This document shows positions 1 through 64,000 of a stretch of DNA of 64,000 nucleotides, one piece after another. The notes beneath the pieces are model-generated. The model ran no database searches, had not been told where the DNA came from, and saw only the letters and a program-made list of their open reading frames with translations. The stretch covers positions 50,527 to 114,526 of the forward strand of contig JABLUY010000111.1 of assembly GCA_013306675.1 (NCBI GenBank), given 5' to 3'. The number at the start of each line of letters is the position of its first letter. The first letter of the stretch is position 1. The position numbers and the translations under genes were made by a program. The DNA is from Thraustochytrium sp. TN22. Its lineage: Eukaryota; Sar; Bigyra; Thraustochytrida; Thraustochytriidae.

Positions 1-1558
1 CAGGCGCCGCGCCGCGCCCCGTCGGCGCCGTGCCGGGCCGCATCCTCGCGCGCGCGCGCCGCGCCCGCGTGCCTTCGCGCCCTGGCGCGACAATGGCGAA
101 CGCGAGCACGGACCTGACTGTGCGCAGACCATCGATGACCGCCTCGCCTCGCCTATCCGTTGGGGGAGGTTCGCTTTCTCGCCGCCGCGGCTGCCGCACT
201 TGCAAGGCGGTGAGACAGCACGATTTTCTCCCTTGCACTCTTCCATGGCGCGTGGTATACTACACTTGCCCAGCACCGCGCGGTGGCACCAACCTGCCCG
301 GCCTTACGGCGGTTAGCATCAGCTTGGCTAGGCGAGGCGTCCTGGGCCTGGCCGCTCGTGCATTTGGCGCGATGACGGCTGGACCGCGCTGCAGGAATTG
401 GTGTGCTGCGTCGAAGGAGCCCCATCTCTGACTGGAGCGTCTCAGCATAGCGGCACTGGGTGCTCTGCAGTTGACTTATCCGATGCATGCTGCGTACGAG
501 CACCTCACAGACTGAGATTGCCCGGATCGAGGCCTCGGCGATCCCAGTCCGTCAGGCGCGCGCGCTACAAGCCTGCGCCTCTACGTTTACCACTGCGAAG
601 CCCTGGAGAAATTTCCTGTGTGGCAGCTGACGGCCGCGACCATCGTCGTTGTGCTCGCGCGTCCATCTTGTCCGCCATGAAGATCGCGACCTGTGGTCTT
701 CGAAACGGCGCCCGTGGGACGGGCAGGCGACGTCGCGGTGCCGTGTGTGTGTATGTGAGTGACGACGACCAAAACGTGGCTCAGAGACGCTCTGGTCTTT
801 TACACCAAGGGCGCGTTGCCTGCTGCTACTGAGGACGACAGTCACGCGGGCGGGGCTTGACGAGACTCTTGAGTGTTGAAGTTCCCGTGATGACGCGAAT
901 GCGAAAATCCAGAACATGTCCCAAACCGCCTGCGCTGGAAGAGGATCCGAAAGTTCGATGCCCCTCCCACCCAACGAGGCCTCATCAGCGACCCGAAGCT
1001 GAGCACGGGCTGTGCGCACTTCGGAAGAAGTAAGATTGACTACGGCAGCCAACCAGTGCATGGGATCCTCGTTCACGAACTGAAAGGCCCGAGCTGGTTG
1101 CAAACTTCATCATCCATGCTGCACTGCCACTTCGTTGTCGCCGCCGCCGCCGTCGCCATCACGAAGTTCAAGTTCGAGGCGTGGCCTTTCGGCAAGTAAA
1201 AGTTCAACCCGAAGGTGACTTCGAGTTCCAGGTCAACTTGAAGTTTAATTTCGAGTTGGAGTTCGAGTTCACTGTCCTGAGAGGTGACGACTTCCGGGTC
1301 CGAGTCGAGCTACGGTTAATTTACATCTTCTCAGAATCACTTCAAGTTGTGATTGGCGGCACTGCCAGTGCAGTGTGCACTGCAAGTTGTCAAGAGAGGT
1401 CACAAGTGACGGGGCTCGCCGCGCCCGCTCCTCCGAGGACGGGCACAACCACCGCGGGCGCGACCTCTGCGAGCGCGGCCACTGGCACTTCAAGCGGCGC
1501 GGCACAACCTCCGGCAGAACTTTGGCGAGCTCGCTGCCGCGGCGGCAGACCGGCACCC
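1..1558. other. 5' region without a supported gene; XRCC3-like gene upstream region
   Basis: No open frame here has a recognisable domain or a convincing start; the frames at 30-431 and 552-1103 are GC-driven and overlap each other on both strands. From about 1145 to 1350 the DNA is rich in imperfect TTCAAGTT / TTCGAGTT / AACTTGAA words on both strands, just upstream of the XRCC3-like gene. This could be promoter or simple-repeat DNA; no TATA box is evident. Confidence 0.5.
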
Positions 1559-2545
1559 ATGGCGACGGCGCGCGGGGGAGCACGAGGCGCGCCGCCGGCG
1601 TCGGCGGCGGGCGCGGCCGGGCGGGATGGGGCGCGAGAGGGCACGTTGCGGGGCCGGCCGCCGCGCCCGAGGTCGGCCCTCGCGCTGCGGCGCGCGTCGG
1701 CGCCGTGCGCGCTTGCGACGGGCTGCGCTACGCTGGACGGCGGACTGCGTGGCGGACTGCCCCGTGCTGGCATCGTGGAGGTCTGTGGCGAGGCGAGCTG
1801 CGGCAAGACGCAGCTCGTGCTGCGGCTCCTGGCGAGTGCCGTCGTGGACGCGGAGGGCCGCGCGCACGGGCGCAGCGTGTACATTTGCACGGAGGGGCGG
1901 GCGCCGATGGGCCGGCTGCGGGAGATGCTGCGAAGTCAGCGCGAGGCTGGCGCGTCCTGCAGCCACCCGGGCCTGGCGCGCGTCACGGACGAGTCGGACG
2001 TGCTCGACCGGGTCCTCGTCAAGGAGGTGCACGATCGGGAGCGCCTCACGCAGACGCTCTTGGACGGCCTGCCCGGGCTCCTACGACGCGCATCGGCCAA
2101 GGGTGAGCCGGTGCGCCTTGTTGTTATCGACTCTCTCGCGGCCGTGCTGCGGCTCGGCGTGGCCGCACGCCGCTCGGACCTCACGGAGCGTAGCCAGTGG
2201 TTCCTCCGCATCTCGCGCGCGCTGCGCGAGCTCGGCGATCGCTTCGGCTGCGCCTTTGTGGTTGTGAACCAGGTCACATCCGGGGCGCGTGATTTGCACG
2301 CCGCGCTGGGGCTCACGTGGTCCAACTGCATCAACACGCGTATCATGCTCTCACGGTCGTCCGCCAGCCGCAACTTCACCGTTTGCTTCTCGCCAAGCCT
2401 GCCGGACGTGCACACCGCATACCATGTGAATGCATGCGGCATTTGCGCCTGTACAGCGAGCCAGCCTGTCCCGCATGCGAGTCCGATTGAGGTGCTGTCT
2501 GACCCGCCATTGCCGGCCGCTTCAAGAACACAAACAGCCGCGTGA
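1559..2545 (+). CDS. XRCC3: RAD51-paralogue recombination protein, XRCC3-like
   Basis: The predicted protein has 328 residues, close to human XRCC3 (about 346). It is a RecA/RAD51-fold ATPase expected to act in homologous-recombination repair with another RAD51 paralogue. Walker A is GEASCGKT at residues 77-84, preceded by the family phrase with LATGCATLDGGLRGGLP. The text VYICTEGRAP (108-117) matches the XRCC3-type YICTED segment, Walker B is LVVID at 187-191, and VVNQVT and LGLTWSNCIN follow as in XRCC3. The open frame extends upstream to 1181, but that part is low-complexity; the ATG at 1559 (ATGG context) is preferred. The gene is intronless and converges on the Asf1 gene, with 139 bp between stops. 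Another RAD51 paralogue is possible, but the XRCC3 phrases fit best. Confidence 0.8.
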   Translation: MATARGGARGAPPASAAGAAGRDGAREGTLRGRPPRPRSALALRRASAPCALATGCATLDGGLRGGLPRAGIVEVCGEASCGKTQLVLRLLASAVVDAEGRAHGRSVYICTEGRAPMGRLREMLRSQREAGASCSHPGLARVTDESDVLDRVLVKEVHDRERLTQTLLDGLPGLLRRASAKGEPVRLVVIDSLAAVLRLGVAARRSDLTERSQWFLRISRALRELGDRFGCAFVVVNQVTSGARDLHAALGLTWSNCINTRIMLSRSSASRNFTVCFSPSLPDVHTAYHVNACGICACTASQPVPHASPIEVLSDPPLPAASRTQTAA

Positions 2546-2584
2546 GTTCGGACTCTCAGCGTCTTTTCCATGTCGAGTCAGTCA

Positions 2585-2587
2585 GCT

Positions 2588-2622
<35 letters not shown>
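2585..2622. repeat. Tetranucleotide (CAGC)n repeat in a convergent gap
   Basis: About nine CAGC units lie between the stop codons of the XRCC3-like and Asf1 genes. A short CAGT run follows at 2635-2648. Both are probably in 3' untranslated sequence. Confidence 0.85.
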
Positions 2623-2684
2623 TTGTCTGTGAATCAGTCAGTCAGTCAGGAAGGTCAATCGTTTTACTTTGGCCCTTTGTACGG

Positions 2685-3710
2685 TTAGTCCCAGTCAATC
2701 ATCATGCGCGTGATGCGCGGCTTGCCGTCCAGAATGTTGCGCTTGATCTTGTCAACGGAGAAGTTCGGCGGGAGCTGGAGGCTCTCCGGCTTGGCCGTGG
2801 TGGCAGGCTCGGCAGCCCGTGCCAAGCCCGAGCCCGCAGGCTTGGCCTTTGGGAGGGCTTCGGCCTCCTCGTCCTCGTTGTCGTCGCCCTGCACCTCCTC
2901 CGTCTTGGCGCGCTTCGAGGGTGGCTCCGCAGACCGGTCCGCAGGTGCGAGCACGCGGTTTCTTGAGCTGGAGGAGCCGCGCAGGTTGTCGGCGTCCGTA
3001 TCGCCCCCTGCGTCGGCCTCGCCGTCCGCGCCGGCGTCCGCGTCGGCCTCGCCGTCCTCCTCGTCGCCGTCTGCCTCTTCCTCGCCCTCGTCGCCTTCGT
3101 CATCCTCCTCGTCGTCGACGCCGGTCTCCGCTTCCTTTTTGGCCTTTTTGGACTTCTTCTTGGCGGCCTTGGTCTTGACGTTGCCCTCCTCGTCCTGCTC
3201 CTCGTCCTCGTCGTCCTCGTCGTCCTCGTCGTCCTCGACGATGCCGTCGTTCTCCTCTTCTTCGTCCTCGTCCTCCTCCTCTTCCTCGTTGTCGGACTCC
3301 TCAATGGCCGTGCCGAGTTGGTCCTCGCTCGGCTTGAGCGCCTCGGCCTCCGGGTCGTCGTACTCATTGTTTACGTAGTAGCCGACACGGATGAATTCCT
3401 TGTTCTTGTACAAGCACGCCAGCAGGCAGACCGTCGCGCCGAGGAGATCGTCGCGCGGGATCTTGGTGTGATCTGGCGGCGGCGTGACCAGCTCGAAGCG
3501 GTTCACGCCAAGCGGAACGGGCCCCACCAGCACGGACTCCAGCTCCTGGTCATACTTTTCGCTGTCGGGCGACCCGACGTAGGTGAGCCGCCACTCGAGG
3601 TCGTCCGAAAGTTCCTTGAGGCACTCAAAGGTCACCTCGAACCTGAACGGGTCCGTGAACTTGCCCGGATTGTTGTGCACCTGAATGGCCGTCACGTTTA
3701 CCGACGCCAT
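2685..3710 (-). CDS. ASF1: Histone H3-H4 chaperone Asf1
   Basis: The 341-residue protein begins with the conserved Asf1 core. Examples are MASVNVTAIQVHNNPGKFTD at 1-20, a central FEVTFECLKELSDDLEWRL-type strand pair, and GATVCLLACLYKNKEFIRVG-type text before YYVNNEY. Asf1 binds the H3-H4 dimer and hands it to CAF-1/HIRA during nucleosome assembly. After the core of about 155 residues comes a long Asp/Glu tail interrupted by a Lys-rich patch (TKAAKKKSKKAKK), then a Pro/Ala linker. A short non-acidic C-terminal block with ILDGKPRITRMMIDWD closes the protein and looks conserved. The start is the ATG at 3710. No introns are evident. Confidence 0.93.
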   Translation of the reverse strand: MASVNVTAIQVHNNPGKFTDPFRFEVTFECLKELSDDLEWRLTYVGSPDSEKYDQELESVLVGPVPLGVNRFELVTPPPDHTKIPRDDLLGATVCLLACLYKNKEFIRVGYYVNNEYDDPEAEALKPSEDQLGTAIEESDNEEEEEDEDEEEENDGIVEDDEDDEDDEDEEQDEEGNVKTKAAKKKSKKAKKEAETGVDDEEDDEGDEGEEEADGDEEDGEADADAGADGEADAGGDTDADNLRGSSSSRNRVLAPADRSAEPPSKRAKTEEVQGDDNEDEEAEALPKAKPAGSGLARAAEPATTAKPESLQLPPNFSVDKIKRNILDGKPRITRMMIDWD

Positions 3711-5597
3711 GCTGCTTGCTGCCAGAGCACCTTGAACGCGCGCCTCGCCACGGCCGCTGCTTCGCTAGGGCCGGGCCCTGATCGATGAGCCCCGCCCGCC
3801 CCCGTGCCCGTTTCTCTGTTGCTGCCGTTTGAGCCGAGCGCAACGCCGGCTGCGCCGCCGCCGCGCAGCGCCCGCTCCCGCCGCCGCGCCGCCGCCGCCC
3901 GCGCCGCCCTCGCTCACCCGCGCGCGTCCGCCGCGGTCGCCGGTCGTTAGAAGTCTGCTGCTGCTGCGCCGTGAGGCCGGGTTATGTCACTCACTCACTG
4001 GCCGGGCAGTGGTGGTGGTTAGGCCTAGCTTTCTTGGATGACTCTGCCAGTGCGAACAGCCAGATGAGATCAACGGCGGAACTTGCCAGGCCTCTAGCTA
4101 GAGCTAGCCAGTAGACTAGCTAGCTACAGGCCTACCAGGCCAAGGCCCAGCTAGAGGCGGGCTCCACGCCGTCCTGCGCCGGCCCTGCGGCCTCCAAGAG
4201 CCTTGACTGGGACCAGGAGCGCGTTGGGAGCGCACGAGTCGCGGTAGAGACGTCGACGGCGACGTTGGATTCCGGCCACCGAGGCCGAGCCGATTCCTTC
4301 TTCAAAGTAGATTGATGCACAACACTGTGTGCATTGGGTGACGGGAAAGCCGGCGGTTCACTCGGAGGAGCAGCAACGCCGGGATTGAGAGAAGCGGACG
4401 ATCGTGGTTGCAGCGAGGTGAAGAGATCGTTTGGGGCCCGAGGGGGCGGAGGCTTGCTGGCTCGGAGCCTGCTGCGCCGGTCGACTTGCGTGAGATCTAA
4501 ATTCTCTCAGGAACCAGAATCACCAAGCAGGAGAAGCGCCAAGTGAGTTGCAGACAAGCCCTTTGCGCTGCTTTGGAGCAAGAGTACATTCTATTTTCCT
4601 GCAAAGGTGTCCCTTCGGCCCAATCTCCCTTCCGCAAGCTCATCTCAAGCCTGGCACTGCATTCTTGGTGGAGTCTGGCTGGCTAGTCCTCCAGTGCAAG
4701 TGGAGCAATGAGCGAGCGTGAGGCAAGAATGCCACGGAGAGTTGGCCTGCGTAGTTCGAAGCGTATCACGGAAACTTCACAGCACAGACACCGTGACGAC
4801 CGTGACGTGACCTCGGAGCGTGATCTGTTTGTCGTAGCCGGCGGTTTTGCGCGTGCAGCGGGGTCCTTTTTCTGATCCGGTCCTTGCCTTGTCCTCTGAC
4901 GACTCGGACATTGGCTTTTTTTTCACTTCAACGCCCGCGGCAGTGACACACGCAACGCGCATAATCCTGTCCGCAGCTCGAGCGACAGCGGCCGTGGGCG
5001 GCGGGCGGCCGCGGGACTGAAGCGGGGCTGACAGTGAAGCGGGCTCTGCCCGTGCAGCAGAGCGCATCGTAGTGCAGTGAAGCGTAGCGGGCGACGCGCT
5101 TGTGCTGTCGTTGTGGAGGTGGGCATTTCATTTCCGCTCGCCCGGGCCGAGTCGCTCGCACGCAAATCCGCTCGCTCGCGAGCTTGCTCACACGCAGCTG
5201 CGAGAGCGCCCTGACGCACGCACGCGCGGCTTTGCAGTCGGGCTCGTCAGCGCCTGCGCGCGCCTCGACGACTGAGTGCGGCTGCACGGCGTCGTTCGGC
5301 ATGCTGCGGCACGTCGACCGGTAGCGACGTGACCAGCTCCACCACTTCAACTCCAGCTCTCGCTCTCGCTCTCGCGCTCGCTCGTGTTCTCGCTCTTGCG
5401 CTCGCTCGTACTCTTGCTTTCGCCTTTGCCAGAAAAGGATGGGATGGCGGCAAGCAAGCGCGAGCAAGAGCGGGCTACTCTTACTCCCGGTGGAGGCGGA
5501 GCGGGCCAGTGGGGGCGTGCAGGATCCAACGCCGGCGCCGTATTGCCCCAAAGACAAGACCGGGTCCAGCCTAACAGTGAGCGCACGCACGCGCGCC
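3711..5597. other. 1.9-kb intergenic region, divergent promoters
   Basis: No supported gene lies between the divergent Asf1 and metallophosphatase genes. It contains a run of CTAG/AGCT tetranucleotides at about 4095-4130. A pyrimidine-rich (CTCTCG/CTCGC)n stretch at about 5350-5415 lies 180-250 bp before the metallophosphatase ATG. Open frames in the region are short and compositionally driven. Confidence 0.5.
5350..5415. repeat. Degenerate CTCTCG/CTCGC repeat upstream of the metallophosphatase
   Basis: Imperfect hexamer and pentamer units (CTCGCT, CTCTCG, CTCGCTCG) run for about 65 bp. This is one of several pyrimidine- or GC-rich tandem repeats placed shortly upstream of start codons in this window. 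Confidence 0.7.
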
Positions 5598-6941
5598 ATG
5601 GTGTTGGTGCGCCACCATTGCTTGTTCGTGTTGGTGTACGCGCTCGCGGTGATCGTTCTCCTGGCAACCTTTTCGGTGCTCGCTTCGTCCGCTGAGCAGT
5701 ACCGCGAACTATGGAACACGCGCTTCGTGGAGCCACCAAGCGCGTCGGCTGCCGACACAGGCATCATGAACCCGCCGAGCGCGTCAGCGGCAGCTCTAGC
5801 GACCGCAGCTTCTGCTATCGCTTCGCCAATGCAGGATCAGGAGGCGGAAACCGAGAAACTCCCAAACGTGACGCGCGTGGCAATTTTGGCAGACTCGGCG
5901 CTCAATCCGGCAACGGTGCGCGTGTTGGAGCTCGTGGCGGCGGAGGGCGCGGCCATGGTCCTGCACCCGGGCGACATCGACTACACGGGCGACGTGGACC
6001 GGTGGGAAGCGCAGATGCGTGGCGCTCTGGGACCGCACGTAGGCTACTTTTTCTCGGCAGGCAACTACGAGACGAAGCGACCGAAGCTGACTCGCAATGC
6101 CCCGGCGGGCGTTGTGCAGGACGAGAAGTGGAAGGCGTACGTGAAAAAGCGCGACGCCATCCTGGCGGCACTGGGCGTGGATTGCCCGCTCGCGACGCCG
6201 AACCGGAGCCAGCTCGCATGTCATTTCAAGGGCGTCTCCTTTGTGCTGTCGAACCTGTCGAACCGCCAGGAGCGCCTGCAAGCCAACGCAGACTTTGTGC
6301 GCTCCGGCTTGGCCGCCCTGCGCGCCAAGTATCCACGCACACGCTGGACCTTTTGCCTCTGGCATGCGCCGTTTTGGCGGATGCAGGTTGGCTTCCGCGC
6401 GCCGCCCGAGATCATGCGTTCGCCGACGCTGGAGGCAGCCTACGAGACCTGCCGCGCGGCGGGCGCCATCGTGCTCACAGGCCACGAGCACTACTACGTA
6501 CGCACGCACACCATGACGAGCTACCGCCACCCATACAGTTTCCGCGCGCCGGAGATGCGCGACGGCCTGCCGGTGCTCGAGGCGAGGCCGGGGCGCAACT
6601 TTGCGGTCGTGTCCGGGCTTGGCGGACACTCTGTGAGCGTGCCATCTAGGTCTAACTTCGAGACGCGCCCACATCTTGCGGCCGTGCACCCGCGGGACAT
6701 GCTCACAGACGAGGACCCGGGCGGCAAGATCTTCTTTCCGGACGTCGGCGGCATTGCAGCCCCAGTCACGTCCTCCAGCGTGATCACGGCAGACCCGAGG
6801 GTAGACCAAAGCTACCCGTTCGGCGCCCTATTTTGCGACCTCCCTACGGGCACGGCGGCCGCCACCACGCCCGGCCAGTGCTACTTCAAGACCATTGATG
6901 GTGACGTCGTGGACCGCTTCCTCGTAGAGGCGAGCTTGTAA
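5598..6941 (+). CDS. Membrane-anchored calcineurin-like metallophosphatase (divergent, purple-acid-phosphatase-like)
   Basis: The protein has 447 residues. Residues 8-30 form an N-terminal hydrophobic segment, probably a signal anchor, so the enzyme domain should face the secretory lumen or outside. The phosphoesterase fold is shown by HPGDIDYTGD (123-132), SAGNYE (153-158), FCLWHAPFW and TGHEHYYVRT (about 293-302). These correspond to the GD, GNHE, histidine and GHxH metal-binding motifs. Two motifs deviate: the first block reads ILADSA, with Asp but no DxH, and GNHE is GNYE, which loses a usual metal-ligand or catalytic His. Activity or metal use may be altered. The ATG at 5598 is chosen because it starts directly at the hydrophobic segment; the longer frame from 5439 adds only low-complexity sequence. 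Confidence 0.75.
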   Translation: MVLVRHHCLFVLVYALAVIVLLATFSVLASSAEQYRELWNTRFVEPPSASAADTGIMNPPSASAAALATAASAIASPMQDQEAETEKLPNVTRVAILADSALNPATVRVLELVAAEGAAMVLHPGDIDYTGDVDRWEAQMRGALGPHVGYFFSAGNYETKRPKLTRNAPAGVVQDEKWKAYVKKRDAILAALGVDCPLATPNRSQLACHFKGVSFVLSNLSNRQERLQANADFVRSGLAALRAKYPRTRWTFCLWHAPFWRMQVGFRAPPEIMRSPTLEAAYETCRAAGAIVLTGHEHYYVRTHTMTSYRHPYSFRAPEMRDGLPVLEARPGRNFAVVSGLGGHSVSVPSRSNFETRPHLAAVHPRDMLTDEDPGGKIFFPDVGGIAAPVTSSSVITADPRVDQSYPFGALFCDLPTGTAAATTPGQCYFKTIDGDVVDRFLVEASL

Positions 6942-7003
6942 TCTCAGACTCGAGCAAGACAAAAAAAAAGAGAAGGGGTTGGATTATGCACATGATCCTG
7001 GCA

Positions 7004-7294
7004 TCAAGGATTGACAGCGAGTGCCTTCCCGTTGCCCGTGTTGTACGGTGGCGCGTAGAAGTTCCGCATTGCCGCGCCCTTTTGATAGAAGCAGTATGCC
7101 GCGATGGCGCCCGGAATTGTGATCAGGAGGACGATCACCGCCGCGACGAACTGGTATATCCGGACGATCGTCTCGCCCTCGTCGTCGCCAAGGTCATCGG
7201 GGCCGAAGCTCTGTGCCGTGCTCACCGTGGCCCCGACCAGCAGCAGCCCCAGCGTCCTCCCCAGCGCGCTCACGGTCAGTTTGTTGTGCTGCAT
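7004..7294 (-). CDS. Small single-pass membrane protein with signal peptide
   Basis: This 96-residue protein is not recognised. Residues 1-28 look like a signal peptide (LGLLLVGATVSTAQ) followed by a short acidic ectodomain (DDLGDDEGE). A transmembrane helix follows at about 44-69, and then a short cytoplasmic tail containing YAPPYNTGNG. The layout matches the neighbouring Cys-rich family (signal peptide ending in AQ, short ectodomain, TM, Pro/Tyr tail), but the cysteines are absent, so relationship is only suggested. The ATG lies about 20 bp from a 160-bp pentanucleotide array on its 5' side. The frame continues upstream through that array, but the extra part is repeat-encoded. Confidence 0.55.
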   Translation of the reverse strand: MQHNKLTVSALGRTLGLLLVGATVSTAQSFGPDDLGDDEGETIVRIYQFVAAVIVLLITIPGAIAAYCFYQKGAAMRNFYAPPYNTGNGKALAVNP

Positions 7295-8174
7295 CGGCCC
7301 TGCTGCGAGGCGACTCGCCTCGCCTCGCCTCGCCTCGCCTCGCCTCGCCTCGCTTCGCCTCGCCTCGCCTCGCCTCGCCTCGCCTCGCGTCGCCTCGCGT
7401 CGCCTCGCGTCGCCTCGCGTCGCCTCGCCTCGCGTCGCCTCGCGTTGCCTCGCGTTGCCTCGCCTCGCGTCGCAGTACGCGGCGCTAGCTAGTAGCTGGT
7501 CTGCCTCCCTCTCCCGAGTTGAGACTGCCTGCAAAAGCGTACCGCCGCAGGTGCACGCGCTAACCTGGTAGATAGTGGCTCGGCCAAGCGCTGGACTGGG
7601 TTTGCTACGCGATGCAGACCGCGTTGGCCAAAGCATGGTATGCCGCCTTCCGGGGCGTGCGGTCACGGTAGCGTGGTGCATGTAGTCATGGCGGCCAGAT
7701 GAAGAGTGGTGGGGCCGGGCTTGTTCGACCTTCTTGTAGTAGTTGGCTCGAGAAAGCTCGCACTTCGTCCGCCGTGATTCACGTGCGAGGCGGCGGCGTC
7801 GCACTGCGCGCGCTTCAGCCTGCGCGCGCTGCATCAACAGTGTGGCAACGCCGTGCAACTGACCGGACCAAGCCTGAGAGAGAGATAAACATCTTTCATG
7901 ACTCGGAACGTCTTTTCCTTCCGCCCGCAGCAGCGCGGCCTGCAGCAGGCTGAGCAACTGGCCAGACCGGGCACAGCTCACAAAGTGCATGTAGGCTGGA
8001 ACGCTCAGATCATTGCAGGCTAAGTGGGCTGCACACGTTGGACAAGGTTTGCAGCGGCTGACTGGCGGAGACCAGTGCCACCGCGAAGTTATAGGTCGCC
8101 TGCATGACGCGCAAACGACGCCAAAAGATCATCTTCTTGTCTCGACATGAAAACACGCCAATTGTGTTCACCCT
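7295..8174. other. Intergenic region, no gene seen
   Basis: Apart from the pentanucleotide array at 7315-7473, no coding signal is seen. The region presumably carries the promoter of the 96-residue TM protein and the 3' flank of the next minus-strand gene. Confidence 0.5.
7315..7473. repeat. Pentanucleotide array (CGCCT/CGCGT)n just 5' of a start codon
   Basis: About 30 pentamer units, mainly CGCCT and CGCGT with a few CGTTG or CTTCG variants, form the leader of the minus-strand gene starting at 7294. Read on the gene strand the unit is AGGCG/ACGCG. The five-base period cannot hold a reading frame, so it is probably 5' UTR or promoter. Confidence 0.95.
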
Positions 8175-8708
8175 CTAAGCGGACCACGACGCCTGCGTAT
8201 CTTTGCTCGGGACGATAGTTGCTGTCGGCACACTTGGAAGTCCGGAGGTGGCGGCCGGAGCGGCGGTCCCGCCGGCTGTAGTCGCGTAAGTTGAATTCCA
8301 GCTTGCGACGAATGCAGCTTGCTCATTTCGTTGATGAAGAGTACACATGACGCTGATGACGCCGATGAGTAGAAGAACCCCTCCAAGACACGCGAGGACG
8401 ATGATCAGCAGATTGTCGTACCAATCAATGCCATTTTCCTCCCGACCACACGGGCAACCATTCTTCAGCGGATCAGAGAACCAGGTTTCTTTGCAGTCAG
8501 AGGCATTTCCCGGGCAGCTGCAGCGGTTAGAAACTGAAAGGACGCATGACAAGTCACCAAGGCAACCGTTGAGCTGTGCCCAGCACTCGCATGAGATGTC
8601 GCCAATGTTATCGTACGAGGCTGGACAGTTTTGCGTCGTCGTATTCTGCGCCAGGCTCAGCACAGCCCCGGCCATCAGCAACGCTGCCGTGCGGATCAGC
8701 GCCTTCAT
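8175..8708 (-). CDS. Cys-rich type I membrane protein, family copy b
   Basis: The 177-residue protein is unrecognised but has a clear layout. Residues 1-21 are a signal peptide (ending LSLAQ). The ectodomain has ten cysteines spaced C-x11-CxC-x6-C-x5-C-x7-CxC-x6-C-x12-CxC and includes ISCECWAQLNGC and CSCPGN. A transmembrane helix follows (about 97-120, LLIIVLACLGGVLLLIG), then a Ser/Thr/Pro tail. N-glycosylation sequons (NTT, NAS, NST) are present. A CTCTG-type repeat lies directly 5' of the ATG. The same framework recurs at 9930-10461, 15544-16184, 16807-17246, 18121-18687, 21879-22445 and 23300-23797. A cell-surface receptor, adhesin or cell-wall role is possible but is not shown by the sequence. 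Confidence 0.75.
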   Translation of the reverse strand: MKALIRTAALLMAGAVLSLAQNTTTQNCPASYDNIGDISCECWAQLNGCLGDLSCVLSVSNRCSCPGNASDCKETWFSDPLKNGCPCGREENGIDWYDNLLIIVLACLGGVLLLIGVISVMCTLHQRNEQAAFVASWNSTYATTAGGTAAPAATSGLPSVPTATIVPSKDTQASWSA

Positions 8709-8729
8709 CGCGTCCCGCTCTGCTTCGCA

Positions 8730-8814
8730 CTGCCCTGCCCTGCTCTGCTCTGCTCTTCTCTTCTCTGCTCTGCTTTGCTTTGCCCTGCCCTGCTCTGCTC
8801 TGCTCTGCTCTGCG
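8730..8814. repeat. Pentanucleotide (CTCTG/CCCTG/TTCTC)n array 5' of copy b
   Basis: About 16 imperfect five-base units immediately precede the copy b start codon on its strand. The position relative to the ATG resembles the array at 7315-7473. Confidence 0.93.
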
Positions 8815-9929
8815 CAGCTTTGGAGTCTGCTTGCCCGGCTGGCCGGCCTCAGGCTCGGACGTAGCCCAGGCTGCAGCGGCGGTGCGCGAAGCGATCAACC
8901 TAGAAAATGAGCTCTTGAGCGCGCCGCACACCGGCAACGAACAGCTGCGCCGGAGGCCCGGGAAGTACCACCCTGATTTCACCAAGGGCCCCAGACCGCG
9001 CTGCTCGAGCTGCTCGCGCACAAGTGGCCAAACGCCGCGCCCGAGTTCAAGTTCTGTGGGCACGGACGAGCCGCAGCCAGCCGGAGCGCGGCTCGTCCTC
9101 AGCTCCCCAGGCCGGTAACCGAGCTCCGCAGCCTCCGCTCCAACTTGAAGCCGCCTTCACAGCAGTCAAGGTCCAGCGAGGGCCGGCGTGACTCGCGGGC
9201 GACGCGACGTAGCCCAGAGGACAGCCCACGCCGAGAGATGGCCGCCCGGGACATCGTGCAGTGGCCGCCCGGGACATCGTCATCCGTGCGGGCGCGCGTG
9301 CAGCCTGCCAGTGAGAGATGGCCGTCGGGGACATCGTCATTTTTCCGGGCGCCCGCACGTGCAGTCTGCGTGCAACCTGCGCCTTTGCAGGCTGGCGACG
9401 TGGAGATGATCTCAATCGGCTGCTCGAGGCAGTGGTTCGGGCCCCACGAAGCACGGGCGCATGCGTCGTCGTCGGTCCATCGTCCGGCCCGGGACGAGCC
9501 CTACTGACAGTGAGAGGCAGAAATTGCGGAGCGCACGGCGAATTGGCCAAAGTCGTCTTGAGCTCCGAGTCGGCCCAGGCTCGCGATTCGCCGCCTTTGC
9601 TTTGCAGATGTCTGACTTGCCGGCCTGCGGGACATCGGAGTGTCCAAAGAAGCTGCGCCGCCGCGGGCGTGTCTGGCGTGCATAGCCCGTGCAGCTGCGT
9701 CAGCCTGCGTGAACAAAGTGGCAAACAAGGTTGTCCATACCGTGACATGATGCTGCGTGTTGTGGGGAAGTGAATTCTCTTCTGAAAAATCCCGCAGCCA
9801 AGCAGCGCGGGCTTTGTCCTCGTGGCTTTGGGACCTTCAAAGGAGCTGTCGCTTGCTGGTGCCTTGCGTCGAAGTAGACAGGCAGGCATCGTGGAATGTC
9901 CCTTTGCAAGCTGAGGGCTCCTTGCTTCT
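8815..9929. other. Intergenic region with short local repeats
   Basis: No supported gene. Between about 9225 and 9370 several imperfect copies of a GGCCG(C/T)CCGGGGACATCGTC-like phrase occur in tandem or near-tandem. The surrounding open frames on both strands are low-complexity. Confidence 0.5.
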
Positions 9930-10461
9930 CCCTTGGAACAGACTGGCTGTCGCCTGCAGCAAGTGTGGCTGTCGGGAGTGCACTTGATGAGACCATACTA
10001 GTAGTCGGTGGGTAGCTGCCGAAGGGACCAAAGAGACCAGGTTGAGGATAGATGGCGCCGAGGCTTGCCTGATTCAGACCGCGCATTGGCTTGCATTAGT
10101 GCGAAGTAGGAGGACCACAAACTCGATGGGAGGGACAATGCAAAGGCGAACAACAATCCCCCCCATAATGATGAAGGGCAGCCGCCCAGGGTCGCTCGAC
10201 ATTCTCCGAAGAACGAGTCGCTACCCAAGTCCTGGTCGCATGAACGATCATACCGCTGGAAATTCCTCGCAGGCTGCATGCATTGGAGTGTCGCAGCGGT
10301 TTGATTACAGACACTGCAACGCCGTCCAGGCAACCCATGTGTGCTGCCCAACACTCGCATGAGATCTCGGAGATGAGGGAGGACGACGAGGGCAGTCCTG
10401 CGCCGCACAAAGTGCGGCCCTGGTCACCAGGAGCGCTGCACTGTGCAAGAGCGCCCTTCAT
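9930..10461 (-). pseudogene. Cys-rich membrane-protein family, copy c (frameshifted)
   Basis: Reading from the ATG at 10461 on the minus strand, the family signature ISCECWAAHMGC is present. The signal peptide, second half of the ectodomain, TM segment and tail lie in different frames. Ectodomain text resumes as VCNQTAATLQC in a second frame, and a tail with GSYPPTTSM and ALPTATLA (about 9935-10086) is in a third. The stretch 10091-10461 is nearly identical to 16868-17246 (copy e), whose ectodomain and TM stay in one frame, so at least three indels have broken this copy. It is the left half of a head-to-head pair whose partner, copy d, now lies beyond the hAT element. Confidence 0.75.
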
Positions 10462-10769
10462 CTCAGCTCCCGGGGTACCTAGGCAACGGAAGCCGTGCCA
10501 TCCCATAGCACGCGCGCCCTGCTGTGCCCGGATCTCGCCTTACTTCGCGCAAACGCAGCCGCGGCCGCAGTCGTACGTGCCAGTGCAGGCACAAGCAAGC
10601 CGCAGCTGAGCTGCCCCCGCGCTCGTGCAGCGCCTCGCCCGCCGGCGGTTGCTGGTGCGGCCCAGGACTTTCCAGCGCCGCATTCCAGGCCCTGACCATG
10701 CACTACTACACGCAGTTCAAGTTGAGTACCCCTGGGTACGACTAAGTTATGACCAGCGGCTACCACTGC

Positions 10770-10777
10770 CCGGCGGC
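10770..10777. repeat. 8-bp target-site duplication, left (CCGGCGGC)
   Basis: CCGGCGGC immediately precedes the left terminal inverted repeat and recurs exactly at 15022-15029 after the right one. Eight-base duplications are characteristic of hAT transposition. Confidence 0.93.
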
Positions 10778-10795
10778 CAGACATCACTAGTTGTT
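10778..10795 (+). repeat. hAT left terminal inverted repeat
   Basis: CAGACATCACTAGTTGTT pairs with the reverse complement of 15004-15021 at 15 of 18 positions. The outer eight bases are identical. Confidence 0.9.
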
Positions 10796-11013
10796 GAACC
10801 TTTCCGTCTGTGATAATCCTACCGGACTTGTTTATCCAGGTTTGTCCGACTCCGTCCGCTTCATGACAGAAGGGGAAGGATATACTTTCCCGGACCTGGT
10901 CGTGGAAAGACGCGGAAAGATTGTCGAGGCGCCGAGTCTTGGGTTGGACGCACTCGGACGGAAGCTGTGGGCATTGGCTGTGGATAAGTCGGAATTCCGG
11001 AACTTCTGGTCCA

Positions 11014-14000
11014 ATGACGAAAGTCCGGGGCCGGTGGTTGAGCTGCGGCGCTGCGACGCTGCGGCTGGTGGTTAAGCTCAGCCTGCAAACCGTCAAAGGC
11101 GTCGCGGCAGCCGCGTCTGCAGCGGCGGTGGCGGTGGCGGCGGCGGTGACGGCGGCGGCGGCGGTGGCGGTGGCGGTGGCGGCGGCAGCGGCTGCGACAG
11201 CAGCGGGGCCGCAGGCTGAGGCGCCGATGGGTACATGCGGAGCCCAGTCCGTGGTTGCACTGGTTGGCTCAACCTCGACTCCAAGACCGATGAGCCTGAG
11301 CGACAACGACGGCAGCGACGACAGCGACGATGACGACGGCGTCGGCCGCGACCTTGTTGGCGAACAAGGAGACAGTTCTCAGGGTAGATCAAGCCCCTCC
11401 GTGCTGTCCACGTCGGAGCCAGGCTCTGATGCTGCCGCTAAAACGTGCGGCAGTCCAGCGACTGCGAGCTCAGGCGGGAACTCGGGCTCGGATCTGATAT
11501 CAACATCTAGTAGCTCGTCCTCCCAAGCGAAAACGACGGACCACACCAACCCGGGGTCCTGGGCGACATATTTTGGAGGCATGAAGCGGAAGCCGACGAA
11601 GAAGGTTCAGGCCGTGAAGCCGAAGCGGCTGAAGTCGTCAAAGGCCCAGGCGAAGACCGGAGCCACGGCCAACGAGGTGACACCGAAGCAAGGCACGTGC
11701 CGGAAGAACGAGCGCATGGACCACAAGCAGTACGTCCAGATTGCAATCGATCATGACCTTGTCGAGATCAACCCGGCCGAGGAAGGCGACTCCCACGTGT
11801 GCAAGGTGTGTAACCAGCCTCAAAGCTGGAGCACGAACCGTGCGAACTGCTACCGTCACTTCAAGCGCTGTCACAAGGAGCATCACGGGCTCGTGCTCAA
11901 GGCGATCGAGGAGCTCGCGTCCAGGATCGAGGCCGAGGTTGACGCCGAGGTCGAAGCGAAGCTGGTCCGGGCTCAACAGACGTTTGGCAACTCGAAGCGC
12001 CCGGCGGCAACCCTTCGCGAGCGGCGCTTGCTCAACATCGAGTTCACGCGCATGATCATCGACGCCAGCCTCCCGTTCAGCCATGGTAGGCTGCCTTCGC
12101 TGCGTAGGTGGGTGAGTCTGATGTGCCCATTTGACTACACACCGCCCGTTGAGAGCACCGTGAAGGAGATCATGCATGCCGAGAAGACCTGTATGGTGCA
12201 GTCTATGTACGCGAGCATCAGGGCGTTGTGCGACCGCGCGGGGCTGCCACGGCTTGTCCTGCAACACGACGCCTGGAGCAGCTACAAAGGTGACTCCTTC
12301 CTAGGGATCCAGCTTCGCTGGCTGGACGATTGGAAAGTGCGCGTCATGACTCTCGGCATGGACCCCTTCAACGAGAAGCACACCGGCATGAACATCGCGC
12401 AGCGCCTGCGCGAGACCGTTTCAGATCTGCTCAACGACGCCTCTGCCGACGCGGAAGCGACTAGCCAGGACGCGGAGGAAGACGACGAAAACCAGGAGGT
12501 TGGCAGCGTCGTGGAGGATGCAAAGTTCAAGAAGCAGGTGGCCGCGGTCATCTCAGACGGCGCAAGCAACTGCATCGCCGCAAACGAGGCGCTGGGCGTG
12601 CCATACGAGCATTGCGCTGCGCATCGACTCAACCTCTGCGTGCAGCACGCCTTCGGCTTCCTCATCAGCTCCAAGCTGACCAACGAGCTGCTGCAGACCG
12701 TCGGCCTGACCGGCCTCAAGGATGTCGACGAGCTCGCCGATGCCATGGGCCCAGAACTCGAGGCGAGTGCGGTGCCAACCGCGGACTCACTCGTGCGGAT
12801 GTTCGCCCTCACAACGACTTCACAGGGCACGGCATCCAGCGTGGATGTCGACCAGCACAACCTGCACCAGCTCTGGGAGATCTCGGCAGGAATTTACGGC
12901 GCCCCGTCCCAGCAAGCGCCACTTGACGACCTTCGCAGCGATATCATCGCCAAAAACGTCTCCTACGAGTTCTTTGAAGAGCGCGGCCGTCAGGCCGCAC
13001 GCGTCTTGCAAGGAGGCGAGACGATATGGACGAACGAGAAGCGCGTGCTTACGACGCTAGTAGCCCGAATTAAGCTGCGCAACAGCTTCTTGACGCGCTC
13101 ACATGTCGCCGCGAACGCGCTGACGGCTATCTGCAAGGTACTCGGAATCAAGAAGACCCGGGCGCCACGCGAATGCGCGACGCGCTGGAGCGGCTTCCTG
13201 TCGCTCGTCGAGTTTCATGCTACAGTGTGGCCCGCCTTCGAGCTGCTCATCTCAACAAAGAAGGACATCAAGAACTGCAAGTGGATCAACAAGGCTCAGC
13301 AGGAGACGATCATGAAGATCGCTGAGCGCATCACCTGCTCAGGCAGGTTCGATAAGATGAGCGCGCTGCGCGCCACGGGCGACGAGGAGCTCATACTCCC
13401 GGAACTTCAGCAACTCCTGTCGCAGACCTACCGCGTGCAAGCCTTTGCGCAGCGCTTTCACAAAACGCGCGCGCAGATCTTCGTCGCTGTGGAGGGCCTC
13501 AAGGGTGCTCTCTACGACTCCTACAACGTCGTCTCATCGCAGAGCGTGAAGGCGGCGATCAAGCTCCGCGGCGACATCTCGTCCAGCACCATGGCAGAGG
13601 CGAACCTCGAGCCCGAGGCGCGCACAATCAAATTCCTGAAGCTTCACCCCGTGACCCGCATGGTCGCGCACCGCCTCGTTGCCTTCCTGGACCGGTACTT
13701 CGACCCGCTTTGGACATCACCCAAGGGTTCCGATGCGAGGCCCGGCACAGACCCAGCATCAATCATGCTCGCCCTCGAGATCCCTTTTCGCTCGACGCAG
13801 CTGCCTCAGATGCTCCTCGCCCGCGCATCCGTTCTTATCTGCGTCGGCCGTGCTGAGCTGCTGCGCGAAGTCGCATTCGGTCGTTCTGTGGGGCTGCGTG
13901 GCTTCGGCTCGGAGGTGGACGGCCTGAGGAGGATGCACGAGAATGCGTTGACCAAGCCTATCCTGCTTGGTCTGATGAAGACGGTCGCTAACACCTGCCA

Positions 14001-14715
14001 GAGCAAGATCAAGGATCGATCTTTCATCGCACGGGACTTCATCGAGAGCCAGGTCATGGAGCTCATCGTCGAGGAGCTACTGAACGAGGAGCCGCCGACA
14101 CCTGAGGTCTGCACAACGCCAGACACATTCCCAAACGATTATACCTTGGGCGACAGCGACAGGTCTGGCGACAATGAGGACGAGGTTCTGGACGACTTCA
14201 TCTTCAAGGTGGTACCCATCTCGCCGGCCTCTCTGACCCACGCGGACACCGACCGTACCAAAAGCACCCGAGAGAGAGCCAAGGAGGTGGCTTCGCGCGA
14301 GCTATCCTTTATTCGCGAGGAGACCCGCAAGATGGAACAGAACGAGTCGCGGAATCTACAAGGTATGACGTATTCGAAGCTGTGGTCCTACTCAATGGAT
14401 TGCACAGAAGCCAGCCTGGGCAAGGACATCAGCACCAAATGGTTCAAGACCTACGAGAGCCACGTCAAGCACGTTGCAATGGTCTTTGCGCACAACTACG
14501 TGGTCGATCCAACGACCTGCTCAACCGAGAGCATGTTTAGTACTGTGGCGCTCGCGCAGAGCCAGCGCCGCAAGGGCCGACTTCTCTCCCAGAGCCTGTC
14601 TACGTACGCCTTCCTTAGGAACAACGGGTCCAACCTCTGCGACAGCACCGAAGTCCTCCGGCACATCGAGGCGACTGCGAAGAATCGTGTTCGCGCTCCC
14701 CAAGTAAAAAATTAA
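11014..14715 (+). CDS. hAT-family transposase with BED-type zinc finger
   Basis: Up to 1,233 residues are read without interruption. The N-terminal part is Ala-rich and then acidic/Ser-rich (DDSDDDDG). A BED-like finger lies at about 260-295 (HVCKVCNQPQSW...CYRHFKRCHKEHH). The RNase H-fold core shows LQHDAWSSYKG (about 417), VISDGASNC (about 513) and CAAHRLNLCVQ (about 534). These match the hAT DxW, DxAxN and CxxHxxNL blocks; a domain rich in helices follows. The C-terminal hAT dimerisation region is at about 1130-1220, with STESMFSTVALAQSQRRKGR and ending in FLRNN. The start is uncertain: in-frame ATGs are at 11014, 11227 (best context) and 11290, while the longer frame from 10921 opens with TTG. 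No host-gene function is implied. Confidence 0.9.
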   Translation: MTKVRGRWLSCGAATLRLVVKLSLQTVKGVAAAASAAAVAVAAAVTAAAAVAVAVAAAAAATAAGPQAEAPMGTCGAQSVVALVGSTSTPRPMSLSDNDGSDDSDDDDGVGRDLVGEQGDSSQGRSSPSVLSTSEPGSDAAAKTCGSPATASSGGNSGSDLISTSSSSSSQAKTTDHTNPGSWATYFGGMKRKPTKKVQAVKPKRLKSSKAQAKTGATANEVTPKQGTCRKNERMDHKQYVQIAIDHDLVEINPAEEGDSHVCKVCNQPQSWSTNRANCYRHFKRCHKEHHGLVLKAIEELASRIEAEVDAEVEAKLVRAQQTFGNSKRPAATLRERRLLNIEFTRMIIDASLPFSHGRLPSLRRWVSLMCPFDYTPPVESTVKEIMHAEKTCMVQSMYASIRALCDRAGLPRLVLQHDAWSSYKGDSFLGIQLRWLDDWKVRVMTLGMDPFNEKHTGMNIAQRLRETVSDLLNDASADAEATSQDAEEDDENQEVGSVVEDAKFKKQVAAVISDGASNCIAANEALGVPYEHCAAHRLNLCVQHAFGFLISSKLTNELLQTVGLTGLKDVDELADAMGPELEASAVPTADSLVRMFALTTTSQGTASSVDVDQHNLHQLWEISAGIYGAPSQQAPLDDLRSDIIAKNVSYEFFEERGRQAARVLQGGETIWTNEKRVLTTLVARIKLRNSFLTRSHVAANALTAICKVLGIKKTRAPRECATRWSGFLSLVEFHATVWPAFELLISTKKDIKNCKWINKAQQETIMKIAERITCSGRFDKMSALRATGDEELILPELQQLLSQTYRVQAFAQRFHKTRAQIFVAVEGLKGALYDSYNVVSSQSVKAAIKLRGDISSSTMAEANLEPEARTIKFLKLHPVTRMVAHRLVAFLDRYFDPLWTSPKGSDARPGTDPASIMLALEIPFRSTQLPQMLLARASVLICVGRAELLREVAFGRSVGLRGFGSEVDGLRRMHENALTKPILLGLMKTVANTCQSKIKDRSFIARDFIESQVMELIVEELLNEEPPTPEVCTTPDTFPNDYTLGDSDRSGDNEDEVLDDFIFKVVPISPASLTHADTDRTKSTRERAKEVASRELSFIREETRKMEQNESRNLQGMTYSKLWSYSMDCTEASLGKDISTKWFKTYESHVKHVAMVFAHNYVVDPTTCSTESMFSTVALAQSQRRKGRLLSQSLSTYAFLRNNGSNLCDSTEVLRHIEATAKNRVRAPQVKN

Positions 14716-15003
14716 GAACATTTCCACCTTGAGAAGTACCACGCATCCACCCACCTACGAACTCGGGATAAACGCGGAAAGGCCCGGTCGCGCTGGTGAA
14801 TCTTGGGGGACTCGGACGGAGCCGCTTCGCAATGGGCCTTCACTGGAGAAGCTTGGAAAGACTCGTGCGTGCTCCATCGATCGTTTGGAGAGACACGGAA
14901 AGATACACTCCCCTGTACGCGAACACGGATTGAGAATGACGGAGAGATTGTGGGGAGTGTGGGCCGCTGAGGGAGACGGACTTGGCTCAGAGGCGAGTCC
15001 GCT

Positions 15004-15021
15004 AATAACTTGCGATGTCTG
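15004..15021 (-). repeat. hAT right terminal inverted repeat
   Basis: The reverse complement reads CAGACATCGCAAGTTATT and pairs with 10778-10795. It is followed at once by the CCGGCGGC duplication. Confidence 0.9.
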
Positions 15022-15029
15022 CCGGCGGC
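15022..15029. repeat. 8-bp target-site duplication, right (CCGGCGGC)
   Basis: Exact copy of 10770-10777, directly after the right terminal inverted repeat. The flank then continues into the copy d promoter region as at the paralogous locus near 17577. Confidence 0.93.
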
Positions 15030-15339
15030 CAGCGCCGGCCGCGTGCGGCGCGTGGCACTGCCAGCAGGGCGTGAAGAACCGGCCGGAACCTCGAAACCAA
15101 GCTGGCGCCGCGGTGCAACGCGGCGCGCGCGTCGGCGACTCCGCCGAGTCGCAGGCGACGCCAGGCGAGGTCGCGGCGGCGGTAGAACTACCCGGCCGCA
15201 CCCGGCATTCAACACGCGCGTGCAGCGGCGGCGTCGCGGCCGCTCGCAGCCGTGGCCGCCAGCGCAGCGGCGATAGCGCTTCAAGCTTGGACTTTCACTC
15301 CCGAGTCCAGTAAGTTAGGGCTACGGGCTACTACACTGG

Positions 15340-15368
15340 CACGTACGCGTGCACGTGCACGTGCACCT
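15340..15368 (+). promoter_or_regulatory. CACGTG palindrome array upstream of copy d
   Basis: GTGCACGTGCACGTGCAC contains two overlapping CACGTG (E-box-type) palindromes about 180 bp before the copy d ATG. An equivalent array stands at 17911-17930 upstream of copy f. A diverged one (GTGACGTGGACGTGCACC) is near 21690 upstream of copy g. CACGTG is a common bHLH/bZIP target; regulation by it is inferred. Confidence 0.45.
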
Positions 15369-15509
15369 GACGGCGGGCGCCCACTCACCGCCGGCGCGCT
15401 GGCCGCGCAGTTCCGGTTCGGAGTCTGGCGTGGCGCCCGCGACCACGGCGCTGCGACTGCGGCAGAGAGAGGGGGGCGCGCGAGCAGCGCAGCGCCCGCC
15501 CTGCGCGTC

Positions 15510-15541
15510 GAGGCGGGGCGGCGAGGCGAGGCGGCGCGGCA
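15510..15541. repeat. GGCGA/GGCGG-type leader repeat of copy d
   Basis: A degenerate GGCGA, GGCGG and GGCGC run ends three bases before the copy d ATG. Equivalent, length-variable runs precede copies f (18067-18119) and g (21846-21875). Confidence 0.8.
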
Positions 15542-15543
15542 CC

Positions 15544-16184
15544 ATGCAGGCGACGAGGACGCCCGTGTCCTTGCTGTCTGCGGCGCTGCTGCTGTCCCTG
15601 GCTGTGCTCAGTGCGGCGCAGGACTCGGAATGCCCGGAATCGTACACTAGCATCTCTAGCATCTCGTGCGATTGCTGGGAAGAGCTCAACGGGTGCGTCA
15701 GCGAATCTGCTTTTTGTGGTAGCTTATTTTTAACCGGTGCGACTGCCCAGGAGACGCCAAAACCTGCATAGAAGACGCGGACGGACCTACGGCGTGGCCT
15801 TGCCCCTGCGGAACAACGGACGATGAGGACTACTACCTCCTCATCATCATCATACCAGTAGCCATTTCTGTGGCCGGATTGTTCGTCGTGGGCTTTTATT
15901 GCTTTTGGCTCGGGGGTCTACGTTCATCAAACGCTGGTGCCGTCGGTACGAACCTGCCGTGTTATTGCTTTTTGCTCCCGGGTCTACGTTCATCAAACGC
16001 TGGTGCCGTCGGTACAAGCCTGCCGACGGCAACCGTAGACGGTGGCGTCCCTTTAACAGTGACCGCTTGGCCCGCGGGCGGGAGCTATCCTCCTGCCGGA
16101 TCGTTCGGACCTCCCGCCATCGCTACGGCAACGCTCGTTCCTGACACGTCCGCATCGGGAAAGCCGCAAGTATCTTCGTTTTGA
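15544..16184 (+). pseudogene. Cys-rich membrane-protein family, copy d (frameshift, internal duplication)
   Basis: The first 55 or so codons give an intact signal peptide (PVSLLSAALLLSLAVLSAAQ) and ISCDCWEELNGC. Near 15721-15735 a net 2-base gain relative to copy f moves the rest to another frame, and the original frame stops at 15771. The shifted frame continues with CDCPGD, PCPCGTTDDEDYY, a TM helix and the Pro-rich tail GGSYPPAGSFGPPA to the stop at 16184. A 66-bp in-frame tandem duplication (units at 15896-15961 and 15962-16027) doubles the juxtamembrane segment RSSNAGAVGT. It is the partner of copy c in the split head-to-head pair. A sequencing error at the shift is possible, but the surrounding divergence suggests a real change. 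Confidence 0.75.
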
Positions 16185-16194
16185 CTTCGGGCGT

Positions 16195-16806
16195 TTGGCC
16201 AGCCCTAGTTACCGCCGAGCCGCATTGGCTGCTAGCGATCTCGCTTGCACCGCAAGTCGCGCGACGCACATGAAGAAGAAATTTCTAAAAAATGTGAGTG
16301 AATTGATCTTGAAGTCGAAGCGCCGCCCGCGCTGGTCACTCTCGCGCGTACCGCCGTGCTCGCCGCCTGGCGGCGGTTCCGTCGGTTCTCAGCGTCTCTC
16401 TGCAACCAGTTGCCCAACATGAAGCTGCGTAGTCTCAACGTGTCAGGCTCAGCAACCTGGCGGCATGCTACAACCTAGAAAGGGCGCGGCCAAACGGCTG
16501 GGCCCAGGGGTTGGACTGCCTGATCGTGGTACGGGACTAGGACCAGGGCGTTATGGGGTCTCGGACGTAGCCTCTTCATTGTCAGCGCGCATCGCCAGCC
16601 AAAGTTGCCCGTGGCTCGTTGCGAGTGCTGTTGCGTTCAAACGTGGTGGGGCTGGACATTCTTCGACATTCTTCGATCTGATCATGATGTCTCAGCTCAT
16701 CCGAAGCATGGAAACCTCGAATACGAATGTCCAGAAAGAGGGTCTGCACCGCAAGCCAGGTTAGCTTTTGAGGGCTTCGGAATCATCCAGACAGACACCT
16801 GCGGGA
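16195..16806. other. 3' flank of copy d, duplicated downstream of copy g
   Basis: No gene. About 600 bp are closely similar to 22440-23103. This includes the segment around CCGCCTGGCGGCGGTTCC, the phrase with GGGACTAGGACCAGGGCG, and a local repeat of ATCATCCAGACAGAC at about 16788-16820. It marks the extent of the duplicated block. Confidence 0.8.
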
Positions 16807-17246
16807 TCATCCAGACAGACACGCGTATCGGGATGATGGAGCGCATCTACATGGAGTTGTTAGGCTCACATTAGTGCGAAGTAGGAGGACCACAAACTCG
16901 ATGGGAGGGACAATGCAAAGGCCAACAACAATCCCCCCCACAAAGATGAAGGGCAGCCGCCCAGGGTCGCTCAACCATTCCTCAAAGAGCGAGTCGCTAC
17001 CCGAGTCCTGGTCGCATGAACGATCATACACCGTTGGAAATTCCTCTGCATGCATCGGACAAAGGACAGTCGCAGCGGTTTGATCGCAAACACTTGCAAC
17101 GCCGTCCAGGCAACCCATGTGTGCTGCCCAACACTCGCACGAGATCTCGGAGATGAGGGAGGACGACGAGGGGCAGTCCTGCGCCGCACAAAGTGCGGCC
17201 CCGGTTACCAGGAGCACTGCACTGTGCAAGCAACAGCGCCCTTCAT
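16807..17246 (-). pseudogene. Cys-rich membrane-protein family, copy e (start out of frame, tail lost)
   Basis: The ectodomain and TM frame (signal-like SAVLLVTGAALCAAQ, ISCECWAAHMGC, TM IFVGGIVVGLCIVPPIEFVV) is open for 140 codons but begins only at a TTG. The ATG at 17246, equivalent to the copy c start, is out of frame and its frame stops after 13 codons. Right after the TM the homology to copy c ends (about 16868), and the frame runs into the duplicated 3' flank of copy d, so the Pro-rich tail is missing. One CxC pair is changed to CPM. A non-ATG start cannot be excluded, but a recent pseudogene is more likely. Confidence 0.65.
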
Positions 17247-18120
17247 CTCAGCTCCCGGGGTAGCTAGGCTACGGAAGCCGTGCCACCCCATAGCACTCGC
17301 GCCCTGCTGAGCCTGGGTCTCGCCTTCCTTCGCGCAAACGCAGCCGCGGCCGCAGTCGTACCGTGACGTGCCAGTGCAGGCACAAGCAAGCCGCAGCTGA
17401 GCTGCCCCCGCCCTCGTGCAGCGCCTCGCCCGCCGGCGGTTGCTGGTGCGGCCCAGGACTTTCCAGCGCGCATTCCAGCCTGAGCACTCACTAGTACATG
17501 CAGTTGTGGTACGGTACCGTGACTGTGACTACCCCACGGTACGACTAAGTTATGATCAGCGGTGACGGCTACCACTGCGGCCGGCGGCCGCGTGCGGCGC
17601 GTGGCACTGCCGGCAGGGGGTGAAGAACTGGCCGGAACCCCGAAACAAAGCTGGCGCCGCAGAGCCACGCGGCGCGCGCGCCGACTCCGCCGAGTCGCAG
17701 GCGACGCCAGGCGACGTCGCGGCGGCGGTAGTAGTACTACCCCGGCCGGCCGCACCCGGCATTCAACACGCGCGGCGTGCAGCGGCGGCGTCGCGGCCGC
17801 TCGCAGCCGTGGCCGCCAGCGCAGCGGCGATACCGCTTCAGCTTGACTTTCACTCTCCGCCGAGTCCAGTCAGACTCCCCTCCCACTTGGCCTAGGGCTA
17901 CTACACTTACGCGTGCACGTGCACGTGTACCTGGCGCCCATTCACTGCAGTGGCGCGATGGCCGCGCAGTTCCGGTTCGGAGTCTGGCGTGGCGCCCGCG
18001 ACCACGGCGCTGCGACTGCAGAGAGAGGAGGACGCGCGAGCAGCGCAGCGCCCGCCCTGCGCGTCGAGGCGGCGCGGCGAGGCGGCGCGGCGAGGCGGGG
18101 CGGCGAGGCGGCGCGGCACG
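17247..18120. promoter_or_regulatory. Shared divergent promoter of the copy e / copy f pair
   Basis: About 870 bp separate the head-to-head starts. The same sequence is found split at 10462-10777 and 15022-15543, about 840 bp when rejoined across the hAT element. It contains a CACGTG array (17911-17930) and the GGCG-rich leader repeat (18067-18119). Coordinated expression of the pair is inferred from the arrangement only. Confidence 0.5.
17911..17930 (+). promoter_or_regulatory. CACGTG palindrome array upstream of copy f
   Basis: GCGTGCACGTGCACGTGTAC lies about 190 bp before the copy f ATG. It corresponds to the array at 15340-15368. Confidence 0.45.
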
Positions 18121-18687
18121 ATGCAGACGACGAGGACACCCGTGTCCTTGCTGTCTGCGGCGCTGGTGCTGTCCCTGGCTGTGCTCAGTGCGGCGCAGGA
18201 CTGGGACTGCCCGGGAACGTACGCTAGCCTCACTAGCATCTCGTGCGATTGTTGGGCAGCGCTCAACGGGTGCGACGGCGAGTTTCTTACTTGTAGTGGC
18301 AACTTCAACTGGTGCAGCTGCCCAGGAGGCAGTGACGACTGCATAGAATACGCGGCTCAACCATCGGCTCGGCCTTGCCCCTGCGGAACAACGGACGTTG
18401 AGGACTACCTCCTCATCATCGTCCTGCCAGTAGCCTGTGTGGCCAGCTTGTGCCTCGTGGGCTTTTGTTGCGTTTGCACCCATGTCGTACGTTCATCAAA
18501 CGCTGGTGTCATCGGTACAAGCCTGCCAACTGCAACCGTAGACGGTGGCGTCCCTTCAGCAGTGACCGCTTGGCCCGCGGGCGGGAGCTATCCTCCTGCC
18601 GGATCGTTCGGACCTCCCGCCATCGCTACGGCAACGCTCGTTCCTGACACGTCCGCATCGGGAAAGCCGCAAGTAACTTCGAATTGA
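18121..18687 (+). CDS. Cys-rich type I membrane protein, family copy f (intact)
   Basis: This 188-residue protein is the best-preserved plus-strand member. It has a signal peptide (residues 1-26, LLSAALVLSLAVLSAAQ) and a ten-cysteine ectodomain spaced C-x11-CxC-x6-C-x6-C-x6-CxC-x6-C-x11-CxC (ISCDCWAALNGC, CSCPGG, CPCGTTD). A TM helix follows (about 92-120, LLIIVLPVACVASLCLVGFCCVC) and then a tail with AWPAGGSYPPAGSFGPPA. No database family is recognised. The even number of cysteines and signal peptide suggest a disulfide-bonded extracellular module. The ATG follows a GGCGA/GGCGC repeat and is supported by copy d. The nearest relatives here are copy g (about 90% by eye) and copy d. Confidence 0.8.
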   Translation: MQTTRTPVSLLSAALVLSLAVLSAAQDWDCPGTYASLTSISCDCWAALNGCDGEFLTCSGNFNWCSCPGGSDDCIEYAAQPSARPCPCGTTDVEDYLLIIVLPVACVASLCLVGFCCVCTHVVRSSNAGVIGTSLPTATVDGGVPSAVTAWPAGGSYPPAGSFGPPAIATATLVPDTSASGKPQVTSN

Positions 18688-19004
18688 CTTCGGGCGTGAG
18701 GCCAACTCTAGCTACCGCCGAGCCGCATTGGCTGCTAGCGATCTCGCTTGCACCGCAAGTCGCGCGACGCACATCATAAAGAAGAAGCCTTTTTCTTGAA
18801 ACACCTCCGCCCAGAAAGTTTACCAAAACTGTTTACCCCAACTTAAACACGGCTCTGGAGGCCATGTTTTTAGAAAACACTGTGGCCGGTAAACTAAACA
18901 CCGTGTAAACACGGTGTAAACACGGTCAAGCCTGTTCACCGGATGTGTGGATCCGGTATTTCAAAATGGTCCAAATTCGCGATCGATGAAACCAAAAAAG
19001 CACG
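18688..19004. other. AT-richer segment with inverted and direct repeats
   Basis: After the copy f 3' flank the base composition drops sharply from about 18775. At 18815-18935 there are repeated GTTTACC/GGTAAAC words in both orientations. A direct repeat of GTGTAAACACGG occurs, and an imperfect hairpin runs from GGCCATGTTTTTAG to AAAACACTGTGGCC. This may be an edge of inserted foreign DNA or a regulatory segment of the pseudogene that follows. Confidence 0.5.
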
Positions 19005-19533
19005 ATGACAGACCACACAACAAAGATACAACCGAATGAGAATGACCTTTACGAAACGCCAACGACCACTTTGGAAATGATGTTGGAACACCTTGATGCG
19101 AAACAACACTTCTTGTGGAAGCCCTTTGTTGGGACTGGCCACTCTACAAAGCCGTGACTTTCAGCCAGGTGACCAACGGCGACCACCCGGATTTCTTCAA
19201 GCAGTCTGTCCCAGTGGCGCCATTAGGGATGAAGACGGTGTTGATTAGCAATCCGCCCTTCAGCATCAAGAGGCAGATTCTCGCTCATCTCGAGTCACTT
19301 GGCATGCACGACACAGCCTTGTTGCTGCCAACTCCAGTTTCACCAAGTACTTTTATGACTTTGTACACAAGCACCACGTCCAGCTCATGGTCCACACCAA
19401 ACGGTGCGCCTTTCCAGTTCCACAAACAGGTAAGCCCGGTGGGTTGATGTGGCATGGATTTGTGTTGGACTTGCACCAACCCGTGACATCAACTTTCCAT
19501 CATCAGCCAGTCACCAACCACGCTGGAGCCATC
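19005..19533 (+). pseudogene. DNA N6-adenine methyltransferase-like pseudogene (frameshifted)
   Basis: Three overlapping frames together resemble a DNA adenine methyltransferase of the NPPF type. Frame 1 runs from an ATG at 19005 to a TGA at 19155 and ends in WKPFVGTGHS, like an SAM-binding FxGxG loop. Frame 2 (to about 19330) carries VLISNPPFSIKRQIL, the catalytic (D/N)PPF motif. Frame 3 continues after about 19330 with YFYDFVHKHH and KRCAFPVPQTGKPGG. At least two frameshifts separate them. The codon use is much more A/T-rich than neighbouring genes and the enclosing island has lower GC, which suggests acquisition from a virus or bacterium. The family assignment rests on the two short motifs and overall order. 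Confidence 0.6.
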
Positions 19534-19645
19534 CATGTCGCTCACCACCGCGGCGCCGAGCAAGGGGCCCACCAAGGCCCCGAGCGGTTCGCCCGTGCCT
19601 GTCGTCACCATCGGCTGACACAACTTATCGTTTGCTTATCTAGGC

Positions 19646-21592
19646 CTACTTGCCCTTGCCACCTCCAAAGAGGAAGCTGGCGAGTTTCTTCTGCGCTGCA
19701 GTGGCGGCCTTGAGCTTCCCCGGCGGCCTGGGGGCTTCCTGGGCGACGGTGATGCCAGCAGCCCTGTCAGCGGCAGCGTACACCTCGATGCGTCTGTCCA
19801 CCTCAGCGGGGGCGAGGCCAAAGTCAGAGAGCACGGACCGCGAGTAGGCCGGGTATCCCTTCTCGGGGTTGTCGCTGGCGACCAGGCCCATCGTCGGTGC
19901 GTCGCCGGTTTCTTCCAAGAAGGTGTCCCACCACACGCTGCGGATGGCAACGGCGTCGGCGAGGTCGGTTCGGCCCGCGCCACGCAGCGCCGCCGCGGTG
20001 CGTGTGCCGACGTCGTGGGCGTTCGTGTACGCATCGTCCACAAAGACCACCGTCACCCCACTTCTTGTTGTCGTTTCGGAGGGGAAGAGGCTGTCCAGAG
20101 CGTGAGCAACGGCCATCGGCTTTTGATAGTCCGCCGCGTAGAGTCGCGCGTTGGTCGCTCTGGCCAGGGGCACGTCGCCGAACGAGATTTCCTCCGCACT
20201 GACAACAGCGTCGTCCTCCTCTTCTTGCTGGGGAAGGAAGAAGGGTCCGATCTCCTTCTGTGGGCCGCGGAGCGAGGCAACGAGCTGCTGCACCACGAGC
20301 GCTCGAGGGGACCTCGCTGTGACGATGAAGAGCGGCACCTGGGCCTGGTGAAGACGGGCCAGCCCTTGCACAGTGGCGTCCCCGCCGCGCACGCGCTTGC
20401 CCAGGGCCGTCTCCGTGGGGAGCGCGAACCCGTTGGTCAGCGTGCGGTCAAAGTCGAAGAAGACGACCAGCGGCTCGTCCACCGGCAGCGCCTGCAGCAT
20501 CGCCCCGCATCCGCCGGCGCCCTCGATGCGTTGGAACGTCACGTTCTTGTCGCTTTCAGACGACGATGATGCTGATGCTGATGATGACGTAAGCAAGGCG
20601 CCCGTCGCAAGTGCTTCCTCGACAATGGCAAACACCTCGGTCATGAAGTCCACTGCCACGCAGTCCAAGCTGGACTCCCACACGGCGCTGTCGGATGGCC
20701 CCATGTCCTCCACTCGGGCCCGCAGTTCGACAAGGCGCTGCGGCGTCAGGTGCGAGCGGATTCGCCCCAACCCTTGCACCATGCCTTCGGCCAGGGTCTC
20801 GAGCTGCTCGGACTCACCCCCTGCCAGGGTGGCCGCCTTGGAGCCGAGACTGCGCAGCGTGGCCTCGAGCCCGCGCAGCAGCGACTGCCGGGACTGGAGG
20901 AGGGAGTGAACACGCCGCAAGAAGCCGTCTCGGATCTGCGGGTCTGTGGGGCTGCTGCCCACGTTGTCCACGGCGACGATGGCGCCGTCGCCAGAGTCCG
21001 ACATCATCACGTTGGCCAGGTTGCCGCTGTTGCTCCACAGGTCGCCCACCGGCACGCGGTCCCCGTTGTGCAGGAGCACGTCCAGCGCCAGCAACAGCCC
21101 GATTCGACGCAACGCCGAGCGGCCGATCGCGCCGCTGGCGACTTGCGGCAGGACGGTATAGCCGGCGGCCACCTCCATGACGAGCAGCAGGTTCTGCTTG
21201 AGGTAGGTCCAGGAGACGATGCCGTGCTCGTACGTGTTGGGCGTCAGCAGCGCCGACACATGCTCGCGAATGTCGGCGTGCTCGGGCTCGCCCGGCGAGA
21301 CCAGCCGGCAGCGCGGTACGCTCACGCCCATCTCCGGCGCGGCCAGGCTCGCGAAGAGCTCCTGCGCCGGGTTCGCCGTCGCCTTGATCACCACTACACC
21401 GCGCCCCTCCACGTGCACGAGCAGCACGCCCGAACGCCCTGCGTCGAGCAAATCCAGGCTCAGCAGCGCGCTGCGGCTCCAGTCCACAGCCCCATCCCCG
21501 TCCAGGCTCGCGGGCGGGTGATCCGACACCAGCTTGCGCGCAGGCCGCACGTTGGGCTGCCCGGTCTCAACCACTGCCCACCGCTTCGCCAT
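19646..21592 (-). CDS. Actin-fragmin-kinase-like domain fused to a HAD-type hydrolase
   Basis: The 648-residue protein begins with a region like the atypical actin-fragmin kinase catalytic domain. It has VVVIKATAN with a likely nucleotide-binding Lys at 70, LLVMEVAAGY as hinge, ALDVLLHNGDRVPV (169-182) as catalytic loop and IVAVDNVGSS with Asp209 as metal ligand. Helices at 215-330 and a Ser/Ala linker follow. The C-terminal third is HAD-like: FFDFDRTLT at 378-386 (motif I), LFIVTARSP as motif II, and TVVFVDDAYTNAHD as motif IV. The kinase phosphorylates actin in Physarum; the substrate here is unknown. The open frame extends upstream to 22102, but that part is antisense to family copy g. The ATG at 21592 is chosen. 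The stop lies just beyond the methyltransferase pseudogene. Confidence 0.75.
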   Translation of the reverse strand: MAKRWAVVETGQPNVRPARKLVSDHPPASLDGDGAVDWSRSALLSLDLLDAGRSGVLLVHVEGRGVVVIKATANPAQELFASLAAPEMGVSVPRCRLVSPGEPEHADIREHVSALLTPNTYEHGIVSWTYLKQNLLLVMEVAAGYTVLPQVASGAIGRSALRRIGLLLALDVLLHNGDRVPVGDLWSNSGNLANVMMSDSGDGAIVAVDNVGSSPTDPQIRDGFLRRVHSLLQSRQSLLRGLEATLRSLGSKAATLAGGESEQLETLAEGMVQGLGRIRSHLTPQRLVELRARVEDMGPSDSAVWESSLDCVAVDFMTEVFAIVEEALATGALLTSSSASASSSSESDKNVTFQRIEGAGGCGAMLQALPVDEPLVVFFDFDRTLTNGFALPTETALGKRVRGGDATVQGLARLHQAQVPLFIVTARSPRALVVQQLVASLRGPQKEIGPFFLPQQEEEDDAVVSAEEISFGDVPLARATNARLYAADYQKPMAVAHALDSLFPSETTTRSGVTVVFVDDAYTNAHDVGTRTAAALRGAGRTDLADAVAIRSVWWDTFLEETGDAPTMGLVASDNPEKGYPAYSRSVLSDFGLAPAEVDRRIEVYAAADRAAGITVAQEAPRPPGKLKAATAAQKKLASFLFGGGKGK

Positions 21593-21878
21593 CGCTTCGT
21601 CGTAGTAGGTCTGCCTGCCTGCCGAGTGCCTCTCCTGCAGGACCTGCCTGCACTGCCTGACATCGGCCAGCGCGCGACTTGGTGCACCGTGACGTGGACG
21701 TGCACCTACCTGGCGGCGCCCACTCACAGTGGCGCGCTGGCCGCGCAGTTCCAGTCCGGAGTCTGGCGTGGCGCCCGCGACCACGGCGCTGCGACTGCAG
21801 AGAGAGGAGGACGCGCGAGCAGCGCAGCGCCTGCCCTGCGCGTCGAGGCGGGGCGGCGAGGCGAGGCGGCGAGGCACA

Positions 21879-22445
21879 CTGCAGGCGACGAGGACGCCCG
21901 TGTCCTTGCTGTCTGCGGCGCTGCTGCTGTCCCTGGCTGTGCTCAGTGCGGCGCAGTACTGGGACTGCCCGGGAACGTACGCTAGCCTCACTAGCATCTC
22001 GTGCGATTGTTGGGCAGCGCTCAACGGGTGCGACGGCGAGTTTCTTTCTTGTAGTGACAACTTCAACTGGTGCAGCTGCCCAGGAGGCAGTGACGACTGC
22101 ATAGAATACGCGGCTCAACCATCGGCTCGGCCTTGCCCCTGCGCAACAACGGACGATGAGGACTACCTCCTCATCATCGTCCTGCCAGTAGCCTGTGTGG
22201 CCGGCTTGTGCCTCCTGGGCTTTTGTTGCGTTTGCACCCAGGTCGTACGCTCATCAAACGCTGGTGCCATCGGTACAAGCCTGCCGACGGCAACCGTAGA
22301 CAGTGGCGTCCCTTCTGCAGTGACCGCTTGGCCCGCGGGCGGGAGCTATCCTCCTGCCGGATCGTTCGGACCTCCAGCCATCGCTACGGCAGCGCTCGTT
22401 CCTGACCCGTCCGCATCGGGAAAGCCGCAAGTATCTTCGGGTTGA
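21879..22445 (+). pseudogene. Cys-rich membrane-protein family, copy g (start codon lost, otherwise open)
   Basis: From 21879 the frame encodes the same signal peptide, ten-Cys ectodomain (ISCDCWAALNGC, CSCPGG, CPCATTD), TM helix and GGSYPPAGSFGPPA tail as copy f, without stops. The position equivalent to the initiator reads CTG (ACTGCAGGCG) instead of ATG. The frame is open upstream to an in-frame ATG at 21729 within the former leader. That would add 50 basic and Ala-rich residues before the signal peptide. It is either a start-loss pseudogene or a gene using CTG or the upstream ATG. Its leader ends about 100 bp from the divergent actin-fragmin-kinase-like gene, apparently a duplication breakpoint. 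Confidence 0.6.
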
Positions 22446-23299
22446 CGCTACCGCCGAGCCGCATTGGCTGCCAGCGAGCGATCTCGCTCACACCGCACGT
22501 TGCGCGACGCACATGAAGAAGAATCTTTTTGTGAGTGAGTTGATCTTGAATGCGAAGCGCCGCCCGCGCTGGTCACTCTCGCGCGTACCGCCGTGCTCGC
22601 CGCCTGGCGGCGGTTCCGTCGGTTCTCAGCGTCTCTCTGCAACCAGTTGCCCAACATGAAGCTGCGTGGTCTCAACTTGTCAGGCTCAACATGAAGCTGC
22701 GTGGTCTCAACTTGTCAGGCTCAGCAACCTCGCAGCATGCTACAACCTAGCTAGAGAAATGGCGCGGCCAAACGGCTGGGCCCAGGGGTTGGACTACCTG
22801 ATAGTGGTACGGGACTAGGACCAGGGCGTTATGAGGTCTCGGACGTAGCCTCTTCATTGTCAGCGCGCATCGCCAGCCAAGGTTGCCAGTGGCTGGTTGC
22901 GAGTTGCTGTCGCGTCCCTTCGTGGCGGGGCGGGACACTCTTCGATCTGATCATGATGTGTCATGTGTCAGCTCATCTGAAGCATGGAAACCTCGAATAC
23001 GGATGTCCAGGAAGAGGGTCTGCACCGCAAGCCAGGTTAGCCTTGAAGAGGGCTTTGGAATCATCCAAACAGACTCCTGCGGGATCATCCAGACAGACAC
23101 CAGTTCCTACAAAAGCCATGGCAAGTACTGCCCTTCCGTATGAACCGCATTTCAAGACGTTGGAACTACGGTCTCGCCACAGTCGTGCAACGGGCAGCTT
23201 TGGTTTGCTTGCGCCGGAACAAGGCCTGCTCGCTGCGCCCTCTGCGTGGAGGAGTGACGGTAGGGACGAACAAGGATTCGAGCAAACGCTTATTTTTTA
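22446..23299. other. 3' flank of copy g, duplicated copy of 16195-16806
   Basis: No gene. The block to about 23103 parallels the flank of copy d. A 36-bp tandem duplication (22652-22687 and 22688-22723, AACATGAAGCTGCGTGGTCT) occurs in this copy only. The remaining 200 bp precede the stop of copy h and show nothing recognisable. Confidence 0.75.
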
Positions 23300-23797
23300 T
23301 TAAAATCCTTTCCCTTCTTCGTGCTCAGCCTGGCCACCATCCGTGACGGCAGCCTCTGGTTGCTTGTTGCGCAGTCCCTGGCGAGTGCGGATCGCCCTGA
23401 AGCAAAAGAACAGCACGGCGAGCGCGCTGAGCCCGCCCACGACGCCGTACACGATGACCATGGGGAATGCGGTGTAGCATGGACAGTTCTTCGACCTTCC
23501 GTTCATGTCTTCGATGCATGTCTTATCCCCGAAGAGCGAGCCGCTGCAGACGCAAGACCGCTCCGCCGTGCCGTCCGCACATTCGACCTGCGCTGTGTCG
23601 CAGTTTACGATGTTTGCCCAGCACTCGCATGCCACCTCTGTCACATTCGTGTACTCAGTGTCAGCCGTACACGTCTGCGCTCGTGCCGTCTGCGGCGCCT
23701 GCAGCAGCACCAGCAGCACCAGCACCAGCACCAGCCGCTGCAGCTGCTGCAGCAACAGCAGCGACGACAGCCCCTTCCTCTGCGCGACGTGTGCCAT
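23300..23797 (-). CDS. Cys-rich type I membrane protein, family copy h (divergent)
   Basis: This 165-residue protein has a long hydrophobic signal peptide with Leu/Val runs (residues 9-40, ending TARAQ). Its ten-cysteine ectodomain is spaced C-x13-CxC-x6-C-x6-C-x8-CxC-x9-C-x10-CxC (VACECWANIVNC, CVCSGS, NCPCY). A TM helix follows (FPMVIVYGVVGGLSALAVLFF) and then a charged tail ending HEEGKGF. It keeps the CxCW core and final CxC but is far diverged from the b/f types, so it is an older member. NVT is a likely N-glycosylation site. The ATG at 23797 is chosen because it precedes the signal peptide; the frame stays open to 24181 without homology. Confidence 0.7.
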   Translation of the reverse strand: MAHVAQRKGLSSLLLLQQLQRLVLVLVLLVLLQAPQTARAQTCTADTEYTNVTEVACECWANIVNCDTAQVECADGTAERSCVCSGSLFGDKTCIEDMNGRSKNCPCYTAFPMVIVYGVVGGLSALAVLFFCFRAIRTRQGLRNKQPEAAVTDGGQAEHEEGKGF

Positions 23798-24715
23798 CTT
23801 CGCGCGTGGGACGCGGCTCAGCCCACCGGCTGCAAGCCTCGCCTTGGCTGCGGTCTCTGCCAGCGCCTCCGCTCCGCGCGACGTGCCGACGCTCGCGCGG
23901 CGTTCTGCTCTGCCGGTGGCGTCGCGCCGCTGTTCTGGCGTCGAGCCGCTGGCCGCTGCGCCGCCGCTGTCCGAGTCCGGCTGTGCACAACAGTTGTTGA
24001 TCAGAAGAAGTGCGGTGCGAAGAAGTGCGGTTGGCCGGGTGGGGCGGCTCCTGCACGGCAGTGCACACGCACCCCGCGAGCGGCGAGCCCTGCCTGCCAA
24101 CTTGGCCTGGCGCCGCCGCCGCTGCGCGCCGCTGTGCACCGTGCGGTCCGTGCCAACGGAGCGGGCGGCTCCCGCACGCACCGCGCGAGCCCTGTCTCCT
24201 TGGCCTCTGGGTCTGAGTCATGCTGGCCTAGGACATTGCACCGTGCCGGACGGAAACCCCCGCGCGCCGCCGGGCAGCCGCAAGGAGGTGCTCTGCTGCG
24301 GTGATCGAATCTTGCGAAAGAGTTTGCATGACAAGTCCACTGGAAAGGGCTTGCTCTCCGCGGAGATTGTGGTTGCAAAGGCTCGAAGTCTTCTCGCAAA
24401 CGTTGTCGTGACACGAGGAGAAGCTGCTTGGGCCTCGGATCGTCGCCGTCGTGCCGCAGAAATGGTTTTGCTCTTCGCGGAAATCGTGGTCGCAAAGGCT
24501 CGCCGTCTTCTCGCGAACGTTGCCGTGACACGAGGCGAACTTGCTTGAGAGTCACTGTCAGCGTACTGCGCTCTCATCGCCGCCCGCTCGTTTGAGGGGG
24601 GGGGTTCTACTCAACCTGCAATGATCTGACTAGCTCGCTCGCGTAACGGCTAGTTTTGATGGTGCACGTGCAAGGCGCGCGCGCGCTGGCGCGCCCTGCC
24701 AAAGAGATAGATAGC
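23798..24715. other. Intergenic region with imperfect tandem duplication
   Basis: No supported gene. Two copies of a segment of about 117 bp start near 24350 and 24466. They share TTGCTCT(C/T)CGCGGA, GGTTGCAAAGGCTCG-like text and CGTGACACGAGG(A/C)GAA. A long plus-strand frame crosses them, but it overlaps the antisense of copy h and has no other support. Confidence 0.5.
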
Positions 24716-25537
24716 ATGGGGCTGTGGCGGCGCGCCAAGGCGCGCGTGTACGTCGACCCGTACGACCCAGAGGATGTGGACGCGGACCGCGAGCCGAACA
24801 AGAGCGCAGCGCGGCGAGAGCGCGAAATGCGCTTTGCACTCCTCGCGGCGCTCGGTTTCCACGAGGTGCACGAGAACCAGCTGCGAGCCTTTGTGGACGG
24901 CGTAAAGGAGCGCAACCTGGCGGACCGCAAGCGCGCCTGGGTGGACGGCTTGCGCAGGGAGTGGCGGCAACAGGGCATTCAGGTCAAGGCAGAGGCCATC
25001 GTGCAGGCGCTCAAGGACCGCGAGACCAGAGGAGAGCCCTTCCCACGCATCTCCACGACAGCGTCCGCGAGCATCGATGACGGCGGCGCGACACCGGCCG
25101 ACGCCAACGACATCGAAGCCGACGAAGCAGACGAAAAGGGCCACATGCGCGAAGTGCTAGAGCACGAGGACGTGATCGAGCAGTGGGAAGAGAGCCTGCA
25201 GCGCCATCGAGGCGCCTTCGAGCGAACCATGATCATCCCCTTGGAGGAGGAGTTCAACACCAAGCACTGGAAGGCGGGCTCTGTGCAGGCACGGAAGCGG
25301 TACCTCGAGCTCCTGGCGCGCCCGAGACTTCAAGACGCCGCCGTGAAGCGCCTCGAGCGCGCGGTCGCGGTTCTCGACGTCTACCAAGACCTCAACGTGC
25401 GGCTGAAGAAGCACGTCGTGGACCAGGCCGATCGTAATGAGCGCGAGGCCACCGCGCTAAAGTCCAAGCTACACAAGCTGCAGGAGGAGCTGCGCATCCT
25501 TGAGCTGCATAAGCGCACGCGCATGGCCGCGTCCTAG
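24716..25537 (+). CDS. Hypothetical coiled-coil protein
   Basis: The 273-residue protein is not recognised. The N-terminal segment (MGLWRRAKARVYVDPYDPED) is followed by charged helices, an acidic Ala/Asp linker near 140-165 and a C-terminal coiled coil of about 100 residues (LNVRLKKHVVDQADRNEREA and onwards). No signal peptide or TM helix is seen, so it is probably cytosolic or organellar-associated. The ATG at 24716 has good context (A at -3, G at +4). An in-frame ATG at 24659 would add 19 residues. It converges on the BEACH-WD40 gene, with 59 bp between stops. The even amino-acid composition and GC-rich third positions indicate a real gene. Confidence 0.65.
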   Translation: MGLWRRAKARVYVDPYDPEDVDADREPNKSAARREREMRFALLAALGFHEVHENQLRAFVDGVKERNLADRKRAWVDGLRREWRQQGIQVKAEAIVQALKDRETRGEPFPRISTTASASIDDGGATPADANDIEADEADEKGHMREVLEHEDVIEQWEESLQRHRGAFERTMIIPLEEEFNTKHWKAGSVQARKRYLELLARPRLQDAAVKRLERAVAVLDVYQDLNVRLKKHVVDQADRNEREATALKSKLHKLQEELRILELHKRTRMAAS

Positions 25538-25596
25538 TGAAAAGCTGCACATGTCCTGAAAATGTAATCTTCATCTTGAACACTCGCGTCTCTCGG

Positions 25597-28500
25597 TCAG
25601 TACACGACATGGAGTTTCCCGTTGTCGGCCGCTGCAAGCACCACGCCATGCAGGGGCAATGCACGGAGCGCATTGATGCGCAACGCCTGTGGCTGGCCGG
25701 CCAGGTCTCTCAAAGGCACCGACCTGGCGTTCATCTCCGCAGCGCGGTCGCGGAGCTCCAGCGTCGCGACGGTGATACGGTTGTCGGCGCCCACAAGGAG
25801 TCGGGCCTGGCCGCGGCCGCGGCCGGCAGTCTCGGTCCACAGAGTCAGCGTATCGCACTGCGGGATGGACACAAAGACGCGCCCGCCGCGCCGGCCCGAG
25901 CTTTCTCCCGCCGTGTCTGCTGCTGTCGCCTCTTGCGCTAGATTCATGGCTGCAGGAGAGGCAGCCAAGGGCCCGCCGTGCGATGGAGGAGGCCCATGAC
26001 TCTCGCTGCGGCGGAGGCTCGTTCCACCCGAAGCAACCACCGGGGTACCTGGCCCATTGGCCCCGCCCGCGGCGACCCCCGCCTCGCTAGCCGCGGTCGT
26101 GGCGTCGTCTCCCGAGCGACCGGAGAGGACCGAGTCGTCCAGGCCTCGAGAAGAGCCCGCAGCGGCCGCCTCGTCGGCGTGCGCGTCGCCTGCGGACGCC
26201 GAACGCTCGCGCGGAGACGCTTGGTGGCCGAGACCAGCCGCGTCGAGCAGACGGTTCGCAAGCGGCACCTGCGCTGCCAGCCCCTGCGACGGGGACAGCT
26301 GCAAGAGGGGCAGGGGCAGGGCTGGCACTGGGGCGGGAGGCTGCGTAACGACCGGGCGCTGCTGCGCCTGGGGCGCCAGGACGCGCGAAAAGCGAGCCGC
26401 GCGTGGCAGCCCCCCCACGCGCAGCCTGCACGCAGGACGACGCTGCGTGCTCCACGGCACGTCGCCCGCATTTTCGAAGCCGCCCTGTCGCGAGACGTCC
26501 CAGACGCGCGCGGAGCCCTCCGCGCTGAGTGAAAGCACCTGATACGCAGCGCTCTCGTGCACCAGGTCGGTCGCTGGCACGCCCGTGTGTGGCAGCGCAA
26601 CGCGCTGCAGGGACACCACGGCCGATTCGTGCGCCCTCCAGTACGCTAGTACGCCACCCGTGCGCGCGTCCACCACGGAAATGTGTCCTGTCGCGGTGCC
26701 GGCCGCGATCCAGCCGCCTGAGTAGCTCCCGCCGCATACCAGGGATCCAGCGCACAGAGAGCCATTGCTGCTCCCGCTGCTGCTGCTGCCGCCACCGCTG
26801 CTGCTGCTGCTGCTGCTGCTGCTACCGCCACCTGGGAGCTGGTGCGAGCGCACGTAAAACCCCGGCGTGCGAAAATCGAGGCAGTCTATCGTCCCAGCGA
26901 TCGTCGACACCCACATAATGTCCTCATGCGCGCGTGACTGCCTTGGCGCGGCCTCCGCAGTCAGCACGGGCCGGTGCGCCACGCCAATGGGCACGGTGCG
27001 CAGCCTCGGTGCACCGCCCCCCCTATCTGGGCCGCGCTTGCCAACTCGTTCGCTGCCATACTCAACGTCCCAGAGCCGCACGGCGCCGTCGAGCAGCACG
27101 CACCGCCGCCCGAGGTCCAGGAAGCGGACGCTACTCACGGGTCGCGCGTTACGGAAGCGCGCCACCTCGCGCGGCGTCTCGCCGATCGAAAAGAGCTTCA
27201 CCGAGCTGGACCGCGAGGTGGTTGCGATCAGGCTCTCATCTGCGTTAGCCTCCAGCGTGATGAGGGGCGACTGGTGTGCGGTCAGCACGTGGCCCACAAC
27301 GCCACGGAGTGGCCCACCCTGGACGCCGGCTGGCCCGCCCGCGAGCGTGGCGGCGGTGCCGCTCGAGCCTCTTCCGCGCCAACGCGAGGTGGTCGGAGCC
27401 GCGACGGAAAGGGCGGCGGGCGCGGGCGCAAGGCCGGGTCCGAGCAGCCAGACTTCCTCCGCGGCAGCCGCGGCGGTCTCTGGCCCGCTGCTCTCCGTAC
27501 CCGCAGCCGCACTGGAGTGCGCGCTCGCGCTCGCGTCCTCGCCAGCCCGTGCCTCCTCCTGACGCACGCCGACCTCGTCGCTTCGCACCGCAGCCGACAA
27601 GGTGCGATGCAAGCGTGACCTCCGCGGGCTCGCCCTGCCGTCGCTGCTGCTCTCCGGCGCTCCCGGCGCACCGGCCTCCGCGCCCGCGGCGGAGGCCTGC
27701 TCCCCGGCGGACGACGGGGTGGGAGGGCTCGGCGGCGACAAAGAACCGGCCAGTGACTCCGCCTCGCCCTCAGGTTCCGCTTGCTGCGTCGCGTTCTGGT
27801 GGGGCGTCCCAGGATCCACCATGACAATCGCTTCAGTCCCGAGATCGTCGTCCTCTTCAACCACCACGTCCAGGGTGGCCGTCTCCGTGGGCTCCGAGGT
27901 CGATGCTTCAAGCAGCTCGCGGTCTGGAACCGGGCTTTCCTGGCCGCGGAGCGCCTCGCTCAGGGCACGGTCCCGCACGTCCTCCGTGACACGCAGCGGC
28001 GTCGGCGGGCTCAGCGGCACGGCCAGGCGCCGGCGCAGGTCCGGCGGGACAAGCGTCGGGTAGTACGCTCGAATGCGATCCTCGCCCCAGCGCGACTCAA
28101 AGGCAGCGAAGACGAAGCGTGCCACCCAGAGGGACGCCGACGGACAGCGTGGCGCCGCGGCGGCCCGCAGTGCGCCTGCGCTGGCCTCCAGCACCGGCGC
28201 AATCTCGTAATGACCCACATGGTGCACAACCAAGCCCATCACGACGGCTGCGTAGATGGCGGCCAGCTGCTCCTGCAGGGTCCCAGTGGGGGGCAGCACA
28301 CCCAATGCCTCACGCAGATGCGCGCGCTGCAGGAACCACGAGTGCAGGTCCTCCTCGGAGAGGTGCGAGAGCACGCAGGCAATCACGGCCAGCGCGTCAA
28401 GCCGCTCTGTGCCTGTGGCCGGGGTCTGGACCGCATCCAGCACCCCAAAGACAGCCGGAAAGACCAGCGTCGTCGCCACGGCGCGACCAGCGCGCGCAGT

Positions 28501-31464
28501 CAGGTACCGAATCACCTTGGTGGCGGGCGCCTCCACAGGCAGCACGAGGTCCGTTCGCGCACGTGCGAGAGGCGCCGCCGCCGCCGCCCCGCCGCCGACA
28601 TCCAAAATGGACTGGAAGTTCGTCATGAGCGCCGCTAGCTTATCCTGCGCCAAAATGCCGCCCTGGCCGAACTGCTGCGTATGCACGTCTACGGCGCGCG
28701 CGTTAGACGCGCGCCGCCCGACGCGCCAGCGCCGCACGAGGGGGGCCAGGATCGTGCGCACGCTGAGCCCGACGCCGAAGAACGGCGAGCGTGCCACGGC
28801 CATGGCGCCGTCGGCTGCCGCGGTTTGCACCGCGTACGGCGCGCTCGCGCTGCGCAGCGTCTCGACGAGCAGCGGCGCATAATGCGCGGAAAACGCGGCC
28901 GCCCCTGTGAGCGAGAGCACCGAGAGACAGGCGACCGGCTCGAGCGCCGGTCGGACCAGGTCCCACTGGCCTTTGGCTTGCATGCTCTCGTAGGTCTCCG
29001 CTACAAATGACAGATACTCTCGCGCGTCGAGGAGCGGGCCGGCCAAGAGGACGAGTTGCAGCGGCATCTGCGCGCGCACCTCCGGCGTCCCGTCCGAGAT
29101 CATGGCAACCAGCGAAGGCATGATAAGGTTCATGGCCTTTTGGCGCTCTGCAACCTGGTCGGACACCTTGGTCAGCAGGCCGCGCAGCTCGCGCTTGACG
29201 AGGCTGAGCCGCGCGCCCCATGACGACGCGAGCTGGTACCGCGAGAGAAAGTCAAAGACGTCCGCAAACCATACTGGGAAGACAGCCTGGTCCGCGCCGG
29301 CGAGGAGGCGGCCCACCCCCTTGCTCGCGAGCGCCTCCTCCACGAACGTGCGCATGCGGAGCGGGAGCTTGCGCAGCTCCGGGAGCACCTCGTCTGCAGA
29401 CTGCGTCGCAAGCGCCTCCTGGCGCGCGCGCGTCAAAAGCGGCTGCCGCAAGTACATTTCTGCGGCAATGCAGCCGAGCGCGAAGCAGTCGTCTTGCTGC
29501 AGGTCCGCAAGCGTGACCGCGACCGACGTGGCGCTCGCCGGGTTTTCTGGCTCCGCCTGCGGCGCGTGCGTTTGGGCACCGGGCAGACGGCTGTACACCG
29601 GCGCGAGGAGCGGGCCAAACCGCCGCTCGAAGCGCGCGGCGCGCTCGAAGGCGTCCATGGCCTTGTCTGGCGCGTCCAGCTCCGCTTCGACGAGTCGCGG
29701 CGGATGTGGCTCCGAAAAGACCTGCACGAAGCCCGGGCTCTTGCGCAGGCGGTGCGACGGCAGCATGGCGAGTGGAAGCGTGACATTCTTGCTCTGCACT
29801 GCGGCCTCGCCCGCAAGACGGAAGCCAAAGTTCAGGTCGATCCACTCGTGCAGCGCCCGCGAGACTTGTGGCGACTCCAGCGCCTCGCGGTGCCAGCGTA
29901 CAAAGTCCTCGGGCGACGCGCACCACTCCGGCACTTCCAGGTCTGGCAGGTCAATGTCGGTGTGCACCGACGCGAAGACTGAGGCATCGAAGAAGAATTC
30001 TGGAATGCACTCGTCCGGCGTCCACGCGTACATGCGCGCCATGGAGGCCGGGTACTCTTTGGCCTCGAAGTTGCTGCGCACGACGTTCCGCAGGGTGGCC
30101 AGCGGCGTTACGCGCGCCATGTAAATGTAAAAGGTGATCTCCGAGAGCGATTCTGTGATGTGGTGCGGCGTGGGCGAGTTGCGGAAGGTCAGGTCCAGCT
30201 GATCGTCGCCCTTGGCCAGCCGGTACTTGCTGCGGCTCAGGTCGCGCCAGTGTGCGCCGGCGCCGTCCAGCACCGGCGACGAGAAGTCCGTCACCCAAGG
30301 GATGACCGGGTGGAAATTGGCGTCTGCCAGGTGCCGCCCGGCCGCCGCGTTCACAGCCATGAGGTACGCCAGATTCGACACCTGGCCCTTGCGCCACGCC
30401 TCCGTGAGGCCGTCCGAGAGCTGTGGCGTGGCCGCTGCGCCCGCGAAGATCATGCGCGGCGCGCGCGGCACTCGCGAGAGCACCGGCGGGTCCAACCACG
30501 CCCAGAGCTCGCGCGTCACGTGCACGTTGCCAGGCGCCAGCCCGCCGTGCCACAGGCCTTGGTCGTGCAGGAAGTTCACGGCGCGCACCAGCTGATACAG
30601 CACAAAGCGCAGCGGCTCGTCCGAGGCCGCGTCGATGGCCGAGAGCGCCAGCTCGCCGAGACGCGGCGGCCGCTGCGAAGGCAGTGTCGCCGGTCGCAGC
30701 GTGTGGTAGTTGAATTTGATCATCGACTCCAGTGTGTGCGGTGTCCACGCGCACGTCAGAAAGAGCGCTTCCGGTGTCTCGGACGCCGCCCACACCGGCA
30801 GCCAGTTCGCCTGGGTTGGCAGAACGGCCTCGTCGCGCAACGCGCCCCGCAGTCCACGCTTGTCCAGCGCCACCATCTGCAGCCGCCCGTACAGAGCCTT
30901 GAGCACGCGCCGCAGCAGCTCGCGCACGCTGCGTGTCTCTATGCGGGTGTCCTGCGACCCCACTTCGCCTTCCGAATCCTTCTCCTCGCGCGGCGGCGGG
31001 GATGGGGCGTTCGCACTTGGTGACGCCGTCTCCGCGTCTTGGCCATACCAGCTCTCCAGCGCCGTGACCTCATCCAGAAAGGCGCTCAGCGTGTCCTGCG
31101 CAGCCGGCGGCGTCGCCGGCCCTGTCCCCGTCCTTGGCGGCGGCGTCGCCTCGGCCGCGTCCAGACGAACCTCGTCCTCCAGCGCCGCCTTGGCTGCCGC
31201 AAAGACCGTCACGACACCGCACTGCGTGGTGGCATCGCGGAGCGCCACCGTGCGCTCCTCGCGTGCGTCCACGCCCTCCACCAGGCACTGCAGTTTCCCG
31301 GCGGCGGCGTCCTCTGCGGCACCGCCCTGGTCGCCTCGGTCGCCCTGCGCCTCCTCCTCCTCCTCCTCCTGCAGCTGCTGCTGGCGCCCGAGCTCCGCCA
31401 CGGCCGCCTCGTGCGGGAACACCGCGCCGGGCAGCCGCAGCTGCGCCGCCGCGAATCGCTTCAT
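25597..31464 (-). CDS. BEACH-WD40 protein of the WDR81/LvsG/GFS12 type
   Basis: The protein has 1,955 residues in a single exon. Kinase-like text typical of this subclass occurs at about 285-320 (LHDQGLWHGGLAPGNV). The BEACH domain begins near 357 with WRKGQVSNLAYLMAVNAAAG and continues through HPVIPWVTDFSSP and FRNSPTPHHITESLSEI. A second kinase-like block (DCFALGCIAAEMYLRQPLL) lies near 700, then a helical region and long Ser/Pro/Ala linkers. C-terminal WD40 repeats run from about 1420 to the end, starting at LTAHQSPLITLEANADESLI. WDR81 acts in endosomal maturation and PI3P control with WDR91. A poly-Ser/Gly run is encoded by CTG/CCG-rich DNA near 26760-26825. The ATG at 31464 is preferred because the longer frame starts within a GCCGC array. 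Confidence 0.85.
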   Translation of the reverse strand: MKRFAAAQLRLPGAVFPHEAAVAELGRQQQLQEEEEEEAQGDRGDQGGAAEDAAAGKLQCLVEGVDAREERTVALRDATTQCGVVTVFAAAKAALEDEVRLDAAEATPPPRTGTGPATPPAAQDTLSAFLDEVTALESWYGQDAETASPSANAPSPPPREEKDSEGEVGSQDTRIETRSVRELLRRVLKALYGRLQMVALDKRGLRGALRDEAVLPTQANWLPVWAASETPEALFLTCAWTPHTLESMIKFNYHTLRPATLPSQRPPRLGELALSAIDAASDEPLRFVLYQLVRAVNFLHDQGLWHGGLAPGNVHVTRELWAWLDPPVLSRVPRAPRMIFAGAAATPQLSDGLTEAWRKGQVSNLAYLMAVNAAAGRHLADANFHPVIPWVTDFSSPVLDGAGAHWRDLSRSKYRLAKGDDQLDLTFRNSPTPHHITESLSEITFYIYMARVTPLATLRNVVRSNFEAKEYPASMARMYAWTPDECIPEFFFDASVFASVHTDIDLPDLEVPEWCASPEDFVRWHREALESPQVSRALHEWIDLNFGFRLAGEAAVQSKNVTLPLAMLPSHRLRKSPGFVQVFSEPHPPRLVEAELDAPDKAMDAFERAARFERRFGPLLAPVYSRLPGAQTHAPQAEPENPASATSVAVTLADLQQDDCFALGCIAAEMYLRQPLLTRARQEALATQSADEVLPELRKLPLRMRTFVEEALASKGVGRLLAGADQAVFPVWFADVFDFLSRYQLASSWGARLSLVKRELRGLLTKVSDQVAERQKAMNLIMPSLVAMISDGTPEVRAQMPLQLVLLAGPLLDAREYLSFVAETYESMQAKGQWDLVRPALEPVACLSVLSLTGAAAFSAHYAPLLVETLRSASAPYAVQTAAADGAMAVARSPFFGVGLSVRTILAPLVRRWRVGRRASNARAVDVHTQQFGQGGILAQDKLAALMTNFQSILDVGGGAAAAAPLARARTDLVLPVEAPATKVIRYLTARAGRAVATTLVFPAVFGVLDAVQTPATGTERLDALAVIACVLSHLSEEDLHSWFLQRAHLREALGVLPPTGTLQEQLAAIYAAVVMGLVVHHVGHYEIAPVLEASAGALRAAAAPRCPSASLWVARFVFAAFESRWGEDRIRAYYPTLVPPDLRRRLAVPLSPPTPLRVTEDVRDRALSEALRGQESPVPDRELLEASTSEPTETATLDVVVEEDDDLGTEAIVMVDPGTPHQNATQQAEPEGEAESLAGSLSPPSPPTPSSAGEQASAAGAEAGAPGAPESSSDGRASPRRSRLHRTLSAAVRSDEVGVRQEEARAGEDASASAHSSAAAGTESSGPETAAAAAEEVWLLGPGLAPAPAALSVAAPTTSRWRGRGSSGTAATLAGGPAGVQGGPLRGVVGHVLTAHQSPLITLEANADESLIATTSRSSSVKLFSIGETPREVARFRNARPVSSVRFLDLGRRCVLLDGAVRLWDVEYGSERVGKRGPDRGGGAPRLRTVPIGVAHRPVLTAEAAPRQSRAHEDIMWVSTIAGTIDCLDFRTPGFYVRSHQLPGGGSSSSSSSSSGGGSSSSGSSNGSLCAGSLVCGGSYSGGWIAAGTATGHISVVDARTGGVLAYWRAHESAVVSLQRVALPHTGVPATDLVHESAAYQVLSLSAEGSARVWDVSRQGGFENAGDVPWSTQRRPACRLRVGGLPRAARFSRVLAPQAQQRPVVTQPPAPVPALPLPLLQLSPSQGLAAQVPLANRLLDAAGLGHQASPRERSASAGDAHADEAAAAGSSRGLDDSVLSGRSGDDATTAASEAGVAAGGANGPGTPVVASGGTSLRRSESHGPPPSHGGPLAASPAAMNLAQEATAADTAGESSGRRGGRVFVSIPQCDTLTLWTETAGRGRGQARLLVGADNRITVATLELRDRAAEMNARSVPLRDLAGQPQALRINALRALPLHGVVLAAADNGKLHVVY

Positions 31465-31891
31465 GCGCGCGCCGCGCCGCGCCGCGCCGCGCCGCGCCGC
31501 GCCGCGCCGCCGCGCGCTCTGGTTCAAGTTTGAAATCTGCGCGGCTCAAGTTGGCCCGAGTTATCTCATCTTCGCCATCCATCACCCATCCATCCTTCTC
31601 CAGCAAACTCGTCGCGGCACGCGAGGCGCGCGCGGCCCCGGCGCGGCCTAGCGGCGGCGGCCGCCCGTCGCCGAGCCCGGGCGGGGGAGGGGGCGTCGCG
31701 GTGCCCGGGCAGCCGCGCGCGATTCCCGCGCGGGCCTGTCGAAGCGGGCGAGCATCATCCATCCACCCGTCGAGTCGAGCCGAGCCGAGCCGAGTCGAGG
31801 CGAGGCGAGCCCAGAACTGCGCTCGCGGCTCCCCCCCCGCCCGGCGCTCGCGCGCGCGCTTGCGTGCTGGCGAGCTGGCGCGGGGCGCGCG
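31465..31891. promoter_or_regulatory. Divergent promoter between BEACH-WD40 and FAD oxidoreductase genes
   Basis: A 427-bp gap separates the two starts. It contains a GCCGC pentamer array (31469-31513), TTCAAGTTTGAAATCTGCGC at 31522-31541, and a GAGTC/GAGCC/GAGGC pentamer run at about 31770-31808. No TATA box is evident. Confidence 0.45.
31469..31513. repeat. Pentanucleotide (GCCGC)n array 5' of the BEACH-WD40 gene
   Basis: About nine near-perfect GCCGC units begin only a few bases from the ATG at 31464 on the gene's 5' side. Confidence 0.92.
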
Positions 31892-33670
31892 ATGAGGCGC
31901 GCGGCGCTGGCGGCGGCCGCCGCCGTGGTCTCGGCGTCGGCCGGCGCGCTGGCGCTCACGGCCGCGGAGGAGGGGCGCTGGCCGCGCTGGGACGCGCTGC
32001 ACGCGCGGACCATGGACGCCGTGCCGGCGGCGGCGCCGGAGGCGGCGGCGGGCCAGCGCCAGCGCACGGCGGCCAGGCCCGGCGCGCCGCGCGCCGCGCA
32101 GACCGCCGCCGCGCCGCAGCAACGCGTGCTGCACGCGGACACAGTCGTGCTTGGTGCCGGCATCGCAGGTGCCGCGGCCGCGTACCACCTGGGAAAGCTT
32201 CTCCAGCGCCGCGCGAACGGACCGCGCCAGGCGTCCGCGGATGGTGACGATGACAACGACACCAAGGACGAATACAGGCCGGTAGTGCTGCTGGACCGCG
32301 GGTTCGTGGCGTCCGAGGCGTCCGGCCTGTCGGCAGGCACCATCTACTATGGCGGCAAGGGCTTGCTGGCAGACCTGCGTCGCGGCAGCACCCACGCCAT
32401 CGAGCGGCTCGAGCGCGAGGGCTACGACTGCGGCTACGTACAGAGCGGCGCCCTCACCCTAGCGCTCACGCCCGAGGAGAACGAGTTCTTGCGCGAACTG
32501 GTTCAGGCGACAGGCGACCAGGACCAGGTCTTCTTGCCCACCGCGGACGCGGTCGCCGAGGTGGAGCCGGCGCTGGCCGGCGGAGCTGCGCAGGGCGCGG
32601 TCTTCACGCCCAAGAGCGGCTACGTCGACCCGTCGCTGTGCACGCACGCCTTTGCCGAGGCGGCCGGTGCCAACCAGGTGGAGGTCATCATTCATGAGGG
32701 CGCCGAGGTGATCTCTATCCGACGCAACCCGGACAAAGGCGCTGCCTATGAGCTTTCCACCAAGAACGGGCTCACGGTGCGCTGCCGCCAGCTTCTGCTC
32801 TGCCCCGGTGCCTGGTCCGCCAAGGTGGGCCGACTGCTTGGCATTGATATCCCGGTTAGCCCGGTCAAGGGCCAAATCTGGGCCACCGAGGAGACCCCGG
32901 CAGCCTTCCTCCGCCGTGTCATCTTCGTAGCCGAGTCCCAACTCGCTTTTCAACGCGAGTTCGCCGGCTCGCGCCACGCGCATCTGCCCAAGTACACCAC
33001 ACACGACTTCAACGGCGTCCAATTTGTGCGCCATGCCTACGGCCGACGCACGCATGATGGCCGTATCATCTTTGGTGGCGACCGCATTCCGTGTCGCGAC
33101 CCAGACAACCCGGCAGAGATCTACACAATCGATGAGCCCTCGCTCAGGCGAAACAGGGACCATGTCTTCGAGTTCTGTCCGGCTCTCAAGAACTTTGAAG
33201 TCGACGGCGTCTGGTCCGGTCCAAGTAGGTTTTCTCCCAGTCTGCTCTGCGAGGTAGATCGCTCTCGCATGCACCGTTTTGATGCTAATGCCTCGCGCAG
33301 TGCCCTTCAGCGAGGACGGCCATCCCATTGTCGGCCACCTCGGCCACCTCGGTCTGGACGATGTCTGGATCTTGACCGTAAGTTTTTCCTTGCGCAGCCG
33401 CTCGCCTCTACCTCCGCACTAATGCACGACACGACACGTTGCCGCTCGCAGGGCCTCGGTCCGCATGGCATCATGGAGGGCCCCATGCTGAGCAAGGTCC
33501 TGGCCAGCGCGATGCTCCCCAGCCTGGCCTCGCTCGCGACAGGAGACGACGCAATCTCTCCGACGCTAGTCGTTGAGGCGCTGCGAGTGTTCAGTCCCGC
33601 ACGTCCGACCGGCGTCAAGGCTGCAGCGGCCTCGACGCCTCCCAAGTCCGCCCCGCTCGTGGCGGCGTGA
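31892..33670 (+). CDS. FAD-dependent oxidoreductase (DAO family), two introns
   Basis: Three exons (31892-33224, 33301-33377, 33452-33670) give 542 residues. The N-terminus (residues 1-24) is a signal or transit peptide. The FAD-binding Rossmann motif is VVLGAGIAGAAAAYHLG near 87-103. YYGGKG, the SGYVDP substrate-domain phrase and LLLCPGAWS follow, as in D-amino-acid oxidase, glycine oxidase and sarcosine dehydrogenase relatives. Splicing restores the family's C-terminal text: WSGPMPFSEDGHPIVGHL across intron 1 and WILTGLGPHGIMEGP across intron 2. Unspliced, the frame stays open but reads nonsense here. The substrate cannot be assigned. It converges on the EP400-like gene. Confidence 0.85.
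   Translation: MRRAALAAAAAVVSASAGALALTAAEEGRWPRWDALHARTMDAVPAAAPEAAAGQRQRTAARPGAPRAAQTAAAPQQRVLHADTVVLGAGIAGAAAAYHLGKLLQRRANGPRQASADGDDDNDTKDEYRPVVLLDRGFVASEASGLSAGTIYYGGKGLLADLRRGSTHAIERLEREGYDCGYVQSGALTLALTPEENEFLRELVQATGDQDQVFLPTADAVAEVEPALAGGAAQGAVFTPKSGYVDPSLCTHAFAEAAGANQVEVIIHEGAEVISIRRNPDKGAAYELSTKNGLTVRCRQLLLCPGAWSAKVGRLLGIDIPVSPVKGQIWATEETPAAFLRRVIFVAESQLAFQREFAGSRHAHLPKYTTHDFNGVQFVRHAYGRRTHDGRIIFGGDRIPCRDPDNPAEIYTIDEPSLRRNRDHVFEFCPALKNFEVDGVWSGPSRFSPSLLCEVDRSRMHRFDANASRSALQRGRPSHCRPPRPPRSGRCLDLDRKFFLAQPLASTSALMHDTTRCRSQGLGPHGIMEGPMLSKVLASAMLPSLASLATGDDAISPTLVVEALRVFSPARPTGVKAAAASTPPKSAPLVAA
33225..33300 (+). other. Intron 1 of the FAD oxidoreductase gene (76 bp)
   Basis: The donor is GTAGGT and the acceptor CGCAG, with a likely branch site GCTAATG about 15 bases before the acceptor. 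Removal joins CCAA to TGCCC, creating the Met codon in GPMPFSEDG, as expected for the family. Confidence 0.85.
33378..33451 (+). other. Intron 2 of the FAD oxidoreductase gene (74 bp)
   Basis: The donor is GTAAGT and the acceptor CGCAG, with ACTAATG about 30 bases upstream as a likely branch site. Removal gives WILTGLGPHG, matching the conserved C-terminal glycine-rich FAD contact of DAO enzymes. Confidence 0.87.
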
Positions 33671-33762
33671 TCAAGTTATCGTCTTTTGACAAGGGAGTGA
33701 CGCGTCTTGTCGCCCACCTTGTTCATGTTCTCTCTCTCATTCATTCAGTTTCTTCGTCACAT

Positions 33763-34054
33763 CTACCGCCCCGGCGGGTACTGCTGCTGCTGCTGCTGCT
33801 GCTGTTGCTGCTGGCGCTGCTGCTGTTGATGAGCTTGTGGATGCATGTGCGGGTGCTGCTGGCGCTGCTGCTGCGCCTGCTGCTGCTGCCCTTGAGGAGG
33901 CATGTACTGCTGATGGTGCCTTTGAGGCTGGTGGTGGTGCGCGTGCTGGTGCATGCCAGGCTGCTGCATGCCGTATGCGGCGCTCGAGGGGGTCGCAGGC
34001 TGGCTCGGGTACGCGCCCGCCTGCTGGTGTTGCTGTTGTTGTTGTTGCTGCTGG

Positions 34055-34090
<36 letters not shown>

Positions 34091-34329
34091 ATGTGCACTT
34101 GTGATGGGTGCATGGGCTGCTGCGCGCCATGCCCATAACCGGACACAGGCCCAGTGGGACTCAGTGGCATCATGCCGGCAGACGCGCCGCCGCCGCGCAT
34201 CGCGCTCGATGGAGCCATGGGTCGCGAGGGGTGCATCATGACGCGACCCATGTGCTGTTGACCCTGCTGGCCCGGGTGCGCATGCTGCTGGTGCTGGTGC
34301 TGGTGCTGTTGGTGCTGTTGGTGTTGTTG

Positions 34330-34362
<33 letters not shown>

Positions 34363-37300
34363 CTGCTGGGCTGGGTGATGCATGTAGTGCGGCGCGGCTG
34401 CCTGCTGGGCGTGGCCATGCGGCATACCGCCATGGTGAGGACCGCGTGCCCCCTGCTGCGCAACGTGCGCGGAGACCGCACCGGGATGACGTGCATGCGG
34501 CTGCTGCGCTTGGCCAGCGCCCGGCGCACCACCAGCCGCCACGCCGCTGGCGGCCGAATAAGACCGTCCCGGTACGGAGGGCGGCGGAGACTTACTCCCG
34601 GCCGACGTCTGGGCCTGGCGAGCGGCATAGCCGCTTTGTGCGCTGCTCACGCTGGGCGAGCGCTGGTTTGCGTAAGCCTGAGCCCTAGCCGATGCTGGGC
34701 GCTCAGGCTGGCGCTGGACCATCTGGCGGACGACACTCGAAAATGAGCCCTGCAAGTGCGCCAGCTGCGGCGGCAGCGCCTGGGACGGGTGCTCCCGGCG
34801 AGACGCCTGCGGCGCCAATGCGTCGCCACCGCCACCGCCACCGCCACCGCCACCGCCACCGTCGCCGCCGCCAGCGGCAGGAAAGAGTCCCGCGAGTGAC
34901 GAAACACCAGAAGCCTGGGAGGCGGTAATGAAGCCAAACAGCTTCACGGAGCGCTCGCGCTCCAGGCGGCTTGCCTTCGGGACCGCCAGCGCCCGCGCAT
35001 AGGTGCTGAGCCCCCTGCCGCCAAGCGAGATGGGAAGACCGGCCTTGCGACGCATCATGAGCTCCGAGGTGCCGGCCGGGAGCCGCGGTGCCGCCGCCTG
35101 GTTGCCAACCTCGAGGTTTTTCAGCGGCGTCGGCGCGTGGAGCAGGAGATCCGTCCTGTGCAGGGGCGGTGACGCCCAGGGCGCAATATCGCGTAGCGGG
35201 CGGTTCCTGCGCGCCACCCAGGGCACTGCGGCCGCCGTCTTGAATTTGGCGCGCACCTTGTGGTAGCGCTCGATGCATTGATGCACCGAGTGTGCCGGCG
35301 CCAAGGGACGCCGCACGAGGCGCTGCACGAGGTCCCAGCTCGGTCCGAAAACCTCCACGGCGCGGAGCAGCGCTGCATCCTCCCAACCGGTCCACGGCAG
35401 GTCGCCGGCGGCCCCAGACGGCGCCGTGCTGCTGGCGCCATCGTCGTCCAGGGCGGCCTTGCCGCCCTTGCGCGCCGCGCTCCGGCGCTGGATACGAACC
35501 TTGGGAACCTGCACGTTCCAGTCAATCTCCTTGCTCGAGGCGCTCGCCAGCGTGGCACGCGCAAGGCTGGCCGTCCCGTCCTCGTCCTCATCCTGGAGCA
35601 TGTCCACGTCGACGCCGGAGTCCAAGCGCGACAGCGCGCCCGAGGCGGCCGTCCGCGCCGCGTCGCCCCCGCTGGTCGTCTTCTTCTCCAGCAGCTTGCG
35701 CTTCTTGACCGTCGCGGTGGAGGCGGCGTCGTCGTCGATGCTCTCGCTGCGCCGCTTGCTGGCCGTGCCGACTTCCAGGGCCGACACGTCTGTATTCATG
35801 GCCATGATACGCTGGTTCATGAAGTTGACCGCAAACCTGGGGTGCTGGGGGGCGCCCATGGTCGCGTGCGGCGGCCCGCCGTACCCGTGGCCCGCCGCGG
35901 TGGCCTGCGCAGCGTAAAAGCCTAGCATGGGCGGCGCACTCGGCCCCGGCTCGTCTGCTTGCGCGTTCGCGCTCTCCTCCGGCGGCCCGTACACGTGCAG
36001 CGAGGCGCCCAGCACGCGGTGGTCCTGCTCCAGCTGGACCAGCAAGGCCTCCACGTTGGCGCTCTTGCTCAGCCCAGCCTGCACTTGGTAAAAGAGCGGC
36101 TCCTTCTCCAGTACCTCCTTCACCCATTGTGTCTCTGGTACCAGCGACTCGCCCGGCACCACCGTGGCAGAGCTTGTCTCGGACGCCGCGCACTCCGCCT
36201 CGTCCTCCTCAGCCGCCGCCGGCGCGGCGCCCTCCGTTTCGGCGGCGAGGTGAGACGCGAAGAGCTCTTTGCGAAGCCGGCGCGTGTCCACAGCCACCAG
36301 GGCCGCGCCACGCGCCGCCGTTCGAAAGTCGCGCATGTAGTCAAGGACGTCCTCCGGATCACGCAGCATGGCCTCGACCGCAGCCTGCGCCGGTTGCCGG
36401 GGTCGCAAGCTCGCCTCCAGCAGGCCCTCTGCCAGATGCCGCAGCGTTGCAGGGTCAGACACCTCGGCGCCCGGCTTGGTGCCCTTGTCCGAAGCCCCGG
36501 CCTCCTCCGCCTCTTCTTCCTCCTCGTCTTCTCCTTCCTCCTCGTCTTCGTCCTCCTCATCCTCGTTCGCAATGGTGGCCGGGTCAACCAGTCGAAAGTG
36601 GGACAGAATGGCGGCCTCATCCGGGTCCTCCGCCGCGCCCTCCTCGTCCTCGGCGTTCTGTTCTGCCTCGTCCAGATCGGCCGCGAAGGTGGTCTCCGCG
36701 TCCACGTCGCGCTCCTCGAGCACCGTAATGGCGCGCTGCGCGGGCGCCGGGCGGGCTCGCCGCAGCCCGTGCGGGGCCGGAGTCCGGCCGAGAAAGTCGT
36801 CGATGGAGCGCTGCACCAGCTGCTCCAACGAGCCCTGCTCGCTGGAGCGCTTGTGCACGCGATTCAGAGCGGCCGTGACGTCGCTCAGGTCCATGACCTT
36901 GGGCGGGCGCGGCGTCCTGGGCGCCGCCTTCTCGATGTCCTCCTCGGCAGCGTCCTCGCTGGCCTCGGAGACCGCCGTGTCGACGTGCGGGAGGTCAAAG
37001 TCAACCTGGAGATCCTCCACAAAAAAGGTCTGCTCCGGCTCGCCCCGCAGCGCGCGCCGACGCGCATGGGCCAGGGCGATGGCGTCAATGCGATCAGTCA
37101 GAGGGTCATCCTGCGTCCCGACGCCAGGCTCGTCCATCACGATGACGGCACTCAGAAGACCTAGCCCGCTCTCCAGGTCCAGGTCTGCCGCAAGTAGCGC
37201 GTCGAGGTCTTGGACGGCGGCCACCAGCACGCGAACGTCGGGCTTGCAGGCGAGACGCCGTACCGCAATGGCCAGGTCGGCCGGCGCGCCCGACCGCTCC

Positions 37301-40300
37301 AGGCAGACATAGCGCACGTGCGCCGCGGTAAGCGCGGCGCGCGCCGGCGCAAGGAGCGCCGGATCGTGCGACACCACCAGCACCTTGCGCGTGCCGAAGT
37401 CGAGCTTGAGCAGTCGGCCCACGACAGACGGTAGCGAGCGGACAACGCCCGAGAGCTGCGGGCGCGGGTCGAGGTCTGCGCATAACGGGGCATGTGCGGC
37501 TGACTCGGCGAAGGCGCCCCCTGCGACTGCCACGCAACGGGCTACGGTGAGGCGCTGCGCACACCGGGGCGGACGCACGTCGCTAAGCGCCGCGTCCACG
37601 TACGCCGCGTGCAGCTCGCGCTTTAGGGCGATAGCGACGCCCTTGGACGTGTCACCGGTTGTCAATGCGGCGGCCAGGGAACGGTCCCAGACCCAGTGCG
37701 GCCGTCCAGCGATGGGCCGCGAGCGAAGGATCTCGTGCTCGTCTATGGGAGCGCCGGTGTCCATCAGGTCGCTCGCTTCTGAAAGAGCATCAATGGTAGC
37801 GTTGTCCTGAGCCATGACCTGCAGGGCCTGCAAGAGCCCGGCGGTACACAGTGCCTCGACGACCTCGTCTGGAGGCGGCACGCGCTCGGCCAGAGAGAAC
37901 TGCAGGGCGGGTCTGGCGCTACGCAGGTGGATCGCGCCCTCTGTCGGGTGCGCACGCGCGCGGAGTGCCGCGGTGAGCGCCGGCAGCGCGAGGGCGGTCG
38001 GTCGCACGGGAGGGAAGAGCGTGTCGGGGTGGCAGCCGACGGCAAAGAGACACATACTGTAGGTACCCAGGTGGCGCGTCTTCGCCTCGCGGTTCCCGCG
38101 TGGGGTCAGCTTCTGCATGCGTTGATTGTACGCAATGAGCAGGCGGTCGCGGTGGAGTGCTTGCAGCGCAGTAGGAGGGAAATTCTTGGTTTCGCGGTCC
38201 ACGTCAACGTCGTCAATCCCGGTAACGCTGTTCGCCTTGCGCGAGAGCGTGTGCGCCTGCACGCAGTCGCGCCAGGCATCGGCTGACTTCTTCGCTGCCC
38301 AGTCGCGTGCCACCTGCGGGTCGCCCAAGAATACATAGGGCAGAAGACAGAAGGCAACAGCGGGTGCCTGCGCCTTGGCGTCCGCCTCGCTGGCCGCGAG
38401 CACGACGCGCATGGTACTGCGGGCGAGACTGAGGCGCTCCAGGAGAAGGGTTCGCAGGTCCGGTCCCTCGCTCGCCTTGCGCGCGCGGCGATTCGCGGCG
38501 GCCTTGGCCCGTTTTGGCCCGCTCCGAGGTGTTGTGGACTTTTTCCTGCGCTGCTGCTGTTGCTGCTTCTTGGGTGTGGACCGACTGGACCGCGCCTGCT
38601 TTCCCTTGCGCCGCGTGCTTCTTCCGGTGGGCGCTCGGGACGAGGACTTGACGCCCTCCTGGTCCTCCTGATCCTCCGCGTCCTCCGCTGCAGATTTATC
38701 CTCAACGTCCTCGTCTTCCTCCTCCTCGTCGTCGTCGTCGTCGTCTTCCTCCTCTTCCTGCGCGTCGCCACTCACCTCGGCCTCCTCAGCTTCTTCGCTG
38801 CCTCCACCGCCCTCTGCGCCGGTAGACTCGGCATCAGCGTCTGCTGCAGCTAGTGCAGCATCGGCGTCGTCTGCCGCGCCCCCCTCGCCCTCCTCGTTTT
38901 CATCGCCGTTGTGGACCAGGTCCCAGACCATAACCTGCCACGAGTGGCGGGCGAGGCTCGAGTGGTGGGCCGCAGCCTCTTTGTAGGTGAGGATGGTCAC
39001 GCTCTGGGGCGCCAGACCGAGCGCAGGCGGCTTGCGCGTGACGCTGAGCGCAGGGCAGCACTCCCAGAGCAAGAGGCGCCACTGGAAGGCGCGCGCGCGA
39101 GAGGTGAGGATGAGATGCGGTCCCCAGCACTCGGCCTCCCCGGCCAGAAGCGCCAGCAGGGCCGCCACCACGGCCTCCTTTCCGAGACCACGGTCGTCAG
39201 CAAGGACGGCCCCAAGGCCGCGGTTGCGCATGGCGACAAGCCAGTCGAGCGCGGTCTCTTGGTGCGGATAAAAGTGTTCCAGCGCGCTTGTCTGCATGAG
39301 CCGCGGGGGCACGCGCAGGAGGCCCGCCTCGACCTCGTCTTCCCGCTCCGAGACTCGGGCGGCGCGCACAGCGCGAGCCAGAGCGGAAAAGGACTTGACA
39401 CGCGCTGACAGCTTCGTCTGCGCGAGAACTGGGACCTCGTCGATGAGGGCGCCCGTGGCATTGTCACTTTCGCTCGCGGCGTCGCCATCGTGCTCTCCGC
39501 CCGGGGCGGACGCTGCCGCGGCGTCTTGCATGTGCTCGTCCCCGTCCATGTCGGTTGCCTGCGCCGCGCTCGACGGGTCGGCGGTGGCGGCGTCCTTGCG
39601 CGTGTCCGCGTCCGCGTCCGCGCCCGCGCCCTGATCCTCGTCCTCCTCGTCATCCAACTCCTCGTCATCTGCGTCCACGAGCTCAGAGCCGGGCTGGCTA
39701 CTCCCGACCGTGGCAGACTGTGGTGTGGCGGCGGGAGCCCTTTGCCGCGTGCGGCGTCGGGCCACGAGGTCCTCGAGCACGTCTTCCACGGGGCGCTCGA
39801 GATCGCGTGCGAGGAGCACAAGCTCCTGCGACGTACCGTAGCCGACGTCGCCCTCGAAGAAGACGCGCTCCTGCTCGGCAAGGCTCTCCTCGTCGTCCTC
39901 CGCGTCGGCATCTTGCGGCATCTTATAGTTCTCCTCGTCGTCAGAGTCGCCATCGGCGGCCATGAGCTCCGAAATGGCCTCCTCCAGCGCGCTGGCCTCG
40001 GCCTCGGCGGACTCGTCCTCGCTTTGGTCGTTTTCCTCTGGGTCGTCCGCGTCCTTCTTCTGCTTCGTCCGCTTGCTACCCTTGGTCTCGGGCTCGGCCG
40101 GCTCCGCTGGCTCCGCGGGCTCCGCAGCCTCGGCCATCTGCACATCGTCGTCCGGGGTCACGGCCGCCTCAGTCTCAGTCTCAGTGAGGATCGCGTACCG
40201 GCGCCAAGACGCAGGCGGCGCAGCAGCGCCAGGCGCCGAGAGGACCTCCGCAGCGGCGTGCAACTGCCGGGCGTGGGTCTCGCGGCGGTCCTCGCGCAAC

Positions 40301-41154
40301 ACGAGCTCCGCGAGAGCTGGGTCCGGGTCGACCTCCGCCTCGGCCTTGAGCGCAAGCGCAGCGGCGGCGCCAGCATGGCCGATGGCCTCGAGGAGCTCGC
40401 CACGATCCGGCGCGGTCCAGCGCCGCGCCGGCGGCGAGGGTGGGGCCGAGACTGGCGCCTCGAGCGCCGCGTCCCAGGCGGCGCCCACAAGGCGGGAAAC
40501 GTGGCCGCTAATGGCCCTGTGGCGCTCCTCGAGGTGGCGCGCCTCGATCGCGCGCGAGCGCTCGCGGTCGCCGTGCCAGAGCTTGGCGGAGTAGGCCAGG
40601 CGGGCAGCAGCAGAGAACTTGAACTTGCGCTCCTCGATAAAGTCCGTGGCCATCCACATCATCTCCTCTAGCACACAGTCCCACTGCGACCGCGTGCGCG
40701 GCGCCTCGGGCTGCGCAAGCATGGGCGTGCCTAGGCTGGCGCGGAGACGGGCGATGCGGAGCACATGGCGCTCGCGCTGCTTGAGCAGCGTCTGCCGCTT
40801 GTTCAGGAACTCCTGGAGGATCGCGCTGGACTGGCGCTGGCGCACGAGGGAGCCCGCCAAGGGCTTCTTCTCCTGCCGCTTGCGCTTGGCGCCGGCCGCT
40901 GCGGCGCCCGACCCGTTTGGCCCGTGGCCCGTCGCATTCGAGGCGGCAGCGCTGGTCGCCGCCGCCGTGGACTTTTTCCTGCCTTGCCCGCCCGAAGCCT
41001 GAGAGGATACCGACGCCTTGCGCTTCATGGACTGGGGCACGGCGCGCTTTGCAGCGGCCGCGGCGCCTCCAGCCCCGCCCCCGGCCCCGGCTGCCGCGGC
41101 GGTGGTGGGCGGCCGCGCGCCGGCCGCGCCGGCCTGCGTGGGTGCCGTGGTCAT
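33763..41154 (-). CDS. EP400/Eaf1-like HSA-SANT chromatin scaffold with degenerate SNF2 region and polyQ tail
   Basis: The protein has 2,463 residues in one exon. The HSA domain is at about 155-230 (WDCVLEEMMWMATDFIEERK). Acidic linkers follow, then an SNF2-like region near 635-760 with YPHQETALDWLVAMRNRGLG. There Walker A reads DDRGLGKEAVV, not DxGxGKT, and the DEAH position reads VMVWDLVHN. The helicase-C part (about 1270-1370) keeps KVLVVSHDPALLA but lacks the usual STRAGGxGxN and arginine-finger blocks. A SANT/Myb domain is near 1915-1970 (WTGWEDAALLRAVEVFGPSW). The C-terminus is Gln/His/Pro-rich with several polyQ tracts. HSA plus SANT is the plan of NuA4 scaffold Eaf1/p400. The ATG at 41154 is used because the frame's first codon at 41196 is GTG. 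Confidence 0.83.
34022..34090. repeat. CTG/TTG triplet tract encoding polyglutamine (antisense)
   Basis: CTG with interspersed TTG triplets encodes a Gln tract in the EP400-like protein. Further tracts lie at about 33779-33812 and 34319-34362. CAA interruptions may stabilise them. Confidence 0.9.
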
Positions 41155-42213
41155 GCTCGCCTGCTCCCGTTTTCCTTCCGAGTCAGGCCAGCTCACGCTC
41201 GCATGGGCCGCGGCGCGCTCGGGCGTGCGAGCGGGCGGGCTGGCCGGCCCGTACGCCGCCGCCCTTGACGCGCGCCCGCGCCGGCCGCGCGGGCAGGCGG
41301 GAGTCCGAGCGAGCGGGCGACCCTGAGGAGGGAACGGGCGCTCGAGCGAGCGAGGCGCTCCTCCTAGCTAGCTAGCCAGCCGCCGTGGCGCCCCGGCCGC
41401 GCGCAGGCCGGCGTCTGCCGTTGCGCGCCGCCGTCCGCCGCCGCCCGCGCCGCCCTGCGCCTGCGCCCCCCCCACGCGCGCGCGCGCGCGCGCGCGCTGC
41501 GCGCCGCGCTGAGGCCCGCGCGCTGCGGCGCCTCCCTCGAATTCAAATTTTATCCACGCGGCACGCGAGCAACCGCGCGCCGCCGCGCGCCGCCGCCGCG
41601 GCCAGCCGCCGCGCCGCCGCGCCGCAGCCGTCCGCGCGCAGCGCCGGCCCCGCGCGCGCCCCGCTCTGCCCGCCGCCGCGCGCGCCGCGCGCGCCGCGCG
41701 CGCCCCGCGCGAGCGCGCGAGTCGCGGTCGTTGGGCTCTGACCGCCGTCCATAGGATCGCGGCGCATTTCCCCCACCCTCCCGGCGGCCGGGCAACCGGC
41801 GTCTTTTTTGTTTTGAACTTTTGGACGCGCGTCCAGAACGGCGGGAGGGGGGCCCTGCCGGCCCGGCGGCGGCGGCGGCAAACCCGGCGCGGCGCGGCGC
41901 GGCGGCGGCTGTGGCGGCGCGCGGCGGCGACGAGCGCGGGGCGGCGGCGGCGGCGGCGGCGGCGGCGGTAGGCGCCGTCGCGCGTCGCGAGCGCCTGCGT
42001 CCAGGGGTCTTCTCCAGCGAGCGAGAGGCCGGGCCGAGGCCGCTGCAGCGGCTTCAGGGTCCTCGACGGGCTGTAGCCAGCCCGCCTCGAGGGCAGCGAG
42101 CGGCGAGGCGCTGCAAGGCGGCGGCCGCGACGACGACGACGACGACGCTGCCGTCGCTGCGAAGAATCAATCAAGCCAAGCCCTCCTGAACGCGGGGGTG
42201 GAGCCTTCGGTTG
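41155..42213. promoter_or_regulatory. 1-kb GC-rich divergent promoter region
   Basis: Between the EP400-like and ubiquitin-fold genes there is no supported gene. It contains a CTAGCTAGC run at 41366-41377, an alternating CG run at about 41474-41498 (possible Z-DNA), the AT-rich island TTCAAATTTTATCC at 41543-41556, and TTTTTGTTTTGAACTTTT near 41805. The rest is CCG/CGC-rich. Confidence 0.5.
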
Positions 42214-42714
42214 ATGATGGCACACAAGATGGCGGGCGTCTGGGTGAGCGGCGCCGACGGCCGGCTGCACCACGTGCGCGCGCAGCCCGCGCAGGAGACT
42301 GTGTGCGAGGTGGTGGCCCGAGCACAGGGTGCAGCCGGCGCCGACTGCTTTTTCACGTGCAAGGGAAGACCTGTGCGTGCAGAGACGCGGCTCGCGTCAC
42401 ACGGCATCCGCGACGGCGACACCATCGAGGTGCATGCGCGGCGACGCGGCGGCATGGACACTCTGGAGATCGTGCTCATCGGCGTGGGCGTCGCGCTCGG
42501 CCTCTTGGCGCTGTACTATATTCTACCCAAGGTCCTCATGTGTCTGCGCTGGGTCTGGCGCCGGATCATCGCGCCACCAATCTTCTGCATCTACGACTAC
42601 ATCCTCGCGCCCATTGGCCAGTGCTTCCGGGACTGCATCTTCGTCGCCAAGGAGGCCTGCTGCGACTGCTACGACGGCTGCGACGTCTGCTGTAACCCGT
42701 ACAAGCGGATATGA
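42214..42714 (+). CDS. Ubiquitin-fold domain fused to TM helix and Cys-rich tail
   Basis: The protein has 166 residues. Residues 9-78 look like a ubiquitin-type beta-grasp: VWVSGADGRLHHV, then FFTCKGRPVRAETRLASHGI and RDGDTIEVHARRRGG. The last matches ubiquitin's IFAGKQL...DGRTL...STLHLVLRLRGG arrangement and ends RRGG at 77-80. A TM helix follows directly (84-104, LEIVLIGVGVALGLLALYY). The C-terminal region has paired cysteines (ACCDCYDGCDVCC), possibly palmitoylated or metal-binding. No specific family is recognised. The ATG at 42214 or 42217 starts the protein (the open frame itself begins at TTG). Assignment to the ubiquitin fold is by pattern only. Confidence 0.65.
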   Translation: MMAHKMAGVWVSGADGRLHHVRAQPAQETVCEVVARAQGAAGADCFFTCKGRPVRAETRLASHGIRDGDTIEVHARRRGGMDTLEIVLIGVGVALGLLALYYILPKVLMCLRWVWRRIIAPPIFCIYDYILAPIGQCFRDCIFVAKEACCDCYDGCDVCCNPYKRI

Positions 42715-42882
42715 CCGCCTGGGCGCGGCCTTCACGCAGGCGGGACACACGTGAGGAGTCCCATGCCGTTAGCGTACGTTGACCATGTGGCCGGGAAGTT
42801 CGAACCAAAACAACTTGAAAGCAAAAAGACCTTGAGGGACAGTCACCCCCGCTTGCTGCTTTTTGGGCGACGAGCGGGCGGG

Positions 42883-42914
42883 GTTGGCTTGGCTTGGCTT
42901 GGCTTGGCTTGGCT
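42883..42914. repeat. Pentanucleotide (TTGGC)n array
   Basis: Six TTGGC units lie about 220 bp upstream of the PKA regulatory subunit start. Confidence 0.93.
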
Positions 42915-43025
42915 CTTGGACTTCGCTTCTGGGCTTGGCTTCCGGGTTTGGCGTGCCCTGGTCTGGCCATCCTGAGCGCGCCGCCATCGCCGTCAAAGTC
43001 GACGCCGCCGCCGCAGTCGCCGCAG

Positions 43026-43026
<1 letters not shown>

Positions 43027-43092
<66 letters not shown>

Positions 43093-43093
43093 G
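43027..43093. repeat. Trinucleotide (GCC)n array 5' of the PKA regulatory subunit
   Basis: About 22 uninterrupted GCC units end roughly 40 bp before the chosen ATG. The flanking DNA (GCAGTC) is a degenerate continuation. Confidence 0.93.
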
Positions 43094-43131
43094 GCGCCCG
43101 AGCCGGGCCCAGACGGCCTCGCTTGCGCGTC

Positions 43132-44736
43132 ATGCTGCGAGGCAACCACCACGGCCGCGAGGCGGAGGAGGTGCCCTCGGCGACCGAGCGCGCCGAGGAC
43201 GACAGCGCGGAGCGCCAGGGCGGGCCGGAGAAGCCATCACGCTCCGACGAGGCCACCGCCGGGCCCGTTGGCACCGCCCCGACTGCGGGCGTGGCGGAAA
43301 AGGATGACGGGAGGACGGGCGAGGATGGCGGCGAGCAAGGGAGCGCGGGCGAGGAGGGCCCAGAGCAGGATGAGGACAGCTGCGACAACGTCTCGGTGCT
43401 CGACGAGGAGGAGCAGGCGAAGATCTTCCGCGTCGAGGAGGCCCAGCTGCAAGAGTAGGTTGCTCCACACGTGACGCTTGTGCGCCCGATCGGCTCGCAG
43501 GCAGACTGACACGGTCCGGAGAGCGCCCACTAATACAGGTATCTGACGCAAATGCGGGTGGACCGACTGTTCGAGGAGCTCGTGGAGGAGCTCTTGGTTG
43601 ATACGCCCGACAACCCGGTCAAGTATATCATCGACTACCTCTTCGCGCAGTTTCCGGACCAGGCACGGGAGTCCTCCTTCGCGAGCACATTTCCGACGGC
43701 CGCCAATCTCGTTGGCGGTGGCATCCCGCTCACAGGCCTCACGGCCTCCACCATGGGCCCGGATCCGGAGGAGGACGCGTCAGACGACGCAAGAGACGAG
43801 GGCGACGCCGGCAACTCGCGTCAGGCGCCGCCCAGAGCGCAAGCGGACGCCTTTCGGCGGCGCGGCGCCGTCTGCGTCCGAGCAACGAGTATGCAGACCA
43901 AGCCTGCGGGTCGCAAGGTAGAAGCCAGCTCCGAGGAGGCGCAGATGCTCGCGGAAGCGCTTGCCAAGGACTTTTACTTCAGTCAGCTCGACTCGGAGCA
44001 ACTTCAGGCCGTGCGCCGCGGCTTTGAGCTCCTCGAGGTGCCGGCGCGGACGACGCTGTGCAAGCAGGGCGAACCGTGCAGCACATTCTTCGTGCTCGTT
44101 TCGGGCGAGTGCCAGCAGGAGATGCATGATGCTCGCGTGTGGACGCTCAAGCCGGGGTCCGCCTTTGGCCACGCGACGCTTCTGCACGCCACGCGCGCCG
44201 TCGGGACGGTGACGGTGACCACGGAAGAGCCCGCATCGACGCGCGTCTTTTGCATCGAGGCGCAGACCTACCGGGACTTGCTCCAGGCCTTTCAAGAGGA
44301 CATGCGTGTCGCGGCGAACTGTCAGTGTCTGCGCAAGCTGCCGATCTTTGGCGAGTCGGTGCTATCGGATGTTGAGGTGATGCGCCTGGCGGTTGACGTT
44401 GCGCACACCGCGCACTATGCACAAGGCGACGTGCTCGTGCGCCAGCACGCAGCTTCGGACAAGATGTTCGTCCTGCTCGAGGGCAGCGCGCGCTGCGAGC
44501 AGCGCCTCTCGCCGTCTGCCAACCCGGACCTGGTCACCACCTTCGGGCCAGGCGACTGGTTTGGCGAGATCTCGCTCATCACCGACCGCCCGCGCGCCGC
44601 CTCGGTGATTGCGGCGGCCGACGTAACATGTCTCGTGCTGGCCCGCGACCGCTTCGTGCGCGTCTTCGGCCCGCTCACCGAGCTTCTGCGCCGTGACGAG
44701 CCTCTCTTCCGGCGCTTCGTCTCGGACAAGCTCTGA
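43132..44736 (+). CDS. cAMP-dependent protein kinase regulatory subunit (RI-type inhibitor site), one intron
   Basis: Exons 43132-43454 and 43539-44736 encode 506 residues. The N-terminus is acidic. An RIIa/Dpy-30-like docking helix pair is at about 108-147 (EYLTQMRVDRLFEELVEELL...PDNPVKYIIDYL), and its first turn is created by splicing. The pseudosubstrate RRRGAV at 214-219 resembles the RI inhibitor RRGA(I/V), which holds the catalytic subunit without phosphorylation. CNB-A spans about 252-360 and CNB-B about 375-490. The CNB-B phosphate-binding cassette FGEISLITDRPRAASV (449-464) keeps the Glu and Arg that bind cAMP. The CNB-A cassette FGHATLLHATRAVGTV (317-332) has lost both. The ATG at 43132 follows a TTG-initiated open frame. 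Confidence 0.88.
43455..43538 (+). other. Intron in the PKA regulatory subunit gene (84 bp)
   Basis: The donor is GTAGGT, and the end is ACTAATACAG with the branch-like CTAAT only a few bases from the AG. Splicing joins CAAGA to GTATCTG, giving LQEYLTQMRVDRL. Without it the frame stops at the TAG at 43456. Confidence 0.88.
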
Positions 44737-44743
44737 ACGGCCC

Positions 44744-45061
44744 AGCTAGCTTGCTAGCTAGCTAGCTGGCCAAAGGCGATTTGACCTGACCCTGATGAAA
44801 TCGTAGCGATCCGCACGCACGATCGACCCCGACCTGCGGTGATCTGATCATTGTCATCGTTTTCCCAGCGAAGCTTGAACTTGAACGCGAAGTTCTCGTC
44901 CGAGCTAGCTTGCTAGGTAGCTAGCTGGCCAGAGGCGATTTGACCTGACCCTGATGAAGTCGTAGCGATCCGCACGCACGATCGACCCCGACCCGCGGTG
45001 ATCTGATCATTGTCATCGTTTTCCCAGCGAAGCTCGAACATGAACGCGAAGTTCTCTTCCG
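44744..45061. repeat. 159-bp tandem duplication upstream of the glycosyltransferase-like gene
   Basis: Units 44744-44902 and 44903-45061 are over 90% identical by eye. Each starts with an AGCTAGCTTGCTAG run and contains GGCGATTTGACCTGACCCTG, GATCTGATCATTGTCATCG and GAACTTGAACGCGAAG-type text. It fills most of the gap between the PKA regulatory subunit stop (44736) and the next ATG (45238), so it may duplicate a promoter. A CACT tetramer run follows at 45138-45160. Confidence 0.92.
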
Positions 45062-45237
45062 AGACGCCGCCCGCAGTGCACTGCCCGCTCGCGTCTGCGA
45101 ACATGTGGGAGCGCGCGCTCCCGACGGCGCCCACCTCTCTCACTCACTCACTCACTCATTCACGCGGCGCGCCAGCGCGGCGCGGCGCAGCGCGGGGCGC
45201 GGCGATCGAAACGGTGCGCCGCGAGCGGGACGCCGCG

Positions 45238-46833
45238 ATGCGCGCCACGGGCGCCGGAGCGGTGCTGCGCTACGCGACCCTGGCCCTGGCCGCCGGCCTC
45301 GCCGGCCTTGCCGGGCGCACCCGCGCCCAGGCCGAGGCGCTCAGCGTGACGCACGTCTTCTCCACGTTCGAGTCGGCCACGCCGGCGGGCCGCTTCGAGG
45401 CGACCGTCGTGCAGCGTAGCTGGGAGGTCGCGGCGGCCAATGCTGGGCCCCGCGTGCACGTGGACCTGATCAACTTCGTCCTGCCCAGCGACCGCGACGC
45501 GGACAGACTCGTCGCTCCGCACAGGATCGTCCAGCTGGAGAAACCAGTGCGCTCACTAGGTGGCGCCGCCGTGCCCGCGATCGGAGAGATCTTCCGCCGC
45601 GCGGACGAGCTCGCCTCCACGGACTACGTGCTCTACACGAACGCGGACATTGGGCTGGCGCCAGACTTTTACGAGCACTTCAGTGCCCTCGTTGCCGAGC
45701 ACGAAGCGCCCACCGAGGCCGCCACGCAGCGGGGCCTCCGCGAGGCGGCACGGCTTTACGCCGGCTGCGTCCAGGCCATGCAGACGACGCTGTCGAACTG
45801 TACCCTGACGCAGCGACTTTGCCAGGCCGACGCAGTCGAGTGGTGGACCAACGAGGGCCTCGGCACACCTAACCACGCGCAAGGCGCAGCCGAGTATTTC
45901 CGCCTCCAGGCGCCGCACGGGCGACTCTGCGAAGCGATGCCGAGCACCGCTGCCAATGCAGAACGCGCGGCCAAGATTGAAACTGCCGTGGCGACCTACC
46001 GAAGCTCGGAGCTGCGCCTGGCGCCCTTGGCCGGGACCATCACGCGCGTCAATCTACCCGACAAAGCTGTCCAGCGACTCATGGAGGAGGCCAGCAAGCG
46101 CACCACGGGCCCGGAGGTCATCGACGCCGCCCTCGCGGCGGCCTTGCGGTCGGCCGGCGAGCGGCATCCGGGAAATGACTGCTTCTTCTTCCGTCGGGGC
46201 CGGTTGCCTACGGCGATCGGCCGCTTGGCGCACCCCATGGGCATGCGGCCCTGGGGTCTGTGGGTCGCGGACGAGTTCAAGTACGGCGACACGTCGGTCA
46301 CGGGGCCGCGCGCGTGGCGGCGCGTCCAGGGCGCCCCAGAGAGTCCATGGACCTTTCACCTCGGCGTCTCCCAGGACAAGTGGAAAGTGCAGGCGCACAG
46401 TCCCGCAGGCGCCGCCTTCGTGCTGTCTCTTGCGGCGCGCTGGTTCGCCGCGACCGAGGGCCGCTACGGCACGCTCTTCACGGACGTTCCGTGGTACTGC
46501 CAGTCCGCGGACCGCTGGCGCGAGCCGCGCTTCTGCCAGGCCGACCTGCCGGCACTGTGCCGCGGCCGCGCGCACCTGGCCTGCGAGCGCTTCGAGCTGG
46601 CCGCCCTGCGCGAGCCGCAGGCCTACGTGCGCGCCTGCCGCGCCAAGCGCCCGCCGGCGAGGACTGTCAACTTGAACACGCGCGCCTTTTGCGCGATGCT
46701 GGAAGGGAAAAACGGTCCTGCGTTGCGCACGCCGCGGCGGGCCGCCCCTAGTTGGCAGACGCAGGACCTCTCCGCGCAGCACCTGCGCGAACGGCTCATG
46801 GATGTCCACAAGCCATCTCCTGACCGCGGGTGA
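45238..46833 (+). CDS. Secretory-pathway glycosyltransferase-like protein (tentative)
   Basis: The protein has 531 residues with an N-terminal signal peptide (1-30, ending in GRTRAQ). The segment STDYVLYTNADIGLAPDFYE (127-146) resembles the nucleotide-sugar-binding strand and DxD-like site of GT-A-type glycosyltransferases. PRVHVDLINFVLPSD precedes it as an early strand. PTAIGRLAHPMGMRPWGLWV and a Cys-rich C-terminal third suggest a lumenal, disulfide-bonded domain. No specific enzyme is recognised and the substrate is unknown. The ATG at 45238 is chosen because it starts the signal peptide; the open frame extends to 45010 through the duplicated upstream DNA. Confidence 0.5.
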   Translation: MRATGAGAVLRYATLALAAGLAGLAGRTRAQAEALSVTHVFSTFESATPAGRFEATVVQRSWEVAAANAGPRVHVDLINFVLPSDRDADRLVAPHRIVQLEKPVRSLGGAAVPAIGEIFRRADELASTDYVLYTNADIGLAPDFYEHFSALVAEHEAPTEAATQRGLREAARLYAGCVQAMQTTLSNCTLTQRLCQADAVEWWTNEGLGTPNHAQGAAEYFRLQAPHGRLCEAMPSTAANAERAAKIETAVATYRSSELRLAPLAGTITRVNLPDKAVQRLMEEASKRTTGPEVIDAALAAALRSAGERHPGNDCFFFRRGRLPTAIGRLAHPMGMRPWGLWVADEFKYGDTSVTGPRAWRRVQGAPESPWTFHLGVSQDKWKVQAHSPAGAAFVLSLAARWFAATEGRYGTLFTDVPWYCQSADRWREPRFCQADLPALCRGRAHLACERFELAALREPQAYVRACRAKRPPARTVNLNTRAFCAMLEGKNGPALRTPRRAAPSWQTQDLSAQHLRERLMDVHKPSPDRG

Positions 46834-47139
46834 GCGAGTTAGATTGCGAGCGAGGGAGCGCGCTAGCTAGCTAGCAAGCAAGCGAGCGTGCTCCTAGCTA
46901 GCTAGAGCTAGCAGAGGCAGTAGGCGGCGACAAGAAAATTTCAATGGTAGGCAGTGTGGGAGCCAGGAGCAGGCGGTGCGCGCCAAGGTTCGCTTTCCTG
47001 CCGAGTGAGTGTACAGTGAACGGGCAAGCGAGCGAGTGAGCTAGGCGAGCTAGCTAGCAGCGCGTTGGCGTGCGAGATTGCAGGCAAAGCAGGGCAGGGC
47101 GACAGAACCTGCTGCGATAGCGAGCGGGCGTCGGCCGCG
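46834..47139. other. Intergenic gap with CTAG/AGCA tetranucleotides
   Basis: The 306-bp gap contains GCTAGCTAGCTAGC and AGCAAGCAAGCGAGC runs at 46861-46915 and again near 47030-47060. No gene. Confidence 0.6.
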
Positions 47140-47381
47140 ATGTTTCCAGGCAAGGGCAAGCCGCTGCCGCCGCTGCCTTCGCAGGACGCGCTGATGCCAG
47201 ACGATGTACCTTTTGCGCAACAGGTGATGGTGCGCAAGCTGCAGGTGCTGCCGCGATCGCAGCAATGCGACGATCAGCGCGTAGAGCTGCAGCAAGTCGC
47301 GGTCGCAGATGAAGCTGGCAACAGTAAACAGCCGTCGCCGCGCCATCTGTCACCACCACCGCCGCGTCAGAGGTCACCACC

Positions 47382-47418
<37 letters not shown>

Positions 47419-49374
47419 GTGCTGCAGCGGCACCAGACGAACCAGAGGTTGGAGCACGTAGAGGATGAGGGTGAGGGGGATGCGGTGCCCGAGCGCCCTG
47501 CGGAAGAAGACGAAAACGCTCTTGCGCTTGCTGCGGAGAACGTGGCACTGCGCGAGGAAGTGGCAGAGCTCAAGCGGGCCTTCGTCGACAACCTGGGTGG
47601 GAAACAGCGCTTCGTACGTGGCAGCCAGTTCCGCGCCATCCCCACGACACCTGTGGCGTCGGGCCGGCGGGTGCCGAGGACCCGGTCTGCGGCCGATTTG
47701 GGCGACCTGGGCGGCTCGAGCAGCGGGCTCAACAGCAGTCGGAGCCACGCGACGACCAGTGTGGGCGGCGAGAGCAGCGCTATGGAGGTCGCGGTGCACG
47801 CGCTACAAATGGGCATGGCGGCAGATGTGTCCGCGACTGAAGGCCTGCTGCTTGTGCAGCACGAACGTGATCTGCAGGTGGCCAAGGGCATGGTGCGCGC
47901 GAAGGAGCAAGAGCTGGAGGCCGTCATGGACCAGCTGCGCACCGCCAAGGCGGCCGAGACTGCGTTACGGGCCAAGGTGAAGCGGCAGGCCGACATGCTG
48001 ACCTCCATGCAGCAACGCGCCGCGCAAGAGGCGACCCATGCGGAGCGGCTGAGGCGCGAATTGAAGGGCGTTTCCGAGAAGCTGCAGCGCGTCGGCGTGG
48101 AGCTGGAGCAGGAGCGTGCCCGCGCCGCGTCAACGCGTGACGCCGCGGCCCGCGCGGCGGTCGTCCAGCACCGCAAGAAGATGCGGCCGCGCGGTGTTCC
48201 CACGGTGGCTGCAAAGAGAACCGCCGTGGCGGACCAGAAGCGGCCCTCGACGGCCCCCGCGCAGGTACTGGCGCTGCAAGACTCGGGCACGCCCGAGCTT
48301 GACACGCGAACCGAGTACCTTCGCGTGATGTTGCGCAGGGCCGAGGATCAGGGCGCGGCGACGCGAAACGAGCTGGTGCAGTTGCGCAAAACGGTGGAGA
48401 ACCGGGACGCCGAGGTGGCGCGGCTGCGCGGGCTTTTGGCGTCGTCGAAGGGGCGCGCCAAGGAGCTGGCGGAGCGCATGTCGAACTACGAGGAGTCGGA
48501 GACCGGCGTGCAGAGGCGGTGCGCACTGCTGGAGGCGCGCATCCGTGACCTGGAGACTAAGTCAGTGCGCGACGAGGAGGCGATTCGGCAGCACGAGCGC
48601 GACGCCTATGAGCGACACGGCCATCTCGAGCGCGCCCTGCAGGACGCGCGTGCTGCGGAGCTCCAGGCGTCGGCGCTTGGGCGCGACTGCGAGGCGGCCG
48701 AAGCAGGCCGCCTGGACCTGGCGCACAAGATGGAAGCGCTGCGCGACGAGATCGCCGGGGCGCGCGCTCTCTCGGAGGAGCTCCTGGAGACCAAAGCGGC
48801 GCTTGCAAACGCCTTGGCGGACCGAGAGCGCCTGGAGAACCTTGTCTCAGCGTCGGCGGCTGCCGGGGAGACTGCGCGCGCTCACGCAGCCGAGGTGCGC
48901 GCGCTCAAGCACCGGCTCGCGGAATCTGCCGCCACGTACAAGCGCGCAATGGAGGAGCGATCGGCGCTGCGCGCGCTCCTGGAAGAAAGTGATTCTGAGG
49001 CGGAGCCTGACGGCGAATTGGTCAACCAGCTTGAGCGGCGCCTTGCGCGCTTCGCGGAGGAAGTCGCCGACGCTCGCCGGAAGCGCATCCCGGCGCCGCG
49101 CATCTCGCTACACGTGGTGAGCCCGACGGTTAACGTCAGCGTGGTGCGGACTGGGGGCGAAGCAGCTTCGGATCCAGTTACCTGTCGCGTCAAGGTGAAC
49201 CGGCGCGACGTCAAGCGATGTGTGGAGGACGGCGTGCTGCCCAAATTTCTCGACGTGTACACGTGCGCCGCGAGCGAGGCACCGCCCAGCGGCTGGCTTG
49301 ATGAAGTCAGCAGCAGCTTGCAGCGCGCTGTCGAGGGCTCGCTAAGTCGCCTGTACCATAGCGGCAACAAGTAA
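47140..49374 (+). CDS. Long coiled-coil protein with polyQ tract
   Basis: The protein has 744 residues, mostly alpha-helical heptads from about 110 to 160 and 230 to 670 (for example LRRELKGVSEKLQRVGVELE). A polyglutamine run near 81-92 is encoded by pure CAG. The C-terminal 90 residues form a separate, partly beta domain with ISLHVVSPTVNVSVV and VTCRVKVNRRDVKRCVEDG, which I do not recognise. A cytoskeletal, centrosomal or flagellar structural role is typical for such proteins but is not proved here. The ATG at 47140 begins MFPGKGKPLPPLPSQ; the upstream frame starts with TTG. Confidence 0.7.
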
Positions 49375-49454
49375 AGATAAGGAGCAGTCTGTCTGCCTGT
49401 AGTGTGCTGTCGAGGAGGACATGTGAGTTGAGTAGAACAGCCTGTACCTGTCAT

Positions 49455-49457
<3 letters not shown>

Positions 49458-49539
<82 letters not shown>
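49458..49539. repeat. Pure (GCA)n repeat, about 27 units, in a convergent 3' region
   Basis: An uninterrupted CAG/GCA run lies between the stops of the coiled-coil gene (49374) and bL12m (49691). It is therefore in one or both 3' UTRs. It is the longest pure triplet array in the window. Confidence 0.97.
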
Positions 49540-49540
<1 letters not shown>

Positions 49541-49690
49541 TATAGCTGCGCCGAAGCGGCACCACAAGCAAGATGGCGAGACACCCAAAAGTGTTTTCCT
49601 CTCCTCTCCTCACCAGATGAGATGAGCTTTCTTGTTTCTTTTGTTTTTGTCCAGCCCTTCCCAAAAGGCATTGTTCGTTTGCTTGCGTGT

Positions 49691-50242
49691 TTAGACCATG
49701 GAGGCCTTGGCGCCGAGCTCCGAGAGGGTCTTGATGATCTCCTCGGCCTCCTCACGCTTGACGTCGTTCATGATGATGCCCGGGGCACCCTCGACGGCGG
49801 CCTTGGCCTCCTTGAGGCCGAGGTTGGCGAGGTTCTTGACCTCCTTGATGATCTTGATCTTGCCACTGGCGTCGAAGGAGTCGAGCTGGATAGAGACGAT
49901 GGGCTTGATCTCCTCGGCCGGCTCCTCATCGGCAGCCGCCGCGGCGCCAGCGTCTGCTGGCGCAGCCATGGGCATGCCCATGGGCATCATCATGCCACCG
50001 GAGGGCATGTCCGGCAGGTTCAGGCGCGTGTTGAGCTCCTCCACGAGCTCCGAGACCTCGAGCAGGTTGAGCGCCACGATGTCGTCGACGATCTTGGCCA
50101 CGGCGGGGCTCACCGCCTTCTTCTCCGGCGCGGCGGCGGCATCCGAGAGCGCCCGCGCCCACGGCATCGCCTGCCGCACCACCGTCTGCTGCCGCTGGCG
50201 GCGCACGGCCGCCATGGCGCCCATCCGGAGGCTGCCCAGCAT
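49691..50242 (-). CDS. Mitochondrial large-subunit ribosomal protein bL12 (L7/L12)
   Basis: The protein has 183 residues. The first 35 or so are basic and Arg/Ala-rich without acids, as expected for a mitochondrial presequence. The N-terminal dimerisation domain contains IVDDIVALNLLEVSELVEEL. A Met/Ala-rich flexible hinge (GGMMMPMGMPMAAP) follows, then the conserved C-terminal domain with IVSIQLDSFDASGKIKIIKE, VKNLANLGLKEAKAAVEGAP and EEAEEIIKTLSELGAKA. bL12 forms the ribosomal stalk that recruits translation factors. The ATG at 50242 is chosen; the frame runs upstream without homology to 51274. Its mRNA converges with the coiled-coil gene. Confidence 0.93.
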   Translation of the reverse strand: MLGSLRMGAMAAVRRQRQQTVVRQAMPWARALSDAAAAPEKKAVSPAVAKIVDDIVALNLLEVSELVEELNTRLNLPDMPSGGMMMPMGMPMAAPADAGAAAAADEEPAEEIKPIVSIQLDSFDASGKIKIIKEVKNLANLGLKEAKAAVEGAPGIIMNDVKREEAEEIIKTLSELGAKASMV

Positions 50243-51105
50243 CTTTGCTGCGACCTGCTCGCTAGCCTGCGCAGCGCGTCGCGTCGCGTCACATCGCATG
50301 CCGCGCCTCTCGTCAGTCCTCTGCGAACGATCCGCCAGTGCGTCACCGCCATCTTGCCGCGCGACCCCTCCTGCTGCGCCTGCCGCCCGCGTCCGCGCGC
50401 ACGCCCGCTGCACCGCGCCGCCACTGGCCGCGCGCGCGCGGGCGGCCGCGGCCCGCGATCCATCCATCCATCTGCGCCATTCCTGCGTGCATGCCGGCCC
50501 GCGCGCCGCCGCCGGGGCTGCCGCTGGCCCTCGCGCCGCAGCACCGCGCCCGCGCGCCGCGCGCCGCCCGCCGCCGCCGCCGCCACCTACCTCGCGCGCC
50601 CGTCGCTCGCCGCGCCGCCGGAGTAGTCGCCGCTGTCGCTGCTCTGCCACCGATGCCGCGCAGCGCCTGCCGGCGAAGCGGGACCGCGCAGCGCGCCGCG
50701 CGGTACTGCCGCGCGGGACCGGGACCCAGCCGCCTTCCGGGACCTTCACGTCCGGGCCTCCTAACTCTAATCTAAAAGGCAAAGGAGAGCGAGCGATGGC
50801 GAGAGAGACCGTCGCTCGGAGAGAGAAAAGGAGAACGAAGGAGAGAGAGCGACGCGCCGTAACGTAGAGTCGCGATAAGGATACCGCCACCCAAATAATC
50901 CCGGAAACCGGCCTGGCCTGCCAGATTGCTCGCCTGTTATCAACCCGAAGGTGGATGTTTTCACGGAGACTTCTTGCTTTTGCCAAGCCACGACTTGGAG
51001 AGAGAGAACCGGCGCGCGCAGGCTGGTGACGGACGTGCAGGCTGATGACGGCTGACGAGGATGTGGTCCTGCAGAGGCGAAAGGACGCGTCGCAAGAGAG
51101 CGCAG
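50243..51105. other. Divergent intergenic region
   Basis: About 860 bp without a supported gene lie between bL12m and the next plus-strand gene. A CATCCATCCAT run is near 50459-50472 and purine-rich (GAGAGA) DNA is at about 50785-50855. Open frames are GC-driven. Confidence 0.5.
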
Positions 51106-51927
51106 ATGAGCACCGAGGCCAAGGCCCGGCTCGGGCCGCCGGCGCTGGCAGTCGTGGCGGGCCTCGCGGTCGGGGTCGCCGGCATGGCGGCGTGGCTGAG
51201 CTGGGTGGCGCGGTCCAAGAGGAGGACGATACCAAGGCCGCGCTGGGAGGTCGTGCGCGTGGTGGGCTGGGCAAGCGGCGTGCGGAGGGAGGACGTGGAG
51301 ACAGCCGTGGTGAGGCTGGTGAGCGATATCCATGGCGAGGCGCACGCCAGCGGCAAGCGGCTGCTGGTGATCTGGGACGGCGACCAGCATGCGGAGGACA
51401 GCTTTACGAGCGTGCTGGGCGCGCTCGCGGACCAGATCTTGCCTGCACCGCTCTTCGTGGCGCACGCGGCGCAGGACTCGCTTGATCAACTGTGCGAGGC
51501 TGCCGCTTTTGGCTTCCTGCAGCAGGCGAATGCGGTGGACCAGCACGTGGCGCACGAGACCGGGCTGCCGGCAGACGCCCATGTGCGCGAATTCCTCGGC
51601 GTGGTTGCGCCTCCGTTCGACTCGTATGACGAGCTTGCGCTCCATTCGCTTCGCTGGCTCCGCGACCACTGCGGCGCTACCCGTGCGAGGGTGGTCTGTA
51701 TCGGTGGCGCGAGCTGCGTCGAGTTCGAGATTTACGCCGCCCACCGCGGCGATCTGGCCGGACTCCGCCTTGACTTCCTTCGCCTTGGCCCGGACTATGC
51801 CCGCACGACGCGCGCTGGCGTTGTTCAGCCTGTCGTCGACCTGAACCACCTCGGCCCATCCGAGCACATGACCATGACCTGGGTCGACCCTTTCGCCGCG
51901 CGCGACGATCGAGGTCAAAAAATGTAA
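51106..51927 (+). CDS. Hypothetical single-pass membrane protein
   Basis: The protein has 273 residues. An N-terminal TM helix (11-35, ALAVVAGLAVGVAGMAAWLSWV) is followed by basic residues RSKRR, which suggests the globular part is cytosolic or in the organelle matrix. The domain has RLLVIWDGDQHAEDSFTSVL, FVAHAAQDSLDQLCEAAAFG and RVVCIGGASCVEFEIYAAHR, resembling an alpha/beta Rossmann-type fold. I do not recognise the family. An in-frame ATG at 51061 would add 15 residues. The stop is 340 bp before the helicase start. Confidence 0.6.
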   Translation: MSTEAKARLGPPALAVVAGLAVGVAGMAAWLSWVARSKRRTIPRPRWEVVRVVGWASGVRREDVETAVVRLVSDIHGEAHASGKRLLVIWDGDQHAEDSFTSVLGALADQILPAPLFVAHAAQDSLDQLCEAAAFGFLQQANAVDQHVAHETGLPADAHVREFLGVVAPPFDSYDELALHSLRWLRDHCGATRARVVCIGGASCVEFEIYAAHRGDLAGLRLDFLRLGPDYARTTRAGVVQPVVDLNHLGPSEHMTMTWVDPFAARDDRGQKM

Positions 51928-52266
51928 ACGCTAATCTGTTCGTTTTCTGTGTTTGAGTTTTTGCATCATCCGCCACCGCGCCGCGTAGCTTCGGGTCCTG
52001 CCTCCAGGGAGCTCGCCTGCTCGACCGGCCGAGCCGTGCAGTCACGGTGGCTGCAGCCGCCGCGGCCGCGGCCCGCGAGGGTTAGGCCCGTTCTTGGCTC
52101 GTTTGGGCCCGAAACACGGGACTCTCAGAACGACTGGAGAGCAGAACTCCGATTGCGCGTGCGCGCGAAAGGCGACGGCTCGGGCGGCGGCGGCGTGAGC
52201 GGCGCGGTCGGTGGCGCGACGTGCGGCGTGCGGGCCGAGAGGGCAGCCGAAGTTCTGCAGGGCGCC
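51928..52266. other. Intergenic gap upstream of the DEAD-box helicase
   Basis: No gene is seen. The helicase frame is open upstream to 51949, but the sequence before the ATG at 52267 shows no conservation. It probably contains the promoter and 5' UTR. Confidence 0.5.
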
Positions 52267-53826
52267 ATGGCGAAGCGGCCGCGGTCCGAGGAGATGGGCG
52301 CGGTGGCGCTCAAGAAGGCCAAGGCCAAGGGCACCAAGAAGGCCGTGAAGAAGGCCGCCGCGGAGGACGAGGAGCACGAGGAGGTGGTGGTGGCCGAGAC
52401 GAAGAAGAAGAAGCAGGCGGACACGCGGCAGACGTCGTCCGAGGGAAGCGGTGAAGAAGAGGATGCGCAGGCACAGCGGGATGATGATGTTGAGGAGGAG
52501 AAGGCGGGCGCGACGGCGGAGGAGGAGGAGACCAAGGCGCGGTTCGCGGACCTGGGCGTGCACGAGGAGCTGTGCAAGTCGGCGGCGGCGCTCGGGTGGG
52601 AGTACGCGACGGAGATCCAGCGGCAGGCCATCCCGTACGCGCTGCAGGGGCGCGACCTGATTGGGCTCGCCGAGACTGGCTCCGGCAAGACGGGCGCCTT
52701 CACTGTGCCAATGCTGTGCCAGCTGCTGGACCACCCGGCGCGGCAGGTCTTCGGCCTGGTGCTGGCGCCAACGCGCGAGCTGGCCTTCCAGATCCACGAG
52801 GTGGTGCAGGGACTTGGCACGCCGCTGGGTGTCAAGGCGTGCTGCATTGTGGGCGGCATCGAGCGCGTGGCGCAGGCCGTGGCGCTGGCCAAGAAGCCGC
52901 ATATCGTCATTGGCACCCCGGGCCGCGTCGTGGACCACCTGGAGAACACGAAGGGGTTCACGCTGGACACGGCGCGAGTACTGGTCCTCGACGAGGCCGA
53001 TCGCATGCTGTCGATGGACTTCGAGGAGGAGATCAACTCAATTCTGCAGGCCATGCCGCCGCGCGGCACGCGGCAAACCTTCCTCTTCAGTGCAACCATG
53101 ACTAGCAAGGTGGTGAAGCTGCAGCGCGCGTCGCTGGAGAACCCCGTCAAGGTGGAGGTGTCCGCGTCCAAGTACCAGACGGTCAAGACGCTCGAACAGA
53201 ACTATTTGCTCGTGCCGGCGCGCTTCAAGGACACCTATATGGTCTTTGTGCTGAACGAGCTTGCCGGCCAGACTGCCATCATCTTCGTGTCCACCTGTAA
53301 CAACGCCACACGGCTGGCGCTCATGCTGCGCAACCTCGGCATAGGCGCCACGGCGCTGCACGGCCAGATGCACCAGACCAAGCGCCTCGGCGCGCTCAAC
53401 CGCTTCAAAACGCAGGGCAACAACGTGCTCGTGGCCACCGATGTGGCGGCACGCGGGCTTGACATCCCCTCGGTTGACCTCGTCGTCAACTACGACGTGC
53501 CGTCCAATGGCAAAGACTACATTCACCGCGTCGGCCGCACGGCGCGCGCCGGCAAGGCCGGCCGCTCCGTCACCATGGTTACTCAGTACGACGTCGAGGT
53601 CTACCAGCGCATTGAGACCATGCTGCGCAAGAAGCTCCCGGCGTTTCCCGCGCAAAAGGACCTCGTCATGATCCTCAACGACCAGGTGGCCGAGGCCTCG
53701 CGGCAAGCGGTCATGCAGATGCGCGAAGAGGAGGAGACGCGTGTCAACAAGGCTGCCAAGCATGCCAAGAAGAAGGGCCCGAGCAAGGGCAGCAAGCCGC
53801 ACGTCGAGGGCCGCAAGCGGAGGTAA
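52267..53826 (+). CDS. DDX47: DEAD-box RNA helicase, DDX47/Rrp3-like
   Basis: The protein has 519 residues. A Lys/Glu-rich N-terminus (1-90) is typical of nucleolar helicases. The Q-motif region includes FADLGVHEELCKSAAALGWE and ATEIQRQAIPYALQGRD. Motif I is AETGSGKT (135-142), Ia APTREL, Ib TPGR, II DEAD (242-245), III SAT, and VI HRVGRTARAG. The phrase LVPARFKDTYMVFVLNELAG and the C-terminus with DLVMILNDQVAEASRQA resemble Rrp3/DDX47, needed for 18S rRNA processing. The basic tail (KKKGPSKGSKP) fits nucleolar location. It converges on the Siw14-like phosphatase gene. Confidence 0.9.
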   Translation: MAKRPRSEEMGAVALKKAKAKGTKKAVKKAAAEDEEHEEVVVAETKKKKQADTRQTSSEGSGEEEDAQAQRDDDVEEEKAGATAEEEETKARFADLGVHEELCKSAAALGWEYATEIQRQAIPYALQGRDLIGLAETGSGKTGAFTVPMLCQLLDHPARQVFGLVLAPTRELAFQIHEVVQGLGTPLGVKACCIVGGIERVAQAVALAKKPHIVIGTPGRVVDHLENTKGFTLDTARVLVLDEADRMLSMDFEEEINSILQAMPPRGTRQTFLFSATMTSKVVKLQRASLENPVKVEVSASKYQTVKTLEQNYLLVPARFKDTYMVFVLNELAGQTAIIFVSTCNNATRLALMLRNLGIGATALHGQMHQTKRLGALNRFKTQGNNVLVATDVAARGLDIPSVDLVVNYDVPSNGKDYIHRVGRTARAGKAGRSVTMVTQYDVEVYQRIETMLRKKLPAFPAQKDLVMILNDQVAEASRQAVMQMREEEETRVNKAAKHAKKKGPSKGSKPHVEGRKRR

Positions 53827-54028
53827 CGGTGGCGACAAGAACAATTTGCAGACGGAGCAAGTCAATCATCATGTTCTCTTTCTTTCACAGACAAGCCAAC
53901 CACACACCCACCGGCTGGCTGGCATTTCCTTTAACTCCTGCCTCTTGATTTTCTTTCTTTCCTTCCTTCTTTCTTCTTCAACGTTTTTGTTTGCTGTGAC
54001 CGGGACGGTGTCTGCTGCGTTTTCTTGG

Positions 54029-54808
54029 TCACACCTTTTCGACTAGACTTGCCGGGAGCCAGGCAGGCAAATGCTCGCGCTCTTTGGGCGTAAAGTCCAT
54101 GGTGAAAAATTCCATGAGCTGATGGTCCAAAAGGCGGACGCTTTGCTTGCAAAAACGCGAATACTCCTGGAAGATGCCGCTCAGCGCGTAGCCCTGCAAC
54201 TTTCGCAGGCACCCCACGAGCGTTCCCGTGCGATGCTTGCCCTTGTCGCAGTGAATAAGTACCGGATGGTTGCGCACATCCAGGATTTCGCGCAGCGCAT
54301 CGCGGATCGACTCCGTGGCCATCTGGCTAAAGGGCTCCTTCTGGCCCTCGAGCGGGAAGCGGACCACGCGGATGCCATTCTGCGCCACGAAGAGGCGGTT
54401 CTCCTCTCCGATCTTGAGCTCCTTGGCCTCTTCTGCCGACAGGCAAATCATCGTTCTGATCTGCAGGTGTTTGATAAAGGAGAAGTTCTTCGCGTTCGGG
54501 TAGCCGCTGCGGAAGACCCCTTTGGCCACCATGGCGAAGTTGAGTGGCGGGATGAGCAATTTCTCGCGGCTCACCTGCGGCACGTCCAGAAAGACCTCCT
54601 CCTCGTCCTCCTCCTCGTGTTCCTCGTCCCCGTGTTCCTCGTCCTCGTCCTCGTGCCGCCCGTCTTCCTCCTTGCCCCCGTCCTCGTCCTCCTCGTCGTG
54701 CTCCAGCGGCATGCTTCTGCCGTCTCGGCCGCCCGCCGCGGCCGCCTCCGCCTCCCCTGGCGCGGCGAGCGCAAGGGCCGCGGCGGCCGCCCCAGCGGCC
54801 GCCTCCAT
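54029..54808 (-). CDS. Siw14/PFA-DSP-like atypical dual-specificity phosphatase
   Basis: The protein has 259 residues. An Ala-rich and then strongly acidic N-terminal extension covers 1-75. The plant-and-fungal atypical DSP domain begins with LLIPPLNFAMVAKGVFRSGY (85-104), continues with RTMICLS, and has the P-loop HCDKGKHRTG at 186-195 with catalytic Cys187 and Arg193. This form of the CX5R loop is typical of Siw14, which hydrolyses inositol pyrophosphates. The downstream WxxxSIxxEY-like helix reads GIFQEYSRFC. The start ATG is at 54808; the acidic stretch may be disordered. Confidence 0.88.
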   Translation of the reverse strand: MEAAAGAAAAALALAAPGEAEAAAAGGRDGRSMPLEHDEEDEDGGKEEDGRHEDEDEEHGDEEHEEEDEEEVFLDVPQVSREKLLIPPLNFAMVAKGVFRSGYPNAKNFSFIKHLQIRTMICLSAEEAKELKIGEENRLFVAQNGIRVVRFPLEGQKEPFSQMATESIRDALREILDVRNHPVLIHCDKGKHRTGTLVGCLRKLQGYALSGIFQEYSRFCKQSVRLLDHQLMEFFTMDFTPKEREHLPAWLPASLVEKV

Positions 54809-55219
54809 GGCTGCCCGGCCTGCCGCCGCCGCGCGCGCAAGCAGTTTCCGGGCTCTGTTCGACGACGGAAAGCGTCGCCGCCGCCGCCACGTGCGGCGGC
54901 GCCTGGCGCCCGACAGGCAGGACGCGCGGCAGCTGCTCTCTCTTTATGAAAGCAAGGATGGATGGAAGACCACCAGCAGCGACAAGCGCGAGGCGCAATG
55001 CAATCAGCTTCGGGAACGAAAGCTCCAGTTGCTGCTCGCAGACTCACAGACTCGCGAACTCGCGAGCGAAGCGGTCAACCTTCGTGAGTGCCGAAGCGGT
55101 CAACCTTCGTAAGTGCCGAAGCGGTCAACGTCCGCGAGTGCCGAAGCGGGCAACCTCCGCGGGTACCAAAGTGGCCGCGCCCAACATGGAACACACAACA
55201 CAGATCAAGCATCAATCTA
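54809..55219. other. Intergenic gap with a 25-bp tandem repeat
   Basis: Apart from the repeat at 55069-55168 no gene is seen. It lies between the start of the Siw14-like gene and the stop of the DRC12-like gene, both on the minus strand. Confidence 0.6.
55069..55168. repeat. 25-bp tandem repeat, four units
   Basis: Unit GAAGCGGTCAACCTTCGTGA plus GTGCC is repeated at 55069, 55094, 55119 and 55144 with a few substitutions. The AAGCGGTCAAC core is kept in three units and changed to AAGCGGGCAAC in the fourth. Confidence 0.95.
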
Positions 55220-55789
55220 TCACACCTTGAACTCCGCGAGCTTCTGCTGCACGTTGCTCTCACTCTCCCAGCCCTGGCCGCTGACGTCAATGCGCTCGCC
55301 CATCTTGTCCAGCGTCTCCTTAAGCATATCGCCGAACTCCTTGGCCATGTCTTCCATGCGCTGCTTGTGCTCATTGATTTCGGCGTCCTTCTTGGCGATG
55401 ATCTCGCCGCGCTCCTTCTTCATGTCGTCGATACTAGCGTGCGCCTGCTCGAGCTTATCATTCAGCTCGTTGATGGTGTTCTCCAGGATGTTGATGCGCG
55501 TCAACAGCTCCTCCTGCATGGACTTGTACTGCCGCGTCATGTCCGCGGTGATCTGGAAGGTCTGCTTTTGCTCATCCTCAAAGTCGCGCTTGAGCTCGAT
55601 GACGCGGTTCTGGATCTCTCGCCGGGCCGCCAGCGCCTTGGTGGCCTCCTCCTGCCGCTCCGCCAGCTGCCGCTGCAGTGCCAGGTTCTCCGCCTGCAGC
55701 AGCTTCGCCACCTCCATGGGCGTCAGCTCCGCGCCGCCATCGCCGCCACCGCCCGAGTCCTTCTTCGCCTTGGCCTTGCCCTTGCCCAT
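55220..55789 (-). CDS. DRC12/CCDC153-like flagellar coiled-coil protein
   Basis: The protein has 189 residues, similar in length to CCDC153 (about 200). A Lys-rich start (MGKGKAKAKKDSG) is followed by one long coiled coil. The C-terminal half, with MQEELLTRINILENTINELN and MAKEFGDMLKETLDKMGERI, resembles CCDC153, a nexin-dynein regulatory complex subunit that controls axonemal dynein. If correct the organism builds motile flagella. Other short coiled-coil proteins could look similar, but the last block is distinctive. The ATG is at 55789. Confidence 0.75.
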   Translation of the reverse strand: MGKGKAKAKKDSGGGGDGGAELTPMEVAKLLQAENLALQRQLAERQEEATKALAARREIQNRVIELKRDFEDEQKQTFQITADMTRQYKSMQEELLTRINILENTINELNDKLEQAHASIDDMKKERGEIIAKKDAEINEHKQRMEDMAKEFGDMLKETLDKMGERIDVSGQGWESESNVQQKLAEFKV

Positions 55790-56154
55790 GACTGCTCCTT
55801 TGCGTCCACCGCGCGATGCCGGCTGGCCTCCGCGCCGCGCGAAGCACTGGCCCTGGCGCTGGCGCTACCGCTAGCGCTGCGGCGACCGCTCCTGATCCGG
55901 CTCCGCGACTCGATCTCCCTCATCTGCAATGTGATGCAAGCGCGCTCCACGACAATGACATCACATGTCCGTTGCCCTTCAGACATGCTGCATCGGTCCC
56001 TCTCCAAGCAGGAAGCTTGAAAGAAGCGGCAAGTAGGCCCAAAGTTATGCCTAACTTAGAAGCGGCAAGTAAAAAGTGGGGCAGGCCCGAATTGCGTTAA
56101 CTATGTGGTTGCTTATGTTTTATGAGAAGGGTGAGGCGAAGGTGCAGTAACTTA
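55790..56154. other. Intergenic gap
   Basis: No gene is seen. It contains a partial duplication of GAAGCGGCAAGTA (56021-56034 and 56060-56072). Both flanking genes are on the minus strand. Confidence 0.55.
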
Positions 56155-56985
56155 TTAACAGAGGTCAATAACTTCAACCTCGGAGTCGCTCTTGAGCAAG
56201 CTGGGGTCGTTGATGTGCTCCTGAGTGTGACGGCGGCGCTTGGGCGAGTCGGGCGTGAGCGTCGTCGAGAAGACGGCCCGGCGTCCGTCCGAGTCAAGCT
56301 CTACGCGGCGCTTCGTGGACGAGGGGGGCAGAGAGGAAGGAGACATGGGCGGCGTCGTGTCCGCGAGGACCGGGCTGGTCGCGCTGCGGTCGACCGAGGA
56401 GGAAGAGACCGGCGCCGCCGCGGCCTGCCAGTGGGCCTGGGAGACACCCAGCTTGGCCTCGGCGACCGAGGCGAAGGTCTCCGAGGCGGCACTTTGCTCG
56501 CGCGACGTCGGCGAGGTGGTGGCATCCTCGCTGGACGGCGCGAGGACGCCCGGTGCCTCGGAGTCAACGTCCTCGGGCTTGGGCGTAGCGGGCGGCGAGG
56601 CCGGCGGCGCGAGCGGCGCCGCGGGGGGGGTCAGCGCGGGCGTCTCAGGCGGCGACGTGGGCAGCGTGGACGGAGCGGACTCGGACGGCGGCGTGGGCGG
56701 CGCCGCCGGGCAATCCGCAGGCTCGGTGGCGAAGCGCGCCTTAAGCTGATCCTTGACCTTGAAAAAGACCTCCGTCACGCCGACCACGGCAGCAGCATAG
56801 GGGAGCATGTCTTTGGCCCAGCGAACGCCGGCTGCCACCTCCGGGCCCGCGACCAGCTCCAGGCCGTCGTTGGCGAGCGCTGCGGCCACCTGCATGCCAT
56901 TGTTGGCGAGCGTCGCGGCCGAATGCACGGAGTTGATGTAGCGGCGCACCACGGAGTACTCGATGTTCATGTAGTTGGACAGCAT
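56155..56985 (-). CDS. Hypothetical protein with C-terminal SUMO-interaction-like motif
   Basis: The protein has 276 residues. Residues 1-85 are helical and amphipathic (IEYSVVRRYINSVHSAATLA and AAAVVGVTEVFFKVKDQLKA). A Pro/Ser/Thr-rich disordered stretch follows (90-220), then the basic patch SPKRRRH as a possible nuclear localisation signal. The last residues, SDSEVEVIDLC, match a SUMO-interacting motif (V-E-V-I-D-L after acidic/Ser residues), as in PIAS proteins. No family is recognised. An 8-bp repeat array lies directly 5' of the ATG at 56985. The open frame extends through it to 57816 but is repeat-encoded there. Confidence 0.6.
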   Translation of the reverse strand: MLSNYMNIEYSVVRRYINSVHSAATLANNGMQVAAALANDGLELVAGPEVAAGVRWAKDMLPYAAAVVGVTEVFFKVKDQLKARFATEPADCPAAPPTPPSESAPSTLPTSPPETPALTPPAAPLAPPASPPATPKPEDVDSEAPGVLAPSSEDATTSPTSREQSAASETFASVAEAKLGVSQAHWQAAAAPVSSSSVDRSATSPVLADTTPPMSPSSLPPSSTKRRVELDSDGRRAVFSTTLTPDSPKRRRHTQEHINDPSLLKSDSEVEVIDLC

Positions 56986-57790
56986 GGTGGAGGAGCTTCG
57001 TGAGGTCTTGCTTTCTTGGTTGCTTTCTTGCTTTCTTGGTTGTTTTCTTGCTTTCTTGTTTTCTTGCTTTCTTGCTTTCTTGCTTTCTTGCTTTCTTGCT
57101 TTCTGGTTTTGGTTTTGCTTGTTTGCGCGCGCAGGCGTGGCGTGGCGTGTCGAGCGTCTGGCAGGACGCAGTTCGGTGCGCGGCGGGAGCTTGGGAAGAG
57201 CGCGCTGGGAGCGTGGCCCAGGCATGCACTTCTGGAGTCCGCTGGCACCGCGGGCGACCCGGACCCGCGGTTTGATGAATTGATGAATAAAGGCTTTGAC
57301 TGTGAGATTGGGTGAAGCAGCGCCGCGCACGGGCCCATGGCGTCGTTGCAGACCGGGCTGTTGAAGCGGCGCTTCGGGGCCGCCACCGGCGCAGTAGTGA
57401 TAGATAACGCAGGCGGGCGGGCTCCGCAGCGCGCGCGAGCACGGGCGGCACCGCCTCAGAACGCGGCCGGCACTACCACCGCCAAGGGCTGCTACTCGCT
57501 TCGCTCTCGCTTCGCTCTCGCCGGGCTCTCTCGCCGGTCTCTCTCGCCGCGTTCTCGCTGCGCTCCCGCCCCGGGTCTGACTGGACTCGGGCTCTTGCTC
57601 TGCGCCCGGTGCGGAAGACCAGACCTGCCAGTGCCCCGGCCTGCACTCGGACCGTGACCCGGTGACCGTGACCTCAGCTCGTGTACTAGTACGGAGGCGG
57701 CGGCGGCGCTGCAAGGGCTCTCGCGCAGGAGGCAGTGCGCGGCCCGGCAGCGGCGGCGGCGGCGGCGGCGGTGGCGGCGCGCAGCCCAAA
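56986..57790. other. Divergent intergenic region
   Basis: About 800 bp separate the SIM-containing protein and the acidic coiled-coil protein. It holds the TTTCTTGC array (57003-57112), a CGCTCTCGCTT-type run at about 57497-57560, and GGC repeats just before the ATG at 57791. No gene. Confidence 0.6.
57003..57112. repeat. Octanucleotide (TTTCTTGC)n array 5' of the SIM-containing gene
   Basis: About 13 units of TTTCTTGC, with TTGGT and TTGT variants, begin within 20 bp of the ATG on its 5' side. On the gene strand it is a purine-rich (GCAAGAAA)n leader. Confidence 0.95.
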
Positions 57791-59113
57791 ATGGTGCTGG
57801 ACCTGTCAATCGACACGCAGTCCGTCGAGGAGGGCGAGTCGCGCGAGCGCAGCGACCCGAGCGACGAGGTGATCGCCGAGGCCGACGCAGACCTGCACGC
57901 GACGCAGGTGGAGGAGAGCGACGAAGAGATGGAGGACGAGGTGCGCGCGACGCGTGCGTCTGGACCTCAGGGCGAGCCCGACGCCGTCGAGGGCGCGCGA
58001 ATGGAGGACGAGGACGAGGACGAGGACCTGGAGACGTGCGATGGAGAGGGCGAGGAAGACGCCGAGCAAAGCGATGCGGACAGCGACGATGTTGAAGACG
58101 AAGGAGACAGCGAGGATAATCCAGAGGCGGACGAGGTGGCGCAGCTGCAGACCCAGGACGCGGAGGATGGCGAGGACATGTTCACGGCGAGGGCGAGGGC
58201 GAGGGCGAGAACAGCGGTCGCAAAGAAGACCGCAAGGAGCTTCCTCAGACATGTTTCGAAGAGGGTCGGCAATACCAACACGGGATGGTGTAAGATTGAG
58301 ATCAACTTCTACCCGCGGACACAAGGCCTCGGGCAGACCACGATGAAGTTGAAGGTCGATGAGACTCCCGAGCGCTCCTTAGGCAAGAGGGCTCCGCACC
58401 CGTCCATCTGCAGATTCGTCGAATCCATTTCCGTCCTCACCTTGGAGGAGGTCCAAGGTCTCGCGCTCGGTGGGCGTGTGCTGATCGCCGAGGCTCGGCT
58501 AGAGATCTCCGAAACCAACTCCGAGGTGATGACAGGAAGGCTTGTGCTGACGCGAGACTCGCCCGCCTCAAACTCAAGCCAGACCTTGGCGGCGGAGAGT
58601 GCGGCGCCGACCACCTCCAGCACCGCGCCGAGCGCCACTGCGCCCGTACAAGAGCGGCCGTGCGAGGCCCTCCCCGAATCCCTTGACATCACACATGATG
58701 CGAACCAGCCCGCAAGTCCTCCTGCGACGCCCGCTGCGCAGGAGCTGCCGCAGGCTCCGACAGTGTCTGCGAGCGTGGCTGCTCGCGAGAGCTGCGAGAC
58801 CAAGAGCCAAGAGATGCAGCCACATTCAAGCTCGGACACGCCGAGTCCGAACACCGAGGTACTAGTGGCCTCACAGGTCGCCATGCAGGTCGGCCTCGCC
58901 ACGGCGTCGCTGCTGACGCAGAGCGAAGAGATGTCGGCCCGAGTTTCTGCTCTCGAGCAGCTGCACGTGAGCGATTCTGTGAGGCGCCTCAAGTTCGAGA
59001 GGAAGCGCAGGCGCGCGGCTGAGTTTGAGCGCGACCAGCTCCGCTGGAAGATGGCCAAGCTCAAGAAGAAGTGCAAGGCGCTCGAGTGCCAGCTCGCGGG
59101 AAAGGGCGAGTAA
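57791..59113 (+). CDS. Hypothetical acidic protein with C-terminal basic coiled coil
   Basis: The protein has 440 residues and is not recognised. The N-terminal 130 residues are Asp/Glu-rich. A central region has RSFLRHVSKRVGNTNTGWCK and KIEINFYPRTQ, possibly a small beta domain. It is followed by a Ser/Thr/Pro/Ala linker and a C-terminal coiled coil with a basic stretch (RRLKFERKRRRAAEFERDQL). The last resembles a bZIP-like basic leucine stretch, though spacing of leucines is irregular. Nuclear location is plausible. GGC repeats precede the ATG. Confidence 0.6.
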   Translation: MVLDLSIDTQSVEEGESRERSDPSDEVIAEADADLHATQVEESDEEMEDEVRATRASGPQGEPDAVEGARMEDEDEDEDLETCDGEGEEDAEQSDADSDDVEDEGDSEDNPEADEVAQLQTQDAEDGEDMFTARARARARTAVAKKTARSFLRHVSKRVGNTNTGWCKIEINFYPRTQGLGQTTMKLKVDETPERSLGKRAPHPSICRFVESISVLTLEEVQGLALGGRVLIAEARLEISETNSEVMTGRLVLTRDSPASNSSQTLAAESAAPTTSSTAPSATAPVQERPCEALPESLDITHDANQPASPPATPAAQELPQAPTVSASVAARESCETKSQEMQPHSSSDTPSPNTEVLVASQVAMQVGLATASLLTQSEEMSARVSALEQLHVSDSVRRLKFERKRRRAAEFERDQLRWKMAKLKKKCKALECQLAGKGE

Positions 59114-59294
59114 TAAATGAATACAGCGGCCGCACTCTGGGCACTCTTGAGTTATCGACATTCGCTTCCCGGGCCTTGCTTGCCCTGCCCTACCAGGGCC
59201 TACCAGGGTGGTTGCTTGTGTGCTCGCGGTCACATACATGATGTCGGGCGGCTGCCGCAGAACCCCTGGTCTCGGCGGCCGCCGCGGCGGCGGC

Positions 59295-60746
59295 ATGGAG
59301 CAGTCGACGGCGGGCCCGGTCGGCGAAAAGGGGGAGGCCGCGAGGGCATCGCCGCCGCCGCCGCCCGCTGACGCAGCCGCGCAGCCCGGCGCGCCAGCGC
59401 AAATCGCAGAGGCGGGCGGCGATGCGCAGGATGCTAACCGCCGACACGAGGACGAGCACCACGGCGACGCGGCTGCTGAGCCCTCGACGAAGGCGGCGAC
59501 ACGGCGCACGGCGACCCGGCCGGGCCCGGTTCGCGTGCGTCATCTAGACCACCTGGGGCGGCCCATCAAGGCTGCCAAGGCGGGCGACAAGCCTGGGGCG
59601 CAGCAGACGACGACGCGGCCGCGGGGCAGCACCCCAACGGCGCGCAGCGCAGCGTCGGCCTCGAGCCGCAGAGCGTCGCCATCTGTGCCTGCAGCTCCTT
59701 CGACAGCCAGCGCCTCGGCTACGGCTGCAGCGGCCTCCATGGCGAAGAGGCCCGCGGTGCGCAGGACCGTCACGGTGGCGAGCCGCTTCATGAACTCGAC
59801 GACACCAAGCCAGCAGCCTGTGGTCGCGCGGCGCGCAGGGAGCGCAGCCCAGGCGCGCACGACGCCCCAAGCGCGCACGGCGCCCCAGGCGCGCACGAAC
59901 CCGCAGGTGCGCGGCGTGCCTGCGGGCGGAGCGAGGCCGGCCTCATCGTCGTCGCGGCCGGCGGCAGCGCCGAGGACAGCCGCCTCATCCTCACGGCCAG
60001 CGTCCGCGACGAGACCTGCGTCCGCTTCAAGAATCGCCCCCTCCGCTGCTGCAGCTGTTGCCGCCGGCTCAACAACCTCCTCCTCCTCTTCGAGACCCGT
60101 TTCTGCGACAAGGCCAAGGTCCTCCTCCTCTTCGAGACCCGTGTCAAGACCGGCGTCCGCATCCAGGCCGGCGGCCGCCAAGGAAAACGTGCGTGCGAAT
60201 CACGGGTCGACTCCGCAGGCCGCAGGCCTGGCGACGCCGCTCGTCGCCAAGGCGCTATCCTCCGCCGAGGCCACGCACGCACAGAGCCCTGGCGGTGCGC
60301 CGGCGTCGGACACCCTGGGCGAGGCGCTCTGTGCCCTGGACGAGGCGTACCGCATGCAGTTGTGCCGCGCCGAGCTGCAGGCCTCGTCGGAATTCGCGGC
60401 GGCCGAGGATGCGCTGCTCGTGCGCTGGAACCGCGTCCAGGCGCTCAAGCAGCGCGTGCACGAGGCGCGGCTGGAGCGGGACCGCCTGGTAGACGAGGAG
60501 CGCGTGGCCCTGCAGGTGGCGGCGCTCGCGGGCCAGGACCTCTCGTGGCTGCAGTACGCGGTGCAGGACGTGGGTGCGGCTCTGGGGCGTACCGACCGCC
60601 TCATGCGTGTGCGCACGCACCGAGGCGAGGCGGCGCTCGCGGACGGTCTAGACGCGCACGAGCGCACCGCGGCCCTGAACCGCGAGCTCTCGCTGCTGCA
60701 GTCGCACGAGGAGGAGGCAGTCTCTCCAGCGTCAGTGGTACCCTAA
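59295..60746 (+). CDS. Ala/Ser-rich protein with C-terminal coiled coil, possibly HAUS8/AUG8-like
   Basis: The protein has 483 residues. The first 300 are basic, Ala/Ser/Thr/Arg-rich and low-complexity, with repeats such as TPQARTAPQART. The C-terminal 150 form helices with LGEALCALDEAYRMQLCRAE and ALLVRWNRVQALKQRVHEAR. The second part resembles the augmin HAUS8/QWRF C-terminal helical region, which has a similar disordered basic microtubule-binding N-terminus. The similarity is by eye and weak. In-frame ATGs at 59238 and 59241 would add about 18 residues; the ATG at 59295 has better context. Confidence 0.55.
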   Translation: MEQSTAGPVGEKGEAARASPPPPPADAAAQPGAPAQIAEAGGDAQDANRRHEDEHHGDAAAEPSTKAATRRTATRPGPVRVRHLDHLGRPIKAAKAGDKPGAQQTTTRPRGSTPTARSAASASSRRASPSVPAAPSTASASATAAAASMAKRPAVRRTVTVASRFMNSTTPSQQPVVARRAGSAAQARTTPQARTAPQARTNPQVRGVPAGGARPASSSSRPAAAPRTAASSSRPASATRPASASRIAPSAAAAVAAGSTTSSSSSRPVSATRPRSSSSSRPVSRPASASRPAAAKENVRANHGSTPQAAGLATPLVAKALSSAEATHAQSPGGAPASDTLGEALCALDEAYRMQLCRAELQASSEFAAAEDALLVRWNRVQALKQRVHEARLERDRLVDEERVALQVAALAGQDLSWLQYAVQDVGAALGRTDRLMRVRTHRGEAALADGLDAHERTAALNRELSLLQSHEEEAVSPASVVP

Positions 60747-60784
60747 CTTTAGCAGCAGTGACAAAACGAACGATGCAAAGATGA

Positions 60785-61912
60785 TTACAGCGACGACGAC
60801 GACGACCTTGGCGAGGCGTCGCTTTGACCGGCCTTGTCGTCGTCCTTGGCGATTTCGGTGGTGGAATTCTCCTCCCCCTCCTCCTCCTCCTCCTCCTCGC
60901 CCTCGTCGCCAGGATCCCTCCCGGGGTCTGGGAGGGAGAAGAAGGTGCGGAGTGCGAACTGGGTCCCGATGACAACGTTGTTACGGAGCTGCGCGAGCGG
61001 AATGGGCTTGGCGTCGGCCTTGGAAACGTCGACCTGCTGGTGCCACTGCTCATCGTCGAAGAGCGTTTGGTCCGGGATGAAGGCGGTCACGGGCGGCTCG
61101 TTGTCAACGGGGCGCTGCAAGATGCGCGCCGCCTCGTCGCGCGAGATCCAGACGAGCTCGGAGATCTCTGAGACCTGCGGGCGAAAGGGCGCCGGGTCGT
61201 CGGAGTGCACGTGGTCCGCGCGTACATGCACGTAGACGACGAGGTGCTGGTGCGTGAGACCCTGGTCACCGCGCGCCGCATCGAAAGAGAGCGGGAAGGT
61301 GGACTCCCAGAGGCAAAAGGGCCGCATGTTGGGCGTCTTAGCGACCTCGAGGCCGGTCTCCTCGAGCAGCTCGCGCAGGCCTGCGTCGACGAGCGACTCG
61401 CCCTTCTCCAGGTTGCCACCCGGGAGCACGTAGAGGCCGCCAAAGGAGCGCAGGCGCGGCGGGCGGCGCGTGAGGAGCAGCTTGCCATCGCCGCTCTCCA
61501 GGAGCACAGCCACGCCCACGCGGACAGCGAGGTCCGACCTGGAGAAGCCTGCGCTCTCGTAGGCCTGCGCCGGGCAGGTGGGTTGCTTGTGCGCGATGGG
61601 CAAGGTCAGGACCTCCTCCTCGCCGTCATTCTCGCCGTCGCCCGCGCTTGCCGCCGGCGCCAGCGTGATGCCATAGGCGTCCTGGTCGAAGCGCAGCGAC
61701 ACCATGACCTTGCGCACGCCGTCTGAGATGTCCACGCCGCTGGCGCGCGCAAGGCGGCTCACGATGCAGCGGCCGAACTCACAGCGCTCCGCCGCCTGCG
61801 CGGCCGCGCCGGAGGCCGCCGCCGCTGTGCTCACCGCGCATGGCGAAGGCCGCTGCATCGCGACGACTGCGCGGTCGTGCGCCACGGGTGCGAGTTTGCT
61901 GTCTTGTCTCAT
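60785..61912 (-). CDS. NUDT17: Nudix hydrolase, NUDT17-like
   Basis: The protein has 375 residues. The Nudix box is GGNLEKGESLVDAGLRELLE plus ETGL (residues 165-188) and fits GX5EX7REUXEEXGU. Around it, VGVAVLLESGDGKLLLTRRP, PFCLWESTFP, VSEISELVWIS and NNVVIGTQFALRTFF correspond in order to the segments of animal NUDT17. The C-terminus is a Glu run and a Ser-rich tail. The substrate is not determined by sequence; Nudix enzymes cleave nucleoside diphosphate-linked compounds, and NUDT17 has been linked to mRNA-cap-type substrates. It converges on the previous gene with 38 bp between stops. Confidence 0.85.
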   Translation of the reverse strand: MRQDSKLAPVAHDRAVVAMQRPSPCAVSTAAAASGAAAQAAERCEFGRCIVSRLARASGVDISDGVRKVMVSLRFDQDAYGITLAPAASAGDGENDGEEEVLTLPIAHKQPTCPAQAYESAGFSRSDLAVRVGVAVLLESGDGKLLLTRRPPRLRSFGGLYVLPGGNLEKGESLVDAGLRELLEETGLEVAKTPNMRPFCLWESTFPLSFDAARGDQGLTHQHLVVYVHVRADHVHSDDPAPFRPQVSEISELVWISRDEAARILQRPVDNEPPVTAFIPDQTLFDDEQWHQQVDVSKADAKPIPLAQLRNNVVIGTQFALRTFFSLPDPGRDPGDEGEEEEEEEGEENSTTEIAKDDDKAGQSDASPRSSSSSL

Positions 61913-62090
61913 CTCATGTTCACTATCGGCTCAGGCTGGGACTCTGGAAGCTACCCCCGTCATCATCCATGTCGAAGGAACACGATGCGATGTCCGATCA
62001 TTGACTCGCAAGAAAAACTTTTCCAAGTTATGGATCAAAGCGTGCAGTAATCGTTACCCTAACTTACGTGGACGTGAGCCCATGCACCCA

Positions 62091-64000
62091 TCAACGGCCG
62101 CCGTCGCTAAAGTCGTCCTGGTCAAAGAGAAAGCCGCCCCCGTCCCCTGCGGCGGCTGCGCGAGAGTCCTTGGGTCGGCTGCTCCCGTGGCCCATGCTCG
62201 TGAGGCGCACGGCCTGTTCAGAGACGAGCAGGCCATCATCGTCGTCATCATCGCCGCCGATGCCAACCTCGAGCGCGAGCTCGTCGTGCTCGTCGGCGTC
62301 AGATTCGAGGTCATCGTCGTCGTCCGCGCCGATGCTGAACTTGCCCGCGCGAGGCAACTCCACGTCGCCATTGCCAACGCGAGCATTAGAAGCGCCACTC
62401 GCGCCGGCGCCGAAGCCGTCGATGGACTCGTAGGCGACCGTGGCCCGCTTGCAGCAGAGCCGGCGGCCGCAGCACATAAAGGAGAGGGCGAGCGTGAAAA
62501 AGCTAAAGAAGGCGGCGACGCCGGACTGCGCGCCGGCGTGCATCCCGCCGTTGTCGTCATCGTCGTCGTCGTCGTCATCATCATCTTGGTCGAGCGCAAG
62601 GTCGAACTGGCGCAGGCAGGGGCGCAGGTGAAAGCGACTCTCCTCGCCGTTGTGGCGGAAGTTGCGCAGGTCGACGGTTAGGTTCCAGCCACGCAGTACG
62701 TTGACGCCGACGGTGACGTCGCCGTGCGTGGGGCCGCGCTCGCTGGTGTCCTTGATGATGCCGGCGCAGTACACGCCGGAGCCCTCGTGCTGCATGTATT
62801 CCTTGGGGTGGATGGGCATCTCGAAGACCGCCGGGTCGCCCTGCTTTTCGACCTCGACGCGAAAGCGCAGCGTGATGTTGGGGAAGGTGTCGAAGAGCCG
62901 GTACAAGAGGTACTTGTTGGGCCCGCGGTCGTCGGTGAAGAGCGAGGCGTTGAAGAGCGCCGAGTCCGTCACGTCATAGCAGCCGAGCGAGAGCGGCAGC
63001 TTCTCGACACGCTTGTTGCCGCCGCAGCCCTGTGCGTCGCTCTTCTTGTCGCAAAAGGCGAAGAGCGACTCACGCGCCTCCTCGAAGAGCGCCGGCGGCA
63101 GGTAGGTGAGCGGCGAGCCGGTGTTGATGAGCGCGTGCGTGTGCTCATCGACTCCGACCTCCTGGTCGTGCACCTTGAGCTGCGAGGCCGCCATGGCGCT
63201 CACGTAGAGGCCCTTCCACGGGTCGTTATCGTCGGTGCGCTCCTCGTGCAGCTCCAGCCACGGGCCGCCGATTTCGTCAAAGGGCATGTGCTTGCCAATC
63301 TCGAGCGTGCCGCCGTAAAAGCCGGCGGGCGCCAGGCACATGGACCAGCCCGAGCTGTGGCCGATGCCCACGCCCAGCGTGTCGCTGGACTGCGCCAGCG
63401 CCAGCGCGCCGTCCGCGTACTGCGCGCGGAAGGCCTCGCTCATGTCCTGCACGCAGCCCGTCATGATGGACCGCAGCGTGCCGCTCATGTTGAGGAAGGT
63501 CTTGGCGAAGATGCCCTCGAGCCAGCCGTCGCCGGCCGTGTCCAGGTTCATCCGGCAGTCGTCCGTTGCGCCCTCCATGATGGCGTCGCAGTTGCGCTCC
63601 GGGCACACCTGGTCGTCGCACGTGAGGCGCGACCCCTGGTGGTCCACGTCGAAGAGCCGCTCCATGCGGTACGTGCCGCAGTCCTCCACCGTGCACCCCG
63701 TGGCCGCCACCCACGTCAGCCGCGTCGAGCTGTCTACGGCCATTCGGAAGGTCCTCCCGGCGTACTCGGGCTCCTCGAAGGTCTCCGCGAAGGTCACCTT
63801 GGCGTACACGTAGCCGAGCCTGTCCACGTCTCCATGCAGCGTCAGGTTCGCGTCATCCGGGCCAAACGGTCCCGCGCCCTCCACCGCCGCCGCCCCGAGC
63901 CCCAGCGCCGCCGCCGCCGCCGCCAGCGCCGCCGCCGCCGCCGCGGCCGCCGCCGCGCCCGCGCCGCGCCAGCTCGGCTTTGCTCGGCTCGTCTCTCGCT
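62091..64000 (-). CDS. Pepsin-like aspartic protease homologue, probably inactive, C-terminal TM (5'-partial)
   Basis: At least 636 residues are read; the frame is open to the window edge without an ATG, so the start lies beyond 64000. The visible N-terminus is an Ala/Leu-rich signal-peptide-like stretch. The A1 fold is shown by MAVDSSTRLTWVAATGC (first catalytic site), ALINTGSPLTYLPPALFEEA (second site) and GVNVLRGWNLTVDL near the end. The first site is DSS instead of DTG. The second has Asn in place of Asp (INTGS). Several cysteines and N-glycosylation sequons fit a secreted domain. A TM helix (AAFFSFFTLALSF) follows a poly-Asp run, then an acidic cytosolic tail. It resembles type I membrane aspartyl proteases. 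Confidence 0.8.
   Translation of the reverse strand, partial: RETSRAKPSWRGAGAAAAAAAAAALAAAAAALGLGAAAVEGAGPFGPDDANLTLHGDVDRLGYVYAKVTFAETFEEPEYAGRTFRMAVDSSTRLTWVAATGCTVEDCGTYRMERLFDVDHQGSRLTCDDQVCPERNCDAIMEGATDDCRMNLDTAGDGWLEGIFAKTFLNMSGTLRSIMTGCVQDMSEAFRAQYADGALALAQSSDTLGVGIGHSSGWSMCLAPAGFYGGTLEIGKHMPFDEIGGPWLELHEERTDDNDPWKGLYVSAMAASQLKVHDQEVGVDEHTHALINTGSPLTYLPPALFEEARESLFAFCDKKSDAQGCGGNKRVEKLPLSLGCYDVTDSALFNASLFTDDRGPNKYLLYRLFDTFPNITLRFRVEVEKQGDPAVFEMPIHPKEYMQHEGSGVYCAGIIKDTSERGPTHGDVTVGVNVLRGWNLTVDLRNFRHNGEESRFHLRPCLRQFDLALDQDDDDDDDDDDDNGGMHAGAQSGVAAFFSFFTLALSFMCCGRRLCCKRATVAYESIDGFGAGASGASNARVGNGDVELPRAGKFSIGADDDDDLESDADEHDELALEVGIGGDDDDDDGLLVSEQAVRLTSMGHGSSRPKDSRAAAAGDGGGFLFDQDDFSDGGR

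Follow-up and report, generated by a model that had tools for sequence, protein, structure and literature searches.

A single-locus cluster of ten-cysteine membrane proteins in Thraustochytrium sp. TN22 without a match to a named family in the collections searched

Shisa/STMC6-type proteins of animals combine a signal peptide, a Cys-rich ectodomain, a single transmembrane (TM) helix and a Pro-rich cytosolic tail. The protein family described here is alike in all four elements. However, its Cys spacing differs from theirs, its host is a protist, it occupies one locus, and the ectodomains of copies f, b and h have no Pfam match at E-values up to 10. Cys-rich surface antigen families of protists offer another comparison. 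The VSPs of Giardia are long and rich in CxxC. The Ser proteins of Tetrahymena are GPI-linked (PMC4136848). The likeness to both lies in being multi-copy, Cys-rich surface proteins (PMC4136848; PMC2996952), whereas the present family has a TM helix and a head of about 60 residues with three CxC pairs, and lacks a Pfam match.

The cluster and its ten-cysteine head

The window analysed is a 64,000-nucleotide stretch of contig JABLUY010000111.1. A sequence-only reading had proposed seven related copies (b-h) of a ten-Cys membrane protein, and all seven are present in one cluster where it had placed them, with the correction that both strands are used (Table 1).

Table 1. Coordinates of the gene copies and associated features in the window
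Feature	Position	Strand	Description
96-aa ORF	7004..7294	-	signal-peptide-like start, one hydrophobic segment
Copy b	8175..8708	-	intact 177-aa ATG frame; has a signal peptide, the ten-Cys ectodomain and a single TM; GSYPP absent from the tail
Copy c	9930..10461	-	broken, with frame changes; GSYPP and LPTATL of the tail and the ISCECW core can still be recognised
Duplicated block holding c	10088..10778		87% identical to 16863-17589 (holds e)
Target-site duplication CCGGCGGC, 8 bp	10770..10777 (left), 15022-15029 (right)	+	
hAT-like transposon	10778..15021	+	4244 bp; ends CAGACATC/GATGTCTG; between c and d
Duplicated block holding d	15033..16822		aligns to 17582-18783 (f) and, from 15348, to 21688-23100 (g)
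Copy d	15544..16184	+	frameshifted within ectodomain; 66-bp internal tandem duplication
Copy e	16807..17246	-	broken; paralogue of c; some Cys lost; GSYPP tail missing
Empty site	17581..17588	+	single 8-bp CCGGCGGC in the paralogous e/f interval, which lacks the element
Copy f	18121..18687	+	intact 188-aa ATG frame, all family features
Copy g	21879..22445	+	open frame; CTG at start-codon position
Copy h	23300..23797	-	intact 165-aa ATG frame, most diverged; without GSYPP

The ectodomain spacing C-x11-13-CxC-x6-C-x5-6-C-x6-8-CxC-x6-9-C-x10-12-CxC, ascribed earlier to all seven copies, holds within an unbroken frame in four of them (b, f, g and h) and not within any one frame of c, d or e; 40 mononucleotide shuffles of the window yielded no frame with this spacing. 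All ten ectodomain Cys are retained in these four copies despite the low protein identity of b (44%) and h (26%) to f, and the ectodomain alignments f-b, f-h and b-h each score above all 2000 shuffles. Copies f and g are 91% identical. The core is less uniform than had been proposed: LNGC occurs in b, d, f and g (4/7), and is replaced by HMGC in c and e and by IVNC in h. Similarly, the GSYPP tail thought to mark most copies is confined to c, d, f and g (4/7). Hydrophobicity profiles show a signal-peptide-like first peak and one later peak in each of the four copies measured (b, f, g and h), upholding for these the proposed signal peptide and single TM helix. On visual inspection, the second peak is preceded by acidic or neutral residues and followed by Arg/His. 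Modelling the ectodomain alone, the check suggested beforehand, gave a moderate prediction (pLDDT 76.3, pTM 0.67) with no convincing match among solved structures, and the full-length model was poor (pLDDT 39).

The earlier suggestion of pseudogenes is borne out by c, d and e. In c and e, the start, ectodomain, TM helix and tail never occur together in any single frame, and the frame of e that carries ectodomain and TM has no ATG at its head. The frame change of d sits between 15723 and 15729, and its tandem duplication spans 15896-16025. Copy g lacks an ATG, its CTG being the codon homologous to the start. The 96-aa ORF, previously regarded as a possible Cys-less relative, is not supported as a family member: it has no Cys-rich ectodomain, its likeness to b is limited to the signal peptide (a score equalled by 3 of 1000 region-preserving shuffles), and its similarity to f, g and h is at chance (223, 450 and 639 of 1000 shuffles). 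Against Pfam, this ORF gave DUF7176 (E 0.0025) and Pox_I5 (E 0.0075), both below the cut-off.

Searches of the genome and of known families

Across the 37.9-Mb assembly, the degenerate core pattern ISC[DE]CW matched six times, at b, c, d, e, f and g, and the reversed-pattern control had no match. All six matches lie in the cluster, which also holds h, and the family is thereby confined to one locus. The ten-Cys spacing, searched over all 41 translated loci, produced 26 matches at 21 loci, many overlapping and all on contig C13. Weak own-genome matches of b on C199 (E 0.058) and C404 (E 0.10), and of the 96-aa ORF on C397 (E 0.048), were rejected, as translation of these loci (L010, L011 and L027) gave no ten-Cys spacing match. 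PUFA-synthase-type frames point to a thraustochytrid as the source, and a search with two patterns for ribosomal RNA gave no match.

Pfam, where Shisa, Frizzled-type, EGF, elicitin, CFEM and VSP were weighed by name, gave no family at E up to 10 for the ectodomains of f, b and h, and none for full-length f. Full-length b gave FtsX (E 0.0095) as well as New_glue (E 4.3), and h gave DUF1180 (E 0.031); none of these matches reaches its curated cut-off, and each falls at least in part outside the ectodomain. NCBIfam had no match to the family proteins; PHROGs had none for f, and for b and h weak ones that fall in the TM region. Pattern stretches in viral contigs (44) and prokaryote genome contigs (13) included no confirmed relatives, and the phage collection, queried with f only, yielded none. 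Among solved-structure sequences nothing fell below E 0.28, with either profiles or single proteins: the two profiles, built from just 4 and 8 related rows, both reached DPB11 at best (E 1.9 and 0.28), f had no match, b matched integrin beta-3 in the TM region (E 1.1), and h matched thrombospondin-1 (E 1.1) and LRP2 (E 4) non-significantly. Comparison of the ectodomain model with solved structures and viral models by Foldseek, and with VIA-align, returned nothing significant, which does not prove a new fold. A narrow literature search on such surface proteins gave no description of a comparable family. The sequence-only reading had proposed a nameless family and had named a strong profile match to a known domain family as the result that would speak against it; no such match was found in Pfam, NCBIfam or solved-structure sequences. 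As far as the tools reach, it is supported that the ten-Cys ectodomain proteins match no named family within the Pfam, NCBIfam, PHROGs, solved-structure, viral, phage and prokaryote collections, and the term "undescribed" is bounded by this scope because eukaryotic proteomes were not among the collections searched.

Duplication, transposon insertion and selection

The copies arose, as the sequence alignments indicate, through segmental duplication, including that of a divergent (head-to-head) gene pair, c/d and e/f, and a hAT-like element inserted recently inside one such pair. hAT transposons duplicate 8 bp of their target, end in short inverted repeats that begin with CAG and carry one long frame. 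The element resembles them in all three respects, but its 1233-aa protein (frame 11014-14715) has no transposase profile match. The whole protein matched no Pfam family at E up to 0.01 and no solved-structure sequence at E up to 10, and two pieces of it, searched against Pfam at E up to 10, gave one sub-cut-off match (Island, E 0.12). Both the target duplication and the short terminal inverted repeats are present in five of the six long copies examined (L030, which is the window copy, L031, L032, L033 and L034); no exact left end was found for the sixth, L035.

Between b and f, dN and dS are 0.52 and 1.57 (NG86) or 0.55 and 1.34 (YN00), giving a dN/dS of 0.33-0.41, a rough ratio because dS is near saturation (maximum-likelihood dS 17.7). 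This ratio suggests past, long-term constraint. Differences at codon positions 1, 2 and 3 number 67, 52 and 90 of 156 for b-f and 72, 61 and 87 of 134 for b-h, the third position being highest in both, and 82, 69 and 78 of 135 for f-h, where the third is not above the first. The recent pair f-g is near neutral (dN 0.044, dS 0.042; 11, 4 and 7 differences by codon position). An excess of replacements between recent copies was significant in none of eight comparisons, with one-sided p-values for f-g of 0.18 (codons 1-121), 0.316 (ectodomain) and 0.57 (all codons), and of 0.105-0.27 in the four comparisons with d. The earlier view of fast-evolving surface or recognition genes is therefore unproven, given the near-neutral change between f and g. 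The ten gaps in the f-g unit comprise nine outside the coding part, one at the start codon and none in codons 2-188. A GC-rich repeat array (18059-18117), which may slip easily, holds three of the nine flank gaps. The GC3 of b, f and g (0.62-0.66) is below that of four neighbouring frames (0.70, 0.79, 0.85 and 0.86), and that of h (0.78) is similar to them.

Proposed role and alternatives

We tentatively favour, with a little less than even confidence, the reading that the cluster encodes apparently lineage-restricted small type I membrane proteins, which most likely bind at the cell surface with the head and recruit a partner with the tail. Full copies would enter the secretory route via the signal peptide, the head would fold and be held by up to five disulfides, and the protein would cross the membrane once, with the short Pro/Thr/Ala-rich tail presumably inside. 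At its most likely location, the cell surface, the head could bind a ligand, a neighbouring cell or the wall/matrix, and the tail could recruit a partner. The cluster itself expanded through segmental duplication, partly of a head-to-head gene pair, and copies are being lost. That these proteins act as surface receptors or adhesins is only inferred. It is quite doubtful that the head is a new disulfide-rich extracellular domain, known to date from a single locus in one protist genome, through which diversifying surface proteins recognise partner cells, prey/substrate or viruses while genes, head-to-head pairs among them, turn over by birth and death.

A dying family, in which only b and/or h still work and c, d, e, f and g are neutrally drifting relics, is a somewhat unlikely alternative; the apparent diversity would then be a product of decay rather than of recognition selection. 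The f-g dN/dS of about 1, the non-significant replacement excess and the low GC3 of f and g fit such a history; the near-neutral change, together with the missing ATG of g and the broken c, d and e, suggests that some of the copies may no longer function. On the other hand, f and g share 187 indel-free codons against nine flank gaps, although three of the nine fall in the slip-prone array. Rather unlikely, in our judgement, is that the proteins belong to a known disulfide-rich domain family but have diverged so far that four full sequences do not reveal the relation. Small Cys-rich domains diverge quickly, which would suit this explanation, as would the few profile rows, a search that left eukaryotic proteomes outside, and the weak, non-significant likeness of h to Cys-rich extracellular chains. 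The same anatomy would also serve an intracellular single-pass protein of the ER, Golgi, vesicles or ectoplasmic net, with the Cys-rich head luminal and acting as cargo receptor or scaffold, and sequence does not decide between surface and endomembrane. We consider this location improbable, no retention signal having been recognised by eye at the C-termini.

A duplicated, partly decaying family of surface-type proteins is a fairly ordinary kind of thing. The cluster clearly documents how copies were duplicated and decayed and how a transposon recently inserted, the empty site being preserved in a paralogous interval. Should the proteins be expressed at the surface, this protist lineage would have a receptor or adhesin family that is compact and open to testing, perhaps with a new small disulfide fold.

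Seven copies at a single locus

Three-frame translation of seven intervals, together with a listing of open reading frames (ORFs) in the window, confirmed the related membrane-protein copies, b to h, that the sequence-only reading had located there. Its suggestion that several are broken holds for c, d and e, which are frame-broken. Copy g is open, with no ATG in its entire stop-to-stop frame; the remaining three are intact. Copy d changes frame within the cysteine-rich ectodomain, between 15723 and 15729, and also carries a 66-bp tandem duplication. The family features of c and e, paralogues of one another (87% over 730 columns in the window self-comparison), are split over different frames or lack a start. 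The full ten-cysteine spacing ascribed to all copies was found in four unbroken frames of the window, namely b, f, g and h. No single frame of the three broken copies has it, and 40 mononucleotide shuffles never produced it. The ectodomain alignments f-b, f-h and b-h each scored above all 2000 shuffles.

Coordinates of intact or open copies, GC-rich tandem arrays and other full copies of the hAT-like element
Feature	Position	Strand	Remark
Copy b	8175-8708	minus	intact ATG-started frame, 177 aa
Copy f	18121-18687	plus	intact ATG-started frame, 188 aa
Copy g	21879-22445	plus	open along full length; CTG where f and d have ATG
Copy h	23300-23797	minus	intact ATG-started frame, 165 aa
Array	7314-7473		upstream of 96-aa ORF start
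Array	8717-8813		upstream of b start
Array	15505-15540		upstream of d start
Array	18059-18117		upstream of f start
Array	21840-21875		upstream of g start position (CTG)
Array	31468-31510		upstream of start of unrelated 1955-aa frame
Element frame	C13:3932-7630
Element frame	C15:98362-102060
Element frame	C101:30692-34390
Element frame	C32:46871-50569

We searched the window's own assembly (37.9 Mb, 453 contigs) with single-protein queries. Copies f and h gave eight and six matches, respectively, all within the cluster, and b gave ten, eight of them in the cluster on contig C13 and two elsewhere (E 0.058 and 0.10); the latter places were rejected as relatives because neither holds a ten-cysteine frame. 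The core IS-C-(D/E)-C-W, searched for as a degenerate DNA pattern, matched the assembly six times, once in each of copies b to g, and the reversed pattern nowhere; h reads VACECW and falls outside the pattern. Since protein queries and core pattern point to the cluster, and the outside places lack a ten-cysteine frame, the family comprises seven copies at one locus in this assembly, a count that holds for uninterrupted genes at the sensitivity used.

The proposal that no named family covers these proteins was borne out in Pfam, NCBIfam, PHROGs and the sequences of solved structures, none of which gave an acceptable match, and in viral, phage and prokaryote collections, which yielded none. The two best solved-structure matches of h, both cysteine-rich extracellular chains (thrombospondin-1, E 1.1; LRP2, E 4), are at chance level. 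"Undescribed" thus means unmatched in those libraries, eukaryotic proteomes not being among them. The 96-aa ORF at 7004-7294, suggested as a cysteine-less relative, has a signal-peptide-like start and one hydrophobic segment without a cysteine-rich head; we excluded it from the family, as its resemblance is limited to b's signal peptide (score reached in 3 of 1000 shuffles), and the shuffle test showed no similarity to f, g or h.

Duplication history and the hAT-like element

Self-comparison of 4000-27000, with the repeats at 7200-7520 excluded and only hits of at least 80 bases and E no higher than 1e-6 kept, yielded six blocks, one for c/e, two for d/f, two for d/g and one for f/g; b and h shared no block at the DNA level. 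Copies c and d are arranged head to head, as are e and f. The e block (ending at 17589) adjoins the f block (starting at 17582), whereas the c block (ending at 10778) and the d block (starting at 15033) are kept apart by a 4244-bp element at 10778-15021, which indicates that a divergent gene pair was duplicated and that one of the two pairs was split afterwards. The element ends in CAGACATC/GATGTCTG and is flanked on both sides by CCGGCGGC. Because these eight bases occur once in the element-free e/f interval, 17581-17588 is a paralogous empty site of the element.

In size, terminal sequences and target-site duplication the element conforms to a hAT transposon; a profile search found no transposase match for its protein. 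Its 1233-aa frame has six long copies in the assembly, including the window's (protein identity 100% for three, 97% for two and 89% for one with one TGA), and five of the six have the same ends and 8-bp target duplications. Five full copies, including the window's, are of equal length, each with its own 8-bp target duplication, and the other four differ from the window's by 1, 2, 49 and 51 bases. The hAT-like element has been recently active.

Substitution patterns

Between b and f, NG86 gave dN 0.52 and dS 1.57, and YN00 gave 0.55 and 1.34. The resulting ratio, 0.33 to 0.41, is only rough because the maximum-likelihood dS is saturated (17.7). Differences at codon positions 1, 2 and 3 were highest at the third for b-f (67, 52, 90; 156 codons) and b-h (72, 61, 87; 134 codons), with no third-position excess for f-h (82, 69, 78; 135 codons). 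For f and g, dN was 0.044 and dS 0.042 (differences 11, 4, 7). Replacement versus silent changes between f and g were not significant in the ectodomain (5 to 0, p 0.316), codons 1-121 (11 to 1, p 0.18), the tail (7 to 5, p 0.892) or all codons (18 to 6, p 0.57). Nor were they over the first 57 codons of d against f (18 to 3, p 0.196) and g (17 to 2, p 0.105), or over its codons 27-57 against either (16 to 2 each, p 0.269). The aligned f-g unit contains ten gaps, nine beyond the coding part, one at the start codon and none in codons 2-188; three of the nine fall in a GC-rich repeat array, which may be slippage-prone. A fair reading is that the frame is kept open, with little or no visible purifying selection on recent amino-acid change; for the recent copies, the tests establish neither decay nor diversifying selection.

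Genomic setting and proposed role

Two very long open frames scored far above the 449-bit cut-off of a PfaD-type profile (668 bits, 2083 aa; 661 bits, 1719 aa), with two more weak places; among 14 control genomes, three gave matches, one above the cut-off. The DNA has 66% GC and numerous long uninterrupted ORFs. Together with the two large PUFA-synthase-like frames, a feature of thraustochytrids, these properties fit that lineage as the probable host. Two ribosomal RNA patterns gave no match.

The six tabulated arrays have units of 5, 10 or 13 bases and stop 3 to 19 bases upstream of a start codon (CTG for g). Among the other four of the ten inspected, one stops 8 bases ahead of a 230-aa frame and another 27 bases ahead of a 112-aa frame, and two have no frame within 60 bases. 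The association was not significant as tested, an ATG frame of 80 aa lying within 60 bases of 38% of random positions. A 159-bp unit at 44744-45063 occurs in two tandem copies (95% matches). Next to the cluster, 5439-6941 (plus) matches a calcineurin-like phosphoesterase (E 2e-6). A long frame at 19646-22102 (minus), whose upstream part overlaps g on the opposite strand, matches the actin-fragmin kinase catalytic domain (E 2e-20).

The best supported reading is a small single-pass membrane protein held by disulfides, probably located at the cell surface, whose head outside the membrane would bind and whose tail inside would engage an adaptor; beyond "secretory, membrane-spanning and cysteine-conserved", this role is one we infer. 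The copies form an apparently lineage-restricted, tandemly duplicated, cysteine-rich membrane family, which merits a name of its own and a proteome search.
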